Assembly: GCA_947477885.1 (NCBI GenBank)
Contig: CANJUD010000001.1
Span: 1 to 64,000 of the forward strand
Direction of reading: 5' to 3'
DNA: 64,000 nucleotides
DNA from: Bacteroidota bacterium
GTDB lineage: Bacteria > Bacteroidota > Bacteroidia > UKL13-3
Numbering within the stretch: position 1 is the stretch's first letter; every line of letters begins with the position of its first letter. The notes below the pieces were generated by a model. That model made no database searches and was not told the DNA's origin. It was given only the letters and a program-made list of their open reading frames with translations. The position numbers were made by a program, and so were the translations under genes. Positions 1-64,000 of this stretch are shown here, piece after piece.

Positions 1-1
1 A

Positions 2-3000
2 GCAGGAAGTATCAGCAGCAATACCGCAACTAATCCGATTGTAAACTATAATATAAACAATACATCGTCTGTAATAAAGTATTTGGTAAAACTTATCGCA
101 ACAACAACCAATAGTTGCAATGATACCGCATATGATACTGTAAGTGTGTATCCCACACCTGTTGCGGGCTACAGCCAGACAAATACTGATAGTTGTGGTC
201 CCATAAATGTATATTTTACAAACACCACAACCCCATCGGGTATTAATAATTATATATGGAACTTTGGTAACGGGATAAGTTCGGCCGCACAGGACACTAA
301 TATAAAATATACAAACACAGGGGTGGCAGATTCTATATATACTATATTGCTGACCGCAAAAAACAGTACATATAACTGCCAGGACACACAACAAACATAT
401 ATAACAGTGAGGCCCAATGCCAAGGCCACTTTTACAGCATCATATACTTCTAGTTGTGCTCCATTTATTATAGACAATTCTATTATTACGCCAAGCGATT
501 ATGCATATGCAAACAGCCAGTACCAGTGGTACAAAAACGGTTCTGCTTTTGGTGCAAGTCAAACAGGGACAACACTTTCATTCCCCGGTGACACTATAAA
601 AAATGCCAACGATTCCATGCTTATCTCACTCGTCGCAACAAGCAAGTACGGGTGCAAAGATGATACTATTAAAATGTGGTTTAAGACCTTTCCAAATCCA
701 GCACCTGCTTTTGTAATAAGTGATACAATTAATTGTCATCCCTTAACTACGAATTTTACAAATAATTCATTGCCATCTTCGGGTCTAACCTATACTTGGG
801 ATTTTGGAAATGGGCTAACTAGTAATACTACTAATCCTACTAATATTAAATTTACTAATATCGGCATTGTAGATTCAATCTATAAAATAAAATTAATTGT
901 ATCTGCAGGTAGTGGATGTAAAGACAGTTTGGTTAAAAATGTCACCGTAAAACCTTTGCCGAACCCCAATTTTAATACTAGCAAAGACACTCTGTGCCCT
1001 AATAATATATTAACTTTAAATAATATCTCATCGCAAACTCCTCCCATTAATAGTTATAAATGGACTGAGCCCTCAAACATTGGTGCAACTATTAATAATG
1101 ATACGGCGAGTATTGCTACAACATCAACTTATGCTGATAATCAGTCTGGGAATTATATTAACTATACATATAGATTGATAGCTAAATCTAATTTTGGTTG
1201 TTTGGACAGTACCGATAAAACAGTAAAAGTAGCAACCAGGCCTGTTGCATCAATTGTAGTAAATCCAGACAGTTCATGCGGTCCTAAAATATTTAATATC
1301 ACAAATAATTCATTATATGGAAACACATGGATGTGGACAACGAGTTTTTTGAATATAAATTTCAGTAATACTGCATTGAAAAACCCAACATTGTCTATTC
1401 CTGAAAACAAAGGCTTAATTGATAGTATATATACCTATAGACTTGTTGCTACTTCTTTAAATGGGTGTGTTGATACAACATATGACACAGTGCTTGTTCA
1501 CCCTAGACCACGGGCAGTTTATATAGTTGATACAAATAATAGTTGTGCCCCAGTTTTAGTTTCATTTATAAATAACTCAAGTGGTAATACATCTCTAAGT
1601 TATTTTTGGGATTTGGGTGATGGGAATACTTCAGCTATTAAAAATCCTAAGGAAACATATAATTCTAGCAGCACACAAGATACAATATATTATACAAATC
1701 TAATTGTTTCTACTAATTATGGTTGTGCGGATACGGCATCTCTTAATATTAAAATAAAACCTAATCCCACAGCTGTTTTCAATGTTTCTGACACCCTAAT
1801 TTGTGCGGGTTCTACCTTTAGTGGGATTATCACTTCTTATAATATATCCTATGGTAATGTCGATTCGTTTTATTGGGATTTTGGAGATGGGTATTTATTA
1901 AAAACAATAAAAGATACTTCAATTATCCATAAATATAATACTGAAGGCCATTACAAAATAAAGCTAATGGCGGCCAATGAATGTGATTCTTCATATGATA
2001 GTATAAATATAACAATCTTAGAGAAACCTAAACCGAAATTTAGTATCTCTGATTCAATAACTTGTAATGCGATAAAATACTTCACAAATACAACGCTGAA
2101 TAGTCTTATATTGAACTATATCTCTTTTGAATGGGATTTTGGAAATGGTGTAAAATCAAATAAATACCAACCTGATTCAGTTGATTATGGATATATTTAT
2201 GGGACTAAGGATACCATATTCCATATACAACTTAAAGCATGGAATATCTGTGATACAGTATATTATAATGACTCTATAAGATTAAGGCCTGCACTGGATG
2301 CAGCGTTCACTCCTGCGAAACAGTTTGGTTGTTCTCCACTTACAATTAAATTCAATAATCAATCTCTTGGCGTTGATTCTAATAAGAGTGCATCTACAAA
2401 CTATTATGTATATATTTGGGATGATGGAAAGCCTAATGATACAGTTATAAGTAGAGCTCCGATGTTTCATACATTTAATTCAGGAATAGTTGATACATTT
2501 AATGTTAAAATATTCGCATTTAATGATTGTAAAGTTGATTCAGATAGCGTTCAAATTATAATATATCCTAATACTGTGCTTCCGCAAATTAGTATTCTCC
2601 CAGCAAACGGAATGGGATGCAATCCATTAACAATTACATTTAAAAATAATACAACAGGAGCAAGTAGTTACACATGGTATTTTGATAGCATCAACTCATC
2701 CAATTCTAAAAATGTAAAATGGACTTTTACTAAGGCTGGTATTTACAATGTAGAAATGAAAGCTAGTAATGGCTGTTCTGATACTTCTACCTTTGTACAA
2801 ATCACTGTTACTGACCCGCCAATTGCTTCTTTCACAGATTCAGGTAATTATTGTGAACCCGCATTAATATTTTTCAAAAACAATACAACTTCAGGGAATT
2901 CATATACTTGGTATTTTGGCGATGGTGATTCAAGCACACTTAAAAACCCACAGCATAAATATGATACTGCTGGAATGTATCAAGTAAAACTAATTGCTCA

Positions 3001-6000
3001 AAATTCAAATAGTTTCGGTGTAAATTGCGTTGATACCTTCAGTAAATATATAACCATATTCAAAAAACCGGTACCTGTATTATCAGCATCTACAGCGAAT
3101 GGTTGTGAACCATTGGTAGTTAATTTTAGTGGATTGGGTTCAACATATACTAAAAATTATTTCTGGGATTTTGGAAATGGAAGTACCTCGACCAATACAA
3201 ATCCACAGCAAACATATAATACTTTGGGTGCTGACACTACGTATAAGGTTCGCTTAATCACCACCAATGTGAATGGTTGCAGCGATTCTGCATTTACAAC
3301 TATTACAGTATATGCAAAGCCAATAGCTATCATCAATGCTGTTGATACATTTGCTTGTTTCCCTGGAAATTTATCATTTACCAATGCATCAAGTAGTAAT
3401 TCCGCATCTGCAAATTGGGATTTTGGCGACGGACAAACATCTACTACATTTAATTCAGTAAACCATACATGGGCAAAACCGGGTATATATAATCTGCGTC
3501 TGAAAGTCACTACTGTTAATGGCTGCGTTGATTCAACTGTGCGAAAAATTAAAATAGGAGGAAATGACACTTTGAAAATTGTAGCGTTTGATACTATATT
3601 ATGTTTGGGAGTGAAAGGAACTTATCAAAGCCCCAATGTGAACCCACAAAAAGTACAATGGGATTTTGGTGATGGCAATACAGATACTGGACGCACAGTA
3701 AAACATAACTGGTTTAATTCAGGAATATATACTATGATAATGACCATGACCGGACCTGATGGATGTATAGATTCTGCTACAAGACAGATAACAGTAAACA
3801 AACTTCCAGTAGTAGATTTTAGTGTGAACGATTCATTTCAGTGTGTAAATGCACAGCAATTTAATTTCACGGCAAATGCTAGTGCGGCTGCAGGTTTGAG
3901 CACCTTCACCTGGAAGTGGGGAGATGGGAATAAAACCAATGTTGCTGCTACCGTCACAAATGCAAATCACAGTTATACTACTTCAGGAATATATACTGTT
4001 CGGTTAATAGCAACCACAACCCAGGGTTGTATCGATTCTGCTGCACATAGTATTGTAGTTTGGCCAAAACCCAATATGAGTTATAATATTAATGATACTG
4101 ACCAATGTGTGAATAGTCAGTTTTTCTCGTTCACGAATACGTCAAGTGTGAGTAGTGGTTTCAACGACTATAATTGGAATTTTGGTGATGGACAGTTTTC
4201 TAATACTACAAGTCCCACACATACTTATGCCGATACTGGCGTATACAAAGTAACATTATATGCTACTACCGACAATGGTTGTACAGATTCCATTACAAAA
4301 ACTATATATGTTCGCCCAAAACCTACGCTAGATTTTAGCAGAAGTGATACAACGTTGTGTTTGAATGGTAATACATTTACCTACACTCCCACGGCATCTA
4401 TACCATACGGAACTATTACATTGTTATGGGATTATGGTGATGGCAATACCAAGAATATGGGTAATAGCGTGAATGCCGTTACACATAGTTATGCAGCAGC
4501 AGGCACCTATAATATAAAACTAAGAGTGAACAGCAGTTTTGGTTGTGTAGATTCAGTTACAAAAACTATAGTGGTATGGCCCAAACCATCGCCTACTTTT
4601 ACCATTAACGATTCATTACAATGTGTGAATTTACAAAACTTTATATATACCAATAACAGTAGTATATTAACTGGAAGCATGCAATACGACTGGGAGTTTG
4701 GAGATGGAAATACTTCTGTAAATAACAGTGCTAAAAATGTATCACATAATTATGCAAACTACGGAATGTATGATATAAAATTAGTGGCGATTAGTAATTT
4801 TGGTTGCAAAGATTCTGTAACCAGTAGTATTATAGTAGCACCAAAACCAACCGTTGATTATAATATAACTTCGCCCGACCAATGTCTAAATCTAAATAAT
4901 TATTCCTTTATTGATTTAACTACCATACCTGGTGGAAACTTGTTTTATACATGGTATTTCGGGGATGGCAAAACTTCTACCAATCAATCACCTTCGCATA
5001 TATATAATAGTGCGGGAACATATACTGTGAAAATGGTGGTGATATCACAATTGGGTTGTACCGATTCCATTACCAAACAAATGACCGTATGGCCCAAACC
5101 TACTGTTGCTTTCAACATTAAAGATACTGAACAGTGTTTAACGAGTAATTCATTTTTATATACAAATAATTGTAGCATACTAAGTGGTACTATAACTTAT
5201 GATTGGTATTGGGGCGATGGTAACAGTACCATAAACAGTGGCAATGGCCAACAAACACATAGTTATAATACTGCTGGAGTATATACAATCACCTTAATTG
5301 CAACTTCTGATAAAGGTTGTGTGGATACGCTGAAACGCTCAGTAGTAGTCCGTGCGATGCCTGTTGCCTTATTCGGAGTGAACCAAGATTCGCAGTGTGT
5401 AAACAACCAAGCGTTTGATTATATAAACCAAAGTACCATAGATTTTGGAGGTCTACAATCGTTCTGGGATTTTGGAAATGGAAAAACGTCCTCACTTAAA
5501 AACCCATCAACATTCTATAATACAGCTGGAAATTATACGGTCAATCTTTGGGTTACTTCTGACTATGGATGTTCAGATTCTATCAATCATATATTTACCG
5601 TTACACCCAAACCGAAATCTGATTTCAGCCTGAGTGATACCGCAGCCTGTGTGCAGTTGATGGTTAAATTTACCGACCAAAGTAGCAGCGATGCAGTAAA
5701 GTGGCTATGGGATTTCGACGATCCATTAAGTGGTGGCGTTAATAATAGCTCTGCTTCTGCCACGCCCACACATATATATATACAACCCGGAAGTTATTAT
5801 CCGAACTTAATCAGCTTTAATAAATATGGTTGTAGCGATACCTCAAAACACCATGCTATTGTATATGCTGATCCTGTTGCCAATTTCTATATAAATCCGA
5901 CTGCTGCATGCGATACTCCGATGACTGCAAATTGTATAAATATTAGCCAAAATGCGGTTGCATATGTCTGGGATTTGGGCAATAGCAAAACTTCTGCATT

Positions 6001-6916
6001 GGCAAATCCAACTGCTATATATATAAATAATGGAACTTATAATGTAATTCTCACAGCCATTACCACTGCGGGTTGTATCGATTCGATGACCTTGCCTTAT
6101 ATAGTTGCCAAACAGCCAAAAGCTATATTTACCTTAAAACCACACGAAGGTTGCGAACCGTTGGTTGTACAATTTGAAAACAAAAGCATAAACAATACAT
6201 TTAATTTCTGGAACTTTGACGATGGACAAGGAAGTATTATAGATTCGCCCATACATATATATAATAAAGCAGGAACTTATATACCCACTTTAATGGTAAA
6301 GAATGGTAATTGTTATGATACCGCCAATATGGATACTATTATCGTACACCCCTTGCCCGTAGCAGGTTTCAGTTGGGCTGAAGTGGGACCTCCACCTTCT
6401 GGTTCTATTAATTTCACTAATCAAAGTTTGGGTGCATTTGCCTACTTCTGGGATTTTGGAGATGGCACACAATCGTTCGATGTAAATCCAGCACACCGTT
6501 ATCAAAGTCCGAAAGACTATATAGTAACTTTAATCGTGAACACCAATTTTGGTTGTTATGATACATTTGTGCAGACCGTTCATGTAGATTTGATGAAAGG
6601 ATTGTGGGTGAGCAATGCGATGAGTCCGGATGACCATAAAGGCGATGCAAGTGTATTTCAACCACAAGGTGTAGGACTAGAAACTTATCATGTTCAAGTA
6701 TTCACCACATGGGGCGAATTGATTTGGGAAAGCACTTTATTAGAAGCCACCAAACCCAAAGAACACTGGGACGGAACCTGGCAAGGCAAGCCCTGCAAGC
6801 AAGACGTATATGTTTGGAAAATAAATGCAACATTTATTGATGGAAGTGTATGGCCAGGAAAAGTATATCCTGATGGATCAATTAATAGGATTGGGTCGTT
6901 GACGTTGATTAGGTAA
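2..6916 (+). CDS. Giant PKD-repeat surface protein, T9SS type B cargo (5' partial)
   Basis: The reading frame is open from base 2, so the gene begins upstream of the window; about 2304 residues are visible. It is a chain of roughly 25 PKD-like immunoglobulin-fold repeats of about 85-90 residues. Most carry a WDFGDG-type core (WNFGNG, WDLGDG, WKWGDG, WYWGDG variants), a Cys near the repeat start and a G-C-x-D-S/T motif near its end, suggesting one disulfide per repeat. Repeats between about 3.8 and 5.6 kb form a closer subfamily marked by QCVN. The last ~95 residues match the gliding-motility-type C-terminal domain (T9SS type B signal), with a WGELIWE strand and a WDGTWQGKP motif. The likely role is a cell-surface or secreted adhesin or matrix protein; the ligand is unknown. 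The N-terminal signal peptide lies outside the window. Confidence 0.9.
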   Translation, partial: AGSISSNTATNPIVNYNINNTSSVIKYLVKLIATTTNSCNDTAYDTVSVYPTPVAGYSQTNTDSCGPINVYFTNTTTPSGINNYIWNFGNGISSAAQDTNIKYTNTGVADSIYTILLTAKNSTYNCQDTQQTYITVRPNAKATFTASYTSSCAPFIIDNSIITPSDYAYANSQYQWYKNGSAFGASQTGTTLSFPGDTIKNANDSMLISLVATSKYGCKDDTIKMWFKTFPNPAPAFVISDTINCHPLTTNFTNNSLPSSGLTYTWDFGNGLTSNTTNPTNIKFTNIGIVDSIYKIKLIVSAGSGCKDSLVKNVTVKPLPNPNFNTSKDTLCPNNILTLNNISSQTPPINSYKWTEPSNIGATINNDTASIATTSTYADNQSGNYINYTYRLIAKSNFGCLDSTDKTVKVATRPVASIVVNPDSSCGPKIFNITNNSLYGNTWMWTTSFLNINFSNTALKNPTLSIPENKGLIDSIYTYRLVATSLNGCVDTTYDTVLVHPRPRAVYIVDTNNSCAPVLVSFINNSSGNTSLSYFWDLGDGNTSAIKNPKETYNSSSTQDTIYYTNLIVSTNYGCADTASLNIKIKPNPTAVFNVSDTLICAGSTFSGIITSYNISYGNVDSFYWDFGDGYLLKTIKDTSIIHKYNTEGHYKIKLMAANECDSSYDSINITILEKPKPKFSISDSITCNAIKYFTNTTLNSLILNYISFEWDFGNGVKSNKYQPDSVDYGYIYGTKDTIFHIQLKAWNICDTVYYNDSIRLRPALDAAFTPAKQFGCSPLTIKFNNQSLGVDSNKSASTNYYVYIWDDGKPNDTVISRAPMFHTFNSGIVDTFNVKIFAFNDCKVDSDSVQIIIYPNTVLPQISILPANGMGCNPLTITFKNNTTGASSYTWYFDSINSSNSKNVKWTFTKAGIYNVEMKASNGCSDTSTFVQITVTDPPIASFTDSGNYCEPALIFFKNNTTSGNSYTWYFGDGDSSTLKNPQHKYDTAGMYQVKLIAQNSNSFGVNCVDTFSKYITIFKKPVPVLSASTANGCEPLVVNFSGLGSTYTKNYFWDFGNGSTSTNTNPQQTYNTLGADTTYKVRLITTNVNGCSDSAFTTITVYAKPIAIINAVDTFACFPGNLSFTNASSSNSASANWDFGDGQTSTTFNSVNHTWAKPGIYNLRLKVTTVNGCVDSTVRKIKIGGNDTLKIVAFDTILCLGVKGTYQSPNVNPQKVQWDFGDGNTDTGRTVKHNWFNSGIYTMIMTMTGPDGCIDSATRQITVNKLPVVDFSVNDSFQCVNAQQFNFTANASAAAGLSTFTWKWGDGNKTNVAATVTNANHSYTTSGIYTVRLIATTTQGCIDSAAHSIVVWPKPNMSYNINDTDQCVNSQFFSFTNTSSVSSGFNDYNWNFGDGQFSNTTSPTHTYADTGVYKVTLYATTDNGCTDSITKTIYVRPKPTLDFSRSDTTLCLNGNTFTYTPTASIPYGTITLLWDYGDGNTKNMGNSVNAVTHSYAAAGTYNIKLRVNSSFGCVDSVTKTIVVWPKPSPTFTINDSLQCVNLQNFIYTNNSSILTGSMQYDWEFGDGNTSVNNSAKNVSHNYANYGMYDIKLVAISNFGCKDSVTSSIIVAPKPTVDYNITSPDQCLNLNNYSFIDLTTIPGGNLFYTWYFGDGKTSTNQSPSHIYNSAGTYTVKMVVISQLGCTDSITKQMTVWPKPTVAFNIKDTEQCLTSNSFLYTNNCSILSGTITYDWYWGDGNSTINSGNGQQTHSYNTAGVYTITLIATSDKGCVDTLKRSVVVRAMPVALFGVNQDSQCVNNQAFDYINQSTIDFGGLQSFWDFGNGKTSSLKNPSTFYNTAGNYTVNLWVTSDYGCSDSINHIFTVTPKPKSDFSLSDTAACVQLMVKFTDQSSSDAVKWLWDFDDPLSGGVNNSSASATPTHIYIQPGSYYPNLISFNKYGCSDTSKHHAIVYADPVANFYINPTAACDTPMTANCINISQNAVAYVWDLGNSKTSALANPTAIYINNGTYNVILTAITTAGCIDSMTLPYIVAKQPKAIFTLKPHEGCEPLVVQFENKSINNTFNFWNFDDGQGSIIDSPIHIYNKAGTYIPTLMVKNGNCYDTANMDTIIVHPLPVAGFSWAEVGPPPSGSINFTNQSLGAFAYFWDFGDGTQSFDVNPAHRYQSPKDYIVTLIVNTNFGCYDTFVQTVHVDLMKGLWVSNAMSPDDHKGDASVFQPQGVGLETYHVQVFTTWGELIWESTLLEATKPKEHWDGTWQGKPCKQDVYVWKINATFIDGSVWPGKVYPDGSINRIGSLTLIR

Positions 6917-6921
6917 AAACA

Positions 6922-6998
6922 AATTATGAATTCAGAATTACGATTGCTCTTATAATACACAACAAATCGTAGTTCGTAATTGCCCATTCGTAATTGAT
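6922..6998. repeat. Heptad-phased intergenic repeat, AATTACG family
   Basis: Five bases after the PKD gene stop, units such as AATTATG, AATTCAG and AATTACG follow one another at exactly 7 bases. The same register is regained at 6964-6998 in inverted form (AAATCGT, AGTTCGT, CATTCGT). The two halves can pair as a hairpin. A related copy lies at 60911. The rest of the gap to 7069 is AT-rich with no other recognisable signal. Confidence 0.7.
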
Positions 6999-7069
6999 CT
7001 AAAACATTCTCCCAAAAAATCTGTTCAAATAATAATCACAACTTGTAATTTGAAACTTTTATTATCATT

Positions 7070-7648
7070 ATGAATATATGTATCATCTCGGGTTCTCCCC
7101 GCATTAATTCCAATACCATCAAGCTTGCTAAGGCTATTGAGAATTTGGCCAAGGAGCACCATAACTTAAGCCTAATCGACTTTTCTAAGTGCGATATTCC
7201 TTTTGAAAGTCAGGCTAGAATGGAGAAAGGGAAGTTGAGCGATTTTCAACAAAACTTATATGATAGTATGGAAAAAGCACAACTGATATATATACTTTCG
7301 CCAGAATATAATTGGATGCCGAGTGCTGAGATTGTGAATTTCTTTAACCAAATGACGGGCAAAGAATATACTCCCATGTGGAACAATAAAGTATTTGCCT
7401 TAGGCGGTGTTTCCAATGGCCGTGGTGGTCGTATGCCTATTGTGCATATGGGTACCATGCTCAATAAAGTTTTGGGAATCATGCACCACCAAAGTTTTAT
7501 ATGTCCCAAATATTTTGAAGCTTATAATACGCCTGATCATATAGACGAAATGGGCAACTCAAAAGGCGTTGATGCCTATGATAAAAGCTTAAATAATTTT
7601 GTAGAGATACCTGTTCTTTTTGCAGCGAGATGGGCGAAGGGAGAATAA
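7070..7648 (+). CDS. NAD(P)H-dependent FMN reductase (flavodoxin-like fold)
   Basis: This 192-residue protein belongs to the NADPH-dependent FMN reductase family and should be a cytoplasmic flavoprotein that reduces FMN, quinones or similar acceptors with NAD(P)H. The N-terminus has the family's phosphate-binding loop, GSPRINSNT at residues 8-16. A second flavin-contact segment, SPEYNWMPS, sits near residue 80, followed by a GGVSNGRGG loop near residue 117. Length is normal for the family (about 180-195). It stands alone between the PKD gene and the convergent kbl gene; the start is the first ATG after an AT-rich leader. The physiological substrate cannot be told from sequence. Confidence 0.85.
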   Translation: MNICIISGSPRINSNTIKLAKAIENLAKEHHNLSLIDFSKCDIPFESQARMEKGKLSDFQQNLYDSMEKAQLIYILSPEYNWMPSAEIVNFFNQMTGKEYTPMWNNKVFALGGVSNGRGGRMPIVHMGTMLNKVLGIMHHQSFICPKYFEAYNTPDHIDEMGNSKGVDAYDKSLNNFVEIPVLFAARWAKGE

Positions 7649-7664
7649 GCTTATTATATATATA

Positions 7665-8855
7665 CTATTTTATAACACCCAACTCTTTCCCAACTTTCGT
7701 AAATGCAGCAATTGCTTTATCCAAATGATGCATCTCATGTCCAGCAGAGATTTGCGTACGTATACGAGCTTTGCCTTTGGCTACCACAGGAAAATAAAAA
7801 CCTATAACATATATACCTTCCTCAAGAAGTTTTCGGGCGAAGTCTTGGCTTAATTTGGCATCATATAGCATGATAGGAACGATAGGATGTACTCCCGGTT
7901 TAATATCAAATCCAGCTTCCGTCATTTTGCTACGGAAGTATTTGGTGTTTGTTTCTAGTTTATCACGCAGCTCAGTTGTTTCGTTCAGCATATCAAGAAC
8001 TTCAATGGATGCACCCACAATACTTGGAGCAATAGTATTAGAAAATAAATAAGGGCGAGAACGTTGACGCAACATATCTATAATTTCTTTTCTTCCCGAA
8101 GTAAACCCACCAGAAGCACCGCCCAAGGCTTTACCCAGTGTGCTTGTTATAATATCTATTTGTCCTATTACATTGCAATGCTCTATAGTGCCTCTGCCTG
8201 TTTGGCCAATGAAACCGGTGGCGTGGCATTCATCCACCATTATTAAAGCTTTATACTTATGGGCAAGCTCATTTATTTTATCCAGTTGTGCAATAGTGCC
8301 GTCCATAGAAAACACACCGTCGGTTACTATAATACGGTTACGCAAGTGCTGTGTTTCTTGCAGCTTGGCCTCCAAATCAGCCATATCATTATTTAAATAA
8401 CGGTAACGTTGTGCTTTGCAAAGTCTCACCCCGTCTATGATAGAAGCATGATTTAATTCGTCGGATATAATAGCATCTTCCTCATTAAAAAGTGGTTCAA
8501 AAACACCACCATTTGCATCGAAAGCAGCAGCATATAATATAGTATCTTCAGTGCCGAGAAATTCAGAAATTTTGCGCTCTAGTTCTTTATGTATATCCTG
8601 TGTGCCGCATATAAAACGCACACTGCTCATACCAAAGCCGTGTGTGTCTATAGCTTTATGAGCGGCCGCTATCACTCGCGGGTGGCTGCTCAAGCCAAGA
8701 TAATTATTGGAACAAAAATTTATCACTTCTTTGCCACCAGCAATTTTTATATCTGCAGATTGTGGAGTAATGATTACACGTTCTTCTTTGAACAATCCAG
8801 CTTCTTTTATATTAGTAATTTCAGCTTCGAGTAATGGTTTTAAAGTATCGTACAT
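7665..8855 (-). CDS. kbl: Glycine C-acetyltransferase (2-amino-3-ketobutyrate CoA ligase)
   Basis: A 396-residue PLP enzyme of the alpha-oxoamine synthase family. Kbl converts 2-amino-3-ketobutyrate plus CoA into glycine and acetyl-CoA, the second step of threonine breakdown. Visible motifs are [12 protein letters not shown] (131-142), [11 protein letters not shown] (207-217) with the PLP-contacting Asp and His, and the Schiff-base lysine K242 in [13 protein letters not shown]. Length matches Kbl (about 398). Close relatives (serine palmitoyltransferase, BioF) share these motifs; the overall sequence and size fit Kbl best. No threonine dehydrogenase gene is adjacent. A heptad repeat lies just upstream of the start. 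Confidence 0.87.
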
Positions 8856-8871
8856 TTTATATTTAATTTAG

Positions 8872-8998
8872 TAGTCAGTAGTTAGTAAACAGTAATTAGT
8901 AGCTGACGCATCATACTGATTTGATGCCTGTGGTTGATGTGGTGAGCGGTCCCGAATAAGATTCGGGAGAACCATCACCAACCACGACACATGCAGTA
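8872..8998. repeat. Heptad repeat (CAG family) plus large hairpin with nested palindrome
   Basis: Five units in exact 7-base phase (TAGTCAG, TAGTTAG, TAAACAG, TAATTAG, TAGCTGA) run from 8872 to 8906. They are followed by a long imperfect hairpin (about 8930-8985) whose tip is the perfect inverted repeat TCCCGAAT-AAG-ATTCGGGA at 8950-8968. The element fills the gap between two minus-strand genes. It belongs to the same family as the copies at 37790, 43339, 51684 and 55699. Confidence 0.75.
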
Positions 8999-9000
8999 TT

Positions 9001-9624
9001 CTACGGCAATATCAACCCATTTAGCAGGTCCATCATTTTTGGTTTTTCTTTTTCGGCTTGATTAATTTCGGTATAGGTTACAAATTGGATACAACTGGTG
9101 GGGCCGACATAGTAGTATGCCATAAATAAAAAAGTAAATCCCCGCACTTCGGTGGTAAACTCTAAGTATAACATATCTTTTTTATTTACCTTACGATATT
9201 CTTGTTTCAGTATAACAACATTTTTGCTGCTTTTTCGGGCATTAACAAGTGCAATGTCTCTAAGGGAGGCTAAGGTTGTGGTCGATTTTTCAGGAATAAG
9301 CAAGGCCACCGAGGTTTCCGATTTCTTAAGAGACATACTAAAATCTGACTGAACATTAATAGGAGTGTCATGTAAAGTCCAAAGTGAACTATCATATACC
9401 ACAACATATTTTATATCTTGGCCTTTGATAATACAATTGGTACCAAAAGGTTTGAAGTGTTCCCCGCCTTTTTCTATGGGAGCATTTATTGCCGAATCTG
9501 CATATTTCCAAGTACCGTTATTATATAATATTACTTTGTTACCATCAGCGGTAGTTGCAGCAATTTGAGCATGAGAGGAACATGCAGCAGAAATTATTAT
9601 ATATAACAATAACAATCTTTTCAT
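9001..9624 (-). CDS. Secreted hypothetical protein
   Basis: A 207-residue protein with an N-terminal signal peptide ending near SSHA-Q (residues 16-20), so it is periplasmic or outer-membrane associated. Just after cleavage comes a DGNKVILYNNGTWKY segment, a short motif I have seen near the N-terminus of many uncharacterised Bacteroidota secreted proteins. The rest looks like alternating beta strands with no catalytic motif I recognise. It lies 14 bases downstream of the MoxR gene on the same strand, so the two may be co-transcribed. Function unknown. Confidence 0.7.
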   Translation of the reverse strand: MKRLLLLYIIISAACSSHAQIAATTADGNKVILYNNGTWKYADSAINAPIEKGGEHFKPFGTNCIIKGQDIKYVVVYDSSLWTLHDTPINVQSDFSMSLKKSETSVALLIPEKSTTTLASLRDIALVNARKSSKNVVILKQEYRKVNKKDMLYLEFTTEVRGFTFLFMAYYYVGPTSCIQFVTYTEINQAEKEKPKMMDLLNGLILP

Positions 9625-9638
9625 TTATAAAAAAAGTA

Positions 9639-10604
9639 TTATAATAGTTTATCAATTAGTTTTTCTACACTCACCCCTTCAGCTTCAGCTTTATAATTAC
9701 AAACAATTCTATGGCGAAGAATAGGCCGTGCAACTGCTTTTACATTTTCAATATCGGGAGAAAACTTGCCATTAAACAAAGCATGGCATTTGGCAGCTAA
9801 AACCAAAAACTGACCAGCACGTGGACCGGCTCCATAAGATATATATTTGTTTGTTTCTTCGGTAGCCATGGAAGTATTGGGGCGGGTTTTGGAAACTAGC
9901 TTAACGGCATATTCTACTACATTATCAGCAATAGGGGTTTTGCGAACCAGTTGCTGGAAATATTTAATTTCTTCGCCGCCAATAATTTTATTTACTTTTG
10001 ATTGATTAAAACTGGTAGTGCTTTTTATTACTTGCACCTCATCGGCAAATGCGGGATAATCAATTACGACGTTAAACATAAAACGGTCGAGTTGAGCTTC
10101 GGGTAAGGGGTAGGTTCCTTCCTGCTCAATCGGGTTTTGTGTGGCCAATACGAAAAATGGCTCTTCTAGTTTATGCATTGTGCCACCAACAGTTACACTT
10201 TTTTCTTGCATGGCCTCAAGCAACGCTGCTTGGGTTTTTGGGGGCGTACGATTTATCTCATCAGCTAAAACAATATTGGCAAACAAAGGACCGCGAATAA
10301 ATTTAAAATTGCGGTTCTCGTCCAAAATTTCGGAACCTGAGATATCGCCCGGCATCAAATCAGGAGTGAACTGTATGCGGTTGAAGGATAAATCCAAAAC
10401 CTCGGAAATGGTTTTTACCAATAAGGTTTTTGCTAGTCCGGGTACACCTACCAATAACACGTGGCCATTGCAGAATATGCAGTTGAGCACGTCGGTAATC
10501 ACTTCATCCTGACCTATGATTACCTTTTTTGTTTCGGTAAGCATGCGTTTATAAGCATCTCTAAGAGCCTCTGCGGCTTCTACTTCTGTGTTATAGTTTA
10601 TCAT
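9639..10604 (-). CDS. MoxR-family AAA+ ATPase
   Basis: A 321-residue MoxR-type AAA ATPase (AAA_3). It carries a Walker A variant GVPGLAKT near residue 56, a Walker B LADEINR segment, and the MoxR signature PPKTQAALLEAMQE with a following ATQNPIEQEGTYPLPEAQLD block. MoxR ATPases act as chaperones that help mature partner proteins, usually encoded beside DUF58 and von Willebrand A genes. No such partners are adjacent here, which is slightly unusual. I place the start at the inner ATG (MINYN), because the upstream in-frame codons have no family-like sequence and would reach into the divergent promoter region. Confidence 0.88.
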   Translation of the reverse strand: MINYNTEVEAAEALRDAYKRMLTETKKVIIGQDEVITDVLNCIFCNGHVLLVGVPGLAKTLLVKTISEVLDLSFNRIQFTPDLMPGDISGSEILDENRNFKFIRGPLFANIVLADEINRTPPKTQAALLEAMQEKSVTVGGTMHKLEEPFFVLATQNPIEQEGTYPLPEAQLDRFMFNVVIDYPAFADEVQVIKSTTSFNQSKVNKIIGGEEIKYFQQLVRKTPIADNVVEYAVKLVSKTRPNTSMATEETNKYISYGAGPRAGQFLVLAAKCHALFNGKFSPDIENVKAVARPILRHRIVCNYKAEAEGVSVEKLIDKLL

Positions 10605-10698
10605 AAATTTGTGCGAATTTAAGGGCAATCAAGTTTTTTATTGTTATCGATTAACGTTTTTTAGTTTGTTTTGTAACAAATATTTCACCAAAAAAACC

Positions 10699-11418
10699 AT
10701 GACCCTAAAAGACCTCGTCCGCGAAATACTGATACAGCTAAGGCTCGACCTCACCAAGAACCTGAAATACGACAGACTTACACGCATTATTATACAAAGA
10801 ACCGTGAACCCCAAATCGGTTTGTATAGATGTAGGCTGCCACAAGGGAGAGATTTTAGATTTGATATTGAAAGAATCTCCCAATCTGAAGCATTATGGCT
10901 TTGAGCCCATACCAGTATTGTATAATAATTTGGTTGAAAATTATAAAGACAAAGCACATATATATAATTGTGCACTAAGTGATAGCCAAGGCGAAACGAC
11001 ATTTAACTATGTAAAAAATGCCCCAGCCTACAGTGGAATTAAGCAACGGAAATATGCGGTTGAAAATCCGGATATTGAAACATTACACGTAAAATTAGAA
11101 AGGCTAGATGATATAATTCCTGAAGCAGAAAAAATAGATTTGATAAAAATTGACGTGGAGGGCGGTGAGTTTAATGTACTGAAAGGTGCTGTGAAACTGA
11201 TACAAAAGAATAAGCCTTATATCATTTTTGAAACAGGCTTAGGGGCAAGTGAGTTTTATGGCACCAAGCCAGAAGAACTTTATGATTTTTTCGAGAATGT
11301 ATTACAGTCGAAAATATATACTTTGCAAAATTGGATTGACAATAAATCTTATTTGAGGAAAGAGGAGTTTTTGAAATTATATAATACGAATGCGGAATAT
11401 TATTTTTTGGCTAAATAA
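10699..11418 (+). CDS. FkbM-family methyltransferase
   Basis: A 239-residue SAM-dependent methyltransferase. The SAM-binding motif I is VCIDVGCHKGE near residue 37, followed by HYGFEPIPVLYNNL and, later, the FkbM-typical IDLIKIDVEGGEFNVLKGA block near residue 155. FkbM enzymes usually O-methylate sugars or polyketide hydroxyls; in Bacteroidota they are common in glycan and capsule loci. The chosen start (MTLKD) avoids a 30-residue extension of non-family sequence. It is divergent from the MoxR gene, and a heptad repeat begins 3 bases after its stop. The substrate is unknown. Confidence 0.83.
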   Translation: MTLKDLVREILIQLRLDLTKNLKYDRLTRIIIQRTVNPKSVCIDVGCHKGEILDLILKESPNLKHYGFEPIPVLYNNLVENYKDKAHIYNCALSDSQGETTFNYVKNAPAYSGIKQRKYAVENPDIETLHVKLERLDDIIPEAEKIDLIKIDVEGGEFNVLKGAVKLIQKNKPYIIFETGLGASEFYGTKPEELYDFFENVLQSKIYTLQNWIDNKSYLRKEEFLKLYNTNAEYYFLAK

Positions 11419-11421
11419 AGG

Positions 11422-11470
11422 GTATAAAGACAAAAGTATAAAGTATAAAGACAAGGGACAAAAGACATCG
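11422..11470. repeat. Heptad-phased repeat (GTATAAA/GACAAAA) ending at a start codon
   Basis: Seven consecutive 7-base units (GTATAAA, GACAAAA, GTATAAA, GTATAAA, GACAAGG, GACAAAA, GACATCG) fill the gap between the FkbM stop and the ATG of the DUF2851 gene at 11471 without losing phase. No inverted arm is evident in this copy. Confidence 0.75.
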
Positions 11471-12778
11471 ATGGCGAACAAATTCAGCAATAATATCATC
11501 GAAGATTTTGTGCAGGCGGTGTGGCAGCATTTGTGGTTTGATATAAAGGGATTGCAAACGGTTGATGGGAAAGACATACAGATTATTAAGACAGGGCATT
11601 TAAACCGAAATTCAGGCCCAGATTTTTCGGAAGCTATGATAGAGATTGATGGAATTAAATGGGCTGGCAATGTGGAAATACATACCAAAAGCAGTGACTG
11701 GAAAATTCACGGGCACCAGAGAGACACAGCATATAATAATGTGATTTTGCATGTGGTATTATATCACGATGCTGATATACAGACGGCCAATAGCAATACT
11801 ATCCCAGTATTGGAATTGTATAAACGAATTAATCCTGCTTATATAGAAAAATATAAATATTTAATTGCCCAAGAACAATCGATTCCTTGCAAAGACTTGG
11901 TATATAAAGTTCCTGAACTAGAGAGAACACAGTGGTTGGAGAGACTTATCAGTGAAAGACTAGAATACAAGTCTCGCGGAATTTTTACGTTGCTTGCACA
12001 AACACAATCGCATTGGGAACAGGTTTTTTATATCACGCTTGCAAGCAATTTTGGTTTTCATGTAAACAAGCAACCTTTTGAGCAGCTTGCTTTCAACTTG
12101 CCTTTATCAATTTCGGGAAAACATAAAATCAATAAACTACAAATAGAATGTTTGGTATTTGGTGTGGCGGGTTTGTTAGAAGAAAGTATTATAGAAGATG
12201 TATATTATAATAGTTTGCAAAAGGAGTTTATACACCTTAAGAACAAATACCAATTAAAACCCATGGATGCAAGTCAGTGGCGGTTTATGCGGACAAGGCC
12301 AAGTAATTTTCCCAGTATCAGACTTGCACAATTTGCTGATTTAATATATAAATCATCGCATCTATTTTCAAAAATTTTGGAGATTAACAATATCAAAACA
12401 TTATATACATTAATCGATGTAGAGGCAAATGAATACTGGAAATCGCATTTTAAATTTGGCGACTCAGCAAATAATTCTCAGACACATCTTGGTTCTCAGG
12501 CAGCAGATATTATAATAATAAATACAGTTGCTCCTATATTATTTGCCTACGGAAAATATAAAAACGAACAACAATATATTGACCGGGCATTAGATTTTTT
12601 AGTTCAATTAAAATCTGAGAAAAACAGTATTATAACATTGTGGGAGAAGTATGGCATTAAAGCAGCCCATGCATCTGATTCGCAAGCTTTATTGCATCTT
12701 AAAAATGTATATTGTGATTATAAAAAATGTATGAACTGTAGTTGGGGGAGGTTGTTTATCAAAAATTCTCCGCAATAA
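11471..12778 (+). CDS. DUF2851 family protein
   Basis: A 435-residue protein of the Bacteroidota-enriched DUF2851 family. The N-terminal third holds the conserved block GPDFSEAMIEIDGIKWAGNV followed by EIHTKSSDW, H..H..D..YNNVILHVV (residues about 40-90). The spaced Asp, Glu and Lys there look like a PD-(D/E)XK nuclease core, but that is inference and the family has no firm function. The start at 11471 is preferred over an upstream in-frame start whose codons would be heptad repeat. Its last 20 bases overlap the 3' end of the convergent thiN gene. Confidence 0.82.
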   Translation: MANKFSNNIIEDFVQAVWQHLWFDIKGLQTVDGKDIQIIKTGHLNRNSGPDFSEAMIEIDGIKWAGNVEIHTKSSDWKIHGHQRDTAYNNVILHVVLYHDADIQTANSNTIPVLELYKRINPAYIEKYKYLIAQEQSIPCKDLVYKVPELERTQWLERLISERLEYKSRGIFTLLAQTQSHWEQVFYITLASNFGFHVNKQPFEQLAFNLPLSISGKHKINKLQIECLVFGVAGLLEESIIEDVYYNSLQKEFIHLKNKYQLKPMDASQWRFMRTRPSNFPSIRLAQFADLIYKSSHLFSKILEINNIKTLYTLIDVEANEYWKSHFKFGDSANNSQTHLGSQAADIIIINTVAPILFAYGKYKNEQQYIDRALDFLVQLKSEKNSIITLWEKYGIKAAHASDSQALLHLKNVYCDYKKCMNCSWGRLFIKNSPQ

Positions 12779-13418
12779 TCAATTCTCCACTATCATATTC
12801 TATCTTCACAAATCCATCTGCAATACTGTGGTTACTGGTCCCTGCACGATGACCTAAAATTAAACTTTCATCATTGAGATTATATGCAAGACCTGAGGTT
12901 TTTATATTGGTAACCGTGCCACAAGGAATTAAAGATATAATACTATTTGCTGGATACCACTTCTCGAATGATTTGGGTATTATATATTTTTTGGAATAAT
13001 TATCTATCATACTCAAAGTAATTTTTGTATGAAAGCGAGCCATATTAAAAAGGTTTGTAATGGTGTGGTCTATCCTATTTCCTGTGGCCCAAACAATATT
13101 CGCAGCATGATATTCCTCTTGTATTAAATATAATATTCCTTTGTCCAAATCAGTAAGTTCTTGATCAGGGAGATGTATTTTTTTTGTGTGCGAGAGGTGT
13201 GCAATTTTGGTGTCCAAATCAATAACAGAATCAAAGTCGCCAAGCACAACATCTGGATTAATTCCCATATCTAGAACACGATCTATTGCTCCGTCCAAAA
13301 CCAACACAAAAGGATTCCATTCCAATAGTTGTCCCAATAATTCTGTACTGCACGACTCACCATTGGCTATAATAAGTGCGGGTTCTTGCTTGTCTCTTAC
13401 TACGTGATGACTTGACAT
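12759..13418 (-). CDS. thiN: Thiamine pyrophosphokinase
   Basis: A 219-residue cytoplasmic enzyme predicted to transfer pyrophosphate from ATP to thiamine, giving thiamine pyrophosphate. Family motifs visible in order are VLDGAIDR (about 39-46), VLGDFDS (58-64), the substrate-binding DQELTDLDKGI (85-95), and TGNRIDHTITNL (112-123). The ANGE segment near the N-terminus fits the ATP-binding region. Length is normal for the bacterial type. It overlaps the DUF2851 gene by 20 bases at its 3' end. It lies under 2 kb from a TonB receptor controlled by a TPP riboswitch, so both may serve uptake and activation of external thiamine. Confidence 0.87.
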   Translation of the reverse strand: MSSHHVVRDKQEPALIIANGESCSTELLGQLLEWNPFVLVLDGAIDRVLDMGINPDVVLGDFDSVIDLDTKIAHLSHTKKIHLPDQELTDLDKGILYLIQEEYHAANIVWATGNRIDHTITNLFNMARFHTKITLSMIDNYSKKYIIPKSFEKWYPANSIISLIPCGTVTNIKTSGLAYNLNDESLILGHRAGTSNHSIADGFVKIEYDSGELIIAENF

Positions 13419-13420
13419 GC

Positions 13421-13455
13421 TGGGATATAGGAATTGGGAAATGGGAGTTGGGGCA
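13421..13455. repeat. Heptad-phased repeat (TGGGAAT family) before the thiN start
   Basis: Five units in exact 7-base phase (TGGGATA, TAGGAAT, TGGGAAA, TGGGAGT, TGGGGCA) sit directly upstream of the thiN start codon and just downstream of the GDP-fucose synthase stop. On the coding strand they read as CCCAATT-like units. Confidence 0.7.
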
Positions 13456-13469
13456 AAATGATGAAACTA

Positions 13470-14402
13470 TTATGATATATGCTTGCTTAGGAAATCTTCG
13501 TAGGCGAGTTTGATTCCGTCTTCTAGATTTATTCTTGGTTTCCATCCGGTGGCAAATAGGCGGCTGGAGTCCATGAGTTTGCGGGCGGTTCCATCGGGAC
13601 GGGCAGTATCAAAAACAAGTTCGCCTTCGTAACCCACTACTTTTTTAATAAGCAATGCAAGGTCTTTTATACTCAAATCTTCTCCATATCCTACATTTAC
13701 AAATAATTCTTCATTATAGTTTTGCATCAAGTGGTAGCAAGCATCTGCCAAATCATCGGCATACAAAAATTCACGCAGCGGACTTCCCGTTCCCCATATA
13801 GTAACAGTAGGGCTTTGCTGTGTTTTGGCTTCCTCAAACTTACGAATAAGAGCGGGAAGCACATGGCTATTTTCTGGATGGTAATTATCATTGGGTCCAT
13901 ACAGGTTGGTTGGCATTACCGATATAAAATTACATCCATATTGACGGCGGTAACTTTCACAAAGTTTGATACCTGCAATTTTTGCAATAGCATAAGGTTC
14001 GTTAGTTTGCTCTAAAACTCCTGTTAACAAATATTCCTCTTTCATAGGTTGCGGAGCTGCTTTGGGATATATGCAACTAGAGCCAAAGAACATCAATTTC
14101 TTCACCTCGTTTTTATAGCTTTGATGAATGATGTTGTTTTGTATTTGTAAATTATCATATATAAAATCGGCACGATAAATATTGTTGGCTACAATGCCAC
14201 CCACCTTGGCTGCTGCAAGAAACACGTATTCTGGTTTTTCATTTTCGAAAAAACCCGTCACTGCTTGCTGGTTTCTTAGGTCCAACTCCGCAGAGGTACG
14301 CAGTACAAAATTGGTAAATCCTGCTTGCTGCAACCTACGGTGCATGGCTGAGCCCACCATGCCGCGGTGGCCTGCTATATATATCTTAGCTTCCTTTTCC
14401 AT
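13470..14402 (-). CDS. fcl: GDP-L-fucose synthase
   Basis: A 310-residue extended short-chain dehydrogenase. The NADP-binding loop is [10 protein letters not shown] (11-20). The catalytic set seen in E. coli Fcl is present as S108/S109 in GSSCIYPK, Y137 and K141 in YAIAK. The segment [20 protein letters not shown] is typical of GDP-fucose synthase. The enzyme epimerises and reduces GDP-4-keto-6-deoxymannose to GDP-fucose for surface glycans. GDP-mannose dehydratase is not in the window. It may be co-transcribed with thiN, from which only a heptad repeat separates it. Confidence 0.92.
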
Positions 14403-14526
14403 TTATCTTTTTTTAGCCCAACTTTAAATTGAAGGGCAAAAATATATGAATTTTTCGATAAATCAGTTTTCTTTAATATGACTAAAATCATTGAGAATGG
14501 GAGAACTGCATCATTATTCAAGAATG

Positions 14527-14546
14527 TTTCCTGATGTCTTTTTGCA
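14527..14546 (+). promoter_or_regulatory. TTTCCTGA box upstream of first DUF2892 gene
   Basis: TTTCCTGATGTCTTTTTGCA lies 27 bases before the start codon. It closely resembles TTTCCTGACATCTGTTTCAG at 26320, upstream of a diheme cytochrome gene. A CRP/FNR-type or other redox regulator site is possible; this rests on two copies only. Confidence 0.3.
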
Positions 14547-14573
14547 GCATAATAATTCATAAAAAAAGAGCAA

Positions 14574-14780
14574 ATGAAAAAATCCAGAATCAACCCCTTT
14601 TACCTTATAGGCGGATTAATAGCTATTACCCTAGCTGTTGTGTTTTTTAGTGTAAGTGCTTCGGGAGTATTGGATACTCTAGACTTAACATTGATATCGT
14701 TAACCATCTTATCGGGATTTTGTCCTTTATATATAGTTCTCGGCCTCAATATGTCCAGAGTCTCAGAAGCAACAAGCTAA
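14574..14780 (+). CDS. Small YgaP-like (DUF2892) inner-membrane protein, copy 1
   Basis: A 68-residue protein with two predicted membrane helices (about 9-28 and 38-56). It ends with GFCPLYIVLGLN (48-59), matching the G-x-C-P-x-Y-x-x-L-G-I-N signature of DUF2892, the membrane domain found alone or fused to rhodanese as in YgaP. Cys50 is conserved with the family. The next gene is a paralogue 107 bases away. Function of stand-alone DUF2892 proteins is unsettled; they often occur with sulfur or redox genes. Confidence 0.75.
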   Translation: MKKSRINPFYLIGGLIAITLAVVFFSVSASGVLDTLDLTLISLTILSGFCPLYIVLGLNMSRVSEATS

Positions 14781-14887
14781 TTATATAGCATTCTTAAAAA
14801 TGACAAATATCAGTTGAGGAACTGAATACAGTCATTTTCCCTTTGTGGTTTTTGTCAGTTTTTTGTATCATTAAAATTAAACATATA

Positions 14888-15121
14888 ATGGTGAAACAGA
14901 ACATGAGCAATCCTGACCACGGTATTAGAGCTTTAATAGTTATTACCCTGGTTGTAATTTGCTTTAGCGGAGCCGCTACTGGTGTATGGGCTATTGTCGA
15001 TTTGGGTGCAGCCTTTATCTTATTCGGAACTATTATAGTAGGCGTTTGTCCCATATACAAAGCATTGGGGATTAACACCAAACCGCAAGAAAACCTACAA
15101 AGTAAAACGCAATTGCATTAA
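14888..15121 (+). CDS. Small YgaP-like (DUF2892) inner-membrane protein, copy 2
   Basis: A 77-residue paralogue of the preceding gene, with two predicted helices and the signature GVCPIYKALGIN (52-63, Cys54). Shared positions with copy 1 include ITL.V, FS.x.A(S/T)GV and the Cys-Pro motif. The N-terminus (MSNPDHGIRAL) resembles the D-R-x-I-R start typical of DUF2892. I chose the ATG at 14888, since in-frame upstream sequence looks non-coding and contains an inverted repeat. The 3' end overlaps the convergent TonB receptor gene by 27 bases. Confidence 0.75.
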   Translation: MVKQNMSNPDHGIRALIVITLVVICFSGAATGVWAIVDLGAAFILFGTIIVGVCPIYKALGINTKPQENLQSKTQLH

Positions 15122-17278
15122 GAAATTGGTAAGGGCATTTGGGTAATAGTTATTATAATATTGCCTTTCGCCAGTAGAGAAGTTTGCATAGGTATACCCG
15201 TTGGTTGTATAGGTAGCATTTGTAATATTATTTGCTAAGAAACTTATATCTATTTGTTTGAACATTTTTGTTTTGATGGTATAGTTCACATGCAAGTCAA
15301 CCACTATAGAGGCATCTATACTTTGCAGTTTGTTTTGTGTATTGTCCAAATATTGACGAGATATATATTTGGTCGACAATCCAATTTGCAAATTTTTGAT
15401 AGGTGTAAATCTAAGTTGTGCGTACCCTATAATTGCGGGCGATAGAGCAATGTTCACCGAAGGATATTTCTCATATAATTTATTCTCCATCCAGTTTCCA
15501 TCACTGTCGTAATAGTCTAAATATTCATGGTAGTTTTTAATTTTATTTTGGCTTAAAGTAAGGTTTGCTATAATAATAAACTTGTCATTTATTTTATAGT
15601 TTAACTCAAACTCAACGCCAGCTCTGTAGCTTACGGGAACGTTCACACGGTTATAAGAACCTACATCATTCACACTACCATCGTTCACTAATTGGTTTTT
15701 ATAATACATATAGTACAGATTGGTATTAAAGTTAAAATCAGATTTGTGATAGTTCCACCCAAGCTCTGCATCTTGCATCATTTCGGGTTTGGGCACGCTG
15801 GTTTTTGAAGCATTGATAATATCACTACGCACAGGTTCACGATGTGAAATACCATAATATATATTTAATTTGTTAAATTTATTTAGTTCATAGTTAAGTC
15901 CTGCTTTGGGGTTAAAAAAATTATAACTGAGATGGTGCTTATAATCTACCAGTGTTCCATAATTATCATCATTCCCTTTTAGTTTATAATCAATAACTCG
16001 GTATTGTAAATCAACAAAATAATTTAATCTAGAATTTATTTTATTATAATATTTTGCAAACACGCTGGCTTCGTTCTTGGTAGATTTTCCTTCATAATAC
16101 TTTTGATTAATTTCGCTGTTTCCCGCATTGCGCACCCAAATTACTTCACCGTAGTTTTTACCTGCATATTTTGATGCATGCATGCCTACGGTTAGGTTTT
16201 TAAATTGTGCATTGGTCATCGCACCATAGTAGTTATTGTCCAACCAGCGGCGGCGTATCAAGTCTGAATTTGTGGTGGCACTATCTACAAAGATGGAATA
16301 TAATGATAGGGGTTGATCTTTTTTATATTCTTCGTAGTATCCATAACCTTTGGTGTAAAACAATGCTGTATTTACAATCACCTTTTTTAGTTTTTTGGTA
16401 TAAAAGGCTTGATAGTAATCTTGTTTATAATTGTCAGTTTGATTCTTATAGTTGAAATCGTTATAAACCCTATTGGGCAGCGTGTTTGCATCACCTTTCA
16501 ATATATATTCTGGAACACCATTCCATGCTTGACCTGTAATTTCTTTGCCCGAAAAATGTATGAGTTTAAATAAACTATTGTCTTTACTATATGTTGCTTG
16601 CAGATAATATGATTTTAAATCAGCCTTGCTACGCAGCACATACCCGTCCGAATTAATCATGGACAATCGGCCATCCACGGTCCAGTTATTGATTTTACCA
16701 GTTCCAAAATTGATATTATACTTTTGGCTAAAGCGATTTTTTGGAAAGGTAGCAAATCCACTTTTTTCAGGCGTGATATATCCAAATGAGGTGGCAAAAT
16801 TGGTATATGATTTTGTTGATTGTTCCAGGGTTTTCAAATTGATGCTGGCACCAAAAGCCGCGTTACCATTGGTACTGGTTCCCACGCCGCGTTGCACTTG
16901 TATATTTCCCGTACCCGAGGCAAAATCAGGCAAATCCACCCAATATATACCGTGGCTTTCGGCATCGTTGAGCGGTACACCATTTACTGTAACATTAATT
17001 CGGGTAGCATCTACACCGCGTATGCGAATGCCAGTATACCCAAACCCATTACCCGCATCGCTGGTAATTACGGTTGATGGTGTTCGGTTTAATAAATAAG
17101 GCAAATCTCGGCCGGTATTGTTGGCGTCTATTTCTTTTTTGCCAATGAGCGTATTGGAAGGATTGGCTTTTGCTCGTGTAGCGTTCACGTTTGCTTCGTC
17201 CAATGATTGGGATGTGTCGGTTTGGGCAAAAGCATAGTTTGTCAAGAGGCACAATAAAGTAATTGATAATATTTTCAT
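15095..17278 (-). CDS. TonB-dependent outer-membrane receptor, probable thiamine transporter
   Basis: A 727-residue protein with a signal peptide ending at YAFA-Q, a plug domain (about residues 45-165, with the R-I-R-G and NGVPLNDAESHG segments typical of TonB plugs) and a long beta-barrel ending in aromatic/hydrophobic FTL. It lacks the carboxypeptidase-like N-terminal domain of SusC proteins. A TPP riboswitch lies upstream on the same strand. In Bacteroidota, riboswitch-controlled TonB receptors of this kind have been proposed as thiamine transporters, so the substrate call is by context. The start MKILS was chosen because the signal peptide begins there; a longer frame would run back towards the riboswitch. 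Confidence 0.88.
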   Translation of the reverse strand: MKILSITLLCLLTNYAFAQTDTSQSLDEANVNATRAKANPSNTLIGKKEIDANNTGRDLPYLLNRTPSTVITSDAGNGFGYTGIRIRGVDATRINVTVNGVPLNDAESHGIYWVDLPDFASGTGNIQVQRGVGTSTNGNAAFGASINLKTLEQSTKSYTNFATSFGYITPEKSGFATFPKNRFSQKYNINFGTGKINNWTVDGRLSMINSDGYVLRSKADLKSYYLQATYSKDNSLFKLIHFSGKEITGQAWNGVPEYILKGDANTLPNRVYNDFNYKNQTDNYKQDYYQAFYTKKLKKVIVNTALFYTKGYGYYEEYKKDQPLSLYSIFVDSATTNSDLIRRRWLDNNYYGAMTNAQFKNLTVGMHASKYAGKNYGEVIWVRNAGNSEINQKYYEGKSTKNEASVFAKYYNKINSRLNYFVDLQYRVIDYKLKGNDDNYGTLVDYKHHLSYNFFNPKAGLNYELNKFNKLNIYYGISHREPVRSDIINASKTSVPKPEMMQDAELGWNYHKSDFNFNTNLYYMYYKNQLVNDGSVNDVGSYNRVNVPVSYRAGVEFELNYKINDKFIIIANLTLSQNKIKNYHEYLDYYDSDGNWMENKLYEKYPSVNIALSPAIIGYAQLRFTPIKNLQIGLSTKYISRQYLDNTQNKLQSIDASIVVDLHVNYTIKTKMFKQIDISFLANNITNATYTTNGYTYANFSTGERQYYNNYYPNALTNFLMQLRFTL

Positions 17279-17280
17279 TT

Positions 17281-17298
17281 CCGTTTTACTAATAACGG
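17281..17298 (-). promoter_or_regulatory. Start-proximal hairpin of the TonB receptor mRNA
   Basis: On the minus strand CCGTT-ATTAGTAA-AACGG forms a 5-bp stem whose 3' arm ends two bases before the ATG at 17278. It could cover the ribosome-binding region and act as the expression platform of the upstream riboswitch. The stem is short, so this is tentative. Confidence 0.35.
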
Positions 17299-17349
17299 AG
17301 CACCGCAAAATCGTGAGAAACACAAAGAAACCAAAAATGGCTTCTAACT

Positions 17350-17425
17350 CTTTTCCCTTCGCAGGTACTAGCCTGAGCAGGTTTTGAGGGTGTGATCTCA
17401 GTCCGTTTTGTGGACACCCCTAAAG
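17350..17425 (-). promoter_or_regulatory. TPP riboswitch (THI element)
   Basis: Read on the minus strand, the segment contains the conserved TPP aptamer blocks in order: AGGGGTGTCC, ACTGAGATCACACCC, AACCTGCTCAGG, and a final ACCTGCGAAGGGAA. The CTGAGA and GCGAAGGGA cores are the standard invariant parts. It starts about 145 bases and ends about 70 bases upstream of the TonB receptor start codon. TPP binding is expected to lower receptor expression. Confidence 0.92.
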
Positions 17426-17497
17426 ATTTATTTGGGTGCAATATTAAGGAAAAAATAGCATCCACATTAGATTTTATTTTCATAATATTGCAATCAG

Positions 17498-17601
17498 AAT
17501 CAAGTAGCTAGTATCAGGTATCAAGTACATGGCCAATTCGCAAGCGAATTGGAATATTGTGGGCGAAAGCTGGTAGCAAATACTTGATACCAGATACTAA
17601 A
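17498..17601. repeat. Heptad-based inverted repeat (TATCAAG family) with nested palindrome
   Basis: An 18-base arm at 17510-17527 (AGTATCAGGTATCAAGTA) is repeated in inverse at 17581-17598 with one mismatch. The arm is built from 7-base units TATCAGG and TATCAAG. Inside the loop is a perfect inverted repeat CCAATTCG-CAAG-CGAATTGG at 17533-17552. With the TPP riboswitch this explains most of the 330-base gap between the divergent TonB receptor and amidohydrolase genes. Confidence 0.8.
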
Positions 17602-17608
17602 CACCGTC

Positions 17609-20521
17609 ATGAAAAAAAATCTATTTTATATATTACTACAAGTTTTATTGTTACCATCTTTTGCCCAAACAAACTATTATAATAACGATGTAAAAACACC
17701 GCACTTAAACAAATTTGCTTTTGTGCATGCTACCGTTTTTATTGACGCTAAAACACAAATTGAAGACGCTACTTTATTGGTGGAAGATGGAAAGATAAAG
17801 AAGTGCGGTAAAAATATAGTTATTCCCAAGGACTATCATACTATTGATGTTGCAGGTAAATATATATATCCATCGTTTATTGATATATACAGCAACTATG
17901 GAATGCCTGGTAAAAAAGCCAAAGACCCAACAAATAACCAGTTCAACAGCAATAAGCCCGGACCCTATAATCAAAACGAAGCCATAAGACCAGAAACAAA
18001 TGCTTCCGAATTATTTGATGCGGATGAAAAAACAGCTTCGCAGCTTCGCAATTTAGGTTTCGGGTGTGTGGTAACGCATAATATGGACGGCATTATACGA
18101 GGCACAGGATGCTTGGTAACATTGGCAAAAGCAAGTGATAACAAAGTGATGGTGTCGCCTATAGTAAACACCAATTACTCATTTAATAAAGGAAGTTCTA
18201 CCCAGATGTATCCAGGTTCGCTGATGGGTGCTATTGCGTTATTGCGTCAAACTTTTTATGATATTGCTTGGTACAAAACGGCAACGCACAAAGAAACAGA
18301 TTTGAGTTTGGAGTATTATTTAAAAACCGAAAAACGCCCTAAAATATTTGATGCAGGAAATAAATGGAATGTTTTTAGGGCTTCTAAAATTGCCCAGGAG
18401 TTTGGACAGAAATATATATATAAAACGGATGGTGGGGAATACCAAAGATTGGAAGATTTGAAAAATTTGGGATGTGCAGTTATTACACCACTTAATTTTC
18501 AACTTGCATTTAAAACAGACAATATATATGTGAACGAAAAATATAGCTTGATGCAATTACTGCAATGGCAAATGTCGCCCTATAACCCGTATTTATTGGA
18601 CTCAGCAAAGATTGAATTTTGTTTCACCATCTATGATTTAAAAAACAAAAGCGATTTTTATAAGAACCTGAAGAAGGCAGTTGCTTATGGTTTGCCTGCT
18701 TCACAAGCTTTGAATGCCCTTACCCTAAATCCTGCAAAAATGATGGGAATTGAAAATACAGTGGGTAATCTGCAAAACGGAAAGCTGGCAAACTTTCTTA
18801 TATGCACCGATACACTGTTTGGCGACCGTTTTCAGATAACAGATAATATTGTACAAGGCGAAAGATATAATAATGAAAACTATATAAAATCGCAAAGCAA
18901 ACTAGAAGGAATTTATAATGTTATAATAGAAAATAAAACCTATTATATACAGTTGAAAAGCAAAACTGGGACAATTATATTAACCCCAGAAGGCAATCAA
19001 ACCAATCCTGAAATAGCAAAATTAACAGTAAAAGTTGATTCTCAAAAAATAACGGGTAAAGTAAGTGTGCAGTTTTATTATGATAACAATGCTATTAAAG
19101 GAAGCAGATTTTGCGATGCGATGCCAGATTCAGCAAAGCCCGACAAAGTTTTTCCACGTTTAGATTTACCCAAACCCTTCATTGCATTTGGCAACAACAA
19201 ATTACCAGAAGCTAAAAATTATCATATCAAAAACATCACCATATATACTGCTGAAAGCGATGGAATATTATATAATACGGATATAATAATTATTGCAGGA
19301 AAAATAAAAGAAATCGGCAAAAACATACGCTGCACAAACTGTGAAACCATAGAAGGCAGTGGGAAGTACCTTACACCCGGTATTATAGATGAACACTCAC
19401 ATATCGCCATAACAGGCGATGTAAACGAACCTACGCAAAGCGTAACGAGTGAAGTGAGAATAGGCGATGTGGTTTTCCCAGAAGATATAAATATATATCG
19501 TCAGCTTTCGGGCGGTGTTACTAGCAGTCATTTGTTGCATGGTTCAGCAAATTGTATTGGCGGACAAACACAACTCATAAAAATGCGATGGGGAGAAAGT
19601 GCAGAAGCTATGAAATTTGAAGGATGGGCAGGGCAGATAAAATTTGCACTGGGCGAAAATGTGAAGCAAAGCAACTGGGGCGAACACAATATGGTTCGTT
19701 ATCCGCAAACCCGCATGGGCGTTGAGCAGACGATGGTAGATGCATTTACCCGTGCAACACACTATAAAAAGGAATGGGAAGCATCTACTTTGAACAGCGA
19801 CAAGTATGGATTGAAACCGCGAAGAGATTTGGAACTTGATGCCTTGGTAGAAATCATGGATAAAAAACGTTTCATTACTTGCCATAGTTATGTGCAAAGT
19901 GAAATTAATATGTTGATGCATGTGGCAGATAGTTTTGGTTTTAAGGTGAATACATTCACCCATATTTTAGAAGGATATAAAGTAGCTGATAAAATGAAAA
20001 AGCACGGTGCAGCAGCCAGCACTTTTGCCGATTGGTGGGCATATAAATACGAAGTAATGGAAGCCATTCCGTATAATGCCGCTATATTATATAAAATGGA
20101 TGTAACCACCAGTGTAAACAGTGACGATGCTGAGATGGCTCGCCGCCTGAACCAGGAAGCTGCAAAGAGCATGAAATATGGAAACTTGAGTGATACACAA
20201 GTAATAAAAATGTGCACCATTAACCCAGCAAAAATGTTGCATATCGACCACAAAACAGGAAGTATTAAAGTTGGAAAAGATGCTGACATTGTGATATGGA
20301 ATAACAATCCTTTAAGTATATATGGTGTGTGTCAAAAAACATTTGTGGATGGAAAACTATATTATGATATCGACCAACAACAAACCATTATGGCTCAGCA
20401 AAAATGGTTGAAGCAGCAGATTCTAAAAAATATGGAAACATATAATAAGGAAAGCAAGGAAGCACCCAGCACCGAAGGGGCAGAAATGGAAAAGGAAGCA
20501 TATAGTTGCGGGCATGAATAA
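17609..20521 (+). CDS. Secreted tandem amidohydrolase, first domain inactive-looking
   Basis: A 970-residue protein with a signal peptide ending at SFA-Q (19-20) and two amidohydrolase units. The second unit (about 540-930) keeps the metal ligands of the superfamily: H596 and H598 in GIIDEHSH, H759 in TCHSYV, H785 in FTHILEG and D839 in VNSDDAEM. The first unit (about 33-420) retains the outer beta-sandwich and the late ALTLNPAKMMGI helix, but its HxH motif is replaced by Tyr94 and Asn96 (FIDIYSNY). The active half probably hydrolyses a peptide-like or cyclic amide in the periplasm; related proteins are often called amidohydrolases or imidazolonepropionase-like. The specific substrate is unknown. 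Confidence 0.85.
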   Translation: MKKNLFYILLQVLLLPSFAQTNYYNNDVKTPHLNKFAFVHATVFIDAKTQIEDATLLVEDGKIKKCGKNIVIPKDYHTIDVAGKYIYPSFIDIYSNYGMPGKKAKDPTNNQFNSNKPGPYNQNEAIRPETNASELFDADEKTASQLRNLGFGCVVTHNMDGIIRGTGCLVTLAKASDNKVMVSPIVNTNYSFNKGSSTQMYPGSLMGAIALLRQTFYDIAWYKTATHKETDLSLEYYLKTEKRPKIFDAGNKWNVFRASKIAQEFGQKYIYKTDGGEYQRLEDLKNLGCAVITPLNFQLAFKTDNIYVNEKYSLMQLLQWQMSPYNPYLLDSAKIEFCFTIYDLKNKSDFYKNLKKAVAYGLPASQALNALTLNPAKMMGIENTVGNLQNGKLANFLICTDTLFGDRFQITDNIVQGERYNNENYIKSQSKLEGIYNVIIENKTYYIQLKSKTGTIILTPEGNQTNPEIAKLTVKVDSQKITGKVSVQFYYDNNAIKGSRFCDAMPDSAKPDKVFPRLDLPKPFIAFGNNKLPEAKNYHIKNITIYTAESDGILYNTDIIIIAGKIKEIGKNIRCTNCETIEGSGKYLTPGIIDEHSHIAITGDVNEPTQSVTSEVRIGDVVFPEDINIYRQLSGGVTSSHLLHGSANCIGGQTQLIKMRWGESAEAMKFEGWAGQIKFALGENVKQSNWGEHNMVRYPQTRMGVEQTMVDAFTRATHYKKEWEASTLNSDKYGLKPRRDLELDALVEIMDKKRFITCHSYVQSEINMLMHVADSFGFKVNTFTHILEGYKVADKMKKHGAAASTFADWWAYKYEVMEAIPYNAAILYKMDVTTSVNSDDAEMARRLNQEAAKSMKYGNLSDTQVIKMCTINPAKMLHIDHKTGSIKVGKDADIVIWNNNPLSIYGVCQKTFVDGKLYYDIDQQQTIMAQQKWLKQQILKNMETYNKESKEAPSTEGAEMEKEAYSCGHE

Positions 20522-20579
20522 ATTCATTTATAGATAATCTAAATATTAAAAAAAACGTATATATTTGCCATTAATAATT

Positions 20580-20624
20580 GTTGTCTGTTATCAGCACTGG
20601 CGCAGATAACGGACAATTGACAAC
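20580..20624. repeat. Heptad-phased hairpin (TTGTCTG/TTATCAG family)
   Basis: Units TTGTCTG and TTATCAG are followed after eight bases by CAGATAA, CGGACAA and TTGACAA, giving a hairpin with one mismatch per arm. It sits between the amidohydrolase stop and the cyclophilin start. Similar units recur at 43381-43408. Confidence 0.65.
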
Positions 20625-20635
20625 CCGCAAACACC

Positions 20636-21265
20636 ATGAAAAAATTTACATTTATTATCTTGCTTACTGGCCTAGTGTATGCGGGCTGTAAAAAGAAAAC
20701 TACTACACCTATCAATACACCCGTTGTTGCCACAGAAAAAATTATTGAAATCAAAACCTCGTTTGGAACGATGTATATGTGGTTATACAAACAAACTCCA
20801 CAGCACCGTGCTAACTTTTTAAAGCTTGCCGATTCGGGTTTTTTTGATGGTACCACCTTTCATAGAATTATTCAGAATTTTGTGATACAAGGCGGAGACC
20901 CATTGAGCAAAGACTCAGACCCCGCCAACGACGGTACAGGCGGACCAGGATACACTGTTCCTGCTGAATTTGTTGACAGCTTAAAGCACGATTATGGAGC
21001 CATAGGAGCAGCTCGCGACAACAATCCGCTGAAGGCTTCAAACGGCTGTCAGTTCTATGTGGTTACCAATAAAACAGGTGACCATAATTTAGATAAAAAT
21101 TATACTGTTTTTGGGAAATTAATAGGTGGTGTAGATATAGCTTATACTATTTCTAAGCAAAGCAAAGGTGCCAATGACCGTCCGCTCACTAACATTTCAA
21201 TGGATGTAAATGTAATTGAAAAAACACTCGATCAGTTGAAAACAGAATTTAATTTTGTGCCTTAA
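20636..21265 (+). CDS. Cyclophilin-type peptidyl-prolyl isomerase, lipoprotein
   Basis: A 209-residue lipoprotein with lipobox VYAGC (Cys18), followed by a Lys/Thr-rich linker and a complete cyclophilin domain (about 38-200). Typical blocks are FFDGTTFHRIIQNFVIQGGD with the active-site Arg and Phe, a TGGPGY loop, NGCQFYVVTN and the YTVFGKLIGG strand. It should speed up proline isomerisation during folding of exported proteins, anchored in the inner or outer membrane facing the periplasm. It is preceded by a heptad hairpin and followed on the same strand by a propeller lipoprotein. Confidence 0.9.
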   Translation: MKKFTFIILLTGLVYAGCKKKTTTPINTPVVATEKIIEIKTSFGTMYMWLYKQTPQHRANFLKLADSGFFDGTTFHRIIQNFVIQGGDPLSKDSDPANDGTGGPGYTVPAEFVDSLKHDYGAIGAARDNNPLKASNGCQFYVVTNKTGDHNLDKNYTVFGKLIGGVDIAYTISKQSKGANDRPLTNISMDVNVIEKTLDQLKTEFNFVP

Positions 21266-21305
21266 GAAATTAAACAGCCTTATTAATTTCCTAACACAGC
21301 TATAG

Positions 21306-21313
21306 TACTTTTG
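21306..21313 (+). promoter_or_regulatory. Candidate -7 promoter element
   Basis: TACTTTTG matches the Bacteroidota -7 consensus TAnnTTTG and lies 15 bases before the ATG of the propeller lipoprotein. No clear TTTG is seen 19-21 bases upstream. Confidence 0.4.
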
Positions 21314-21328
21314 CCAGCTAAATAAACC

Positions 21329-22528
21329 ATGAACAAATTTCATATATATATAATCACTTGTTTGTTATTCCTAGTATCATGTATGGGAAGTAAGAAGGAT
21401 AAAGCTGTGGATGATATATTAGCAAAGGGTAAAATAGACCCCAAGCTTGTGCCAGCTAGTGTGGGCTATGTACCTGTGCAGCCATTCTTTACAGGGTTTT
21501 CACACCCTGTAGATATAGTGATGGGCTTTGATGAACTATTATATGTAGTAGATGATAAGGGTTTAAATATATTAGACCAAGCTGGGCGATTACAACAAAC
21601 TATATATATACCCGGAGCAACAGATGTAACGCAGGATCGTCGATTGCATACCTATGTGGCCGGAAGAGTAAATATTATAGTAGGTGGGCAAACAAAAAAT
21701 GTAGCAGCGGTATATCATTTAATAAATATGGCAACAGGAAATTATCAAATAATCGATACTCTCATTCATCCCTATTGCGATGGCACTCGAGGAAGTAGTT
21801 TCAGTGCTTTAGACGAACAAGTAAAATTTACAGGGCTGGCATGTACTGCTGGTAATGTATTATATGTTGCCCGCACGGGCCCAACACCCGATAACCCCCC
21901 GGCAATTGCTGATAACAATGTTTTGATATTTGATAAGGATGGAAATAATTCTGGATATGCCACAGGCCTAAGCCCGAATTCCCCCAGTCTTAAATCGGTG
22001 ATGGGGCTGTCGTCTATAGCAACTTTTGCAGCACCGCCACAACGGGTTTTTGGTATTAACCCCAACCCGGATTTTTTGGTAACACAAGGAGAACCATCTC
22101 AAGCAATTGAGTTTCGTGCCTTGTGGATTAAGCAATTCAACGATCCTGATCTGGGAATTGTATATAGCGAAAACACCAGTTTACTGAGTTTTGATAATTC
22201 AAAAGCGAGCAGTTATTTATACAAACCCAATCGTTTCGAAAATCCATCCGATGTATATATAGCGGGCGATCAAAATGCATATATATTTGTGGTGGATGCG
22301 AGCAAAGATTCGCTGTTTCAATTTACAGCGAGAGGTTATGAGGGCGTGAACCCGCCTGCCAATTATGGCAGCAACAAACAAATATTTGCATCGTTTGGAG
22401 GCAAGGGACAAGGCTTGTTCAACTTTGATGAACCAAGCGGTGTGTGCTATTATAAACGTATGGTGTTTGTGGCCGATAAAAACAATAACCGCATTTGTAG
22501 GTTTAAGTTAAGCACAGATTTGGAATAG
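21329..22528 (+). CDS. NHL-like beta-propeller lipoprotein
   Basis: A 399-residue protein with lipobox LVSC (Cys18). The mature part contains repeated blade-like segments, for example HPVDIVMGFDELLYVVDDKG, a FENPSDVYIAGDQNAYIFVV segment and FDEPSGVCYYKRMVFVADKN, which resemble NHL or 6-bladed propeller repeats. Such proteins usually bind ligands or partner proteins rather than catalyse. It is anchored on the periplasmic or outer face. The gene has its own promoter-like box and is convergent with the endonuclease gene. No specific function can be assigned. Confidence 0.72.
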   Translation: MNKFHIYIITCLLFLVSCMGSKKDKAVDDILAKGKIDPKLVPASVGYVPVQPFFTGFSHPVDIVMGFDELLYVVDDKGLNILDQAGRLQQTIYIPGATDVTQDRRLHTYVAGRVNIIVGGQTKNVAAVYHLINMATGNYQIIDTLIHPYCDGTRGSSFSALDEQVKFTGLACTAGNVLYVARTGPTPDNPPAIADNNVLIFDKDGNNSGYATGLSPNSPSLKSVMGLSSIATFAAPPQRVFGINPNPDFLVTQGEPSQAIEFRALWIKQFNDPDLGIVYSENTSLLSFDNSKASSYLYKPNRFENPSDVYIAGDQNAYIFVVDASKDSLFQFTARGYEGVNPPANYGSNKQIFASFGGKGQGLFNFDEPSGVCYYKRMVFVADKNNNRICRFKLSTDLE

Positions 22529-22540
22529 CGCATAAGTCAG

Positions 22541-22558
22541 TTCCGATAGCTATCGGAA
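22541..22558. repeat. Perfect 18-base palindrome
   Basis: TTCCGATAGCTATCGGAA lies between the convergent propeller and endonuclease genes. The 12-base core CGATAGCTATCG is also found nested inside the heptad element at 51705-51716. It may terminate transcription in both directions, although no T-run follows. Confidence 0.7.
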
Positions 22559-22634
22559 TTATGGTAGACAGTACTTCTGTGAAGTATTTAGTTTGTCTAA
22601 GCTTTGATTAACTGAGAATCGCAAACCGATCTGT

Positions 22635-24236
22635 TTATTCAACTACAACTTTGTGTTTACTTACCCCGTTTTGGGTAAATACTTCTATATAATAAACGCC
22701 TGAAATACTAGGCAAATCAAACGTATTCACAATATTATATAAAACCGTTTCCGAAATTTGTTGACCTGTTATATTATATAATTTCACAACCGATTTCCCG
22801 ATATCATTCTTCAAATCTATATGAATTTGATGATGGGAAGGGTTGGGATAAACACGAACAGAATTTATATTTTCTATATTATATATACTGTTTGGTAACA
22901 CTGTTATTTTAACAGGGACATAAATGTTTTTTATGGAATTACTGCTACAATCCATTATAATAGTATCTGTAAAAACACCGGATGTGGTACAATAGTATTT
23001 CAAGTCCAAACTGCCCGCAAAACCAGCATCGCAGCTAACTGCTCCAACAGCTTTGGTAAATAAATTTGTTTTAATATTGGTAAATAAAAGTGTTTGATTT
23101 CCTAAGCCCGTTGCGGTAATAGTATATAATAAAGTATCATACAAATTAGCACACAAATTTATTGTAGAATCGAATATATAAAAGCTATCATTATAAGGAG
23201 CATTTGACGTGTTGGAGATACTTGTTATACGTTCTGTAAATTCAGGATGGTCGATAAAAGGATTGCGGTTTTTTTGTAGTTTATAGATTGCCTCGTTGCG
23301 AATGGAATCTTTTGTGGTAGGTAAAAAAGTAGTATTCCATTCACGCAGAATTTTCTCTTGCCCAGTTAAAAAACTACTATAGTTTTGATATCTAATAGCA
23401 AAGTAAAACAAGGCCCTAGCAGCCCGTCCTTTATGCGCATCCCTAGGCTCAAACAAACCACTTGCTGATTTACTGCCACCTTGCTGCCACTGCGGATTTG
23501 ATACCACACCAAAAGGGTTATTACTGCGTGTAGAATTGGAATTTTCATCAACGGGAAACAAATGGTGCATATCACTCATCATTGGGTCTTGGCTACTGAA
23601 CAAACTTTGCGGCCATGTATGTTCCGTATTAAAATTATAATTGGTCTGTGCATCGCTGCGATTTGTATAATTTGTAATTATACGCCCTGTGTATACACAC
23701 TCCAAAGTATTTACAGTATCACCACTACCATTATTTTTGCCATTATCATATTGCATAAACATATTGTCGCGCGCACTATTGTATCCTATACTATTATAGT
23801 TTTTTGCCAATATAGTTTTCAATGAGGTTTTTAAGGGTTCTTCGCTTAGATTCTCGGTAGAATCATAATATTTTTCCTTGTATCGGCCTTGCCCATATAA
23901 GTGAAAATTATACGTGCCATGGTTTTGCACATAAAAAAGCAACTCAGCTGCATGTATAATATTATGCAATGGAGAAAAGCTTATTGTAATATTTTTTTGT
24001 CCGTAAGGAGGCAAAACAAAAGCAGTGTCGTTAGTACAATAATATTTATTAAATATTATTGTTTTATATATAATTAAATTTTTTGCAGTTTGGTTGCTCA
24101 CTTTTATTACTTTGGTTTGCGTGTCTTTACTATGCACCACGCCAAAATCGGCAAGTGTTGGATAAAAATCAAGGATTTGCGAGAAGAGATTATTCGCAAA
24201 GGCAAATAAACATATAAAACTAAAAATATATTTCAT
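22635..24236 (-). CDS. Secreted endonuclease I with Ig-like domain and T9SS type A signal
   Basis: A 533-residue secreted nuclease. After a signal peptide ending at LFS-Q comes an ASH/HYDIN-like beta-sandwich (about 21-115). The endonuclease I domain (about 130-330) shows NTEHTWPQS, SDMHHLFPVD, FEPRDAHKGRAARALFYF and a terminal RNPFIDHPEF motif with the expected His and Asn residues. A further beta domain follows, then a C-terminal sorting domain beginning VRVYPNPSHHQIHI and ending in a Lys-rich strand, the T9SS type A pattern. The enzyme should cut extracellular DNA and RNA, for nutrient scavenging or biofilm DNA turnover. Confidence 0.92.
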   Translation of the reverse strand: MKYIFSFICLFAFANNLFSQILDFYPTLADFGVVHSKDTQTKVIKVSNQTAKNLIIYKTIIFNKYYCTNDTAFVLPPYGQKNITISFSPLHNIIHAAELLFYVQNHGTYNFHLYGQGRYKEKYYDSTENLSEEPLKTSLKTILAKNYNSIGYNSARDNMFMQYDNGKNNGSGDTVNTLECVYTGRIITNYTNRSDAQTNYNFNTEHTWPQSLFSSQDPMMSDMHHLFPVDENSNSTRSNNPFGVVSNPQWQQGGSKSASGLFEPRDAHKGRAARALFYFAIRYQNYSSFLTGQEKILREWNTTFLPTTKDSIRNEAIYKLQKNRNPFIDHPEFTERITSISNTSNAPYNDSFYIFDSTINLCANLYDTLLYTITATGLGNQTLLFTNIKTNLFTKAVGAVSCDAGFAGSLDLKYYCTTSGVFTDTIIMDCSSNSIKNIYVPVKITVLPNSIYNIENINSVRVYPNPSHHQIHIDLKNDIGKSVVKLYNITGQQISETVLYNIVNTFDLPSISGVYYIEVFTQNGVSKHKVVVE

Positions 24237-24247
24237 CTTTTTTTGTA

Positions 24248-24754
24248 TTATAAATCGGGATCCTCCAAATCAACACCCTCATCGTAGTTTTCCATAAATA
24301 GTTCCCAATACCAAAGGTCAATACCCGGGTTTGCATGGTCTATAAGATCTATGATAGAATCTGATATTGCTTCAGGAATAGGATTGTCTTTTAGCTGGTC
24401 AGGCGTTTCACGATTTTCGGCAATATTGTTAATTTCCACCAGGGCATTTATGTAATTATTAAGTGAAGTGGCTACATGGTAAGCTTGCCATTCGCTATTA
24501 TCGTTATTGGCAGTATATACTTTTTCAGTTTCCATATCTACAAAAATGGGTGAGCCAAACTCGTCAGTAGCAAAGGCAAACCAATGTTTTTGCCAGATAC
24601 CTTCTTGCGGTGTACCATTAATATTCCGTGTATATTGCACTTGATCGTCGATAATGCTAACAGGGTTGAAAAACTGCACCAAACGATAACCCATACCCAC
24701 TCTATCAGGGCTGCGGTCGGTAAGTGTTTGTATGATTTCGTCGAGATGTATCAT
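24248..24754 (-). CDS. Hypothetical protein, possible SUKH (SMI1/KNR4-like) fold
   Basis: A 168-residue acidic protein with no signal peptide. The central part, HWFAFATDEFGSPIFVDMET followed by a W-x-x-Y-H-V-A-T-S-L segment and an N-Y-I-N-A-L helix, resembles SUKH-domain proteins, which carry a similar 'FA.D..G..i.vD' strand-turn and a late helix. SUKH proteins serve as immunity proteins or protein-binding modules. No toxin gene lies beside it. It is 11 bases from the endonuclease gene on the same strand, so the two may be co-transcribed. The fold call is tentative. Confidence 0.5.
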   Translation of the reverse strand: MIHLDEIIQTLTDRSPDRVGMGYRLVQFFNPVSIIDDQVQYTRNINGTPQEGIWQKHWFAFATDEFGSPIFVDMETEKVYTANNDNSEWQAYHVATSLNNYINALVEINNIAENRETPDQLKDNPIPEAISDSIIDLIDHANPGIDLWYWELFMENYDEGVDLEDPDL

Positions 24755-24864
24755 GGTTTATTTGTGGTTATTAAAACAATTGCAAAGGTAGTACGTTTAT
24801 TATCATACCTTCTCGTTTTTGAGCGAGATGAAATTTTATTATCAATATTTGAATGGCTACAGGT

Positions 24865-24872
24865 TATTTTTG
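24865..24872 (+). promoter_or_regulatory. Candidate -7 promoter element of ispH, leaderless arrangement
   Basis: TATTTTTG matches TAnnTTTG and ends six bases before the ispH ATG at 24879. Transcription would then begin at or next to the start codon, giving a leaderless mRNA. Confidence 0.4.
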
Positions 24873-24878
24873 CGGTAA

Positions 24879-25724
24879 ATGTTGAACCTAAAAGCAACTA
24901 TCGACGACAACTCTGGCTTTTGCTTTGGTGTGGTGTATGCCATACAAATGGCTGAAGATTATTTGGACGAGCAAGGGCACTTATATTGCTTGGGCGATAT
25001 CGTTCATAATGATGAAGAAGTAGAACGCCTTAAAAAAAAGGGGCTCGAAATAATTGACCACGAAAAGCTCGCTGAACTGCAAAACGAAACTGTTCTGATT
25101 CGTGCCCACGGCGAACCTCCGGATACTTATGAGCTGGCTTTAAAAAACAATATACAGTTGCTCGATGCCAGTTGCCCTGTAGTATTGAAATTGCAGAATA
25201 GAGTTCGCGAAGCACATAACAGCGAAAACCCGATTATCATTTTCGGCAAACACGGGCATGCAGAAGTGAAAGGATTGGTAGGCCAAACAAACGGGAAAGC
25301 TACTGTGATAGAGACTTTTGACGAATTGGATAATTATGCATTACCTGAAAAAGTGGCACTGTATAGTCAAACCACAAAGAGCACCAAAAAACTGTATGCA
25401 TTAAAAGAGGAGTTACAAAACCGCGGTGTGGAGGTTAGTTTTAATGACACATTGTGCAGGCAAGTATCTAACCGCGATATTCAATTGCGTGAGTTTGCTA
25501 CCAAATATGATATCATCGTATTTGTATCAGGCAAAAAATCATCAAACGGATTGGTATTATACAATGTATGCAAAGAGTATAATACAAACACATATTTTAT
25601 TAGCAGCAAAAGCGAAATTGATACACCCTGGTTTTCAGAAGGCAAAACTGTAGGGATATGCGGAGCCACCTCAACGCCCCAGTGGTTGATGGAAGATGTA
25701 AAACAATATATAGAAACAATATAA
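24879..25724 (+). CDS. ispH: 4-hydroxy-3-methylbut-2-enyl diphosphate reductase
   Basis: A 281-residue [4Fe-4S] enzyme that makes IPP and DMAPP in the last step of the MEP isoprenoid pathway. The three cluster-binding cysteines are visible: C15 in GFCFGV, C99 in DASCP and C193 in NDTLCRQ. Substrate-binding histidines are in IRAHGEP (H77) and GKHGHAE (H125/H127). The C-terminal GICGATSTPQWLMEDV block corresponds to the GASAP-type motif. Length is normal. The glutathione peroxidase gene begins four bases after its stop, so the pair is probably an operon. The presence of ispH suggests the MEP route is used. Confidence 0.95.
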   Translation: MLNLKATIDDNSGFCFGVVYAIQMAEDYLDEQGHLYCLGDIVHNDEEVERLKKKGLEIIDHEKLAELQNETVLIRAHGEPPDTYELALKNNIQLLDASCPVVLKLQNRVREAHNSENPIIIFGKHGHAEVKGLVGQTNGKATVIETFDELDNYALPEKVALYSQTTKSTKKLYALKEELQNRGVEVSFNDTLCRQVSNRDIQLREFATKYDIIVFVSGKKSSNGLVLYNVCKEYNTNTYFISSKSEIDTPWFSEGKTVGICGATSTPQWLMEDVKQYIETI

Positions 25725-25728
25725 TAAT

Positions 25729-26301
25729 ATGATAAAAAAAGCACAATCAATTTTGGGATTTTTTACTTTAGCTGGATTATTAAACCTGATGTGTAAACCC
25801 GCACCTCCAGATGATATAACCACAGAGAAAGATTTTTATAAATTCACAATAAAGTCTGTTGATGGAGAACCCATTGATTTGGCTGCATTTAAAGGTAAGA
25901 AAATATTATGTGTGAATGTAGCGTCATATTGCGGCTATACACCACAGTATGAGGGCTTGCAAAAATTGTATGAAAAGTACATGGGCAAATTAATTATTAT
26001 AGGTTTTCCTTGCAATCAATTCGCCTTTCAAGAACCAAATTCTGGAGCCCAGATTAAGCAATTTTGTACCTCAAAATATCATATAAGTTTCCCGCTTACC
26101 GAGAAGATAGACGTAAAGGGGAAACACCAGCATCCCATTTACCAGTGGCTTACACAGAAAAGTTTAAATGATGTTGCCGACCATGAAGTGAAGTGGAATT
26201 TCAATAAGTTTTTATTGGATGAAAACGGAAAGTTTCTAAGTTATTTTGGATCGAAGGTTACCCCATCCGATTCAGCTTTGATAAGTATGATAGAAAAATA
26301 A
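25729..26301 (+). CDS. Glutathione peroxidase family thiol peroxidase
   Basis: A 190-residue protein with a hydrophobic N-terminal segment (residues 7-21) that probably exports or anchors it. The peroxidase domain has the peroxidatic Cys68 in NVASYCGYTPQ, Cys95 and Gln97 in FPCNQFAFQEP, and Trp156/Asn157 in KWNFNKFL, completing the GPx catalytic set. Bacterial Cys-type GPx enzymes usually take electrons from thioredoxin rather than glutathione. The gene directly follows ispH, an oxygen-sensitive iron-sulfur enzyme, so a protective pairing is plausible but not shown. Confidence 0.9.
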   Translation: MIKKAQSILGFFTLAGLLNLMCKPAPPDDITTEKDFYKFTIKSVDGEPIDLAAFKGKKILCVNVASYCGYTPQYEGLQKLYEKYMGKLIIIGFPCNQFAFQEPNSGAQIKQFCTSKYHISFPLTEKIDVKGKHQHPIYQWLTQKSLNDVADHEVKWNFNKFLLDENGKFLSYFGSKVTPSDSALISMIEK

Positions 26302-26319
26302 GAGAGAAAAATTAGCTAT

Positions 26320-26339
26320 TTTCCTGACATCTGTTTCAG
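26320..26339 (+). promoter_or_regulatory. TTTCCTGA box upstream of the cytochrome cluster
   Basis: TTTCCTGACATCTGTTTCAG ends 49 bases before the diheme cytochrome ATG. It is partly palindromic (CTGA..TCAG) and resembles the box at 14527. A redox-responsive regulator site is one reading. Confidence 0.33.
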
Positions 26340-26388
26340 ATTTTTTTATGTATTTTAATAAATTCGCCATACAAAAATAAAATTCAAT

Positions 26389-26859
26389 ATGAATAAGAAA
26401 TATACTGCATTACTTGTATTTGCCGCTATGCTATTCTGGACATGCCAACATACAGTTGCTGATTTGACGAGCCTTAAAGATACTTTTTCCAGTAGAAATG
26501 GAAGCAATGAAAGCAGAGGAATGGATGGTGACTGTGGAAGCTGCCACGAGCATAAAAGTGGAAGTCAAAAAATAACTTTGGGAGGGACATTATACAAAGC
26601 TGACAAATCAACACTGTACAAAAATGGTGGCGTAATTAATCTTTATTCGCAATCGGGCGGGCAAGGAACCTTGCTAAAAACAATACAAGTGGACAATGTT
26701 GGAAATTTTTATTCCAATGCCAATTATATACTATCCACCCCCTATTATGTAGAAGTAGTAAGTGCTGCGGGCGATACGATGTATATGGGTCAATCGCTTG
26801 CAAATGGCTCGTGTGGCTCGTGCCATGGAAAAACCACCGATAATATTTTTGTAAAATAA
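26389..26859 (+). CDS. Exported diheme c-type cytochrome-like protein
   Basis: A 156-residue exported protein with two classic CxxCH haem motifs: C49-C52-H53 (DCGSCHEH) near the N-terminus and C142-C145-H146 (SCGSCHGK) near the C-terminus. Between them lies a beta-sandwich-like stretch (GGTLYKADKSTLYKNGG onward) resembling carboxypeptidase regulatory domains. The N-terminal hydrophobic segment ends at Cys19, a loose lipobox. It probably carries electrons in the periplasm. It starts a same-strand set of four genes with another haem protein, a barrel and a monohaem lipoprotein. Confidence 0.78.
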   Translation: MNKKYTALLVFAAMLFWTCQHTVADLTSLKDTFSSRNGSNESRGMDGDCGSCHEHKSGSQKITLGGTLYKADKSTLYKNGGVINLYSQSGGQGTLLKTIQVDNVGNFYSNANYILSTPYYVEVVSAAGDTMYMGQSLANGSCGSCHGKTTDNIFVK

Positions 26860-26882
26860 TAAATACTATAATAAATATAACT

Positions 26883-27266
26883 ATGAAGAAAATTATTTTT
26901 ACGCTTTTTGCTATTGCTATTTTAAGTTTTAGCTCCTGTTATTATGATAAAGAGGATAAACTATATCCTGCAAAAATTAGCACCTGCGACACCAGTGCCA
27001 CTACTTTAATTTATGGTGGTCCAATCAAAACCATTATGGATCAAAGTTGCAGCTTATCTGGATGCCACAATACCAAATCCTCAGCAGCAGGTGTAGTAAC
27101 CGATACGTATGCCGATTTGAAAGATGCGATGGTTAACCGCAGTACTTTTATCTGTACCATTGAACAAACAGGTTGCTCAAATATGCCCAAGGGTGGAACC
27201 AAACTTTCCGACTGCAAAATATCGCAGATAAAAATTTGGCAACAAAGAAACTATCCCCAACAATAA
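26883..27266 (+). CDS. Lipoprotein with CX4CH haem-like motif
   Basis: A 127-residue protein with signal segment and lipobox FSSC (Cys19). It carries C56-S-L-S-G-C61-H62, a CX4CH pattern instead of CxxCH, in the context IMDQSCSLSGCHN. A later MPKGG (Met101) could supply the distal haem ligand, as in class I cytochromes. Further cysteines at 35, 91, 98 and 111 could form disulfides. CX4CH haem sites are known but rare; covalent haem here is an inference. It begins 23 bases after the diheme gene. Confidence 0.7.
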   Translation: MKKIIFTLFAIAILSFSSCYYDKEDKLYPAKISTCDTSATTLIYGGPIKTIMDQSCSLSGCHNTKSSAAGVVTDTYADLKDAMVNRSTFICTIEQTGCSNMPKGGTKLSDCKISQIKIWQQRNYPQQ

Positions 27267-27277
27267 AATATACCCAT

Positions 27278-28168
27278 ATGAAAAAATTATATATATATAT
27301 TGTCGCTTTCCTACTGGCAGGAAACCTGCAAGCTCAGGATGCCATGTTGGCTATGATGGACGATTCTAACGAGAAGGCCGATCCTGTTTCGGGCATGTTC
27401 AAGGGAAATCGTTTGGTGAATGGGCACACTACTGAAACTGTTGCCAAGCATCATTTAGATTATAAAATACATCACCGTTTTGGGCGTATAAACGATGGAC
27501 CCTATCAGTTTTTTGGAATGGACAATGCCCAAATGTTTATGGGTTTCGATTATGGTGTTACCGATAACCTTACCGTGGGTGTGGGCCGTAGCAATGAGAA
27601 CAAAACATTTACAGGCTTGGCAAAATATAAATTAATGACCCAAACAGGCAAAGGAAAAAACAGTAAACCTTTATCTATTACCTGGCTTTCTAATGTGGGA
27701 ATGTTTTCAAAAAAATGGTCTGAAATGGGATTGGACAGCCGTAAAAATTTTGCATCGTCACGCATGTCATTTACTCATCAGTTGTTGATTGCAAAAAAAA
27801 TCAGTTCAAAAATGTCCCTGCAATTAATGCCTACTTTCTTTCACCAAAACTTGGTAACTGCTGCAGATGAAAAAAATGATTTATATATAATGGGTGTTGG
27901 CGGAAGTTTTCGTTTAAATAGGAGCACGCGTTTCAATGTAGAGTATTATCCCGTTTTGAACCGATATAAAAACAGTACTACCACCAACCCATTTTCTATA
28001 GGGTTTGATATAGAAACTGGTGGGCACTTATTCCAATTGGTGCTGAGCAACTCACGTGGTATGGTCGAAAATATATTCCTTCCAACCACTACGGGTAAAT
28101 GGAGCAAAGGCGATTTGTATTTTGGATTTAATATACTCAGATATTTTAAATTGGGTAAACGCAGATAA
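27278..28168 (+). CDS. DUF5777-type outer-membrane beta-barrel
   Basis: A 296-residue protein with signal peptide ending at LQA-Q. The rest is made of alternating amphipathic strands with aromatic girdles and glycine-rich turns, and ends with a strand pattern typical of barrels (YFGFNILRYFKLG). Sequence features such as HHRFGRINDGPYQFFGMDNA and the VGVGRSNENKTFTGLAKYKL segment match the DUF5777 family as I recall it. That family often sits beside c-type cytochromes in Bacteroidota. I chose ATG 27278 because the signal peptide starts there; a longer frame would overlap the upstream gene. Confidence 0.75.
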   Translation: MKKLYIYIVAFLLAGNLQAQDAMLAMMDDSNEKADPVSGMFKGNRLVNGHTTETVAKHHLDYKIHHRFGRINDGPYQFFGMDNAQMFMGFDYGVTDNLTVGVGRSNENKTFTGLAKYKLMTQTGKGKNSKPLSITWLSNVGMFSKKWSEMGLDSRKNFASSRMSFTHQLLIAKKISSKMSLQLMPTFFHQNLVTAADEKNDLYIMGVGGSFRLNRSTRFNVEYYPVLNRYKNSTTTNPFSIGFDIETGGHLFQLVLSNSRGMVENIFLPTTTGKWSKGDLYFGFNILRYFKLGKRR

Positions 28169-28202
28169 AAAATTATTATATATATTATACAACAAAAAAT
28201 AT

Positions 28203-28544
28203 ATGAGAAAAACGACCTTAATTATTGCAATTTTATTTGGCTCTTTCACCTTTTACCAATGTACTGGCCCTGCAGCTGTCATTTCTTCACCTGCTGATAA
28301 AGAACTTGCAGCTGCAGTAAAACGCTGGCCTGATGCTACTAAAGAACAGTTAACGGAAGGGTATACTATATATACTACTAAATGTACCAAATGCCATGGT
28401 GATAAAGGTATAACCAGTCGCTCAGAAGCTGAGTGGGCTACCGCAATTGCAAGCATGGCACCTAAGGCTAAATTAACAGACGTAGAGAAAGAAAACCTTA
28501 CGCGTTATGTTTATACTGCGAGGGAATTGGGAGCGGTGAAGTAA
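28203..28544 (+). CDS. Monohaem c-type cytochrome lipoprotein
   Basis: A 113-residue protein with a signal segment ending at Cys20 (TFYQC, a loose lipobox) and a compact cytochrome c fold. C61-C64-H65 (CTKCHGDKG) binds haem, and Met85 in SMAPKAKL is the likely sixth ligand. It is the last gene of the four-gene haem/barrel set, 34 bases after the barrel gene. Role: small electron shuttle tethered to a membrane in the periplasm. The chosen start is the ATG just before the signal peptide. Confidence 0.82.
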   Translation: MRKTTLIIAILFGSFTFYQCTGPAAVISSPADKELAAAVKRWPDATKEQLTEGYTIYTTKCTKCHGDKGITSRSEAEWATAIASMAPKAKLTDVEKENLTRYVYTARELGAVK

Positions 28545-28548
28545 TAGA

Positions 28549-29442
28549 CTACCTCCCATCAATCAAAAACCTCCCCCGTTTTATCAAAGCCAATTTATCT
28601 CTAAGTGTAGGTTTAAAAAACTCTATTTTATTTATATGATAATGCTTTCGTAATTTATTGAGTTCGCGTTCTAATATTTTACGGCTTGCACTATAATAGT
28701 ATCCTGCTTTATATAATGGGGTATAATGGAAAATAAAAGGCTCACGCCAGGTGCGTTCTTTTTTGAACTTGCAGGTTTTATTATATATATCTAATTTCAA
28801 AACAGATTTTGCATTGAAAAAACTAAAGTGCAAATCATTATAATAACTTAGGGGCATCATATTGTTTTTGGCCATGGCAATACCAAGAGCTACTTGCTCA
28901 TTGAGGCCCCCGTCAGCACTAGGTAGGCGGTAGGTTTCGTGGTTCTGTATAATAGTAAGTGCTTCAGCAACTATCTTTTTTCCTTCGGTATCATATCTAA
29001 AAACGCCCGCATTGAACACGGGCAAATAATTTATCTGATTATGTTTTAACCACTCGGTCATGTTCATTTTGGCGTAAGTGCCTCCTGTATATATTCCACC
29101 CGGTACACAGAAAGGAGACAAGGATAATTCTTTCCATAAAGTTTCGGGTTCTTTTATTAATATACAATCGCTGTCAAAGTATATCGAATCATCATACGGT
29201 GTTTGCAATGCCGCATGAAGTTTTCCTTCGAAATGGTGTAGTTTGTCGTTGCCTAAAACTATAATTTTATCGAACCATTTATTATAGTCCAGTTCTTTAC
29301 AAAGCGATGCCAAACCCTCATCGGTAACCAAAGTGAAAGGTGTTTCATCGCCTTGTAACTTATATGAAAGCAAAAGGCACAAAGCCTGTTCTAGATAGAC
29401 TTTGTGCCCGTAAGCTGCGGTTACATAACCACGGTTTGCCAA
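28549..29442 (-). CDS. GT-A fold glycosyltransferase (GT8-like)
   Basis: A 297-residue cytoplasmic protein without signal peptide. The start GYVTAAYGHKVYLEQALCLL and the YFDSDC motif (about residue 94) with its DxD-like acidic pair are typical of GT-A nucleotide-sugar transferases such as family 8. A later EPFIFHYTP segment carries a His often seen as a second metal ligand. The donor and acceptor cannot be told. Its stop is five bases from the stop of the cytochrome gene on the other strand, so the two are convergent. Confidence 0.68.
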   Translation of the reverse strand: MANRGYVTAAYGHKVYLEQALCLLLSYKLQGDETPFTLVTDEGLASLCKELDYNKWFDKIIVLGNDKLHHFEGKLHAALQTPYDDSIYFDSDCILIKEPETLWKELSLSPFCVPGGIYTGGTYAKMNMTEWLKHNQINYLPVFNAGVFRYDTEGKKIVAEALTIIQNHETYRLPSADGGLNEQVALGIAMAKNNMMPLSYYNDLHFSFFNAKSVLKLDIYNKTCKFKKERTWREPFIFHYTPLYKAGYYYSASRKILERELNKLRKHYHINKIEFFKPTLRDKLALIKRGRFLIDGR

Positions 29443-29454
29443 ATTATTTTTTGT

Positions 29455-30522
29455 TTATCTGTTGATAATAAACTTACCCGAAACCTGATTGTTTTGGCTG
29501 TTAAGTTTATATATATACAATGCGTTTGAAAGCTCAGAAGGAAGCTCTACTATCATATTTGTTCCTTCAGTATTTAAAGGTCTTTTAAACACTGTTTTAC
29601 CTTGCAAATCCATTACTTCCAATGTTTGTATTTGTTCGTTATTGGGGTTCGATATATATAAGCGTTCACTACTGTTATATACACGTAAATTTTTTGTATC
29701 AACTATATCAAAACCTACTCCAAATATATAATTAAAGGTAATCTCAAAATCTTGTTTTGCCGTAGGGTCTTGGGGAGTACAATCTTGGCAGTAGCCCAAT
29801 ACATGCCATTTCACAGTGATTGATTTTGTTTTTTGAACACCCATTCCCAATATTACACTATTATATAAATCGAGATGGCTAATTGTTAAAAAAGTATCTG
29901 TTATTTTGTTTGATAAATATAAATAAGTAGGGTCCGAAAAATCGCTAGTAAAGCTATCAATCATTAAATTGTATTCAATTTTTGTTTTGGCACCTATTAG
30001 TATACTATCGGTAATTACTTTGTTCCATTTGAAAGTAATATTTTTGTTATTATCTGGCCCCGCAATATCGAAAACAGATTTATTTGCGGGTAATAATAAA
30101 CCATATGGATGTGGCTCATCGAAGAAATAATCTCTGATAAATTTAATTTTTAACTTGTTGGTAGCATAAGCGGTGGAGTTGTTTACCTGCACATAGCCAG
30201 CGGTCCACTCTATCGTAATGGATTTACCCACACCAAAAGTAGGATCAATATAGGCGGTAATATCTGTTGCTAATTGGTCCACTGAGATATCAGCAGGCAA
30301 TGCACCAAAAACACTGTACGACATTGGTGGTGTGGCAGGGTTAAAGCCCGCAGTGCCAAAGTATAAAAAGTCGATAGTTCTATCAGCATAAAAACTGATA
30401 TTGGTACTTCTATCGCCACCCAAATGTATTACAGTATCGGTTTTGGGGTTAAGAACGGTCATGGCTTGGCTGCTGCCGATAAATGCCATGCATACAATTA
30501 AAGTTGAGAATATTTTATTCAT
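29455..30522 (-). CDS. Secreted protein with T9SS type A sorting domain
   Basis: A 355-residue secreted protein. It has a signal peptide (MNKIFSTLIVCMAFIGSSQA), a beta-rich middle with no enzymatic motif I recognise, including an SusE/SusF-like stretch FKWNKV near residue 180, and a C-terminal domain beginning LRVYNSSERLYISNP and ending SGKFIINR, as in T9SS type A cargo. The start at 30522 was chosen for the signal peptide; a longer frame would run across the divergent GNAT promoter. Function is unknown; sugar or surface binding is possible. Confidence 0.72.
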   Translation of the reverse strand: MNKIFSTLIVCMAFIGSSQAMTVLNPKTDTVIHLGGDRSTNISFYADRTIDFLYFGTAGFNPATPPMSYSVFGALPADISVDQLATDITAYIDPTFGVGKSITIEWTAGYVQVNNSTAYATNKLKIKFIRDYFFDEPHPYGLLLPANKSVFDIAGPDNNKNITFKWNKVITDSILIGAKTKIEYNLMIDSFTSDFSDPTYLYLSNKITDTFLTISHLDLYNSVILGMGVQKTKSITVKWHVLGYCQDCTPQDPTAKQDFEITFNYIFGVGFDIVDTKNLRVYNSSERLYISNPNNEQIQTLEVMDLQGKTVFKRPLNTEGTNMIVELPSELSNALYIYKLNSQNNQVSGKFIINR

Positions 30523-30592
30523 TTTATTATATAAGGTTTGGTGTGGCAAATTAAGTTTATAATAAGCAAACAAACAAGTTGTTATTTCTATT

Positions 30593-30623
30593 TTTGCCAC
30601 ACGGCGATTAATATATACTTTTG
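30593..30623 (+). promoter_or_regulatory. Bacteroidota-type promoter of the GNAT gene
   Basis: TTTG at 30593-30596 is followed after 19 bases by TACTTTTG at 30616-30623. This fits the TTTG-N19-TAnnTTTG pattern of Bacteroidota housekeeping promoters. The ATG lies 22 bases downstream. Confidence 0.6.
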
Positions 30624-30645
30624 CTCCAATAAAATATAAACCCCC

Positions 30646-31134
30646 ATGCAAGTTTCATTAACCTTAGCTACCGATAAAGATTTTCATTTAATTTCTGAAA
30701 TGGCAGATCGGATATGGCACTACCATTATGTGCCAATCATTGGGAATGATCAGGTGGAATATATGTTAGGGCAGATGTACACGCCCGATGCCATCCAGAA
30801 GCAGGTTGCAGAAGGCCAAATATTTTACTTGATTATATATAATAATTCTCCAGTTGGCTATATGGCAGTTTCGCAAAGAGATAATCATGAACATATGCTG
30901 CACAAGTTTTATATAGAAGTGGAGCAACACGGCAAGAGCATAGGCAAGCAGGCATTTGAAGCCTTGTTACATGAGTTGCCCGAGGCTAAGAAAATAACAC
31001 TCACGGTGAACCGACAGAATTATAAATCTATTAATTTTTATTTTAGACTGGGTTTTTATATAGAAAGTGTTGCCGATTTTGATATTGGGAATGGATATTA
31101 TATGAATGATTTTGTGATGTGTAGAAATATATAA
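30646..31134 (+). CDS. GNAT family N-acetyltransferase
   Basis: A 162-residue acetyltransferase. The acetyl-CoA binding region is at HGKSIGKQAFEALL (about 102-115), a Q/R-x-x-G-x-G/A-like loop, and the C-terminal VNRQNYKSINFYFRLGF block with the N...A/S...Y pattern is typical of RimI-like GNATs. The N-terminal IWHYHYVPIIG segment resembles a subgroup common in Bacteroidota. The target (small amine or protein N-terminus) is unknown. The gene is divergent from the T9SS cargo gene. Confidence 0.87.
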   Translation: MQVSLTLATDKDFHLISEMADRIWHYHYVPIIGNDQVEYMLGQMYTPDAIQKQVAEGQIFYLIIYNNSPVGYMAVSQRDNHEHMLHKFYIEVEQHGKSIGKQAFEALLHELPEAKKITLTVNRQNYKSINFYFRLGFYIESVADFDIGNGYYMNDFVMCRNI

Positions 31135-31141
31135 TGTTTCG

Positions 31142-31168
31142 TTGCCCCCGCCTTGAAAGGCAGGGCAA
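31142..31168. terminator. GC-rich hairpin after the GNAT gene
   Basis: TTGCCCCCGCCTT and AAGGCAGGGCAA pair around a short loop eight bases after the GNAT stop, with a T-run some 15 bases further on. It could be a terminator; similar GC-rich hairpins occur as dispersed repeats in Bacteroidota. The remaining sequence to 31295 shows nothing else I recognise. Confidence 0.5.
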
Positions 31169-31295
31169 TAGAAAAGGTTATATTTTTTTAGTACTGCGTC
31201 ATATAATTGTCAAGGTTCTTTTATTTGACAACCTTTTGCGAGTTAGGTAGATTAATGGAGGAAATACCAATTCTAACATCTAATCTATTTCACTC

Positions 31296-32072
31296 ATGAA
31301 CTACAACTATTATTTACTCAACACACTTTTCCAGAATCGTAACCGCTTTTATGGTGCCTACACTTTGCGTTTGTATTATAATGAAAGGCTGTTAAAATCA
31401 ACACTATTTGCTATTCTAGGTTTTATTGCATTTATATATTTGTTGCGGTGGGGCTTTCATGCGGAAGGCAAATCTCTTATCCCAATTTCAGACAAAAAAG
31501 ATAGCTCACACGTTATTACAATTCCTTATTGGAAATACCCACCTGTAGAGCCAGCCAAAAGTGCAGCGAATGCGGCGAAAAAAGGAACGCCGAATACCAA
31601 ACCTATTATAGTTCCCGATAAAGGAGCAACAAGCGAAGCTCTAGATACCAAGAAAAAGGGAGCACTTAATGCTGATACCAAAGCAAAAAATATTGATGGT
31701 TCCGTTATTCCAGGCCTTGGACAAATTACGTTTGTTCCTCCCAAACCAACCAAACCTCCAATATATAATAAAGTTACAAAAATGGCCGAATTTCCCGGCC
31801 TAAATCAATACTTAGAAAACGAAATAGGCAATCCAGAAAACATCAATGAATATGGGAAACTATTATTGAGTTTTGTGGTTGAACTTGATGGCAGTTTAAG
31901 TGCACTAAAAATAGAGCAGGGACTTGAAAACCAATTAAATGAACTAACCTTTAATGCCTTAGAAAAAATAAGTAAACCCGGGATGTGGAAACCAGCTGAG
32001 GTTGAAGGGGTGAAAGTTAGATTTAGATATATAATGCCGTTTAATTTTGTGGACGAAAATAGTAAACGATAA
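31296..32072 (+). CDS. TonB-family energy transducer
   Basis: A 258-residue protein with a cytoplasmic N-terminus, one membrane helix (about 36-52), a long Lys/Pro-rich periplasmic spacer (about 70-165) and a C-terminal TonB domain. The latter shows AEFPGLNQYLENEI, a VVELDGSLSALKI strand and an A-L-E-K-I-S-KPGMWKPA block, all standard for TonB. It should pass proton-motive energy to TonB-dependent receptors, perhaps including the one at 15.1 kb. No ExbB/ExbD genes are nearby. It is convergent with the thiolase gene over a strong hairpin. Confidence 0.87.
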   Translation: MNYNYYLLNTLFQNRNRFYGAYTLRLYYNERLLKSTLFAILGFIAFIYLLRWGFHAEGKSLIPISDKKDSSHVITIPYWKYPPVEPAKSAANAAKKGTPNTKPIIVPDKGATSEALDTKKKGALNADTKAKNIDGSVIPGLGQITFVPPKPTKPPIYNKVTKMAEFPGLNQYLENEIGNPENINEYGKLLLSFVVELDGSLSALKIEQGLENQLNELTFNALEKISKPGMWKPAEVEGVKVRFRYIMPFNFVDENSKR

Positions 32073-32081
32073 GAAGGGAAT

Positions 32082-32137
32082 AATATATTTATTTTGCAGG
32101 GTCATCATATATCGTGACCCTACAAAATAAATATATA
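32082..32137. terminator. Bidirectional terminator hairpin
   Basis: A 23-base arm (32082-32104, ending GCAGGGTCA) and its near-perfect inverse (32115-32137, starting TGACCCTAC) enclose a 10-base loop. The arms are A/T-rich at the base, giving a U-run in both transcripts. It sits between the convergent tonB-like and thiolase genes. Confidence 0.8.
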
Positions 32138-33316
32138 TTATAATAATTCTATCACAATAGCAGAAGCACCGCCGCCGCCATTGCATATACTTGCACAGCC
32201 ATATTTGCCACCGTGTTGCTGCAGTGTACTAATCAAACTCATGGTAATACGTGCACCACTCATTCCGATAGGATGACCCATTGCAACCGCTCCACCATTT
32301 TTATTTAGTTTTTCTTCTGGTATATTTAATATCTGACAGTTCGCAATTCCTACCACGGCAAAAGCTTCATTGATTTCAAAACTATCTATTTGATCGACAG
32401 TTAATCCTGCTCTTTCTAATGCAACAGGTATTGCTTTTGATGGTGTGGTTGTAAACCATTCTGGTGCCTGTGCGGCATCACCATATCCTATAATTTTTGC
32501 AAGTGGTTTTAATCCCAATTCTGCTGCTTTTTCTGCACTCATCAATACAACGGCTGCAGCAGCATCATTTAGTTTGGAAGCATTGGCTGCAGTGATAACT
32601 CCGTCTTTTGCAAATGCAGGTTTTAAGGTTAACATTTTTTCAAAGTTTCCTTTGCTCACATCCTCATCGGTGTCAATTATGATAGGGTCTTTTCCGCGAA
32701 CAGGAACTTCTACTGGAACGATTTCATTTTTAAAATTACCCGCTGCTTGAGCAGCTTGTGCTTTTTTATAACTGTTAATTGCAAATTGGTCTTGTTGTTC
32801 TCTGCCAATTTTATATTCGGTTGAACAAAGTTCGCCAGCTACACCCATGTGATAATCTTTGTATACATCCCACAATCCATCTTTTATCATACCATCAATT
32901 AATTGTGCATGACCCATGCGATAGCCGTTACGGGCCTTATCTAAGTAATAAGGAATATTGCTCATGCTTTCCATTCCACCTGCAACTATAATATCAGCTT
33001 CACCCAATTTTATACTTTGGGCAGCCAACATAATAGCTTTCATTCCCGATGCACAAACTTTATTAATAGTGGTGCAAGGCGTGGTGTTTGGCAAACCAGC
33101 AAATATTGCAGCTTGTGTGGCAGGAGCTTGGCCCACATTGGCCGATACCACATTGCCCATATATACTTCATCAACTTGTTCGGGTTTTATTCCTGCACGT
33201 TCAACCGCTGCTTTAATGGCAAACGAGCCTAATTGTGTGGCGGTAAATCCGTTCAAACTTCCATTGAAACTTGCTACTGGCGTGCGTGCCATCGATACGA
33301 TTACTACTTCTTTCAT
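32138..33316 (-). CDS. Acetyl-CoA C-acyltransferase (thiolase)
   Basis: A 392-residue thiolase. Catalytic residues are C88 in NKVCASGMK, H348 in MGHPIGMSGAR and C378 in ASICNGGGGASA; NEAFA is also present. Length and sequence fit the biosynthetic acetyl-CoA acetyltransferase type (condensing two acetyl-CoA to acetoacetyl-CoA) as well as beta-oxidation thiolases, and I cannot choose firmly. It lies downstream of nuoF on the same strand with a 122-base gap and no other fatty-acid gene nearby. Confidence 0.9.
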   Translation of the reverse strand: MKEVVIVSMARTPVASFNGSLNGFTATQLGSFAIKAAVERAGIKPEQVDEVYMGNVVSANVGQAPATQAAIFAGLPNTTPCTTINKVCASGMKAIMLAAQSIKLGEADIIVAGGMESMSNIPYYLDKARNGYRMGHAQLIDGMIKDGLWDVYKDYHMGVAGELCSTEYKIGREQQDQFAINSYKKAQAAQAAGNFKNEIVPVEVPVRGKDPIIIDTDEDVSKGNFEKMLTLKPAFAKDGVITAANASKLNDAAAAVVLMSAEKAAELGLKPLAKIIGYGDAAQAPEWFTTTPSKAIPVALERAGLTVDQIDSFEINEAFAVVGIANCQILNIPEEKLNKNGGAVAMGHPIGMSGARITMSLISTLQQHGGKYGCASICNGGGGASAIVIELL

Positions 33317-33420
33317 GTGATTATTATATATATTTATTTATTTTTTTATGTAGATATACAGAAAGCAAATAACGAATTTGCAAAATGTATGTATTTTAGT
33401 TTATTATTATATAATAATGT

Positions 33421-33436
33421 CTATTATATATAATAG
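33421..33436. repeat. AT-only palindrome after nuoF
   Basis: CTATTATATATAATAG is a perfect 16-base palindrome two bases beyond the nuoF stop, close to another AT palindrome (about 33401-33416). It may form a weak hairpin at the end of the nuo message. Confidence 0.4.
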
Positions 33437-33438
33437 TT

Positions 33439-34788
33439 TTATTGAGCCATCTCAAAAACCTTCTCAGCTACTAAACCATAGTTTTTGGTTTGTGCCAATT
33501 GCGGGTTTTTGATATGCCATTCAAACTCTTCTCTGAAATGGCGTATAGCAGCTGCAACAGGCCACGCAGCAGCGTCTCCAAGCGGACATATAGTATTCCC
33601 TTCTATACGACGTTGTATATCCCAAAGTAAATCTATATCTTCCATTTGGCCGTGTCCGGTTTCAATTTTATATAATACTTTTTCCATCCATCCTGTTCCT
33701 TCGCGGCAAGGGCTGCATTGTCCGCAGCTTTCGTGGCGGTAGAAACGGGCGAAATTCCAGGTATTGCGAACTACACATTGGTCTTCATCATATACTATAA
33801 ATCCACCAGAACCTAACATGGAACCAGTAGCAAAACCACCGTCACTCAGCGATTCGTAACTCATTAATCTGTCTTCGCCTTTCGCAGTTTTACAAACTAA
33901 AAAGTGTGGTATAATAGGAACCGATGAACCGCCCGGAACGCAAGCTTTTAATTTTTTTCCATTTTTAATTCCACCACAATATTCATCACTATATAAAAAT
34001 TCTTCCACAGGAATACCCAATTCTATTTCATATACTCCCGGTTTATTTATATTACCACAAGCAGAAATTAATTTGGTTCCTGTACTTTTTCCGATTCCAA
34101 TTTTTGCATATTCTTCGCCGCCATCATTCACGATGGGCACTACTGCAGCAATGGTTTCTACATTGTTCACCACTGTGGGGCTTTGCCATAATCCCTTAAC
34201 TGCTGGGAAAGGTGGTTTCATTCTGGGGTTGCCACGTTTGCCTTCCAAACTCTCTAACAAAGCAGTTTCTTCACCACATATATATGCACCCGCACCGCAG
34301 GTAACATGCAAATCTAAATTATATCCTGTGCCTAATATATTTTTGCCTAAAAAACCATTTGCATATGCTTCAGCAATTGCTTTTTCTAATATATGTAATA
34401 CCCACATATATTCTCCACGTATATATATATAGGAGGTGTTTGCTCCCAACGCATAACTACTTGTTATCATACCTTCCACCAAAAAGTGTGGAATTTTCTC
34501 CATCAAATATCTATCTTTAAAAGTACCTGGCTCACTCTCATCGGCATTGCAAACTAAGTAGCGAGGGATGCCTTCTGGCTTGGCCAAGAAACTCCATTTC
34601 ATTCCTGTGGGGAAGCCTGCACCGCCGCGTCCACGCAGTCCAGATTTTTTTACTTCTTCCACCACTTCATCGGGTGTCATAGTTTTAAGAGCTTTTTCTA
34701 CGCTACGGTATCCACCTTCTTTTCTATAAACATCATAGGTTTCAATACCCGGAACATTTACTTTATCTATCAATAATTTTCTGCCCAT
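33439..34788 (-). CDS. nuoF: NADH-quinone oxidoreductase subunit F
   Basis: A 449-residue subunit of respiratory complex I that binds NADH, FMN and a [4Fe-4S] cluster. GRGGAGFPTGMKWSF (about 53-67) is the NADH/FMN site, GAGAYICGEETAL the second flavin region, and ESCGQCSPCREG with a later TICPLGD supply the four cluster cysteines. It follows nuoE by four bases and is the last nuo gene in this cluster. Confidence 0.97.
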   Translation of the reverse strand: MGRKLLIDKVNVPGIETYDVYRKEGGYRSVEKALKTMTPDEVVEEVKKSGLRGRGGAGFPTGMKWSFLAKPEGIPRYLVCNADESEPGTFKDRYLMEKIPHFLVEGMITSSYALGANTSYIYIRGEYMWVLHILEKAIAEAYANGFLGKNILGTGYNLDLHVTCGAGAYICGEETALLESLEGKRGNPRMKPPFPAVKGLWQSPTVVNNVETIAAVVPIVNDGGEEYAKIGIGKSTGTKLISACGNINKPGVYEIELGIPVEEFLYSDEYCGGIKNGKKLKACVPGGSSVPIIPHFLVCKTAKGEDRLMSYESLSDGGFATGSMLGSGGFIVYDEDQCVVRNTWNFARFYRHESCGQCSPCREGTGWMEKVLYKIETGHGQMEDIDLLWDIQRRIEGNTICPLGDAAAWPVAAAIRHFREEFEWHIKNPQLAQTKNYGLVAEKVFEMAQ

Positions 34789-34792
34789 TGTA

Positions 34793-35299
34793 TTATACTT
34801 TATTTTTTAGCTCTTCTATTAATTGATCTACTTTTTCGGGTGTTAAAAATTCTCTGAAACTATCACCCAATTGTAACATAGGTGCATAGCCGCAAGCACC
34901 CAAACATTCCACCCCACGCCAGCTGAACATGCCGTCGGCAGTGGTTTCACCTTCTTTCACACCCAAACGTTTTTCTATATGATTACACAATTTTTCTGCC
35001 CCTTCAATTGCACAGGGTCCGGTATGACAAACATCAAAAACATATTTGCCAGTTGGTTTGGTAAAATACATAGAATAGAATGTCGCCACTTCATATACTT
35101 CGATCGGTTTTAAGTTCATCACTTCTGCAACATAATCCATCACATCTGAACTTAACCACCCACCAAATTGTCTTTGTGCAATATGCAATATTCTTAATAA
35201 TGCTGATTTATGTTTTCCTTCGGGATACTCTCCCATCAAGCGTTTCACCAGTTGCATATTCTCTGGAGAAAATTCAATTTTTTGATCTGTTGACGTCAT
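34793..35299 (-). CDS. nuoE: NADH-quinone oxidoreductase subunit E
   Basis: A 168-residue thioredoxin-fold subunit of complex I carrying one [2Fe-2S] cluster. The ligands are the pairs in CHTGPC (about residue 96) and CLGACG (about residue 137). The N-terminal helix bundle matches NuoE. It is tightly coupled to nuoF (4-base gap), while a 73-base gap with a dispersed repeat separates it from nuoD upstream in the transcript. Confidence 0.95.
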   Translation of the reverse strand: MTSTDQKIEFSPENMQLVKRLMGEYPEGKHKSALLRILHIAQRQFGGWLSSDVMDYVAEVMNLKPIEVYEVATFYSMYFTKPTGKYVFDVCHTGPCAIEGAEKLCNHIEKRLGVKEGETTADGMFSWRGVECLGACGYAPMLQLGDSFREFLTPEKVDQLIEELKNKV

Positions 35300-35329
35300 T
35301 ATTATTATATATATACGATTTAGAGTTTT

Positions 35330-35355
35330 GTCAGTCTGAGTTTATCGAAGACTAC
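35330..35355. repeat. Dispersed GTCA..TGAG..TCGAA-type repeat, nuoD/nuoE gap
   Basis: GTCAGTCTGAGTTTATCGAA plus an inverted end (GACTAC) matches two copies at 37139 and 37196. I recall similar 'CTGAGC...GTCGAA' units as common intergenic repeats in Bacteroidota. The ends can pair as a short stem. Confidence 0.6.
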
Positions 35356-35372
35356 GATTTATTATAATGTAT

Positions 35373-36572
35373 TTAAGCATCCAACTCGCCAGCTATTACA
35401 TTGAGCGAACTTAAAGTTACCACAGCATCACTCAACAAACAACCTTTTATCATTTCTGGATAGGCTTGATAATATATAAAACAAGGCCTGCGGAAATGTA
35501 AACGGAAAGGTTTCCTGCCACCGTCAGACACCAGATAGTAGCCCAACTCGCCATTTCCACCTTCTACACTATGATATACTTCTCCCTTGGGCACATCCAT
35601 TTCCCCCATCACTATTTTGAAATGATATATCAACGCTTCCATATTATTATATACATCATCTTTTGGAGGCAAATAAAATTCTGGAACATCTGCATGATAA
35701 TCTCCTTCAGGCAAATTATTATATGCTTGGTTTATTATTTTTACACTCTCCCAAATTTCTTTTTGGCGTACCATATATCTATCATAAGTATCGCCTGAAA
35801 TTCCAACAGGTATGATAAAGTCAAAATCCTGATAACTACTATAGGGATTCATCACACGCACATCGTAATCAACGCCCGCAGCTCGGAGATTGGGGCCGGT
35901 GAAACCATAATTCAAACTACGTTCGGCATCAAAAGGACATGCATTAATTACACGATCCATGAACACACGATTACGTTCAGTAAGGTCGCAAAACTCTTGG
36001 AATTTTTTTGGAAACTCGGCCAAGAATTTTTTAAGTTTTTGGTGAAATGCGGGAGAGAAATCTCTTTCAAATCCTCCTATTCTTCCTATATTAGTTGTGA
36101 GTCTAGCACCACAAACCTCTTCATATAATTCATATATCTTTTCACGCTCTTGAAACATATACGTAAAACCGGTTAAGGCTCCTGTATCCACCGCTATCAC
36201 GGTATTACAAACCAAGTGATCGGCGATGCGGGCAAGTTCCATGATGACAACTCGCATATAATCTACACGTTTTGGAACAGTGCAACCGATTAGTTTTTCT
36301 ACCGTCATATGCCACCCCAAATTATTGATGGGCGATGAGCAATAATTTAATCTATCTGTTAGCGGAGTTATTTGATTGAATGGTCTGTGTTCCGCAATCT
36401 TTTCAAAGGCACGATGTATATAACCAACAGTTTGTTCGCTATGATATATTCGTTCCCCATTCATGGTTAATATATTTTGAAATATACCATGCGTAGCAGG
36501 ATGCGTAGGGCCTAAATTGAGGGTGGAAAATTCACCTTCAAGGGTATCTATTTCTAAAGGTTCTGTGCTCAT
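35373..36572 (-). CDS. nuoD: NADH-quinone oxidoreductase subunit D
   Basis: A 399-residue 49-kDa-type subunit of complex I, part of the quinone-binding module. The start LNLGPTHPATHG contains the quinone-site His residues, followed by IHRAFEKIAEHR, a DRLNYCSSPINN block and the C-terminal SLNVIAGELDA, close to the usual V-D-R ending but finishing in Asp-Ala. It overlaps no neighbour; nuoC lies three bases upstream in the transcript. Confidence 0.97.
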   Translation of the reverse strand: MSTEPLEIDTLEGEFSTLNLGPTHPATHGIFQNILTMNGERIYHSEQTVGYIHRAFEKIAEHRPFNQITPLTDRLNYCSSPINNLGWHMTVEKLIGCTVPKRVDYMRVVIMELARIADHLVCNTVIAVDTGALTGFTYMFQEREKIYELYEEVCGARLTTNIGRIGGFERDFSPAFHQKLKKFLAEFPKKFQEFCDLTERNRVFMDRVINACPFDAERSLNYGFTGPNLRAAGVDYDVRVMNPYSSYQDFDFIIPVGISGDTYDRYMVRQKEIWESVKIINQAYNNLPEGDYHADVPEFYLPPKDDVYNNMEALIYHFKIVMGEMDVPKGEVYHSVEGGNGELGYYLVSDGGRKPFRLHFRRPCFIYYQAYPEMIKGCLLSDAVVTLSSLNVIAGELDA

Positions 36573-36575
36573 ATA

Positions 36576-37115
36576 TTATTTTATATAACGTTGGTCAAAC
36601 TCAACACCATCATGTCCATCGCGGCCAAAGAAACGGTCGTCTTTATCGGTACGTGTTCCGTCTTCTAGTTTATATTGTTTCAACATCGGATGATAATCCA
36701 TATCATCCATATTTAATATTCTTCTCAAATCGGGATGGCCTTTAAATTTGATTCCGTAGAAATCGAAAGTTTCACGTTCCATCCAGTTTGCAGCTTTAAA
36801 CAAACTTGTAATACTATCAATATGCGGATCATCAATCGGCATAAAACATTTGATACGAATTCTTATATTTTTTCTCATTCCATGAAACATATATACCATT
36901 CCCAATTCGCGTCCCAGTTGGTCGGGATGGTGCATGCCACATAGGTCGGTCATGAAATTGCATTGTAATACTTCGTCTGTTTTTATGAACTCAACCATCG
37001 GCAATAACCCATCACGATTTATTATAATAGTGAGCATGTCATAAGGTTCATCGAACTCCAATATTTGGTCGGCAAACTTGGTTCTTACATGATCTAAAAC
37101 TTCTTGATTTGTCAT
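36576..37115 (-). CDS. nuoC: NADH-quinone oxidoreductase subunit C
   Basis: A 179-residue 30-kDa-type subunit of complex I. The signature ANWMERETFDFYGIKFKGHP (about 128-147) followed by LRRILNMDDMDYHPMLK is diagnostic. It sits in the peripheral arm next to NuoD. The 104-base gap to nuoB holds two copies of a dispersed repeat. Confidence 0.95.
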   Translation of the reverse strand: MTNQEVLDHVRTKFADQILEFDEPYDMLTIIINRDGLLPMVEFIKTDEVLQCNFMTDLCGMHHPDQLGRELGMVYMFHGMRKNIRIRIKCFMPIDDPHIDSITSLFKAANWMERETFDFYGIKFKGHPDLRRILNMDDMDYHPMLKQYKLEDGTRTDKDDRFFGRDGHDGVEFDQRYIK

Positions 37116-37138
37116 TAATTATTTACTGTTTAGTTATT

Positions 37139-37164
37139 GTCATGTTGAGTGGAGTCGAAACATG
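37139..37164. repeat. Dispersed GTCAT..TGAG..GTCGAA repeat, nuoB/nuoC gap, copy 1
   Basis: GTCATGTTGAGTGGAGTCGA then AACATG; CATGTT and AACATG form the stem. Same family as 35330 and 37196. Confidence 0.65.
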
Positions 37165-37195
37165 CGATTATATATTTTTTATTTTTGACTGCCTT

Positions 37196-37220
37196 GCCAT
37201 CCTGAGCTTAGTCGAAGGAT
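37196..37220. repeat. Dispersed CATCCTGAGC..GTCGAAGGAT repeat, nuoB/nuoC gap, copy 2
   Basis: ATCCTGAGCTTAGTCGAAGG with ATCCT pairing to AGGAT. Its last base is the first base of the nuoB stop codon on the plus-strand map, so the repeat abuts the gene end. Confidence 0.65.
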
Positions 37221-37756
37221 TAGCTGATTTGATAAGAATCTTTCAAAGCTTTGTATTCAGGGCTGTTGCGGCGGTTTCCACTTTCGTGTTTCACCAATTC
37301 TTGTAGTTTTATAATGCCGTCTATAATCTGTTCGGGACGCGGAGGGCAACCGGGAACATATACATCAACAGGAATCACCTTATCAATTCCTTGCAATACT
37401 GAATAAGTATCGAAAATTCCACCGCTGCTGGCACAAGCACCAATGGCGATTACCCAGCGAGGTTCAGCCATTTGATCATATACTTGTTTCAAAACAGGAC
37501 CCAATTTTTTGGCGATAGTTCCTGCTACCAATAATACATCTGCTTGTCTCGGACTAAAACTCATTCGCTCCATCCCGAATCTTGCCAAATCGTAATTGGA
37601 ACCCATTGTTGCCATAAACTCGATGCCGCAGCATGAGGTGGCGAAAGGCAATGGCCAAAGAGAATTTGCTCTTGCCAGTCCTATTATTTTATCTACTCCT
37701 GTGGCAAAAAAACCAGGACCTTCAAATCCATCGGGGGCGTTTACTGTCTTAACCAT
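37220..37756 (-). CDS. nuoB: NADH-quinone oxidoreductase subunit B
   Basis: A 178-residue subunit that holds the terminal N2 [4Fe-4S] cluster of complex I. The paired cysteines C42-C43 in SCCGIEFMA, the one in GACASSGG and the one in VPGCPPRPE are all present. The C-terminus (after ELVKHESG) is short and variable. The 112-base gap to nuoA is filled by a heptad inverted repeat. Confidence 0.97.
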
Positions 37757-37789
37757 TTTGTATTTTATAGTTATAATTTTATTATAAGT

Positions 37790-37867
37790 GGTCAGTAAAC
37801 AGTGGTCAGTGGTCAGTAGCTGACGCCGAATAGCACTGTTTACTGACTACTGACCACTGTTTACTGT
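37790..37867. repeat. Heptad inverted repeat (CAG family) between nuoA and nuoB
   Basis: Four 7-base units (TGGTCAG, TAAACAG, TGGTCAG, TGGTCAG) precede the core TAGCTGACGCCGAATAGCA (37818-37836). The inverse units CTGTTTA, CTGACTA and CTGACCA follow. About 20 of 21 arm bases can pair. This is the clearest complete copy of the element. Confidence 0.85.
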
Positions 37868-37868
37868 T

Positions 37869-38240
37869 TTACTTCTCCCATTCCAAGGCACCTTTTTTTA
37901 ACACATAGAAAAATCCGATCAGGAAAAATGCGACGAACATTACTACTGCCAAAAATCCGGGAGAGCCGAGGGATTTGAAATTGACAGCGTAGGGATAGAA
38001 GAAAATCACTTCCACATCGAACAATACAAACAGAATAGCAGTAAGGAAATACTTTACCGAGAATTTCACACGGGCATCGCCTTGGGCTTCAATACCACAT
38101 TCAAAATTATCTGTTTTGGTAGAACCTTTACTTTTTGGTCCAAGCATGGGGACTAATACTAGCACCAATCCTACAAAGCCTAAAGCTACAATACTCTGCA
38201 GCACAATGGGCATATAACTGGACGACGACGAATCTAACAT
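37869..38240 (-). CDS. nuoA: NADH-quinone oxidoreductase subunit A
   Basis: A 123-residue membrane subunit of complex I with three predicted helices. The loop between helix 1 and 2 contains TDNFECGIEAQGDARVKFSV, with the family's E-C-G motif, and the second helix ends FLLFDVE-like (FVLFDVEVIFFYP). It is the first gene of the nuo cluster on the minus strand. Confidence 0.96.
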   Translation of the reverse strand: MLDSSSSSYMPIVLQSIVALGFVGLVLVLVPMLGPKSKGSTKTDNFECGIEAQGDARVKFSVKYFLTAILFVLFDVEVIFFYPYAVNFKSLGSPGFLAVVMFVAFFLIGFFYVLKKGALEWEK

Positions 38241-38267
38241 ATTTTTCTAATTTGATTTTTTACGTTG

Positions 38268-38275
38268 CAAAAGTA
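38268..38275 (-). promoter_or_regulatory. Candidate -7 promoter element of nuoA
   Basis: On the minus strand TACTTTTG (TAnnTTTG) lies 27 bases before the nuoA ATG. The expected upstream TTTG is not clear. Confidence 0.4.
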
Positions 38276-38356
38276 CGAAAAGAAGTGAGAAAAAAAGAAT
38301 AGATTTATAAGATGTTTTTAGAAGCCAAATATCTTTGATAACAACCGTTTTATTAG

Positions 38357-38629
38357 TTAAAACTCCACCAAATATAGATACACGAAAGCGGCGACTTCCA
38401 AAACCATAATCAAAGGCACGCCCAAAGTAAATTTAAACACTTGGGTTTTGTGGTGTGAAGGAAAGTGCATGCCGAACAAAACCCCGATACTGCCAAAAAA
38501 GAGTGCGTGAAGCATTAATGTCTTTTCACTGATTCTGATCCTGTCGTGTTCAGCGCGGTATTTATCAATCCGCATCAGTATAAATGAATATATATTGAAG
38601 ATTAAGGTAAAAAGGAGGGCGAATTTCAT
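38357..38629 (-). CDS. DUF1294 small membrane protein
   Basis: A 90-residue protein with about three hydrophobic segments. The family motifs are present: F-N-I-Y-S-F-I-L-M-x-I-D-K-Y-R-A near the start, RISEKTLMLHALFFGSIG in the middle and the HHKT motif near residue 60. DUF1294 proteins are inner-membrane proteins of unknown role, sometimes fused to cold-shock domains. It is followed on the same strand by the nuo genes and preceded by the GT2 gene 20 bases away. Confidence 0.82.
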   Translation of the reverse strand: MKFALLFTLIFNIYSFILMRIDKYRAEHDRIRISEKTLMLHALFFGSIGVLFGMHFPSHHKTQVFKFTLGVPLIMVLEVAAFVYLYLVEF

Positions 38630-38649
38630 GGTTTATTCGTTTTTAATTA

Positions 38650-39753
38650 TTAATATTCCCTACCCTTCCACAAATATTTTACCGGTAATATATAATAGAT
38701 TGACAGCGCTAGATTAAATATAATTTGTATAAACTCATAAACTAAAATCTGTATATAACTATAGGGCTGTTTTAAATAGTTAGAGAGTGCTATTATATGT
38801 ATGCTTTGGATTATATATTTGACGCAAAAAAATAGCAGGCCCAGTTTCCAATTTATGATACACAGTAGTATTAGAATAGCAGGACAAACACCATAATAAA
38901 ACAAAATCAATCTTGTTATGATATTCAACCCAGAAGCCCCGGTTAACCAACGTTTGCGTTGATTGAACAATGTTTGTAATTCGACCGTCGGGTTTGTGAA
39001 ATTTAAAGAATTTGCATCCATTAAATTCAAAGAATGATAGCCTTGTTTTCTGACGGCTGTATATAATGCCAAATCTTCGGTGATTGAAAAATCAATTTGT
39101 TCATAGCCACCCGTGGCAAAATACGCTTCACGTTTCACAGCCATATTATTTCCAACGGCTGTTGCGGGTATTCCGAAATTGGAGATAGCTTTGAGTATGG
39201 AAGAAAAATACAACCAATCATATTTTTGTAAGATAGAACTATCATTTTTCATCACGGTAGTTCCGCTCACAATTCCTGTTTTTTCGGTGAATGAAGATAG
39301 TATAGTTCTTACCCAATTTTTATTGACCACAATATCTGCATCAGTTACAAAAAAATATTCCCCTTTTGCCACATGAGCAAGCTGTGCAAGTACATTGGCT
39401 TTAGCCTTGGCTTTGCCAACCTTTTCCCTTATATGATAGAGATGGAATTGGATTTTAGTGGTATTATGAGCCCAAAAATCCTGCACTAATTTTTCTGTAT
39501 TATCTTTCGAATGATCATTGCCAATTAATACTTCTATTTTATCATGCGGATAATTCATTTCTATAATACTTTGCAAACAAGGTATGATATTACTTTCCTC
39601 ATTTCTAGCAGCAATCAATATAGAAATAAAGGGTTCAGTTTCTACGGCATTTTTCTTTGCATTATCCATTACAAATGCCGAGACAAAGAACAGTACTTGC
39701 AAGCCAATAAGTATAGCGGCGTAGACAAGCAGTATGGTTAACAGCACACTCAT
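38650..39753 (-). CDS. Membrane glycosyltransferase family 2
   Basis: A 367-residue GT2 enzyme with an N-terminal helix (about 5-28), the catalytic domain (about 42-270) and two or three C-terminal helices. Motifs: SILIAARNEE at the start of the GT-A fold, TDADI (DxD), TEDLAL and QRKRW (Q-x-x-R-W), the last being typical of processive beta-glycosyltransferases such as PgaC or hyaluronan synthase-like enzymes. It overlaps the deacetylase gene by four bases (ATGA type), so the two are translationally coupled and may make and modify a common polysaccharide. Confidence 0.88.
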   Translation of the reverse strand: MSVLLTILLVYAAILIGLQVLFFVSAFVMDNAKKNAVETEPFISILIAARNEESNIIPCLQSIIEMNYPHDKIEVLIGNDHSKDNTEKLVQDFWAHNTTKIQFHLYHIREKVGKAKAKANVLAQLAHVAKGEYFFVTDADIVVNKNWVRTILSSFTEKTGIVSGTTVMKNDSSILQKYDWLYFSSILKAISNFGIPATAVGNNMAVKREAYFATGGYEQIDFSITEDLALYTAVRKQGYHSLNLMDANSLNFTNPTVELQTLFNQRKRWLTGASGLNIITRLILFYYGVCPAILILLCIINWKLGLLFFCVKYIIQSIHIIALSNYLKQPYSYIQILVYEFIQIIFNLALSIYYILPVKYLWKGREY

Positions 39754-40427
39754 AGAGAATGAAATTGATAGCTTAGATGATGATATTTATGCAATAAATA
39801 AGGCAGTAATATTCTTAAATTATGATTGGCTTTTATACTATCATGAAAAACTATAATACTTCCTGGTTTTATATGTTTTTCCATTTTCTTTTTGCAAATT
39901 TCGATATCCAAATCTGGGTCGAAGTCGGCGGTGAGAAAATCCCACATTACTATATTATAATATTTTTTCAAATAATTAATCTGGCTCGTTTTAATTTTAC
40001 CATAAGGTGGGCGGAAAAGTTTGCTGTTTATGCTATTTGCTGCTGTTGTGATATCATCATAATAGTTTTTATTTTTAGATAAAAAACCATTGGTATGTTG
40101 TTGTGTATGATTGCCCACTCCGTGCCCATTTTGCAAAACAGTATTATATAGTTCCGGATATTTTATAACATTACTTCCCACACAAAAAAAAGTAGCTTTT
40201 GCAGCATATTGATTCAATAATTCTAATACGTAGTCTGTTACTTCTGGGCATGGACCATCATCAAAGGTTATATATAATATTTTTTCTTCCACCTGTTTTT
40301 GCCAAATGAGTTGCGGGAACATTTTCATGATCCATATTGGAGTATGGTGGGTATAAAATTTCACAAGAGTCCCGAATAAAATTCGGTAGGCAAATTTGGC
40401 GAATTTAATCTTTGTTTTAACCTCCAT
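39750..40427 (-). CDS. Polysaccharide deacetylase (NodB/CE4)
   Basis: A 225-residue carbohydrate esterase family 4 protein. The metal site is D57 in TFDDGP with H107 and H111 in GNHTQQH; RPPYGK, WDFLTADFDPD and IIVFHDS complete the CE4 motif set. It removes N-acetyl groups from amino-sugar polymers. There is no clear cleavable signal peptide, though the N-terminus is basic and hydrophobic. Residues around 14-20 are encoded by the palindrome CCGAAT-AAA-ATTCGG (40372-40386), so the start may lie further in, for example at the Met codons near residue 34. It is coupled to the GT2 gene. Confidence 0.9.
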   Translation of the reverse strand: MEVKTKIKFAKFAYRILFGTLVKFYTHHTPIWIMKMFPQLIWQKQVEEKILYITFDDGPCPEVTDYVLELLNQYAAKATFFCVGSNVIKYPELYNTVLQNGHGVGNHTQQHTNGFLSKNKNYYDDITTAANSINSKLFRPPYGKIKTSQINYLKKYYNIVMWDFLTADFDPDLDIEICKKKMEKHIKPGSIIVFHDSIKANHNLRILLPYLLHKYHHLSYQFHSL

Positions 40428-40495
40428 TTTTCAACACCCCGGATAATTTTTTCTAGATTTAGAACTTTTATCATAGAAAGACGTTGTAAACGCTA

Positions 40496-40503
40496 TAATT
40501 TTG
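40496..40503 (+). promoter_or_regulatory. Candidate -7 promoter element of the TolC-like gene
   Basis: TAATTTTG fits TAnnTTTG and lies 11 bases before the ATG, implying a very short leader. No good -33 box was seen. Confidence 0.35.
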
Positions 40504-40514
40504 AAACCACAAAA

Positions 40515-41933
40515 ATGAACAAATCCCTATATATACTTTTCGCCATTTTATTGTTATATATAAACTCGGCAAATGCCCAACAGGTATGGAAGTTGGAAGA
40601 CTGCGTGAAGAAAGCAGTACAAGAAAATTTCAGGATGAAGCAAGCACAACTCAATACACAAAGCAATGTGTTGGATGTGAACCAGGCTCGTGCCCAGATG
40701 TTGCCATCCATCAACGGCTCAGGTACCCAGGCTTTCAATTTGGGTCGTAATGTGGATCCATTCACTAATACTTTTTCTAACCAAACCATTCGTTCCAATA
40801 ATTTTAGTCTGCAAGCCAATTGGACTTTGTTTAACGGTTTCCAAGTGCAAAATACGATTAAGCGTGAAAATTTCGATTTGCAGGCTTGGCAGGCCGATGA
40901 GAAGACCGCCAAAAATGATATCGCACTGCAGGTGGCTGGTCAGTATTTGCAAATTTTAATGAACAGAGAACTTGTTTTCACTTCAGGGAAACAACTGGAA
41001 CTTTCGCAACTACAAGCATCGCGTTTGCAAAAATTATTGGATGCAGGAAAAATTTCGGAAGGCGAGTATTTGCAGCAACTGTCTCAAGTAGCGAATGATG
41101 AACTGAGTTTGGTGAATGCCAAAAGCAATTTGCAGATGTCGTATTTATTGTTATGGCAATCGATGAATATGGAATCGGATACGGCGAACAGCATCGAGTC
41201 TCCTCTGGCACTAATACCTATGCGAGCAACAGCACGAAATCCCAAAGAAATATTTGATGCCATTTATCAAAACAGGCCTGAGATACAATCAGCAACCTTT
41301 AAATATAGATTGGCCCAGACACAACAAAAAATTTCGGAGGGTACACGTATGCCGCGGTTAAATTTGTTTGGGAATATATCTTCACTATATTCATCAACCA
41401 GAAAGGATATTACTGGTTTTAATTTTAATGGATACAATATTATAGGAATTACACAAAGTACATTTGATACAGTAGTTACCCCGAAATTTGATTATGTAAC
41501 CAAGACAACCCCATTCAATAAGCAACTACAAAATAATTTCGGACAAAATTTTGGACTTAGTTTAACGGTTCCCATTTTTAATAATTTGATAGCACATACT
41601 GCTGTTCAAAAAGCAAAAATACAAGCAAATCTTGCACAGGTAAATTTGGATTTGGCCAAGCAGAACTTATATAAAAGTATACAACAAGCTGTAATTGATT
41701 TGCAAGTGGCAGAGACCAAGTATGAAGCATCGCAAAAGAATTTTACAGCACAGCAAAAAAACTTTCAGGTGAGCAAACTTCGCTTTGAAAATGGATCTAC
41801 CACGCTTACCGATTTCCAACTAGCAAGTACCAATTATACTAGGTCGGAGAGTAATTTCTTACAGTCGAGATATGAGCTTATATTTAGACAAAAAATTATA
41901 GATTTTTATATGGGCGAAGAATTAAAATTTTAA
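40515..41933 (+). CDS. TolC-family outer-membrane efflux channel
   Basis: A 472-residue protein with signal peptide ending at ANA-Q. It has the two-fold repeated long-helix architecture of TolC proteins: V-W-K-L-E-D-C-V-K-K-A-V at the start, NLGRNVDPFTNTFSNQ and a LTVPIFN segment before the second repeat, and coiled-coil heptads such as in LQVAETKYEASQKNFTAQQ. It forms a trimeric exit duct. It is 22 bases upstream of a membrane-fusion gene, the usual partner, but no pump gene follows. Confidence 0.92.
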   Translation: MNKSLYILFAILLLYINSANAQQVWKLEDCVKKAVQENFRMKQAQLNTQSNVLDVNQARAQMLPSINGSGTQAFNLGRNVDPFTNTFSNQTIRSNNFSLQANWTLFNGFQVQNTIKRENFDLQAWQADEKTAKNDIALQVAGQYLQILMNRELVFTSGKQLELSQLQASRLQKLLDAGKISEGEYLQQLSQVANDELSLVNAKSNLQMSYLLLWQSMNMESDTANSIESPLALIPMRATARNPKEIFDAIYQNRPEIQSATFKYRLAQTQQKISEGTRMPRLNLFGNISSLYSSTRKDITGFNFNGYNIIGITQSTFDTVVTPKFDYVTKTTPFNKQLQNNFGQNFGLSLTVPIFNNLIAHTAVQKAKIQANLAQVNLDLAKQNLYKSIQQAVIDLQVAETKYEASQKNFTAQQKNFQVSKLRFENGSTTLTDFQLASTNYTRSESNFLQSRYELIFRQKIIDFYMGEELKF

Positions 41934-41955
41934 TTAAAGTATTATATATATTGAT

Positions 41956-43338
41956 ATGGCAACTAAGAAAAAAAGTAAACTGAAATATTGGGTAATTGGA
42001 GGAGTTTTACTGTTGATTATTTCGATAGTGGTAGCAGAAAAAATGGGCAGTAAAGAAGGAACCAAGGTTTCTTCAGAAAAAGTGATGAAAAGAGATATTA
42101 TAGAAATAGTAACTGCCAATGGCAAAATACAGCCCGAAACGGAATTAAAAATTAGTCCAGATGTAAGTGGACAGATTGTGGAGATGCTTGTGAAAGAAGG
42201 CGACTCCGTTATAAAGGGACAAGCATTGTGTAATATTAATCAGGATATGTATACGGTGGATGTTGACAGACAAAAAGCGGCATATCAAAATACCTTAGCG
42301 AGTGTAGAATCCGCTCGTGCCAGATTGAAACAATCAGAAGCAAGAACCGAAAGCGAGACTGCAAATTTTAACCGCATGAAAAAACTGTTCGACCAAAAAG
42401 TAATCTCACAAGCCGAATGGGAAGCAGCACGAAGCACCTACTTAACTGCAATTTCGCAAGTAGAAGCAGATAAGCAAAGTATTAACGCAATGGAATATAC
42501 GGTGAAGAGCTCGGAGGCTGGTGTACGTGAATCGCAGAAGCGTTTGAGTCGCACTACTATATATGCGCCCAAGAGCGGAACTATAAGTAAACTATATAAA
42601 AAGCAAGGTGAAAGTGTAGTAGGAACGAACCAAATGATGGGCACCGATATTTTATCAATTGCCGATTTAAATTATATGCAAGTGTCGGTAGATATAAATG
42701 AAAATGATATCGTAAAAATTAAGAAGGGAGATACTGCAATATTTTATATAGATGCATTTAAAGGACGTAAATTTAAAGGACTAGTTACTGAGATTGGAAC
42801 CTCATCAAATACAGCAATCACAACTACCGATCAGGTAACGAATTTTCCAGTTAAAATAAAAGTGCTACGCGATTCGTATTTAGATTTATGTACCACCGAA
42901 ACGCCTTACCCGCTTAAGCCCGGACTCAGTGTAAATGTTGACATACAAACAAACCGAGTGAAGCTGGTATGGTCGGTTCCTATTGAAGCTGTGGCGACTA
43001 GAGAGTTGAAAAAAGAGGAAGAAAAATTGGCGGACAAAGACAAGAAAAAAGACAAAAATAAAAAGAACGATCAAGAAGAATCAAATACTGATAATGTTGC
43101 AAATACAGAAGTAAAGCAAGATGCTGAAGAAATTGTATTTATTATAGAAAATGGTGTCGTGAAAAAGAAAGTGGTAAAATCAGGAATACAGGATGATAAT
43201 TATATACAAATAGAAGGACTGACAGGTAATGAAGAAATAGTAACTGGACCTTATGAAGCGGTTTCCAAGACTTTGAAGGATGGTGACAAAGTGAAGGTGG
43301 TGAAGAAGGAGGATTTATTTGAGGTGAAGAAGAAATAG
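41956..43338 (+). CDS. Efflux periplasmic adaptor (HlyD/MacA-type membrane fusion protein)
   Basis: A 460-residue adaptor with one N-terminal membrane helix (about 12-28), a biotinyl-lipoyl-like domain (SPDVSGQIVEMLVKEGDSV), a long alpha-hairpin (about 100-185) and beta-barrel domains. It links an inner-membrane pump to TolC. The C-terminal part carries a Lys/Glu-rich insert (about 355-395, KDKKKDKNKKNDQEE) that splits the membrane-proximal domain; this is longer than usual. A MacB-type ABC pump would be expected next but is replaced by a heptad repeat and a DUF2442 gene. Confidence 0.9.
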   Translation: MATKKKSKLKYWVIGGVLLLIISIVVAEKMGSKEGTKVSSEKVMKRDIIEIVTANGKIQPETELKISPDVSGQIVEMLVKEGDSVIKGQALCNINQDMYTVDVDRQKAAYQNTLASVESARARLKQSEARTESETANFNRMKKLFDQKVISQAEWEAARSTYLTAISQVEADKQSINAMEYTVKSSEAGVRESQKRLSRTTIYAPKSGTISKLYKKQGESVVGTNQMMGTDILSIADLNYMQVSVDINENDIVKIKKGDTAIFYIDAFKGRKFKGLVTEIGTSSNTAITTTDQVTNFPVKIKVLRDSYLDLCTTETPYPLKPGLSVNVDIQTNRVKLVWSVPIEAVATRELKKEEEKLADKDKKKDKNKKNDQEESNTDNVANTEVKQDAEEIVFIIENGVVKKKVVKSGIQDDNYIQIEGLTGNEEIVTGPYEAVSKTLKDGDKVKVVKKEDLFEVKKK

Positions 43339-43408
43339 TAATCAGTGGTCAGTAGTTAGTGGTCAGTGGCATTCGGCAGATAGCTGATAAAAGACAACAG
43401 ATAACAAA
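43339..43408. repeat. Heptad-phased repeat (CAG family) starting at a stop codon
   Basis: Immediately after the adaptor's TAG stop, ten 7-base units follow in phase (TAATCAG, TGGTCAG, TAGTTAG, TGGTCAG, then a reverse-type core and TAGCTGA, CAACAGA, TAACAAA). The core is degraded compared with 37790. Confidence 0.75.
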
Positions 43409-43419
43409 GAAACTATAAA

Positions 43420-43686
43420 ATGAAAACAGGAATAACCATAACATCGGCCACCCATGTGGGCGGATATAAGATAAAGATAGCATTCAGCGATGGTAAGGTG
43501 AATGTGTTTGATTATAAAAATCTTGTAATGAGTGGCCACGAAGAATCGGAACCATATAAGGATATCGAGAATTTTAAAAAGTTTGATATTATAAATAATA
43601 GTGAGATAGCTTGGGGCGATAACTGGGCTATGATATTGCCTCTTGCCACCATATACAACAAAACTACCACATCGCTTTCCCACTAG
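43420..43686 (+). CDS. DUF2442 family protein
   Basis: An 88-residue soluble protein of the DUF2442 type: an N-terminal strand pair (TSATHVGGYKIKIAFSDGKV), a central Y-K-D-I-E-N-F-K-K-F-like segment and IAWGDNWAMILPLATIY near the end, where family members have W-x-x-x-x-D-I-x-P-E. These proteins have no settled role; many occur beside DUF4160 genes as possible toxin-antitoxin-like pairs, but no such partner is seen here. The last residues (KTTTSLSH) may be variable tail. Confidence 0.7.
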   Translation: MKTGITITSATHVGGYKIKIAFSDGKVNVFDYKNLVMSGHEESEPYKDIENFKKFDIINNSEIAWGDNWAMILPLATIYNKTTTSLSH

Positions 43687-43722
43687 GCCAAGCCCACTGC
43701 TCCTCGCAATGACGGCAGTTTA

Positions 43723-45225
43723 TCAAAACATCAATTTCCAAATCGCATAATTCTTATTTTCCTGGGTAATCATCAGCATCTGGTCTTTGGTTGTTTGCCT
43801 TGATTCTATTGGGACTATCATGGTTTCATCATCGGCACTTTGGCTTAGGGAACGTTCTGTCATTCTACCATCTTCCATCACGGTTACTTCTATAATACCT
43901 GAACTTTTTCGGTCGAGTTTATTATAATAAAAAATAACTTTGTCAGGCTGCAACATGCACGTGAATGAGGAGAAAATCCCATCATCATTTAGGGTAGATT
44001 GATTTTTGTTAATGGCTTCTTTCCAGCATAAATTTCCCACACTATCTAAGCAAACCAAAATAATTTCATTGTATATATAGATAGTGCGGTAGGTGGGTTG
44101 CAAAGTTCCGTTTACATAATAATTGGTACTTTGCTGGCTTGTATAAAATTTTTCGGCAACTAGCAATGTTTTACCGTTTTCAAATCGGTAGAAATTTTTT
44201 ATATAATAGTCTTTCAAATCGGATGAGAAATAATATACCCGGTTACCCAAAAATTTTACGCGGTCGCTGTCATTAAAATTGTGGTTTTTTGTTTGCAGCA
44301 ATTCTGGAGTTTGTAAACTGAATTCACAATGAAACATCCCGTCTATCTTATCTGACTCTGCCGGCCCTTGAAAGCCTTGTACTATAATTTTATGCAGCTT
44401 TTTATCAAGCAAAAAAGTGGTTTGTTTTATATAGTAACTTTCAGAAGGGATGATCAGCCGAGTCATCGTTTTTTCGGCATTATTATAATAGTGTAAACTG
44501 TGTTTGTATTTTAAAGGAATTTTGCGGTAAACAGAATCCAAATACTCATTGCTAAGCATATAGAAATTACCCTCATTGTCAAGCTGTATTTCTTCAATAT
44601 CTACATTGTCATTGGTATATCCGGGCACTACAGCAGTATCATAAAATAAGTTGCCATCATCATCAAACACATTAATATTCATGGTAAATTCACCCATAGC
44701 ATTATAGTCAGTATTAAACAATAAGGTTTTACTTTTATCGGGGCTTTGGTCTATAATAAATTCGCCATCGTCTTTATAACTTTTCAGGGGTGTTTGAGCA
44801 ATTTTTATGGGTTCGCCAATAGCTTTTCCATCATAACCATACTTTTCAATATATACAGTATTATGGGCTTTAAAAACATCATGTCGTTTAGTAATAAGCA
44901 GCAAGTGGTTGTTGAAGGCTAAGGTATGAATAATACGGCTTTTGCGAGATGAAGGTTTTAGTTTAAAGGTTCCAAGTACTTGCATGGAATCAGAAAATGT
45001 TTGTATGTGTATTTTTTTATTTTTGCTCTCATTTTTGGCAAATGAAAACACATTTTGACTGGCATTTTTTCCGCACCAAGTAATATTTGCTTTGCTATTA
45101 AAAAGATATTCTGAAGAGGATTTGAGGATATTTTGAGCGTGGCAAAAGGGGGGCAAACAAAAGCACGAGAAATATAGTATATATATTATCTTGATTTTAT
45201 TATAGTATTTTGTTTTTGCCATCAT
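43723..45225 (-). CDS. Secreted hypothetical protein, propeller-like
   Basis: A 500-residue protein with signal peptide ending near CHA-Q (residue 30). The mature chain is made of repeated beta strands with D-x-D/G turns such as NVFDDDGNLFYDTAVV, IEEIQLDNEGNFYMLSNE and CLDSVGNLCWKEAI, suggesting a beta-propeller. No catalytic motif or sorting domain is visible. It ends next to a short stretch CCCACTGCTCCTCGCAATGA (43693-43712), which resembles a common Bacteroidota intergenic repeat. Function unknown. Confidence 0.65.
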   Translation of the reverse strand: MMAKTKYYNKIKIIYILYFSCFCLPPFCHAQNILKSSSEYLFNSKANITWCGKNASQNVFSFAKNESKNKKIHIQTFSDSMQVLGTFKLKPSSRKSRIIHTLAFNNHLLLITKRHDVFKAHNTVYIEKYGYDGKAIGEPIKIAQTPLKSYKDDGEFIIDQSPDKSKTLLFNTDYNAMGEFTMNINVFDDDGNLFYDTAVVPGYTNDNVDIEEIQLDNEGNFYMLSNEYLDSVYRKIPLKYKHSLHYYNNAEKTMTRLIIPSESYYIKQTTFLLDKKLHKIIVQGFQGPAESDKIDGMFHCEFSLQTPELLQTKNHNFNDSDRVKFLGNRVYYFSSDLKDYYIKNFYRFENGKTLLVAEKFYTSQQSTNYYVNGTLQPTYRTIYIYNEIILVCLDSVGNLCWKEAINKNQSTLNDDGIFSSFTCMLQPDKVIFYYNKLDRKSSGIIEVTVMEDGRMTERSLSQSADDETMIVPIESRQTTKDQMLMITQENKNYAIWKLMF

Positions 45226-45351
45226 GCTTGTTGTTGTATAGTTTGCAAAAATCTAATAGTATCTGTTGAATAATTTAACATAGTCGAACAAAAGTAGCGG
45301 CAAATGACGGATATTTGCACAATAAATTAATCGAAAATATAAATTTATCTT

Positions 45352-46578
45352 GTGCCCAAAAACAAAAGAAAAATAATTAACGACCCTGTGTATGGCTTGG
45401 TAACGGTGCCTTACGACTTGGTGTTCGACATTATTGAAACGCCCGCATTCCAGCGACTGCGTAGGATTAACCAGTTGGGTATGACAAATTTAGTTTACCC
45501 CGGTGCATTGCACACCCGTTTTCACCATGCCATTGGATCCATGCATTTGATGCAGATGGCGGTGGAAAATCTAAGATTTAAAGGAGTTGAGATTTCTGAA
45601 CACGAGGCTGAAGCCGCATCAGTAGCTATTTTGCTGCATGATGTTGGACATGGACCTTTTAGCCATGCTCTTGAAAATTCTATTATAGAGGTATACCACG
45701 AAGAACTTTCGTTGGCTTTGATGGACGAGCTGAATGAAACATTTGGCGGAAGAATAGAAACAGCGATTCAGATTTTTAAAAACCAATATCCCCGAAAATT
45801 TTTTCACCAACTCATTACTGGTCAATTGGATATGGACCGCTTGGATTATTTACGCAGAGACAGTTTTTATACTGGCGTATCCGAAGGCACAGTAGGTTTC
45901 GACCGTATCATACACATGCTGGATGTATATAATGATGAGCTGGTGGTTGAAGAGAAAGGCATATACTCGATTGAGAAATTTTTGTTGGCCCGCAGGCTCA
46001 TGTATTGGCAGGTATACTTGCATAAAACTGTGATTGCAGCCGAGAGTTTGCTAATCAATATTTTAACCCGTGCCAAATATGTATCGCAACACGGCACAAC
46101 ACTTTTTGCCACGCCTACTTTGCAATATTTTCTGCAACAGAAAATCAACTCTGAACAATTTAACAAAAACAAAAAAGATATATTAAGTCACTTTGTAAAG
46201 CTCGACGATTTTGATGTGTTGGCTTCCATAAAAAGCTGGGCAGAAGCCCCTGACAGGGTTTTGAGCCTACTGTGCCAATGGATGGTAGACCGCAATTTGC
46301 CCAAAGTAATTTTGCAAGACAGCCCTATTTCGTCAGAAATGTTGTTGGAAAAACAAACACAGATTTCTCAAAAATATGGCGTAAGTCTGCAAGACGCAGT
46401 TTTTTTTGTGTATGAGGGAACGGTATCCAATATTATCTATAACAATGAAGAAAAGGGAATTAAGATTTTGATGAAGAATGGCGAAGTATCTGATTTGTCA
46501 AAGGTTTCACAACAATATAATATTCCTTCGGTAAATCAAACAATGGTGAAATATTATATGTGTTACAAGGCAAATTAA
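45352..46578 (+). CDS. HD-domain phosphohydrolase
   Basis: A 408-residue cytoplasmic protein of the dNTPase-like HD superfamily. Metal ligands are seen in TRFHHAIGS (His), LLHDVGHGPFSH (His-Asp) and LDMDRLDYLRRDS (Asp), with the DYLRRD block typical of YdhJ/SAMHD1-like proteins. It may hydrolyse nucleotides, but many members lack a tested substrate. Start is GTG at 45352; no in-frame ATG lies upstream. It stands alone between the propeller gene (divergent) and lpxD. Confidence 0.87.
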   Translation: MPKNKRKIINDPVYGLVTVPYDLVFDIIETPAFQRLRRINQLGMTNLVYPGALHTRFHHAIGSMHLMQMAVENLRFKGVEISEHEAEAASVAILLHDVGHGPFSHALENSIIEVYHEELSLALMDELNETFGGRIETAIQIFKNQYPRKFFHQLITGQLDMDRLDYLRRDSFYTGVSEGTVGFDRIIHMLDVYNDELVVEEKGIYSIEKFLLARRLMYWQVYLHKTVIAAESLLINILTRAKYVSQHGTTLFATPTLQYFLQQKINSEQFNKNKKDILSHFVKLDDFDVLASIKSWAEAPDRVLSLLCQWMVDRNLPKVILQDSPISSEMLLEKQTQISQKYGVSLQDAVFFVYEGTVSNIIYNNEEKGIKILMKNGEVSDLSKVSQQYNIPSVNQTMVKYYMCYKAN

Positions 46579-46628
46579 ATAGTTTTTAAATCCCATTTTC
46601 AATAGCATCTTTGCACAAACAAAACAGC

Positions 46629-47678
46629 ATGCAGATAACCGCAAAAATATTATCAGAACTCACGGGAGGTGAGCTTGTTGGGAATCCCGATGCTGTTGTG
46701 AGCGGAGTTTCTAAAATTGATCAAAGCGAGCCAGAAACCCTCAGTTTTTTCGCTAATCCTAAGTATGAAAACTTTTTATATAGTTGCAAATCTTCGGTGG
46801 TATTGGTTTCAAATACATTTGTACTAAAGCAGCCAACGGAAGCTACCTTAATAAAAGTAGACAATCCCTATGTGGCCTTCACCACCTTATTGGAGCAGTA
46901 TCACCAGCAACAAATGCCAAACTATATTGGCATTAGCGACAAGGCTTCGATTCATCCCGGTGCCATACTTGGAAATAATATATATATTGGCGATTTTGTA
47001 GTGATTGAAGACGGAGTAACTGTGGCTGATAATTCTATAATATACCCCCAAGTATATTTGGGAAAAAATGTAAAAATAGGATCTGATACCATCATATATC
47101 CAGGTGTAAAAATATATTATAATTGTGAAGTTGGGAACCATTGTATCATACACGCCGGAACTATTATTGGGTCCGATGGCTTTGGGCATGCACCGCAGGA
47201 CGATGGAACTTATAAGAAAATTCCACATATTGGCAATGTAACTATATATAACAACGTGGAAATAGGCGCCAATTGCACCCTGGACAGGGCCACCATGGGA
47301 AGTACCATAGTGAGAGATGGCGTGAGACTAGACAACTTGGTACAACTCGCGCATAATTGCGATATTGGTGAGAACACAGTAATTGCAGGCCTTTCTGGCG
47401 TGGCGGGGAGTTCGAAATTGGGTACCCACTGTGTAATCGGAGCTCAAGTTGGCATAGTTGGTCATTTAAAAATAGCTGCAGGTACGCAAATTGGTGGTCA
47501 ATCTGGTATAATGAAAGACATTAAGGAGGAGAATAAAGCCTGGATAGGTTCGCCTGCTTATGAATTGCGAGAGTCATTTAAAATGCAGGCAGCCTATAGA
47601 AATTTACCGGAAATGGTGAAACGTATTAATGAATTGGAAAAAGCAATGAGGCAATTGAAGCCAGACGAAAATATATAA
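46629..47678 (+). CDS. lpxD: UDP-3-O-acyl-glucosamine N-acyltransferase
   Basis: A 349-residue left-handed beta-helix acyltransferase for the third step of lipid A synthesis. The N-terminal uridine-binding domain (1-100) is followed by hexapeptide repeats (101-310). Catalytic H242 is in LAHNCDIGEN, and GSDGFGHAP (181-189) is the family's loop. A C-terminal helix ends the protein. The ATG at 46629 fits the family N-terminus; an upstream in-frame TTG adds only six residues. It is 14 bases from lpxC-fabZ, so they form an operon. Confidence 0.95.
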   Translation: MQITAKILSELTGGELVGNPDAVVSGVSKIDQSEPETLSFFANPKYENFLYSCKSSVVLVSNTFVLKQPTEATLIKVDNPYVAFTTLLEQYHQQQMPNYIGISDKASIHPGAILGNNIYIGDFVVIEDGVTVADNSIIYPQVYLGKNVKIGSDTIIYPGVKIYYNCEVGNHCIIHAGTIIGSDGFGHAPQDDGTYKKIPHIGNVTIYNNVEIGANCTLDRATMGSTIVRDGVRLDNLVQLAHNCDIGENTVIAGLSGVAGSSKLGTHCVIGAQVGIVGHLKIAAGTQIGGQSGIMKDIKEENKAWIGSPAYELRESFKMQAAYRNLPEMVKRINELEKAMRQLKPDENI

Positions 47679-47692
47679 TATTTGTACTATAA

Positions 47693-49084
47693 ATGAATTC
47701 AAAACAAACAACGATAAAAAAAGCTGTAATACTCAGTGGTATTGGCCTGCATACAGGGTCGCAGGTAACGTTGGAGTTTTGCCCCGCACCAGAAAATCAT
47801 GGATACAAATTCCAGCGTATCGATTTGCCAGGCCAACCGATTGTAGAAGCTGATGTGGATTATGTAGTAGATGTAAGTCGTGGTACCACACTTGAAAAAA
47901 ATGGTGCAAGGGTAGCTACTGTCGAGCATTGTTTGGCTGCACTTGCAGGGCTTGAAATTGATAATGTACTTATTAAAATAGATGGTCCCGAAATCCCTAT
48001 AATAGATGGTAGTGCTATGCCTTTTGTTGATGCACTGCAAGCCGCAGGTATTATAGAACAAGATGCCGACCGAGAATATTTCAACTTAGCTCAAAATGTA
48101 CATTATGCAGAAGAAGATCGTGGTGTAGAAATGATAGCCATGCCCCTCAACGATTACCGACTTACTGTGATGGTTGATTATAATTCGCCTGTTTTGGGAA
48201 GTCAGCATGCATCACTTACAAGTTTAAAAGAATTTAAAAAAGAAATTGCAAGTTGCCGCACTTTTTGTTTTTTGCATGAGCTAGAAGCCCTGTTAAAAAA
48301 TGATTTGATAAAAGGAGGCGATCTTAATAATGCTATTGTAATAGTGGACCGAGTAGTTGCCGATGATGAGCTGGATCATCTGGCGGGTTTGTTTAATAAA
48401 CCCAAAGTAGAAGTGAGAAAAGAAGGGATATTAAACAATGTAGAATTGCGTTTTCAAAATGAACCCGCTCGCCACAAACTGCTTGATTTGATAGGCGATT
48501 TGGCACTTATTGGTATGCCTATCAAAGCACAGATAATGTCAGCCAGACCAGGGCATGCGGCCAATGTAGCATTTGCTAAAAAGATAAAAGCACTCATCAA
48601 AAAATCGAAGAAAAAAAGCGGAGCACCTTTATATGATCCCAATATAAAACCGATACATGATACCGTTGCTATTATGAAAATGTTGCCGCATAAGCATCCG
48701 TTTTTAATGGTTGATAAAATTATTGAGATGACAGCAACTACGGTAGTGGGAATTAAAAATATCACACACGACCAATATTTTTTCGCAGGGCATTTTCCTG
48801 CAGAACCTTTATTTCCTGCAGTTTTGCAAATAGAAGCGATGGCACAGGCCGGAGGGATTTTAATTCTAAGCCAAGTACCCGATCCTGAAAACTATGTAAC
48901 TTATTTTGTGAAAATAGACAATGCAAAATTCAAAGACAAAGTAGTTCCGGGCGATACCTTAATATTAAAATTGGAATTGACACAACCCTTCCGTCGTGGA
49001 TTGGCAGTGATGAAAGGCTCAGCGTACGTAGGTGATAAATTAGTATCAGAAGCTGAAATGATGGCACAAGTAGTGAAGAAATAA
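47693..49084 (+). CDS. lpxC-fabZ: Bifunctional UDP-3-O-acyl-GlcNAc deacetylase / 3-hydroxyacyl-ACP dehydratase
   Basis: A 463-residue fusion typical of Bacteroidota. The LpxC part (1-300) has zinc ligands H79 (VEHCLAAL), H261 and D265 (HKLLDLIGD), and catalytic H288 (RPGHAAN). The FabZ part (about 320-463) has H367 in AGHFPAEP and E381 in IEAMAQ. In FabZ the usual P-G-V-L is P-A-V-L (375-378). The protein commits lipid A synthesis and also dehydrates hydroxyacyl-ACP, drawing on the same acyl pool. Confidence 0.96.
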   Translation: MNSKQTTIKKAVILSGIGLHTGSQVTLEFCPAPENHGYKFQRIDLPGQPIVEADVDYVVDVSRGTTLEKNGARVATVEHCLAALAGLEIDNVLIKIDGPEIPIIDGSAMPFVDALQAAGIIEQDADREYFNLAQNVHYAEEDRGVEMIAMPLNDYRLTVMVDYNSPVLGSQHASLTSLKEFKKEIASCRTFCFLHELEALLKNDLIKGGDLNNAIVIVDRVVADDELDHLAGLFNKPKVEVRKEGILNNVELRFQNEPARHKLLDLIGDLALIGMPIKAQIMSARPGHAANVAFAKKIKALIKKSKKKSGAPLYDPNIKPIHDTVAIMKMLPHKHPFLMVDKIIEMTATTVVGIKNITHDQYFFAGHFPAEPLFPAVLQIEAMAQAGGILILSQVPDPENYVTYFVKIDNAKFKDKVVPGDTLILKLELTQPFRRGLAVMKGSAYVGDKLVSEAEMMAQVVKK

Positions 49085-49087
49085 CTC

Positions 49088-49102
49088 TTCGGTAAAACCG
49101 AA
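49088..49102. terminator. Short hairpin after lpxC-fabZ
   Basis: TTCGGT-AAA-ACCGAA lies four bases beyond the stop. The stem is only six pairs with no T-run, so it may be a weak terminator or mRNA end. Confidence 0.35.
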
Positions 49103-49143
49103 TAGTCAGGACAGAGTGACAGAAATAATATAATAAAGTAAAA

Positions 49144-50193
49144 ATGAAAATTTGTATAACAGGCGGGGCAGGATTTATAGGCTCACACGTGGTGCGTTTA
49201 TTTGTGAAAAAATATCCGAACTATCATATATATAATTTGGACAAACTTACCTATGCGGGTAACTTGCAAAATATTACAGATATTGAAATCGAACCGAATT
49301 ATACATTTGTGAAAGGTGATATCGTAGACAAAGATTTTATAACAAACTTATTTGAACAAGAAAAGTTTGACGGTGTCATACATCTTGCAGCTGAAAGCCA
49401 TGTAGACCGCTCTATATCAAATCCGTTAGAATTTGTACAAACCAATGTAATAGGAACCGTTAATTTGTTAAGTGCTTGCAAACATATTTGGGGTAATGAT
49501 TATAATAATAAAATGTTCTATCATATATCAACCGATGAAGTATACGGAACTTTGGGCGACGATGATAAGTTTACCGAACAAACAGCTTACGATCCGCATT
49601 CTCCCTACTCTGCATCCAAAGCATCGAGCGATCATTTTGTAAGGGCTTATCATGATACTTATAAATTGCCTGTAAAAATCAGTAATTGCTCCAATAATTT
49701 TGGCACGCATCATTTCCCCGAAAAACTAATCCCATTATGCATTCATAATATAAAAACCAATAAGCCGTTGCCTATATACGGAAAGGGAGAAAATATTAGA
49801 GATTGGTTATGGGTTGAGGATCATGCAAGGGCGATTGATATAATATATCATCATGGTATGATAGGGCAAACATATAATATTGGCGGGAATAATGAATGGA
49901 AAAATATTGACTTGGTAAAACTATTATGTAACTTGATGGATGGCAAGCTGGGCAGGGCTTATGGCGAATCGCAAAAACTAATTACTTATGTAACCGATAG
50001 AGCCGGACATGATTTTAGATACGCTATTGATTCATCAAAATTACAGAATACGTTAGATTGGAAACCAACAGGAGATTTTGAGGGTGTGTTATCGCAAACA
50101 ATAGATTGGTATTTGCAAAATGAAGAGTGGCTATACAATGTAACCTCTGGAAATTATCAAAAATATTACGAAGAACAATATATAAATAGGTAA
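49144..50193 (+). CDS. rfbB: dTDP-glucose 4,6-dehydratase
   Basis: A 349-residue extended SDR enzyme. The NAD loop is GGAGFIGSHV (7-16), followed by LAAESHVDRS, STDEVYG with the catalytic Asp-Glu, and the Tyr-x-x-x-Lys pair in YSASKASSDH. The NNFGTHHFPEKLIP segment is family-specific. It makes dTDP-4-keto-6-deoxyglucose for rhamnose and related sugars. rfbA, rfbC and rfbD are not in the window. A small barrel protein follows 13 bases later. Confidence 0.94.
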   Translation: MKICITGGAGFIGSHVVRLFVKKYPNYHIYNLDKLTYAGNLQNITDIEIEPNYTFVKGDIVDKDFITNLFEQEKFDGVIHLAAESHVDRSISNPLEFVQTNVIGTVNLLSACKHIWGNDYNNKMFYHISTDEVYGTLGDDDKFTEQTAYDPHSPYSASKASSDHFVRAYHDTYKLPVKISNCSNNFGTHHFPEKLIPLCIHNIKTNKPLPIYGKGENIRDWLWVEDHARAIDIIYHHGMIGQTYNIGGNNEWKNIDLVKLLCNLMDGKLGRAYGESQKLITYVTDRAGHDFRYAIDSSKLQNTLDWKPTGDFEGVLSQTIDWYLQNEEWLYNVTSGNYQKYYEEQYINR

Positions 50194-50206
50194 ATAATTA
50201 AACAGT

Positions 50207-50674
50207 ATGAATAGAATACTCATTTTATGTATTTCTTTGTTATTTGCAATAAAGACTTACGCACAAGAAAAAGACGGTTATCACAATTCTATTGGTCTGT
50301 CATTGGGATTGCCCGCAGGTATTAATTTTAAATCCTTTATAGGCTCTAAGTCTGCGATAGATCTAGTTGGAGGTATTAGGTTAGGCAGCGATTTTAGTGA
50401 CCAATGGTTTACTGCAATATATCAATGCCATCAAAACTTAAAAACTGAGGGAGTACGACTGTATTATGGGGGAGGTTTTACCGCATTACATTCAAAATTA
50501 GGGGGTAGTTCATTTGGCTTAGGATTGAATGCAAATATTGGAATAGAATACAAATTTCCAGATGCTCCATTTGTGTTCGCGGCCGATTGGTCTCCGCTCT
50601 ATTGGTTGCGTGGCCATACCGATGGCATTGATTTGCAATCGGGAGCCGTGAAAGTACGTTACGTAATAAACTAA
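50207..50674 (+). CDS. Small outer-membrane barrel-like protein
   Basis: A 155-residue protein with a signal peptide ending at TYA-Q. The mature 135 residues look like an eight-strand-type barrel: glycine- and aromatic-rich alternating strands (IGLSLGLPAGINFKSF, LGLNANIGIEYKF) ending VKVRYVIN. I do not recognise a named family. It lies between rfbB and a radical SAM gene on the same strand with short gaps (13 bases each), suggesting one transcript. Confidence 0.65.
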   Translation: MNRILILCISLLFAIKTYAQEKDGYHNSIGLSLGLPAGINFKSFIGSKSAIDLVGGIRLGSDFSDQWFTAIYQCHQNLKTEGVRLYYGGGFTALHSKLGGSSFGLGLNANIGIEYKFPDAPFVFAADWSPLYWLRGHTDGIDLQSGAVKVRYVIN

Positions 50675-50687
50675 AAGTATTATAGAA

Positions 50688-51683
50688 ATGCTGCTTCGTA
50701 AAAAACCCGTTTTGTGCAATTATTATGTAACATATCGTTGCAATGCCAAATGTGGTTTTTGCGATATATGGGAAAAGCCAAGCCCTTATGTTACCCTCGA
50801 AAACGTAGAACAAAATTTAATACAGCTGAAAAAACTGGGTGTGAAAGTAATTGATTTTACAGGTGGTGAGCCCCTACTGCACCAAGACTTAGACAAACTA
50901 TTATTATTGGCAAAAAAATATAAATTTATCACCACGGTTACTACCAATACTTTATTATATCCCAAATATGCCAACAAGCTTAAGGGGTTAATAGACATGC
51001 TGCATTTTAGTTTAGACTCGGCAGACGAAGAAAAACATAATACAAGTAGAGGCGTAAAATTATATGATAAATTTGTAGATTCGCTGCAAATAGCCAAATC
51101 ATTGGGTGAGCGCCCCGATATATTATATACAGTTACCGAAAATAATATAAACGAAATAGAAGAAGTATATCATAAATTTTGCTTACCTAATAAATATATA
51201 TTAATTTTAAATCCTATATTTGAATATAACGGTGTAGGGAGTAAAATAAGCGATGCCCAATTGGATGAATTATTACAATGGGGTAAAAAGAAATATATAT
51301 ATTTAAACAAATCTTTTATCACACTTCGCAAAGATGGCGGCAACCATATTGATAAGCCTGTGTGCAAAGCTGCTACTACCAGTATTGTAATATCTCCGTT
51401 CAACGAATTGGTGATGCCCTGTTATCATTTGGGCGAAGAAAAAATGCAAATCAATAATAATTTAATAGAACTCCGTAACTCAGAAAAATCAAAATATTAT
51501 ATAGCCAACGAAGGCCGACTACCGGGCTGTGAAGGATGCACGGTGAACTGTTATATGCAACCCTCATTCAGTGTAAATGTAAATAAATATTGGGTAGACG
51601 CATTGCCTTCTACACTAAAATATAATATGTTAAAAGGAACTTGGAAAAAACTAAATATAGGAATAAATAAAGCAGCACTCTAG
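50688..51683 (+). CDS. Radical SAM protein with SPASM-like C-terminus
   Basis: A 331-residue enzyme. The [4Fe-4S] motif is C18-x3-C22-x2-C25 (RCNAKCGFC), followed by TGGEPLL for SAM binding. The C-terminal part has further cysteines (KPVCKAA, VMPCYH, GCEGCTVNC) that could bind an auxiliary cluster, as in SPASM/twitch proteins. The reaction is unknown: it could act on a peptide, a lipid head group or a sugar. Its neighbours are envelope-sugar genes. A heptad repeat begins directly after its stop. Confidence 0.82.
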   Translation: MLLRKKPVLCNYYVTYRCNAKCGFCDIWEKPSPYVTLENVEQNLIQLKKLGVKVIDFTGGEPLLHQDLDKLLLLAKKYKFITTVTTNTLLYPKYANKLKGLIDMLHFSLDSADEEKHNTSRGVKLYDKFVDSLQIAKSLGERPDILYTVTENNINEIEEVYHKFCLPNKYILILNPIFEYNGVGSKISDAQLDELLQWGKKKYIYLNKSFITLRKDGGNHIDKPVCKAATTSIVISPFNELVMPCYHLGEEKMQINNNLIELRNSEKSKYYIANEGRLPGCEGCTVNCYMQPSFSVNVNKYWVDALPSTLKYNMLKGTWKKLNIGINKAAL

Positions 51684-51760
51684 TAAACAGTAGGCAGTGC
51701 CTCCTCGATAGCTATCGGGACGGCGTCAGCTACTGACCACTGTTTACTGACTACTAAAAT
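51684..51760. repeat. Heptad-phased repeat (CAG family, reverse core) with nested palindrome
   Basis: Starting at the base after the radical SAM stop, eleven 7-base units follow to just before lpxA. The core GGCGTCAGCTA (51722-51732) is in the opposite orientation to 37818. A palindromic insert, CGATAGCTATCG (51705-51716), sits in the core where other copies have only a few bases; the same palindrome core occurs alone at 22544. Confidence 0.8.
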
Positions 51761-51768
51761 ATAAAAAA

Positions 51769-52551
51769 ATGATTCAACCATTCGCATACGTAAACCCCCA
51801 GGCCAAGATTGCCGACAATGTGGTAATAGATCCATTCACTGTTATTCATAAAAATGTGGAGATAGGTGAGGGTACTTGGGTGGGCCCCAATGTAACCATC
51901 TTTGAAGGAGCACGGATTGGCAAAAACTGCCGTATTTTTCCAGGAGCTGTTATTTCAGCGATACCTCAGGATTTGAAATTTGCAGGGGAGGAAACTACCT
52001 GCGAGATCGGCGACTTTGTTACCATCCGCGAGTGTGTAACGGTAAACCGCGGCACTAGAGACAAATGGAAAACTATAGTTGGGAGTCACGCATTATTAAT
52101 GGCTTATGTGCATATTGCACACGATTGTATAATAGGCGAGCATAGTATTTTAGCAAATTCTGTGCAGCTAGCGGGGCATGTTACAGTGGGCGAGTACGCC
52201 ATTATTGGTGGACTTTCGGCCGTTCACCAGTTTGTGAATATAGGGCAGCATGCAATGGTTTCAGGCGGCTCATTGGTTCGTAAAGACGTACCACTATATA
52301 CAAAAGCGGCTCGTGAACCACTGAGTTACGAAGGTGTAAATAGCATAGGACTTCGCAGACGGGGATTCACTTCTGAGAAAATTGCAGAGATACAAGAAAT
52401 ATATAGATTGCTGTTTTTACGAGGACATAATACAGCTAAAGCATTACAAATAATAGAAGCCGAAATGCCTGCTACCAAGGAGCGTGACGAGATTTTAGAT
52501 TTTATTCGTGAATCGGATAGGGGTATCATGAAAGGGTATCAAGCAAGGTAA
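51769..52551 (+). CDS. lpxA: UDP-N-acetylglucosamine acyltransferase
   Basis: A 260-residue beta-helix enzyme that starts lipid A synthesis. Hexapeptide repeats run from residue 2 to about 190; the catalytic base H118 is in AYVHIAHDC, corresponding to H125 in E. coli. NRGTRDKWKT (93-102) replaces part of the usual insertion loop, and the C-terminal helices (after residue 192, GLRRRGFTSEKI) match the family. It lies apart from lpxD and lpxC but on the same strand. Confidence 0.95.
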   Translation: MIQPFAYVNPQAKIADNVVIDPFTVIHKNVEIGEGTWVGPNVTIFEGARIGKNCRIFPGAVISAIPQDLKFAGEETTCEIGDFVTIRECVTVNRGTRDKWKTIVGSHALLMAYVHIAHDCIIGEHSILANSVQLAGHVTVGEYAIIGGLSAVHQFVNIGQHAMVSGGSLVRKDVPLYTKAAREPLSYEGVNSIGLRRRGFTSEKIAEIQEIYRLLFLRGHNTAKALQIIEAEMPATKERDEILDFIRESDRGIMKGYQAR

Positions 52552-52576
52552 ATTATATATTAATACAATACTTATT

Positions 52577-54703
52577 ATGAAGAACTATATTATACTATCA
52601 TTAATTTTTATTTGCTGTCAATCAGCATCAGCACAAAAAAAAATGTTTAAATATCCCATTACCCAAAAACAAAATCAGGTTGATGATTATCATGGAACAA
52701 AAGTGGAAGATCCATACAGGTGGCTCGAATACGACACTGCTGCCATTACTGGAGAATGGGTGAAAAATCAAAATATTTGCACAAGAAACTATATAGATAA
52801 AATTCCGTACAGAAATGATATTAGAAAAAAAATAGAAACTTTAAATGATTATCCCAAATATTCTTCACCAATAAAAGCTGGCGATAATTATTTATATTAT
52901 AAAAATAATGGACTGCAAAACCAAAGTGTGATATATATACAACAGACCTTATATGGTGAACCTTCGGTACTGATTGACCCTAATACATATTCCAAAGAAG
53001 GCACCACGGCAATAGGCCTTGCAGGTATTTCAAATGATAATAAATATGCAGCCTTCACCATACAAAAGGCAGGCAGTGATTGGCAAGAAATTATAGTATA
53101 TGATTTAACTACAAAAAAGCAAACGAACGATAAATTAGAATGGGTAAAATTTAGTGGGGCATCGTGGTACAAAGGCGGATTTTTTTACAGTAGATATGAT
53201 GCACCTATAGCAGGCCATGAGTTTTCGTCAACAAACCAAAACCATAAGGTTTATTATCATACTTTGGGAAGCACACAAGACAAAGACCAATTAATATATA
53301 CTGACCCCGCAAACCCCTTGCGTTACTTCGGTGCAGAGGTAACGGAAGATGAAAAGTTTATGTTTATTTCTATTTCTGAAGGAACCTATGGCACTGAACT
53401 ATTATATAAAAATTTGGCACGCGATGACAAAGAATTTAAGCTATTGTTCAAAGGATTTAAAAGTGAATATAGTATTGTGGATCATATTAAAGGCAATTTT
53501 TTAGTAATATCAAATGAAGGCACACCTAACAAGCATTTGGTTTTGGTGGATCCAAATAATCCACAAAAAGAAAACTGGAAGATTATAGTTCCTGAGCAAA
53601 AAGAATTATTGCAAAGTGCAAGTTATGTGGGCGGAAAAATAATAGTAAGCTATTTGAAAAACTGCATAACAAAAGTATATCAATATACGCCAGGGGGAAA
53701 AATGGAAAAGGAAATTGTATTGCCTGGAAATGGTGGTGCATCAGGTTTTGGTGGTCATCGCAACGATGATTTTGTGTTCTATACATATACTTCTTTTAAC
53801 TACCCCCCCGTTATTTTTAAATATGATATTACTACCGGAAAATCTACAAATTTCAGAGAATTGAGTTTGCAATTCGAACCAGAAGATTATATTATAGACC
53901 AGATATTTTACCCAAGTAAAGATGGAACAAAAATCCCAATGTTCATTGTATATAAAAAGGGAATGAAATTAGAGGGTAAAAATCCTACTTTATTATATGG
54001 ATATGGTGGGTTTGATATTAGCCTCACACCTTCGTTCAGTGCTTCACGTATTGCATTTTTAAATATGGGAGGTGTATATGCAATGGCCAATTTGCGTGGT
54101 GGTGGTGAGTATGGAGAAGAATGGCATAAAGCAGGAATGCTTGACAAAAAGCAAAATGTATTTGACGATTTTTTTGCCGCTGCTGAATACTTAATCAAGA
54201 ATAAATATACTTCGTCAAACTATCTGGCTATTCAAGGTGGGTCGAATGGTGGGTTATTGGTAGGTGCATGTATGACCCAAAGGCCCAACTTATTTAAAGT
54301 AGCGTTCCCTGCTGTGGGTGTTTTGGATATGTTGCGTTACCACAAATTCACCGTAGGTTGGGGTTGGGCCGTTGAATATGGCAGTAGCGATAAAAAAGAA
54401 CAGTTTGATGTATTATATAAATATTCTCCTTTACATAATTTGAAGAAAAACACAGAATATCCCGCAACCTTAGTTACTACAGGCGATCATGATGATAGAG
54501 TGGTGCCGGCACACTCATTTAAATACATTGCTACGCTGCAAGAAATGCAAAAATATAAAAGCAAAAACCCTGTGATGATACGCATTGAAACCAATGCTGG
54601 CCACGGAGCAGGAAAACCTATTAGCAAGCAATTGGATGAGGTTGCAGACATCTATGCTTTCATGTTTTGGAATATGGGAATTAAAACAATCAACTTAAAT
54701 TAA
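52577..54703 (+). CDS. Prolyl oligopeptidase (S9A), exported
   Basis: A 708-residue serine peptidase with signal peptide ending at ASA-Q. The propeller domain spans about 75-430, starting after the family's EDPYRWLE segment. The alpha/beta-hydrolase part has the catalytic Ser556 in GGSNGGLL, an Asp in GDHDDRVV (about 640) and His676 in NAGHGAGKP. It cleaves short peptides after proline in the periplasm or outside the cell. It is 25 bases after lpxA and is followed by a small lipoprotein. Confidence 0.95.
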   Translation: MKNYIILSLIFICCQSASAQKKMFKYPITQKQNQVDDYHGTKVEDPYRWLEYDTAAITGEWVKNQNICTRNYIDKIPYRNDIRKKIETLNDYPKYSSPIKAGDNYLYYKNNGLQNQSVIYIQQTLYGEPSVLIDPNTYSKEGTTAIGLAGISNDNKYAAFTIQKAGSDWQEIIVYDLTTKKQTNDKLEWVKFSGASWYKGGFFYSRYDAPIAGHEFSSTNQNHKVYYHTLGSTQDKDQLIYTDPANPLRYFGAEVTEDEKFMFISISEGTYGTELLYKNLARDDKEFKLLFKGFKSEYSIVDHIKGNFLVISNEGTPNKHLVLVDPNNPQKENWKIIVPEQKELLQSASYVGGKIIVSYLKNCITKVYQYTPGGKMEKEIVLPGNGGASGFGGHRNDDFVFYTYTSFNYPPVIFKYDITTGKSTNFRELSLQFEPEDYIIDQIFYPSKDGTKIPMFIVYKKGMKLEGKNPTLLYGYGGFDISLTPSFSASRIAFLNMGGVYAMANLRGGGEYGEEWHKAGMLDKKQNVFDDFFAAAEYLIKNKYTSSNYLAIQGGSNGGLLVGACMTQRPNLFKVAFPAVGVLDMLRYHKFTVGWGWAVEYGSSDKKEQFDVLYKYSPLHNLKKNTEYPATLVTTGDHDDRVVPAHSFKYIATLQEMQKYKSKNPVMIRIETNAGHGAGKPISKQLDEVADIYAFMFWNMGIKTINLN

Positions 54704-54716
54704 AATATTTATATAT

Positions 54717-55103
54717 ATGATGAGAAACAGAATAATTCTTGCAGTTTTTTTACTAACTACTATAATACTTTCCTGCAAAAAAACACCAACCGAAGCTCTT
54801 AAATCAACGCTTGTTGGTACTTGGAATATAGATAAATGTACTTATGTAAATATGTCGACCACTGCTACAGTAAATAATTACGGCACGTATACTTTTAATA
54901 AAGATGGATCGGGCAATTATATATATTCAACCAATCCGAGTGTTATAAATAATTTTACATGGACCAATACTGATACTACTATTACCACCTTAAGAAACAA
55001 CCAAAGTTCCATCATCAAAATAGTATTAAATGAAAGTACAAAACAACAGTGGAGTACCTCAGCCAATAATATTCATTATGATTATATTTTAACTAAAAAA
55101 TAA
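54717..55103 (+). CDS. Small lipocalin-like lipoprotein
   Basis: A 128-residue protein with lipobox IILSC (Cys20). The mature part begins LVGTWNIDKC and contains alternating strands with F-N-K-D-G-S-G, TWTNTDTTITTL and a terminal YDYILTKK, as in lipocalin-like DUFs of Bacteroidota lipoproteins. Such proteins may bind small hydrophobic ligands; the function is unknown. It lies 13 bases after the prolyl oligopeptidase gene. Confidence 0.7.
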   Translation: MMRNRIILAVFLLTTIILSCKKTPTEALKSTLVGTWNIDKCTYVNMSTTATVNNYGTYTFNKDGSGNYIYSTNPSVINNFTWTNTDTTITTLRNNQSSIIKIVLNESTKQQWSTSANNIHYDYILTKK

Positions 55104-55132
55104 ATATATAATAATCCTTAAATTCCTCAACC

Positions 55133-55729
55133 ATGCTCAATATAAAAAAACATTTTGAAGAAGCAGCTAGTATATTATATACATTTAATGCTGATGATTC
55201 CAACTTTGCAAGTTTAGAAAAAGCGGGGCAATTGATGATAGATGCAATAAACAAAGGCAATAAAATAATAAGCTGTGGTAACGGAGGTAGTATGTGCGAT
55301 GCCATGCATTTTGCTGAGGAACTTACTGGCCGTTACCGTAATGACCGCAAGGCCATCGCTGCGATATCCATTAGCGACCCCAGCCATATAAGTTGTGTAG
55401 CGAATGATTATGGTTACGAATATATATTTTCTCGTTATATAGAAGCGGTAGGTAACCAAGGCGATGTATTGTTGGCAATCTCAACATCGGGCAATTCAAA
55501 AAATATTTTAAAAGCTATAGAAGCAGCCAAAAATAAAAACATCTATATAGTAGGATTAACAGGAAAGGATGGTGGACAAATGGCCAATCTTTGTGACGTG
55601 GAAATACGTGCCCCCCACAGCCCTTATGCTGATAGAGCACAAGAAATCCATATTAAGTGTATCCATTCCCTAATAGATTATATTGAAAGAGGAACTAGTA
55701 ATCAGTTAACAGTAGACAGTGGTCAGTAG
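55133..55729 (+). CDS. gmhA: Sedoheptulose-7-phosphate isomerase (SIS domain), repeat-derived tail
   Basis: A 198-residue SIS-domain isomerase that makes D-glycero-D-manno-heptose 7-phosphate for LPS core or S-layer glycans. Motifs: [19 protein letters not shown] (50-68), SNxSxx-type STSGNSKNI (122-130) and a C-terminal [13 protein letters not shown]. The last 11 codons and the stop come from the heptad repeat that starts at 55699 ([11 protein letters not shown] tail). The natural end probably lay near residue 187. Other sedoheptulose-handling SIS proteins, such as DiaA, are similar but less likely. Confidence 0.88.
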
Positions 55730-55852
55730 CTGACGCCGCATGGCACTGACTACTGATTACTGATTACTGACTACTGACTACTGATTACTGACCACTGATT
55801 ACTGACCACTGATTACTAACCACTGATTACTGACCACTGATTACTAACCACT
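55699..55852. repeat. Longest heptad array: inverted element plus 15 tandem heptamers
   Basis: Four left units (TAATCAG, TTAACAG, TAGACAG, TGGTCAG) and the core TAGCTGACGCCGCATGGCA are followed from 55746 to 55850 by 15 consecutive units of consensus CTGAYYA without phase loss. The last ten form five 14-base pairs that alternate CTGATTA with CTGACCA or CTAACCA. The left arm is read as the 3' end of gmhA. Confidence 0.92.
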
Positions 55853-55885
55853 AAAATAAAAAATAGAGTTATTCAATCTTTGCAT

Positions 55886-55893
55886 TATTTTTG
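55886..55893 (+). promoter_or_regulatory. Candidate -7 promoter element of the Cys/Lys-rich peptide
   Basis: TATTTTTG fits TAnnTTTG and lies 89 bases before the ATG, implying a long leader. Confidence 0.4.
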
Positions 55894-55910
55894 TATCCTC
55901 ATAACGTTAT

Positions 55911-55951
55911 GACCCGTAATCTTAAAACCAAGTGTAGCATGTAAACGGGTC
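55911..55951 (+). promoter_or_regulatory. Inverted repeat in the leader of the Cys/Lys-rich peptide
   Basis: GACCCGT (55911-55917) and ACGGGTC (55945-55951) pair perfectly around a 27-base loop. This could be a regulatory leader structure. Confidence 0.35.
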
Positions 55952-55982
55952 GCATGCGAAACTTGAAAAACAAAAAAACGAA

Positions 55983-56174
55983 ATGAAAAAATTAATGTTA
56001 ATCGCTGCCCTTGCTGGCGGAATGGCATTTGCCCATGCCGATGACGGTAAAAAAGGCAAAAAAGCTTGTACTACACAATCAGGTGGAAAATCTTGCTGCA
56101 AAGACAAGAAAGCTTGCTGCAAAGGCAAAAAAGCCAATGCATCAACAACAACTCCTGCTACACCCAAAAACTAA
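55983..56174 (+). CDS. Small secreted Cys/Lys-rich protein
   Basis: A 63-residue protein with a signal peptide (MKKLMLIAALAGGMAFAHA). The mature 44 residues are highly basic with repeats of K-K-A-C and C-C-K (KSCCKDKKACCKGKKA) and a Thr/Pro tail. Five cysteines in a lysine background suggest metal binding or disulfide-linked packing, but no family is recognised. It has its own promoter-like box, a long leader and a good terminator, so it is a monocistronic gene. Confidence 0.7.
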   Translation: MKKLMLIAALAGGMAFAHADDGKKGKKACTTQSGGKSCCKDKKACCKGKKANASTTTPATPKN

Positions 56175-56198
56175 TTTAAGTTTTTGAGAAAATTCTAA

Positions 56199-56230
56199 AA
56201 AAGCCCGTTTGCACAAGCATTCGGGCTTTT
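56199..56230 (+). terminator. Rho-independent-type terminator
   Basis: AAAAGCCCG and CGGGCTTTT pair around a 14-base loop, 25 bases after the small peptide gene, followed by CTTTT. Confidence 0.85.
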
Positions 56231-56287
56231 CTTTTAAATTGAAAATCAGCGATTAAATTTATTTTTTTTAGGCGAGTGTATTTTTTA

Positions 56288-56295
56288 TACTTTTG
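56288..56295 (+). promoter_or_regulatory. Candidate -7 promoter element of the TraB/GumN gene
   Basis: TACTTTTG fits TAnnTTTG and lies 42 bases before the ATG. The -33 region is a T-run without clear TTTG. Confidence 0.4.
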
Positions 56296-56337
56296 CCTCA
56301 TTATAAAAGCAACTATTTTATCATATAGTAACCATTC

Positions 56338-59300
56338 ATGTCCCAAAAATATTCAACCAATAGCTATCGTTATCTAGCTTGTTTCCTATTTATTATTGTT
56401 GGTTTTTATGCTTCAGCTCAGGGCAATAAAAAATATCAGGGATTATTGTGGGAGATAAGCGGTAACGGTCTTAAGAAGCCCAGCTATGTGTATGGCACCA
56501 TGCATGTGAGTAGTAAAGTTGCCTTTCATTTAGATGATTCTTTCTTTATGGCCATAGAAAATGTAGATGCCGTCGCCCTAGAAATAAATGCCGATAGCTT
56601 TATGGCTGATCTCATGCGCAGCGAAAGAATGGAAGGCCGCGGAGGATATGGAAAAATAGGAACAGTTGGATCAGAAGATTTTTTATTGTATGATAAAAAG
56701 AGTGAACTTTTACATAAAGCGTTGTCCTTAGATCAAAACGTAGTGAACTTCTTGATGTACCGCAGCAGTGGCTATCGCGATAATTTTGAAGAGGATACTT
56801 ATCTAGATTTATATATATATAAAACAGCTAAAAAACTTAAGAAAATCCACTTAGGGGTTGAAAACTGGGAAGAGAGCGAACGCTTGATGAACGAAGCCGC
56901 CAAAGCCCGCAGCGACGAACCCTATGACCCTAAACGTAGCCGTGCGGCAAATAAAATGGACATGGACAAAGAACTTGTTGATGCCTATCGCAAAGGCGAT
57001 CTGGACATGCTCGATTCTATTAACCACATTGAAGACCCCGAAAGCTATTTAGAAAAAGCCATCTATTACCGCAACCGCAATATGGTAACTGCAATGGATT
57101 CTATGTATAAATTAGGAAAATCATTGTTCGCGGCTGTTGGTGCAGCACATTTACCAGGCAAAAAAGGCGTTCTCGAATATTTGCGTGATCGCGGATATAC
57201 TGTGAGAGCAGTGAAGCACGTTGAAAAAAATAGCAAACGCAGAGACCAATTGGACAAGCTCCATCACCCACTTAACTTTATACCCCAGACCGCTACCGAT
57301 GGTTTTTTTAAAGTGGAAGTTCCCGGCAGATTATATGAAACAGGGATGAGGGGGAAAATGCAACTTTATCTGTGTACTAATTTGGTAAACGGGGTGTATT
57401 TTGATATTTCACGTGTGAAGTTATTTGCTCCGTTTATTGGCAATAGCCAAGATTTTGTGATGAAACAAATAGATAGTTTGTTGTTTGAAAATATTCCAGG
57501 AAAAATCATTGAAATGAAAACTATCAAGAAAAATGGATACCCTGGTTATGATATATTAAATCAAACAAAAAAAGGCGATTTTCAACGTTATAATATTATA
57601 GTAACTCCACTTGAAGTGATGATATTTAAAATGGCGGGACCTGATGAGTTTGTAAAGAACAAAGATGGTGATCGTTTTTTCAATTCTATTGAACTTAAAG
57701 AGGCACCCACTGCAACTTGGCAAACTTATACATCCAAAGAACACGGTTTTTCTGTAATGGTTCCACACACACCGCTTAACAATGAAACCAGCGATGAGTT
57801 TCGCTACACCACAGGCAGGCTCGATTATTTAGCAGTAGATAAAAGTACCGACAATGCCTATATGATATTGCAGCACAGTTATAGTAATTTAAGTTATTTG
57901 GAAGAAGACACTTTTGAACTAAACCAGATGATGGACGGCTTCGCCCAAACAGAAAATGTAAAGGAGTTGAATCGTGAAATCATCAAACAAAAAGACCATT
58001 ATGCTGTGAAATCAAAATTTACATTGAACGATAGAAAAGTAGAAGCACTTGCAGTTTTAAAAGGATCTCGTTATTATATATTTGCCCAATCTATTCCCGA
58101 AGGAGGAAGTTTCGATAAAAGATTTATCGAGAGTATAGAATTTGTGAAACCCCAATTTAAGAAACTGGAAGAATATATTGATACTGGCTTGCATTTTACC
58201 GTTACAACACCTTTTAAACCTAAGAAACCAGCAGAGAATAGTTATTCGTATTATAATTCACATAGCAATAAGCAAGGCCCTCAAGAAAGTGAAACAAAAG
58301 TACAATTGTTCACCCCGCCCGAAAGTGAAGAAGCCATAAGGGTAGAGTATTATAGATATGGAAAATATAGCAGCGCAATAGATACAGGTTATTTTAGAAG
58401 ATTGGTAATAAATAATTTGAACGATTCCGATTTATATGTAGTTAAGAAAAGTGAAAAACACGAAAAAGATATACATACCTACGATGTGGTTTATGCAGAT
58501 ACAGCCACTGCGCGCCGACACAAATACAAGTTTGTGCTTAAGGGATCGGTATTATATACTTTGCAATGTATGACAGATAGCACAGAAGGTGAAAGCGAAT
58601 TCGTGACCAACTTTTATAATACATTTAAACCCGCTGATACTACCATAGGTAGACCGCTGTTTGTGAGCAAAGCCGATACACTTATTAAAGATTTGTTTAG
58701 CATGGACAGTGCTACAAAATCGCAAGCGGTAGAATCAATAAAAGATGTATGGTTAACAGATAAAGCATATAAAATGTGGATGGGAGCAATTGATAGTTTT
58801 TATTTCACTAAAAATTATCTGGACCGCAAAGCAGATATGATAGAAGAACTTGGCTATGGGTGGAAAGGTCGCAAACGCGATACGATGGTATTGGATTATC
58901 TAAAAAAAGAATATATAAAAGTGGGAGATACCACCACGTTGCAATTGGCTATCCTTCGCAGTATGACACGATTTATGACTCAGGAATCTTTCAAAACTAT
59001 AAAAAATATATTATTGAGCGAAGCACCTATCCCATCGGGAAGTTATGAGTTGAAAGGTATATTTAATAATGCAGAAGATTCTTTCAAACTGGCACGTCTG
59101 TGGTTTCCTGATCTGGCTAAACTAAATACTATTGAAGAATACAAGTCGGGTATATATGATTTAATGTCGTGGTTGGTGGATAGCAATTATTTAAAACCGT
59201 CAGACTACGCAGCTTATAAAGTACAAATATATAACGATGCACGAATTACTCTGAAACGCTTACAGGCCAAGGAAGAAGGAGGTTCAACCAACAATTCGGA

Positions 59301-59937
59301 ATATGATGATGATTTGGTAAACTATACTTATTTGCTATTACCATTTTATAATGAACCGCAAATAAAAAAATTAATCGACAAACAATTCCAAAGCAAAAAC
59401 AAAGAGTTTAGAATGCGTATTGTAATTGCAATGATTAAAGCAAAAGTACCTGTTGCTGATAGTATTATTATGCAGATTGCAGAAGATGACCAGTTACGCT
59501 ACAAACTATACCAACGTTTGTCGAGAATAAAGCGTTTAGATGTGTTCCCTGCAAAATATAAAACACAAGAAGCTATTGCCCGCTCTATCTTTATGAAAGA
59601 GGCAGTAAGTTCATATAGTTATAGTGGCAGCAGTGAGAACGAAGAAGATAAAAACAAAAAAGACAGTATTGTTTTATTGGATAAAAGGCTCACCACGTTT
59701 AAACATAAAACAGGGTATGTATACTATTATAAAGTACTAAAGAAAGACGATGAGCATAAAGAGTGGTATGTTGGTATCAGCGGCATGCAGCCCGAAGATA
59801 CATCTAAGATTTCGCTCGATGAAAAACTGACAAGTGGAAATACAGAATTGCTGGATGAATCGAAAAAACCTGAAGTTCAATTTGAAGAACTATTATATGA
59901 AATGAAACTAAAACGCCGCAGAGGCCGTGCAGATTAG
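56338..59937 (+). CDS. Large TraB/GumN-domain protein
   Basis: A 1199-residue exported protein; the N-terminal segment (about 10-28) is a signal peptide. Residues about 33-300 form a TraB/GumN domain: LLWEISGNGLKKPSYVYGTM with the GTMH motif, VDAVALEIN, and AVGAAHLPGKKGVLEYLRDRG with the second conserved GxxH. TraB/GumN (Tiki-like) proteins are predicted metalloproteases. The remaining ~900 residues hold three beta-rich units with similar starts (KEHGFSVMVPHTP, LHFTVTTPFKP), then an alpha-helical repeat-like region (about 780-1100). Such a large extension is unusual; typical members are about 280-350 residues. Role unknown. Confidence 0.8.
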   Translation: MSQKYSTNSYRYLACFLFIIVGFYASAQGNKKYQGLLWEISGNGLKKPSYVYGTMHVSSKVAFHLDDSFFMAIENVDAVALEINADSFMADLMRSERMEGRGGYGKIGTVGSEDFLLYDKKSELLHKALSLDQNVVNFLMYRSSGYRDNFEEDTYLDLYIYKTAKKLKKIHLGVENWEESERLMNEAAKARSDEPYDPKRSRAANKMDMDKELVDAYRKGDLDMLDSINHIEDPESYLEKAIYYRNRNMVTAMDSMYKLGKSLFAAVGAAHLPGKKGVLEYLRDRGYTVRAVKHVEKNSKRRDQLDKLHHPLNFIPQTATDGFFKVEVPGRLYETGMRGKMQLYLCTNLVNGVYFDISRVKLFAPFIGNSQDFVMKQIDSLLFENIPGKIIEMKTIKKNGYPGYDILNQTKKGDFQRYNIIVTPLEVMIFKMAGPDEFVKNKDGDRFFNSIELKEAPTATWQTYTSKEHGFSVMVPHTPLNNETSDEFRYTTGRLDYLAVDKSTDNAYMILQHSYSNLSYLEEDTFELNQMMDGFAQTENVKELNREIIKQKDHYAVKSKFTLNDRKVEALAVLKGSRYYIFAQSIPEGGSFDKRFIESIEFVKPQFKKLEEYIDTGLHFTVTTPFKPKKPAENSYSYYNSHSNKQGPQESETKVQLFTPPESEEAIRVEYYRYGKYSSAIDTGYFRRLVINNLNDSDLYVVKKSEKHEKDIHTYDVVYADTATARRHKYKFVLKGSVLYTLQCMTDSTEGESEFVTNFYNTFKPADTTIGRPLFVSKADTLIKDLFSMDSATKSQAVESIKDVWLTDKAYKMWMGAIDSFYFTKNYLDRKADMIEELGYGWKGRKRDTMVLDYLKKEYIKVGDTTTLQLAILRSMTRFMTQESFKTIKNILLSEAPIPSGSYELKGIFNNAEDSFKLARLWFPDLAKLNTIEEYKSGIYDLMSWLVDSNYLKPSDYAAYKVQIYNDARITLKRLQAKEEGGSTNNSEYDDDLVNYTYLLLPFYNEPQIKKLIDKQFQSKNKEFRMRIVIAMIKAKVPVADSIIMQIAEDDQLRYKLYQRLSRIKRLDVFPAKYKTQEAIARSIFMKEAVSSYSYSGSSENEEDKNKKDSIVLLDKRLTTFKHKTGYVYYYKVLKKDDEHKEWYVGISGMQPEDTSKISLDEKLTSGNTELLDESKKPEVQFEELLYEMKLKRRRGRAD

Positions 59938-60020
59938 GGTTATTAATATTATAGATAAATCGCATTTTTTTTATGTGTTAAATTGTTAATTATCTCAAAC
60001 GTTCATTTTTTTTATCAAAT

Positions 60021-60911
60021 ATGTCAATTCAAAATCTCCCCAATGGTCAATATCTGCAGCGTCTTATTATGCTGTGTGGGTTGTTTTTCCTGGGATTGTT
60101 TATACTTACTTTTCTAGCCGCCGCTGCCGCAGTAAAGATATATGGCATCCCTTGCGAAATATATAATTTATTTGATTATATAAAGAAACATCCCAACGAT
60201 GCCAGTACCATCAATGCACTTATTTTTACGCAGGTGATGAGTCAGATTATGGCTATGGCAATTCCTTTTTTGGTGGTAATGCAAATTACTTATCGCGAGC
60301 AAATGTATCATGAAACAGGGTTGCTAAAAATGCCCAAAATAATAATTATAGTATTGGTGTTAATTTTGTTTGCAGCCACACTTTACCCCCAAGGCTATTT
60401 GGAATATTTTAACGGCCTATTATTTGAAGGCAATAAAGAACAATCTGGTTTTATCACAGCCATGATAAAAGCAGATAATAGCAACGAATTGCTTATCAAT
60501 ATTGGGTTTATGGCATTTCTTCCCGCCTTATGCGAAGAGTTTTTCTTTAGGGGAGGCGTCTTTTTTCTCCTTAAAAAACTAACAGGTAAACTCTGGTTTC
60601 CTGCTATAGTTTCTTCCTTGTTTTTTGCCCTCACTCACGATCAGCCTAGCCAGATGATTGTTATATTTATCATGGGATTAATGCTGGCATTTGTATATGA
60701 ACTTACTGGATCACTTTGGATGAGTATTTTATTGCATTTTGCAAACAACTTGTTTTTTGTAGTTGCCGATTATTATAAAGTAGAATCTAATTTTAATTTT
60801 GAATCTTTATATAATATAGTAATAGCTATTTTTAGTTCATTAGTCGTTGCTGGAATATTTTGGTACTTGAAAAAACACAGACCAAAGGAAAACGAGGCAG
60901 CGTCAGCATAA
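60021..60911 (+). CDS. CPBP-family intramembrane metalloprotease
   Basis: A 296-residue membrane protein with about seven or eight helices. The Abi/CAAX-protease motifs are complete: E172-E173-F-F-F-R177 (CEEFFFRGG), H206 in FFALTHDQ, and H239 with N243 in LHFANN. It probably cleaves or modifies substrates inside the inner membrane. It lies 83 bases after the TraB/GumN gene. A heptad repeat begins at its stop codon. Confidence 0.92.
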   Translation: MSIQNLPNGQYLQRLIMLCGLFFLGLFILTFLAAAAAVKIYGIPCEIYNLFDYIKKHPNDASTINALIFTQVMSQIMAMAIPFLVVMQITYREQMYHETGLLKMPKIIIIVLVLILFAATLYPQGYLEYFNGLLFEGNKEQSGFITAMIKADNSNELLINIGFMAFLPALCEEFFFRGGVFFLLKKLTGKLWFPAIVSSLFFALTHDQPSQMIVIFIMGLMLAFVYELTGSLWMSILLHFANNLFFVVADYYKVESNFNFESLYNIVIAIFSSLVVAGIFWYLKKHRPKENEAASA

Positions 60912-60939
60912 TTCGTAATTTGTAATTTGAAATTCGCAA
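60911..60939. repeat. Heptad-phased repeat (AATTCGTA family) at the CPBP stop codon
   Basis: Four units in phase (ATTCGTA, ATTTGTA, ATTTGAA, ATTCGCA) start on the last base of the TAA stop. The same family occurs at 6922-6998. Confidence 0.7.
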
Positions 60940-60955
60940 TAAAAAAAGATTCATA

Positions 60956-60963
60956 TATCTTTG
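60956..60963 (+). promoter_or_regulatory. Candidate -7 promoter element of the fusion gene
   Basis: TATCTTTG fits TAnnTTTG and lies 52 bases before the ATG. TTCG at 60933-60936, inside the heptad repeat, is 19 bases upstream and could be the -33 box. Confidence 0.4.
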
Positions 60964-61015
60964 CTTTTAATCTTTTTTGAATTCAAATTGTCAGAAAGGT
61001 TTTAATATAATACAG

Positions 61016-64000
61016 ATGACCGACCACAAACAAGTATTCAATACCTCTTCTAAGCTACGCTGGCGTACATTTCAGTGGGTATCACGATTTGTGGTTTTTG
61101 GATTTATCATGATTATTCCTGTGGTGTGGATTGCTTTGGCAAAAGGATATAAACCTAATCTCCCTACTCTTAAAAGTGATGATCCAGAGAAGAAAAAAGT
61201 GGCCAATCCTGTAAAGCCAATGTCATTTTCTGATAAAGAAATAATAAAATACAAAGGCTTTAACGATTTTCTATCTGCAAAAAATGCCAATAAAGATTTA
61301 GTAGAACTCGAAAAAAAGAAAACGGTTAAACGTAGAATTAGAGCAGGATTTTATGTGGACTGGGACCCCCAGTCATTATATTCATTGCAAGCACATATCG
61401 ACCAAATGAATATGGTACTGCCCGAATGGTTTTTTATCAATCCCAATGCCGATACACTGGCTCCCAGTATAGACCCGGAGGGACTGAAAGTAATGAAGCA
61501 GCATGGGGTGGATATTGTACCCATCATCAATAATATCAACGACAAAAAAGGTGAAGGCGTTTTTGATGGAGCCATGATGCACCGCATTTTCCATAATGAA
61601 AAAAAACGCAAACGATTGATTGATGATATTGTAAAATATTTAAAACTATATGGCCTGCAAGGTATCAATATCGACTTTGAGGAATTGGAAGAAGACGATG
61701 ACCAAACAGTAATTAATTTTCAAAAAGAATTATATGATAAGTTGCATCCACTTGGCTTAACTGTTACTCAGGATGTGATGGCAAATAATGAAGATTTTAA
61801 CTTAAAAGAACTTGCCAAATATAATGATTATTTATTTTTGATGGCTTACGATCAGCATTACTCCACCAGTGTTCCTGGGCCTGTTAGCGAACAACGATGG
61901 ATAGAAAAAGTAACCGACCAAGCAGCAGCTGAAGTTCCTTCAGAAAAAATTATATTATGTATTGCAGGTTATGGTTACGATTGGCCAGACGGTACCGAGG
62001 CTACCACAGTAAGTTATCAGCAAGCGATATCGAATGCAGAAATATATAAAGCAAAAATAAAATTTAATAACGATACTTATAATAGTAGTTACGAGTACAC
62101 GGACGAAAATAAAAAGCACCACAAAGTATATATGGTAGATGCCTTGGGCAATTATAATACTTTGCGTTTTGCCGATGAATATGGAACTGCTGGTACCGCT
62201 ATGTGGAGATTAGGTTCAGAGGATGATAGACTATGGTCTTTCTACCAAAGAAATTTAGATAATAATGATTTAAAAGTAGCTCCTTTTGATTATAAATTGT
62301 TAAACGTTTTTACCTCACGCACACAAAAACCAAACTATGTGGGCGATGGCGAAATATTAGATGTGGTTACCCAACCTCAAATAGGAAAAGTAGCTATAGA
62401 AGTAGATAGTGTGGAGCAAATGATAACGGAGCAATTATACGAGCAGTTCCCTACCAGTTATGTGATTCGTAAATTTGGAAACGTGAAGAATGAAGTAATC
62501 CTCACTTTCGATGATGGGCCCGATGAAAAATATACAACAGAAATTCTAGATATATTAAAACAAGAAAAAGTTCCTGCTACTTTTTTTATTGTGGGTGTAA
62601 ATGCAGAAAGCAATTTGGATGTATTAAAAAGAATATATAATGAAGGGCATGAGATAGGGAATCATACATTCACACACCCCAATATTGCTCACATAAGTTT
62701 GGAAAGAGCCTATACCGAAATGGAAGCCACACGTTTGCTGATAGAAGCTGCTACAGGGCGTAGCACAATATTGTTTCGTGCACCATTTAATGCCGATGCT
62801 GAACCTACCCGGCCCGAAGAACTTTTACCCGTAGCCCTCAGTCGTCAAAATAATTATTATACCATCGGCGAAAGTATCGACCCGCAGGACTGGAGAATAG
62901 ATGCAACTGCAGATTCTGTATATGAAAAAACGATAAGAGAATACGAAGAGAATCCAGCCAAAGGTATCATATTACTGCATGATGCAGGAGGTAACCGGCA
63001 AGCAACGGTGGATGCATTGCCACGCATTATAAAATATTTTAAAAAGAAAGGTGTGAAATTTATCACCGTTGCGGCATTGCTGCACAAAAGCAAAGACGAG
63101 GTAATGCCTGTGGTAAAAGGCGGTATGCAGGGTTTGGGAAGCGGCGTTGCTAATTTTATATTTTGGTTTGAAAATTTATTATTTGCAGCTTTTTGGGTAG
63201 CCATTACTTTGGGGCTCATTAAAATAGTTTTGATGGCAACTTTGGCAATTTGGCAATATATAAAACGTAGAAAAAACATTTATATATTAAATGAACCTAT
63301 CACTTCAAAAGTAAGTATTATAGTTCCAGCATACAACGAAGAAGTAAATGCCTCAAGAACTATACACAACCTGCTGTTACAAGACTATCCCAATTTTGAT
63401 ATCATATTTGTAGATGATGGTTCATCCGATAAAACATATCACATTATCAAAGATGAATTTGAGACAAATCCACGTGTAAAAGTATATACAAAAACTAATG
63501 TCGGGAAAGCATCTGCTTTAAATTTTGGAATAGCACAAACTACTTCAGAATTTGTAATATGTATAGATGCAGATACGCATTTAAAACCCAATGCCATTAG
63601 TTGTATGATGCCCTATTTTGCTGATGAAAACACAGGTGCAGTAGCAGGGAATGTGAAAGTAGGTAATGAGAGAAATATGCTCACCCGCTGGCAATCGATA
63701 GAATATATAACGGCACAAAACTTTGACCGCAGGGCATTTGATATCTTAAATTGCATTACAGTGGTGCCAGGTGCAATTGGTGCGTTTCGCAAGAAAGCTA
63801 TTGATGAAGCTGGTGGATTTACCACCGATACTTTGGCCGAAGATTGTGATTTAACCATTCGAATTTTACGGAACAATTATCGTATACATAATTGTTCCGA
63901 TGCTATAGCAGTTACTGAAGCTCCTGAAACGTTGAAACAATTTATGAAGCAACGATTCAGATGGTGCTATGGTATTATGCAGAGTTTTTGGAAAAATCGT
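61016..64000 (+). CDS. GH18-polysaccharide deacetylase-GT2 fusion protein (3' partial)
   Basis: The frame is open from ATG 61016 to the window end (995 residues visible). After a membrane helix (about 23-41) comes a GH18 domain (about 106-420) with catalytic E222 in GINIDFEE. Then a NodB/CE4 deacetylase (about 490-700) has D499-D500 in TFDDGP and H550/H554 in GNHTFTHP. Two further helices (about 713-752) lead to a cytoplasmic GT2 domain from 766 with VPAYNEE, DADT (851-854), AEDCDLT and QRFRW (979-983). The layout suggests a membrane synthase whose periplasmic half deacetylates and cuts an amino-sugar polymer as it emerges. E. coli splits similar tasks between PgaC and PgaB. The polymer is unknown. 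Confidence 0.9.
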   Translation, partial: MTDHKQVFNTSSKLRWRTFQWVSRFVVFGFIMIIPVVWIALAKGYKPNLPTLKSDDPEKKKVANPVKPMSFSDKEIIKYKGFNDFLSAKNANKDLVELEKKKTVKRRIRAGFYVDWDPQSLYSLQAHIDQMNMVLPEWFFINPNADTLAPSIDPEGLKVMKQHGVDIVPIINNINDKKGEGVFDGAMMHRIFHNEKKRKRLIDDIVKYLKLYGLQGINIDFEELEEDDDQTVINFQKELYDKLHPLGLTVTQDVMANNEDFNLKELAKYNDYLFLMAYDQHYSTSVPGPVSEQRWIEKVTDQAAAEVPSEKIILCIAGYGYDWPDGTEATTVSYQQAISNAEIYKAKIKFNNDTYNSSYEYTDENKKHHKVYMVDALGNYNTLRFADEYGTAGTAMWRLGSEDDRLWSFYQRNLDNNDLKVAPFDYKLLNVFTSRTQKPNYVGDGEILDVVTQPQIGKVAIEVDSVEQMITEQLYEQFPTSYVIRKFGNVKNEVILTFDDGPDEKYTTEILDILKQEKVPATFFIVGVNAESNLDVLKRIYNEGHEIGNHTFTHPNIAHISLERAYTEMEATRLLIEAATGRSTILFRAPFNADAEPTRPEELLPVALSRQNNYYTIGESIDPQDWRIDATADSVYEKTIREYEENPAKGIILLHDAGGNRQATVDALPRIIKYFKKKGVKFITVAALLHKSKDEVMPVVKGGMQGLGSGVANFIFWFENLLFAAFWVAITLGLIKIVLMATLAIWQYIKRRKNIYILNEPITSKVSIIVPAYNEEVNASRTIHNLLLQDYPNFDIIFVDDGSSDKTYHIIKDEFETNPRVKVYTKTNVGKASALNFGIAQTTSEFVICIDADTHLKPNAISCMMPYFADENTGAVAGNVKVGNERNMLTRWQSIEYITAQNFDRRAFDILNCITVVPGAIGAFRKKAIDEAGGFTTDTLAEDCDLTIRILRNNYRIHNCSDAIAVTEAPETLKQFMKQRFRWCYGIMQSFWKNR

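Follow-up and report, generated by a model that had tools for sequence, protein, structure and literature searches.

Repeats of seven-base units between genes are published for Bacteroidetes, Cyanobacteria and Beggiatoaceae and, with inverted pairs, for Xanthomonas. An excess of intergenic heptamers in bacteria has been reported since 2007, with polymerase slippage proposed as its cause (cited in PMC4692102 and PMC4679880; here and below, both papers are drawn on for the accessible part of their text). The GGGAATC repeats of Xanthomonas form 183-186 sets per genome, mostly of four units, and 70-75 inverted pairs (Rehm et al. 2015, PMC4692102), and the same report mentions three tandem heptanucleotides in Calothrix. 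The original prediction for the DNA analysed here knew of no description of such repeats for Bacteroidota, but heptamer arrays of the word TAACTGA are on record from five Bacteroidetes (MacGregor 2015, PMC4679880).

Seven-base periodicity of the intergenic DNA

The window is the whole stretch of DNA that was analysed, 64,000 nucleotides from an uncultured Bacteroidota bacterium (contig CANJUD010000001.1), and eleven of its gaps had been noted to hold repeats with a strict seven-base step. A genome-wide class of this kind is upheld by autocorrelation and by comparison with shuffled controls. Over 464 kb not chosen for repeats, intergenic identity is 0.320 ± 0.002 at lag 7 and 0.279-0.290 at lags 5, 6 and 8-13; it is also raised at lags 1-4 (0.298-0.320), because short lags behave so in any composition-biased DNA. 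In coding DNA the lag-7 identity is 0.269. At a score of at least 12, the same 464 kb holds 54 period-7 arrays, compared with 1.2 in five first-order shuffles, and other periods from 4 to 15 give 0-3 arrays each, except period 14 with 35. The units thus run head to tail, lie mostly between genes and exceed other periods as in the known bacterial intergenic heptamer repeats, and the suggested resemblance to those of cyanobacteria is supported.

Within the window, AGTNNNNAGTNNNNAGTNNNNAGT has 24 overlapping matches, against 0 in 100 shuffles. TRF at its lowest threshold finds period 7 at nine of the eleven places, with scores that are mostly low, at 31-42, and reach 118 at 55745. It gives no report at 6922 and 20580, where heptad-like arms are seen by eye and the orthologous gaps of a congener carry clear elements. 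A known structured RNA family was considered as the identity of the elements and rejected: Rfam at gathering score has no match to any of them in the window, where it finds only a TPP riboswitch at 17337-17431. Table 1 sets the elements beside the same gaps of two congeners, G001 and G002, which together with the organism's own genome (G000, also G0; 99.88% complete) make up the three genus genomes compared.

Table 1. Heptad elements of the window and the corresponding places in two congeners
Position	Strand	Element	Genes	Congeners
55697..55855	+	left arm of 4 AGTRRWY heptads, core GCTGACGCCGCATGGC (55729-55744), right arm of ~15 heptads	after gmhA (SIS-domain gene, 55133-55729), whose stop TAG (55727-55729) is at the end of the left arm	G001: element absent; G002: AAGGRRT element with GCTGACGCC
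37787..37865	+	complete, 79 nt; 4 heptads, core GCTGACGCCGAATAGC (37819-37834), 4 heptads	nuoA/nuoB gap; nuoA 37869-38240 (-), nuoB 37220-37756 (-)	G001: AGTCGTT heptads; G002: AGTTATT heptads (by eye)
8870..8909	+	one-armed; left arm of 4 AGTRRWY heptads and core box AGTAGCTGACGC, no right arm		G001: similar arm and core variant; G002: absent
51681..51758	-	core GCTGACGC (51723-51730), AGTRRWY arms; palindrome CCCGATAGCTATCG inserted in core	after radical-SAM gene (50688-51683); first bases TAG are its stop codon	
43336..43415	+	mixed (by eye); AGTRRWY left arm, part-core GGCATTCGGC, GAYAAMA right arm	starts at TAG stop of gene 41956-43338	
6921..7005	.	weak inverse heptads GAATTAC / GTAATTG (by eye)		G001: GGGATTT heptads and GCTGACGCC
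11417..11470	+	GTATAAA / GACAAAA heptads	ends at start codon (11471) of DUF2851 gene	G001: ATGATGA-type heptads; G002: no clear array
13421..13452	+	TGGGAAA heptads	between 12759-13418 and 13470-14402	G001: GGGATTT heptads; G002: GGATTCG heptads, then GCTGACGCC
17498..17599	.	TATCAAG-family inverse arms (17498-17527 and 17581-17599)	divergent gap	G001: near-identical; G002: absent; arm recurs elsewhere in both
20580..20632	.	short inverse arms TTGTCTGTTATC / GATAACGGACAA (by eye)		G001: ATCAAGT element
60909..60934	+	AATTCGT / AATTTGT heptads	begins at TAA stop of 60021-60911	G001: single TTACGAA / TTCGTAA units

Inverse arms around a shared core

In many gaps the seven-base words are more than a tandem repeat, and often they make up both arms of a hairpin with a constant centre. 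The first description covered the repeats alone and mentioned neither the core nor the inverse arms, nor that an arm usually stops at four units; its "unrelated unit families" stand as far as the words go, but several of these families share one core. The core of the inverted repeat is GCTGACGCC (GNATGGC). The commonest complete form is 79 nt long, AGT(N4AGT)4-N-core-ACT(N4ACT)4, with a core of 16 nt and five AGT per arm; the complete pattern is matched by 19 elements, 11 of them of exactly 79 nt. Of 94 arrays, 42 have a core-like sequence no more than 80 nt away, compared with 193 of 2000 random intergenic points (9.7%), and the remaining 52 arrays have none within that distance. By a relaxed criterion, 23 of the 94 arrays have a strong inverse arm, against 7 when foreign units are used. 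A separate inverse partner array within 250 nt accompanies 19 of 94 arrays in the organism's own genome (with permuted units, 2.5 on average and 11 at most) and 28 of 74 in other Bacteroidota (3.6 on average and 10 at most).

The four-unit peak in the length of all arrays is partly a product of the score threshold, and we therefore used only arm counts anchored at the core. For AGTRRWY, the left arm at the core has exactly four units in 36 of 52 cases; the right arm has four in 20 and is missing in 17 of the 52. Among 126 distinct cores, 41 carry both arms, 47 one arm and 38 no arm of the called families. Only a few cores have a different family on each side: five of the 41 two-armed cores were called so, of which L199 and L252 alone are clear, L202 being a mixture of close words and L048 and L033 having the second arm far off. 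With its fixed size and terminal inverted repeats the main family resembles a MITE. DNA folds of three elements give z values of -8.2 to -9.1 over both strands. The sequence class d(cGNABg) is a DNA tetraloop motif.

In the organism's own genome, the two arms of one element pair with each other no better than they do after arms are exchanged between elements (17.9 vs 18.4; 0.643 vs 0.674). In the AAGGRRT set of G001 own arms do pair better, 0.620 vs 0.554 when swapped (3 of 500 shuffles), perhaps via a shared phase. Pairing of the arms in register was rejected, the values being 0.612 at offset 0, 0.641 at a shift of -7 and 0.627 at -14. Stop codons in all frames were likewise discarded as the cause of the seven-nucleotide unit: stops on both strands occur in 6 of 23 units (shuffled, 4.7 ± 1.6) and, in a second set, in 8 of 19 (5.6 ± 1.8), neither a clear excess.

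Orthologous gaps and the origin of the arms

The core is specific to the genus. Allowing at most one mismatch, GCTGACGCCGNATGGC has 29, 35 and 9 copies in the three genus genomes and 0-2 in each of 94 other genomes, with 0 or 1 for the reversed control. The orthologous-gap comparison that had been proposed, run on the two congeners, shows that elements mostly persist in their gap and that the word is more often changed than kept. In stretches not chosen by core, a congener array is present in 9 of 11 gaps where G0 has one, vs 5 of 39 where it has none; in core-chosen stretches the counts are 19 of 23 vs 4 of 23. The words in shared gaps differ in 20 of 28 and agree in 8 by an automated call that is noisy both ways. 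Of the nine automated partner arrays in the unchosen set, two are false by eye (G001 at 55729 and G002 at 8855), and for G002 at 55729 the stretch named is a wrong one beside the true element. The period-7 signal is flat in 20 stretches from 12 sister genera, yet Flavobacterium, Hymenobacter and others again show heptads in inverted pairs, spelled with other words. Three-unit words common to different loci number 28 pairs vs 12.5 ± 3.6, a modest sharing of long words. No mobilising gene, target duplication or clean empty site was seen by eye in the orthologous gaps and their flanks.

We tentatively favour a non-coding, dispersed hairpin repeat whose position is inherited and whose arms, on either side of the core, are overwritten from other copies; this reading covers the core-bearing part only, as roughly half of the arrays lack a nearby core. 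Copies would stay at their inherited places and take new arms from other copies of the same genome, possibly by gene conversion or template switching where hairpins stall; the core would serve as the common junction, and each lineage would thereby come to use words of its own. Only the rare long arrays would be due to slippage, in steps of 7 or 14. More weakly, we infer that the folding of the single strand at the core is important and that the element may therefore act at the DNA level. Most likely the element is selfish or neutral DNA tolerated at gene ends, and we assign it no cellular benefit.

A possible though doubtful alternative is a hairpin at the 3' end of transcripts that stabilises or ends them, its structure kept while its sequence drifts. 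Ten of the eleven gaps do lie between co-directional genes, as judged by ORFs and Pfam matches, the exception being at 17498; a low-scoring 138-nt minus-strand gene call at 7025-7162 was discounted and, if accepted, makes the gap at 6922 convergent. This had been taken to point to mRNA. With all families pooled, arrays are present in 27 of 178 co-directional gaps, 7 of 39 convergent ones and 8 of 52 divergent ones (p = 0.86), and because occupancy is alike across the classes the ten of eleven reflect the make-up of the gaps. A hint survives for AGTRRWY alone, for which an mRNA role is possible: among gaps of 60 nt or more in 724 kb not selected by core, its arrays occupy 0 of 72 divergent gaps and 21 of 265 others (p = 0.011), and when core-chosen stretches are included (1.0 Mb) the counts are 5 of 104 and 58 of 394 (p = 0.005). 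Edges of main-family arrays also crowd at stop codons, 48 of 68 lying within 15 nt and 33 overlapping the codon (search floor -14), compared with 24 of 58 edges at that distance from a start codon. In co-directional gaps the AGTN-core pattern favours the antisense strand (27 to 9, p = 0.004), one element folds very stably as RNA (-43.9 and -46.9 kcal/mol), and most such repeats of Xanthomonas are transcribed (PMC4692102). Against this, GATTTAC arrays lie in 14 gaps of which 6 are divergent, all GCTGACGCC cores together divide into 26 sense and 23 antisense, arms in G0 show no in-register pairing, and one element sits inside the nuo operon, so that it cannot be a strong terminator there.

Neutral replication slippage with a seven-nucleotide step set by the contact length of the polymerase, as proposed in the SSR literature and offered as an origin in the original prediction, is unlikely and, as sole maker, fits poorly. 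The few long arrays with 7- and 14-nt steps agree with it (465 nt in L023; arms of 31 and 33 units), as does the coreless half of the arrays. The four-unit mode of left arms, the excess of inverse arms, the shared core and the flat signal in the sister genera oppose it, and neighbouring units are equal slightly less often than at random (11 of 132, 0.083, vs 0.148; p = 0.04).

It is improbable that the arms are binding arrays on which a protein stacks every 7 bp. Ribbon-helix-helix omega proteins stack on heptads, and the AGT boxes of complete copies are inverse about the core, but several words share one genome and core, which a single binder would not read. About as improbable, and slightly more so, is a REP/RAYT-type repeat moved by an HUH (Y1) transposase. 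The elements are palindromic and extragenic with an asymmetric core, G000 and G001 each have four Y1_Tnp matches, and an AGTRRWY array lies ~300 nt from the Y1 gene at G001:C214. That gene, however, is flanked by its own, different palindromes; no GCTGACGCC occurs within 900 nt of any of the eight matches, so none is a repeat-associated gene; and G002 has elements yet no Y1_Tnp match. Nor does a constant tetranucleotide tag stand beside a conserved palindrome, since the bases preceding the core follow the heptad (GTA, GGA, GTG, GTT, TTT, TGG). A template-carrying, telomerase-like reverse transcriptase would suit words that differ by lineage and change at fixed places, but it fits poorly and we give it almost no credence: RVT_1 has no match in G000 or G002 and one in G001, and successive units of a single arm differ in their words.

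Comparison with described repeats

The elements share the seven-base step and intergenic position of the cyanobacterial STRR heptanucleotide repeats, which, unlike them, are direct arrays. Like REP/REPIN sequences with their RAYT, the elements are short, asymmetric extragenic palindromes with many copies per genome. In REPs the stems are conserved and the hairpin is accompanied by a constant tag; here the stems vary by family and no constant tag is present. A core-centred, word-changing heptad element was not found in the mostly open-access literature searched. The four-unit mode, the several words on one core and the changed words at conserved places turn the copying and homogenising of repeats in bacteria into a testable question, and conserved places with different words hint at an unexplained way of rewriting repeated DNA. 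They also caution that a single genome is poor ground for calling such hairpins terminators or regulatory sites.

The TAACTGA repeats, some of them in Bacteroidetes, are likewise heptamers between genes; at times other heptamers are mixed in, and some close relatives lack them in the corresponding gap. They differ in being direct repeats of one exact word, with one inverted case in the main genome and no core in the accessible description (PMC4679880). The organism studied here has several families, AGTRRWY being the largest, instead of the one dominant word reported for TAACTGA and Xanthomonas. The GGGAATC repeats of Xanthomonas, with one word per genome, are G-rich and were studied as quadruplexes (PMC4692102). 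Quadruplex-forming G-tracts are not a feature of the unit here: GGG is missing from AGTRRWY, GATTTAC and TGRTTAA units and present in some AAGGGGT and GGGATTT units. The accessible Xanthomonas description contains no conserved core, several words per core or change of word at one place (PMC4692102). The Xanthomonas repeats resemble those studied here in being degenerate intergenic heptads that lie near the upstream ORF, are rarer in divergent gaps (here, for the main family) and have arrays of opposite orientation paired close together, and most Xanthomonas sets keep their flanking genes across two species but vary widely in length and sequence (PMC4692102). It is conceivable, if doubtful, that the elements form a class of hairpin recognised by shape and core and not by stem sequence, with both stems rewritten together at fixed places in a seven-base dialect of each species; such a class would be patchy among Bacteroidota and might extend to Xanthomonas and Cyanobacteria.

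Period-7 arrays in intergenic DNA

We examined the genome that contains the window (G000; 3.1 Mb in 25 contigs, with the window covering contig 1 from its start to 64 kb) in a sample made up of the window and 20 stretches of 20 kb picked by place with repeat content ignored (464 kb). In the intergenic DNA of this sample, identity at lag 7 is 0.320, against 0.279–0.290 at lags 5, 6 and 8–13, followed by 0.311 at lag 14, 0.305 at lag 21 and 0.294 at lag 28; the lag-7 signal is absent from coding DNA. At a score of at least 12 there are 54 period-7 arrays, compared with 1.2 in shuffles, and 0–3 for each period other than 7 and 14. The original prediction of a period-7 excess over other periods and shuffled controls is thus borne out in the 464 kb, and nine of its eleven places in the window have TRF support, mostly low-scoring, with the other two lacking it.

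The arrays occupy 42 of 269 gaps. Pooled over families, they show no gap-class preference (27/178 co-directional, 7/39 convergent and 8/52 divergent), so that a preference for co-directional gaps is not supported. The main family, AGTRRWY, is found in 0 of 72 divergent gaps versus 21 of 265 others (p = 0.011; gaps of at least 60 nt, 724 kb chosen without regard to the core, the short GC-rich, GNATGGC-like centre between two heptad arms), and in 5 of 104 versus 58 of 394 (p = 0.005) in 1.0 Mb that includes stretches fetched for carrying the core. Of 68 AGTRRWY array edges, 48 have a stop codon no more than 15 nt away, and the last residues and stop codon of gmhA come from a heptad element. In co-directional gaps, GCTGACGCC occurs 26 times sense and 23 antisense, and the AGTN-core pattern 9 and 27 times, respectively.

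Anatomy of the inverted element

Many period-7 arrays are arms of an inverted element, exemplified in the nuoA/nuoB gap (see table). Among 94 arrays in the 724 kb, 42 are no farther than 80 nt from a core-like sequence, versus 193 of 2000 random intergenic points. At a cut-off of at least 17 matching bases out of 21, 23 arrays have an inverse stretch that fits their own unit, compared with 7 for units from other arrays; with the cut-off at 15, the counts are 38 and 19. From core proximity and these inverse-stretch counts, about half of the arrays visibly belong to the core class. With at most 1 mismatch allowed, the genome contains 69 copies of the box AGTAGCTGACGC and 5 of its reversed pattern; the arm pattern of three AGTRRWY units plus AGTR gives 694 overlapping matches, and its reverse none.

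The 126 distinct cores called in three genomes, G000 and the two congeners G001 and G002, have both arms (41), one arm (47) or no arm (38) of called families. With at least 3 left units required, 36 of 52 AGTRRWY left arms consist of exactly four units; the right arm has four in 20 of the 52 and is missing in 17. Of 19 complete pattern matches, 11 measure exactly 79 nt, and the longer ones carry core inserts, a CCCGATA palindrome in two. Minimal cores have the loop GNAT, with A, C or T as N, in 18 of 19 cases from G000, fetched irrespective of loop, and in 27 of 29 from G001/G002, where most stretches were chosen by a loop-containing pattern; we take this loop to match a motif seen in DNA hairpins of very high stability. 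DNA folds of three elements, on either strand, give z of −8.2 to −9.1. Arm pairing is between word families; in G000 an element's own arms have no pairing advantage over swapped ones, and in the G001 AAGGRRT set they do.

Coordinates of a heptad element and other features
Feature	Sequence	Positions	Strand	Remarks
nuoA/nuoB gap element	window	37787-37865		79 nt; AGT(N4AGT)4, A, GCTGACGCCGAATAGC, ACT(N4ACT)4
Nuo-operon gap repeats of other type	window	35329-35350; 37138-37165		
GTGGTTGGTG and CCCGAATA..ATTCGGG repeats	window	8950-8990		also at other loci
TPP riboswitch	window	17337-17431	-	upstream of TonB-dependent receptor gene; adjoins 17498 heptad element, divergent gap
TonB-dependent receptor gene	window	15095-17278	-	
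Tandemly repeated core-bearing segments	L055	6012-6216		102-nt spacing
Tandemly repeated core-bearing segments	L029	11974-12130		78-nt spacing
Y1/RAYT-like gene	L243 (G001:C214)	3650-4310		between palindromes of AGTCCCTTTAGGGAC / AGTCCCTATGGGACT type

Repeats of other kinds are also present. The nuo-operon gap repeat TGTCAGTCTGAGTTTATCGAAG was counted 9 times over 1.28 Mb of G000 sequence and twice over 0.41 Mb from G001, and TGTCATGTTGAGTGGAGTCGAAACATGC has one exact copy, with partial matches elsewhere in G001. GTGGTTGGTG and CCCGAATA..ATTCGGG have 48 and 22 matches in the 1.28 Mb and are scarce in the G001/G002 stretches (4 and 1; 2 and 1).

Several words on one core, often differing between congeners

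Before GCTGACGCC, G000 carries six heptad families, or more if variants are split: AGTRRWY, AAGGRRT, GATTTAC (with GATGTAC/GACATAC variants), TGRTTAA/TGATGAA, TTGATTT and CCGAAGC. G001 adds GGATTCG, TGGAAGT and AGGCAGT, and G002 adds GTGGTAA/GTGGTAT (families grouped by eye over 75, 31 and 9 listed cores). AGTGATC appears once in the 44 arms listed, in which AGTAATC, AGTAGTC and AGTGGTC are common, possibly through avoidance of GATC.

Where G000 has an array, a congener has one in 9 of 11 gaps, compared with 5 of 39 where G000 has none (stretches not chosen by core; by eye, seven or eight of the 11 stand); for core-chosen stretches the counts are 19/23 versus 4/23. By an automated, noisy measure, 20 of 28 orthologous gaps carry a different word and 8 keep the same one. 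The nuoA–nuoB gap reads AGTRRWC, AGTCGTT and AGTTATT in G000, G001 and G002, and locus L059:5973 reads AGTRRWC, AGTCRTT and AAGGRRT; at L052, AGTRRWC stands against AAGGRRT in G001 with core orientation unchanged. By eye, orientation is sometimes flipped (L075, L057:16276). At window positions 8872 and 17498, G001 retains the word and G002 lacks both.

The full core (at most 1 mismatch) occurs 29, 35 and 9 times in the three genus genomes and 0–2 times per genome in 94 others of the family and class. Twenty stretches from 18 genomes of 12 other family genera show no period-7 excess (0.296 among 0.294–0.301), with two period-7 arrays in 171 intergenic segments and four at period 8. The window's nearest nuoB matches come from uncultured and named Bacteroidota at 74–85% protein identity (the best 80 matches, records very near the window possibly excluded). 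Farther afield, 80 nuoB loci of other Bacteroidota contain 74 period-7 arrays, in 31 loci, along with 50 at period 14 and 2–12 at each remaining period from 4 to 15; 28 of the 74 have an inverse partner, versus 3.6 expected. Among 41 inspected nuoA–nuoB gaps, 8 of 16 labelled Flavobacterium (L164, L166, L167, L173, L176, L177, L178 and L181) have TTTTAGA / TCTAAAA-like arms by eye, and by eye only, no GC-rich core was seen in the Flavobacterium examples. Hymenobacter loci have TTAGCTG / CAGCTAA-like arrays.

Origin and known heptamer systems

In the reading left by the results on slippage, transposon and RT below, element sites would be passed on by inheritance, and arms may be exchanged between copies. 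Different families flank one core in 5 of 41 both-armed cores, clearly only in L199 and L252, with further mixed elements by eye at window position 43339 and L057:13493. Because the core is common to families and words change there in mixed elements, we infer that it is the junction of exchange. Separate loci share long words modestly (28 pairs versus 12.5 ± 3.6), and this, with the weak locus-specific pairing, leaves room for some other writer of arms.

Replication slippage, one of the two readings first proposed, does not by itself explain the arrays, as it leaves the four-unit mode, the inverse arms and the core unaccounted for. Across 44 arms, adjacent units are identical in 11 of 132 pairs (expected fraction 0.148, p = 0.04) and next-but-one units in 18 of 88 (expected 0.132, p = 0.06), weak signs against plain slippage. 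A transposon origin is not supported by any target duplication, empty site or enzyme: an AGTRRWY array lies ~300 nt from the Y1 gene at G001:C214, but that gene is flanked by its own palindromes, and G002 carries elements yet has no Y1 match. RT was not found in G000 or G002; G001 has one.

In the literature searched, we found no report of several words on one core or of a change to a different word at a fixed place. Heptamer repeats as such, originally thought undescribed in Bacteroidota, are already known in bacteria including this phylum (PMC4679880). The Xanthomonas heptamers (PMC4692102) resemble the present elements in unit number, placing and inverted pairing, and they are likewise retained between the same genes while their sequence varies.

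Follow-up and report, generated by a model that had tools for sequence, protein, structure and literature searches.

The locus and its three-domain gene

The window, positions 1 to 64,000 of a 595 kb Bacteroidota contig, ends inside a gene that joins a GH18 domain, a CE4 polysaccharide deacetylase and a GT2 glycosyltransferase in one chain (Table 1). The frame opens with an ATG at 61016 and exits the window at 64000, residue 995. The full gene occupies positions 61016-64393 of the contig and encodes 1125 amino acids in a single open frame with no internal stops. Its last 130 residues, with the membrane helices at 1001-1104, lie outside the window, as does the next gene. Upstream, positions 56338-59937 of the window encode a protein of 1199 aa whose N-terminal domain is TraB/PrgY/GumN and whose long remaining part is unassigned. 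Beyond the window, a 171-aa open reading frame with an HIHLLW motif (L002:7673-8188) resembles REP-associated transposases and has no Pfam match.

Table 1. Features of the fusion locus; residues are numbered along the 1125-aa product
Feature	Position	Strand	Remarks
GH18-CE4-GT2 fusion gene	61016..64000	+	residues 1-995 of 1125; remainder beyond the window
N-terminal membrane anchor helix, residues 13-42	61052..61141	+	model helix 13-42; hydropathy peak 18-45; N-terminus inside
GH18 TIM barrel, residues 106-419, extracytoplasmic, chitinase/SleL fold	61331..62272	+	PF00704; matches to 5jh8 and SleL 4s3j
GH18 catalytic D220-F-E222 in GINIDFE	61673..61681	+	aligned to IDFE of YdhD (3cz8) and VDFE of 5jh8
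Beta-strand linker between GH18 and CE4, residues 420-489	62273..62482	+	model strands 440-487
CE4 deacetylase, residues 490-690	62483..63085	+	PF01522; five NodB motifs; match to Bc1960 (4l1g)
Membrane helix, residues 705-753, then KRRK (inside)	63128..63274	+	model; hydropathy
Processive GT2 catalytic domain, residues 764-993	63305..63994	+	Pfam; motifs; match to hyaluronan synthase 8snc
Barrel gene	contig 64416-65309 (L002:6417-7310)		outside the window; 22 bp downstream of the fusion

The sequence-only reading of this DNA had proposed one chain with three domains and intact catalytic motifs, and had raised the possibility of a frameshift or an assembly join between the domains. Neither is present. 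The continuous frame recurs in an independent MAG (L033) at 92% identity and in more than 40 further loci, mostly at 46-64% identity, and an artefact is thus ruled out. In one record, that of Niabella defluvii (L053), either sequencing error or decay has split the fusion across several frames.

The domain search of the full gene that had been suggested placed all three domains above their Pfam cut-offs: GH18 (PF00704) at residues 191-400 with 63.5 bits against a cut-off of 29.6, Polysacc_deac_1 (PF01522) at residues 491-592 with 114.9 bits, and Glycos_transf_2 at residues 767-931 with 123.7 bits. The catalytic residues named beforehand were all correctly placed. The CE4 domain carries the five NodB-homology motifs (TFDDG, HTFTH, RAP, DPQDW and LLHD), with D499-D500 and H550/H554 among its residues. 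The GT2 domain carries DDGS, DADT (851-854), E942-D943 and QRFRW (979-983); with DxD, ED and QxxRW motifs and C-terminal membrane helices, it belongs to the processive synthases. E222 of the GH18 domain aligns with the motif glutamate of solved homologues and, judged from these residues, the GH18 of the window looks active.

A structure prediction of the fused chain, likewise suggested, was made with AlphaFold on the L033 protein and 36 aligned relatives. It gave three folded catalytic domains (mean pLDDT 83) with motifs aligned to those of solved homologues; the pTM of 0.59 is middling, so the relative placement of the domains is not trusted. The GH18 barrel matched a chitinase of C. violaceum (5jh8, Z 35.3) and SleL (4s3j, Z 34.8), the CE4 domain matched Bc1960 (4l1g, TM-score 0.84 by target), and residues 721-1106 matched hyaluronan synthase (8snc, Z 32.3). 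The C-terminal helices of the model span residues 1001-1038, 1043-1070 and 1075-1104. GH18 and CE4 lie outside and GT2 inside, as had been claimed: the model helices, the hydropathy profile and the KRRK stretch after the second helix agree on this topology.

Distribution, conservation and gene neighbourhoods

The survey across Bacteroidota that the sequence-only reading had recommended found the fusion, nearly always at full length, in 22 of 395 evenly drawn genomes and in 12 of 171 genera. Chitinophagaceae and related MAGs contain 23 loci with close relatives (51-92% identity). In the window's own family, only 3 of 64 genomes carry the fusion. Pollutibacter soli and Thermoflavifilum thermophilum are among the harmless carriers that can be cultivated. 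Records of the plasmid collection hold it in Prevotella nigrescens (46% identity), in Sphingobium, Novosphingobium and Sphingomonas (36%), in Deinococcus (34%) and in Sulfitobacter (33%). In total, 21 such records cover at least 80% of the fusion, and their annotations read only "glycosyltransferase" or similar. The triple fusion therefore spans at least three phyla in this survey, or four if the published case in Acetivibrio (see below) is counted. These matches, together with two published lists, rule out that it is unique to the window. The GT2 tree places the window's copy with copies from Chitinophagaceae-labelled MAGs and with one genome of another family (support 100/99); the copy of G434, another carrier in the window's family, branches elsewhere. 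Because the distribution is patchy, horizontal transfer or repeated loss of the fusion is likely.

The three domains are not equally conserved. Across 42 proteins, mean pairwise identity was 0.63 for GT2, 0.59 for CE4 and 0.44 for GH18. The GT2 motifs and the metal-binding and catalytic residues of CE4 are kept in all 42, and the five CE4 motifs are conserved among the relatives with small variants, such as VVPRDW as the fourth motif in Sulfitobacter. At the position of E222, 39 of the proteins have E, two have D and one has S, and the tyrosine of the GH18 MAYD motif is replaced by I in three. The altered copies belong to Sulfitobacter and to one Bacteroidota genus. That two lineages have lost the GH18 catalytic residue but retain those of CE4 and GT2 is described here for the first time. 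Given these residue changes, hydrolysis looks dispensable in the two lineages, or the GH18 there may be a binding part. In Sulfitobacter dubius, whose fusion has a GH18 without catalytic residues, a gene for a DUF3131 protein follows the fusion (L081:9081-11531).

Downstream of the window's fusion lies a gene that we newly propose as a candidate exporter. Its product has a signal peptide-like start, no Pfam match and, in a model with a pLDDT of 72, the 12 strands of an outer-membrane barrel. The nearest PDB structures were OmpG, KdgM and NanC (Z 13-16); KdgM reached a Z of 14.9, but OmpG and autotransporter barrels score equally against this model. Within the family, the barrel gene was found in G000, G001 and G434 only, which are exactly the carriers of the fusion, and it is adjacent in each: downstream in G000 and G001, and directly upstream in G434, where it overlaps the start region of the fusion. 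The hypergeometric value for this co-occurrence, 2.6e-5, ignores kinship and is overstated, since two of the three genomes share a genus and the evidence amounts to about two independent cases. Because the two fusions do not group as sisters in the GT2 tree, the association of barrel and fusion has probably arisen, or been retained, on more than one occasion. In the rest of the phylum, the barrel has weak relatives that do not adjoin the fusion. Specificity of the barrel family for the fusion outside its own family was rejected, as distant relatives in other families sit in unrelated clusters. The barrel is not a general partner, because the fusion stands alone in most Bacteroidota.

No conserved operon around the fusion was found across Bacteroidota, most copies being alone. 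A second new observation is that MprF-type genes adjoin the fusion, within about 3 kb, in three unrelated lineages (flanks of L079, L082, L083, L084, L085 and L034): in three sphingomonads, in one Bacteroidota genus (two genomes) and in one Ferruginibacter MAG. Since carriers mostly hold one MprF-type gene or none (8/24), chance adjacency would be about 0.4% per copy. At the sphingomonad loci, a gene for an AcvB/VirJ-type hydrolase accompanies MprF, and two of these loci also have a two-component system nearby. Two-component or related signalling genes occur near 16 of 50 loci; such genes are common, and enrichment is not claimed. Downstream of the fusion in Deinococcus sp. KNUC1210 lies a sensor diguanylate cyclase gene (L080:9327-10862), which may hint at a c-di-GMP link. 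The window's genome has no MprF, and MprF is therefore a lead on the role of the fusion in relatives and not a part of the window's machine.

Relation to known polysaccharide systems

The sequence-only reading had compared the fusion with the division of labour between PgaC and PgaB in PNAG export. For the GT2 domain this holds in part. TIGR03937, the PgaC/IcaA equivalog, is its best NCBIfam match, but the score of 201.3 bits stays below the equivalog cut-off of 422.3, and E. coli PgaC reaches 648. The fusion was the best PgaC-like protein in all 20 carriers searched, and the only one at E 1e-30 in the window's genome. Like E. coli PgaABCD, it places the synthase inside and the deacetylase and hydrolase outside, and it has a candidate outer-membrane channel encoded beside it. 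The general resemblance to PNAG systems thus stands, but formal membership of the PgaC and PgaB families does not. The CE4 domain is NodB/PgdA-like and not PgaB-like by sequence comparison (E 3e-32 against NodB, 1e-3 against PgaB), the GH18 is chitinase/SleL-like, and the PgaB-type hydrolase GHL13 (PF14883) is absent from the window's genome. Moreover, the Pga components are separate proteins, PgaB couples its CE4 to GHL13, and the porin PgaA is larger and has TPRs. The NodB-NodC pair similarly unites a GT2 with a NodB-type deacetylase acting on GlcNAc chains, but it is without a GH18. In the TIGR04242/TIGR04243 tests, the fusion scored 96.2 bits against a NodC cut-off of 550 and 99.8 bits against a NodB cut-off of 240.

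A better precedent than PgaBC is MatB of Streptomyces. MatB has a CE4 outside, a transmembrane segment and a GT2 inside, and is needed for PNAG; its GT2 has PgaC as top match and its CE4 has PgdA and NodB (PMC5972031). Together, matA and matB are required for a polymer that is sensitive to dispersin B, bound by F598 and insensitive to chitinase (PMC5972031). The fusion shares the CE4-TM-GT2 order of MatB and of the NCBI family "bifunctional polysaccharide deacetylase/glycosyltransferase family 2 protein", as well as the combination of a PgaC-like GT2 with a NodB/PgdA-like CE4. It differs in that MatB is without a GH18 and is partnered by MatA, whereas the fusion has gained a GH18 and, in the window's genome, is followed by an outer-membrane barrel.

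Direct comparison was made with the CE4-GT2 of the actinobacterium Kocuria, and with MatB by description. Residues 464-1125 of the fusion align end to end with the Kocuria protein (34% identity over 679 columns, E 4e-114). In the GT2 tree, the fusion GT2s and those of two actinobacterial CE4-GT2s share a single clade that excludes PgaC, NodC and BcsA (97/97); the latter three are long branches whose mutual order is not trusted. With its co-linear CE4-TM-GT2 order and a GT2 in the actinobacterial clade, the fusion is of the MatB type, and the actinobacterial CE4-GT2 type is its closest tested relative. A "chitinase" encoded beside the Kocuria CE4-GT2 was rejected as an unfused GH18 partner, with E 0.11 against the fusion GH18 and a Pfam GH18 score below cut-off.

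The triple architecture is already on record. A GH18-CE4-GT2 protein of Acetivibrio cellulolyticus (ZP_09465738) was listed in 2012, without comment in the part of the source consulted (PMC3413522), and a CE4-GH18-GT2 protein of Sphingobacterium multivorum w15 appeared in 2020 in a list that, in the part consulted, likewise gives no comment (PMC7065263). By these listings, both proteins combine the three CAZy families of the fusion in a single chain. The literature search, which covered articles without their supplements, turned up no biochemical work on the triple form, in agreement with the earlier statement that none was known. The architecture is best read as a MatB-type CE4-GT2 with an added GH18.

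Proposed function and its alternatives

The analysis itself establishes the sequence with its motifs, the folds, the topology, the order of the genes and their co-occurrence. The substrate, the polymer, the coupling of the three activities and the role of the barrel are what we infer from the above. The fusion is proposed to be a MatB-type CE4-GT2 synthase and deacetylase with an N-terminal GH18, which would make partly deacetylated poly-GlcNAc for export through the barrel (probability about 0.6). The GT2 would polymerise UDP-GlcNAc in the cytoplasm and thread the chain through its own membrane helices, and the CE4 would strip some of the N-acetyl groups on the periplasmic side. The GH18 would cut the chain in the periplasm, by which its length would be set or stuck chains cleared. 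In the window's genome, the chain would exit via the 12-strand outer-membrane barrel, and the product, a cationic poly-GlcNAc with part of its acetyl groups removed, would serve the cell surface or the matrix. That a GlcNAc polymer is made and deacetylated is the slightly firmer part of this proposal and seems probable by analogy, the role of MatB in PNAG being its best support.

A beta-1,6 (PNAG) linkage, suggested by the same analogy, is put forward tentatively. GH18 enzymes require that the GlcNAc where they cut be acetylated, and their known activity is on beta-1,4 chains; we know of none acting on beta-1,6 PNAG. For this reason PNAG is a poor fit with the GH18, whose family properties suit beta-1,4 substrates better than beta-1,6 ones. 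The product could instead be beta-1,4-linked, as chitin, chitosan or short chito-oligosaccharides, and the protein would then work as a fused NodC, NodB and chitinase, with the GH18 sizing the chain and the CE4 deacetylating it. The CE4 is nearest the beta-1,4-acting NodB/PgdA type, the GH18 fold is nearest chitinase and SleL with its catalytic DxE intact, and the barrel resembles the oligosaccharide porins KdgM and NanC. However, the GT2 score is about twice as high with PgaC/IcaA as with NodC (201 and 96 bits), and MatB, whose CE4 is also NodB/PgdA-like, is tied to beta-1,6 PNAG (PMC5972031); a beta-1,4 product is considered unlikely.

The GH18 and CE4 might also target peptidoglycan and simply be anchored beside the synthase, where they could, for example, make an opening in the wall through which the chain emerges. 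Indeed, the nearest solved GH18 relatives include the spore cortex enzymes SleL and YdhD, and the nearest CE4 is the peptidoglycan GlcNAc deacetylase Bc1960. This is nonetheless improbable in view of MatB, which carries a CE4 of this kind and yet makes PNAG (PMC5972031), and of the two lineages that lost the GH18 catalytic residues yet keep CE4 and GT2.

The MprF neighbours bring to mind HexSDF of C. difficile, in which a glycosyltransferase, a CE4, an MprF-like flippase and a two-component system yield an amino-sugar glycolipid (PMC10128005). By analogy, HexSDF may be a functional parallel to the MprF-flanked fusions, and HexSDF-HexRK shares with the sphingomonad neighbourhoods the glycosyltransferase, CE4, MprF-like and two-component genes, but it differs in its glycolipid product, its transferase type and the lack of a GH18. 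That the fusion itself makes such a glycolipid and not a polymer is, despite this precedent and the MprF genes in three lineages, very improbable given the QxxRW motif and processive-synthase membrane fold of the GT2, the annotation of HexS as a monogalactosyldiacylglycerol synthase, a different type of transferase (PMC10128005), and the window's MprF-free genome.

The proposal of a MatB-type synthase with an added GH18 can be carried further, at a confidence that is low. A single polypeptide might polymerise, partly deacetylate and cut its own chain, releasing cationic GlcNAc oligomers or polymers of controlled size through a 12-strand barrel dedicated to their export, with the GH18 acting on PNAG or on chitosan-like oligomers. 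A role in cationic envelope protection is suggested here because MprF neighbours recur in the relatives. If true, the fusion would offer a compact and testable model for the bacterial control of poly-GlcNAc length and charge. Surveys of PNAG based on pgaABCD or icaADBC would miss it, as it is annotated only as "glycosyltransferase". The barrel and the MprF neighbours are concrete leads on its export and physiological role.
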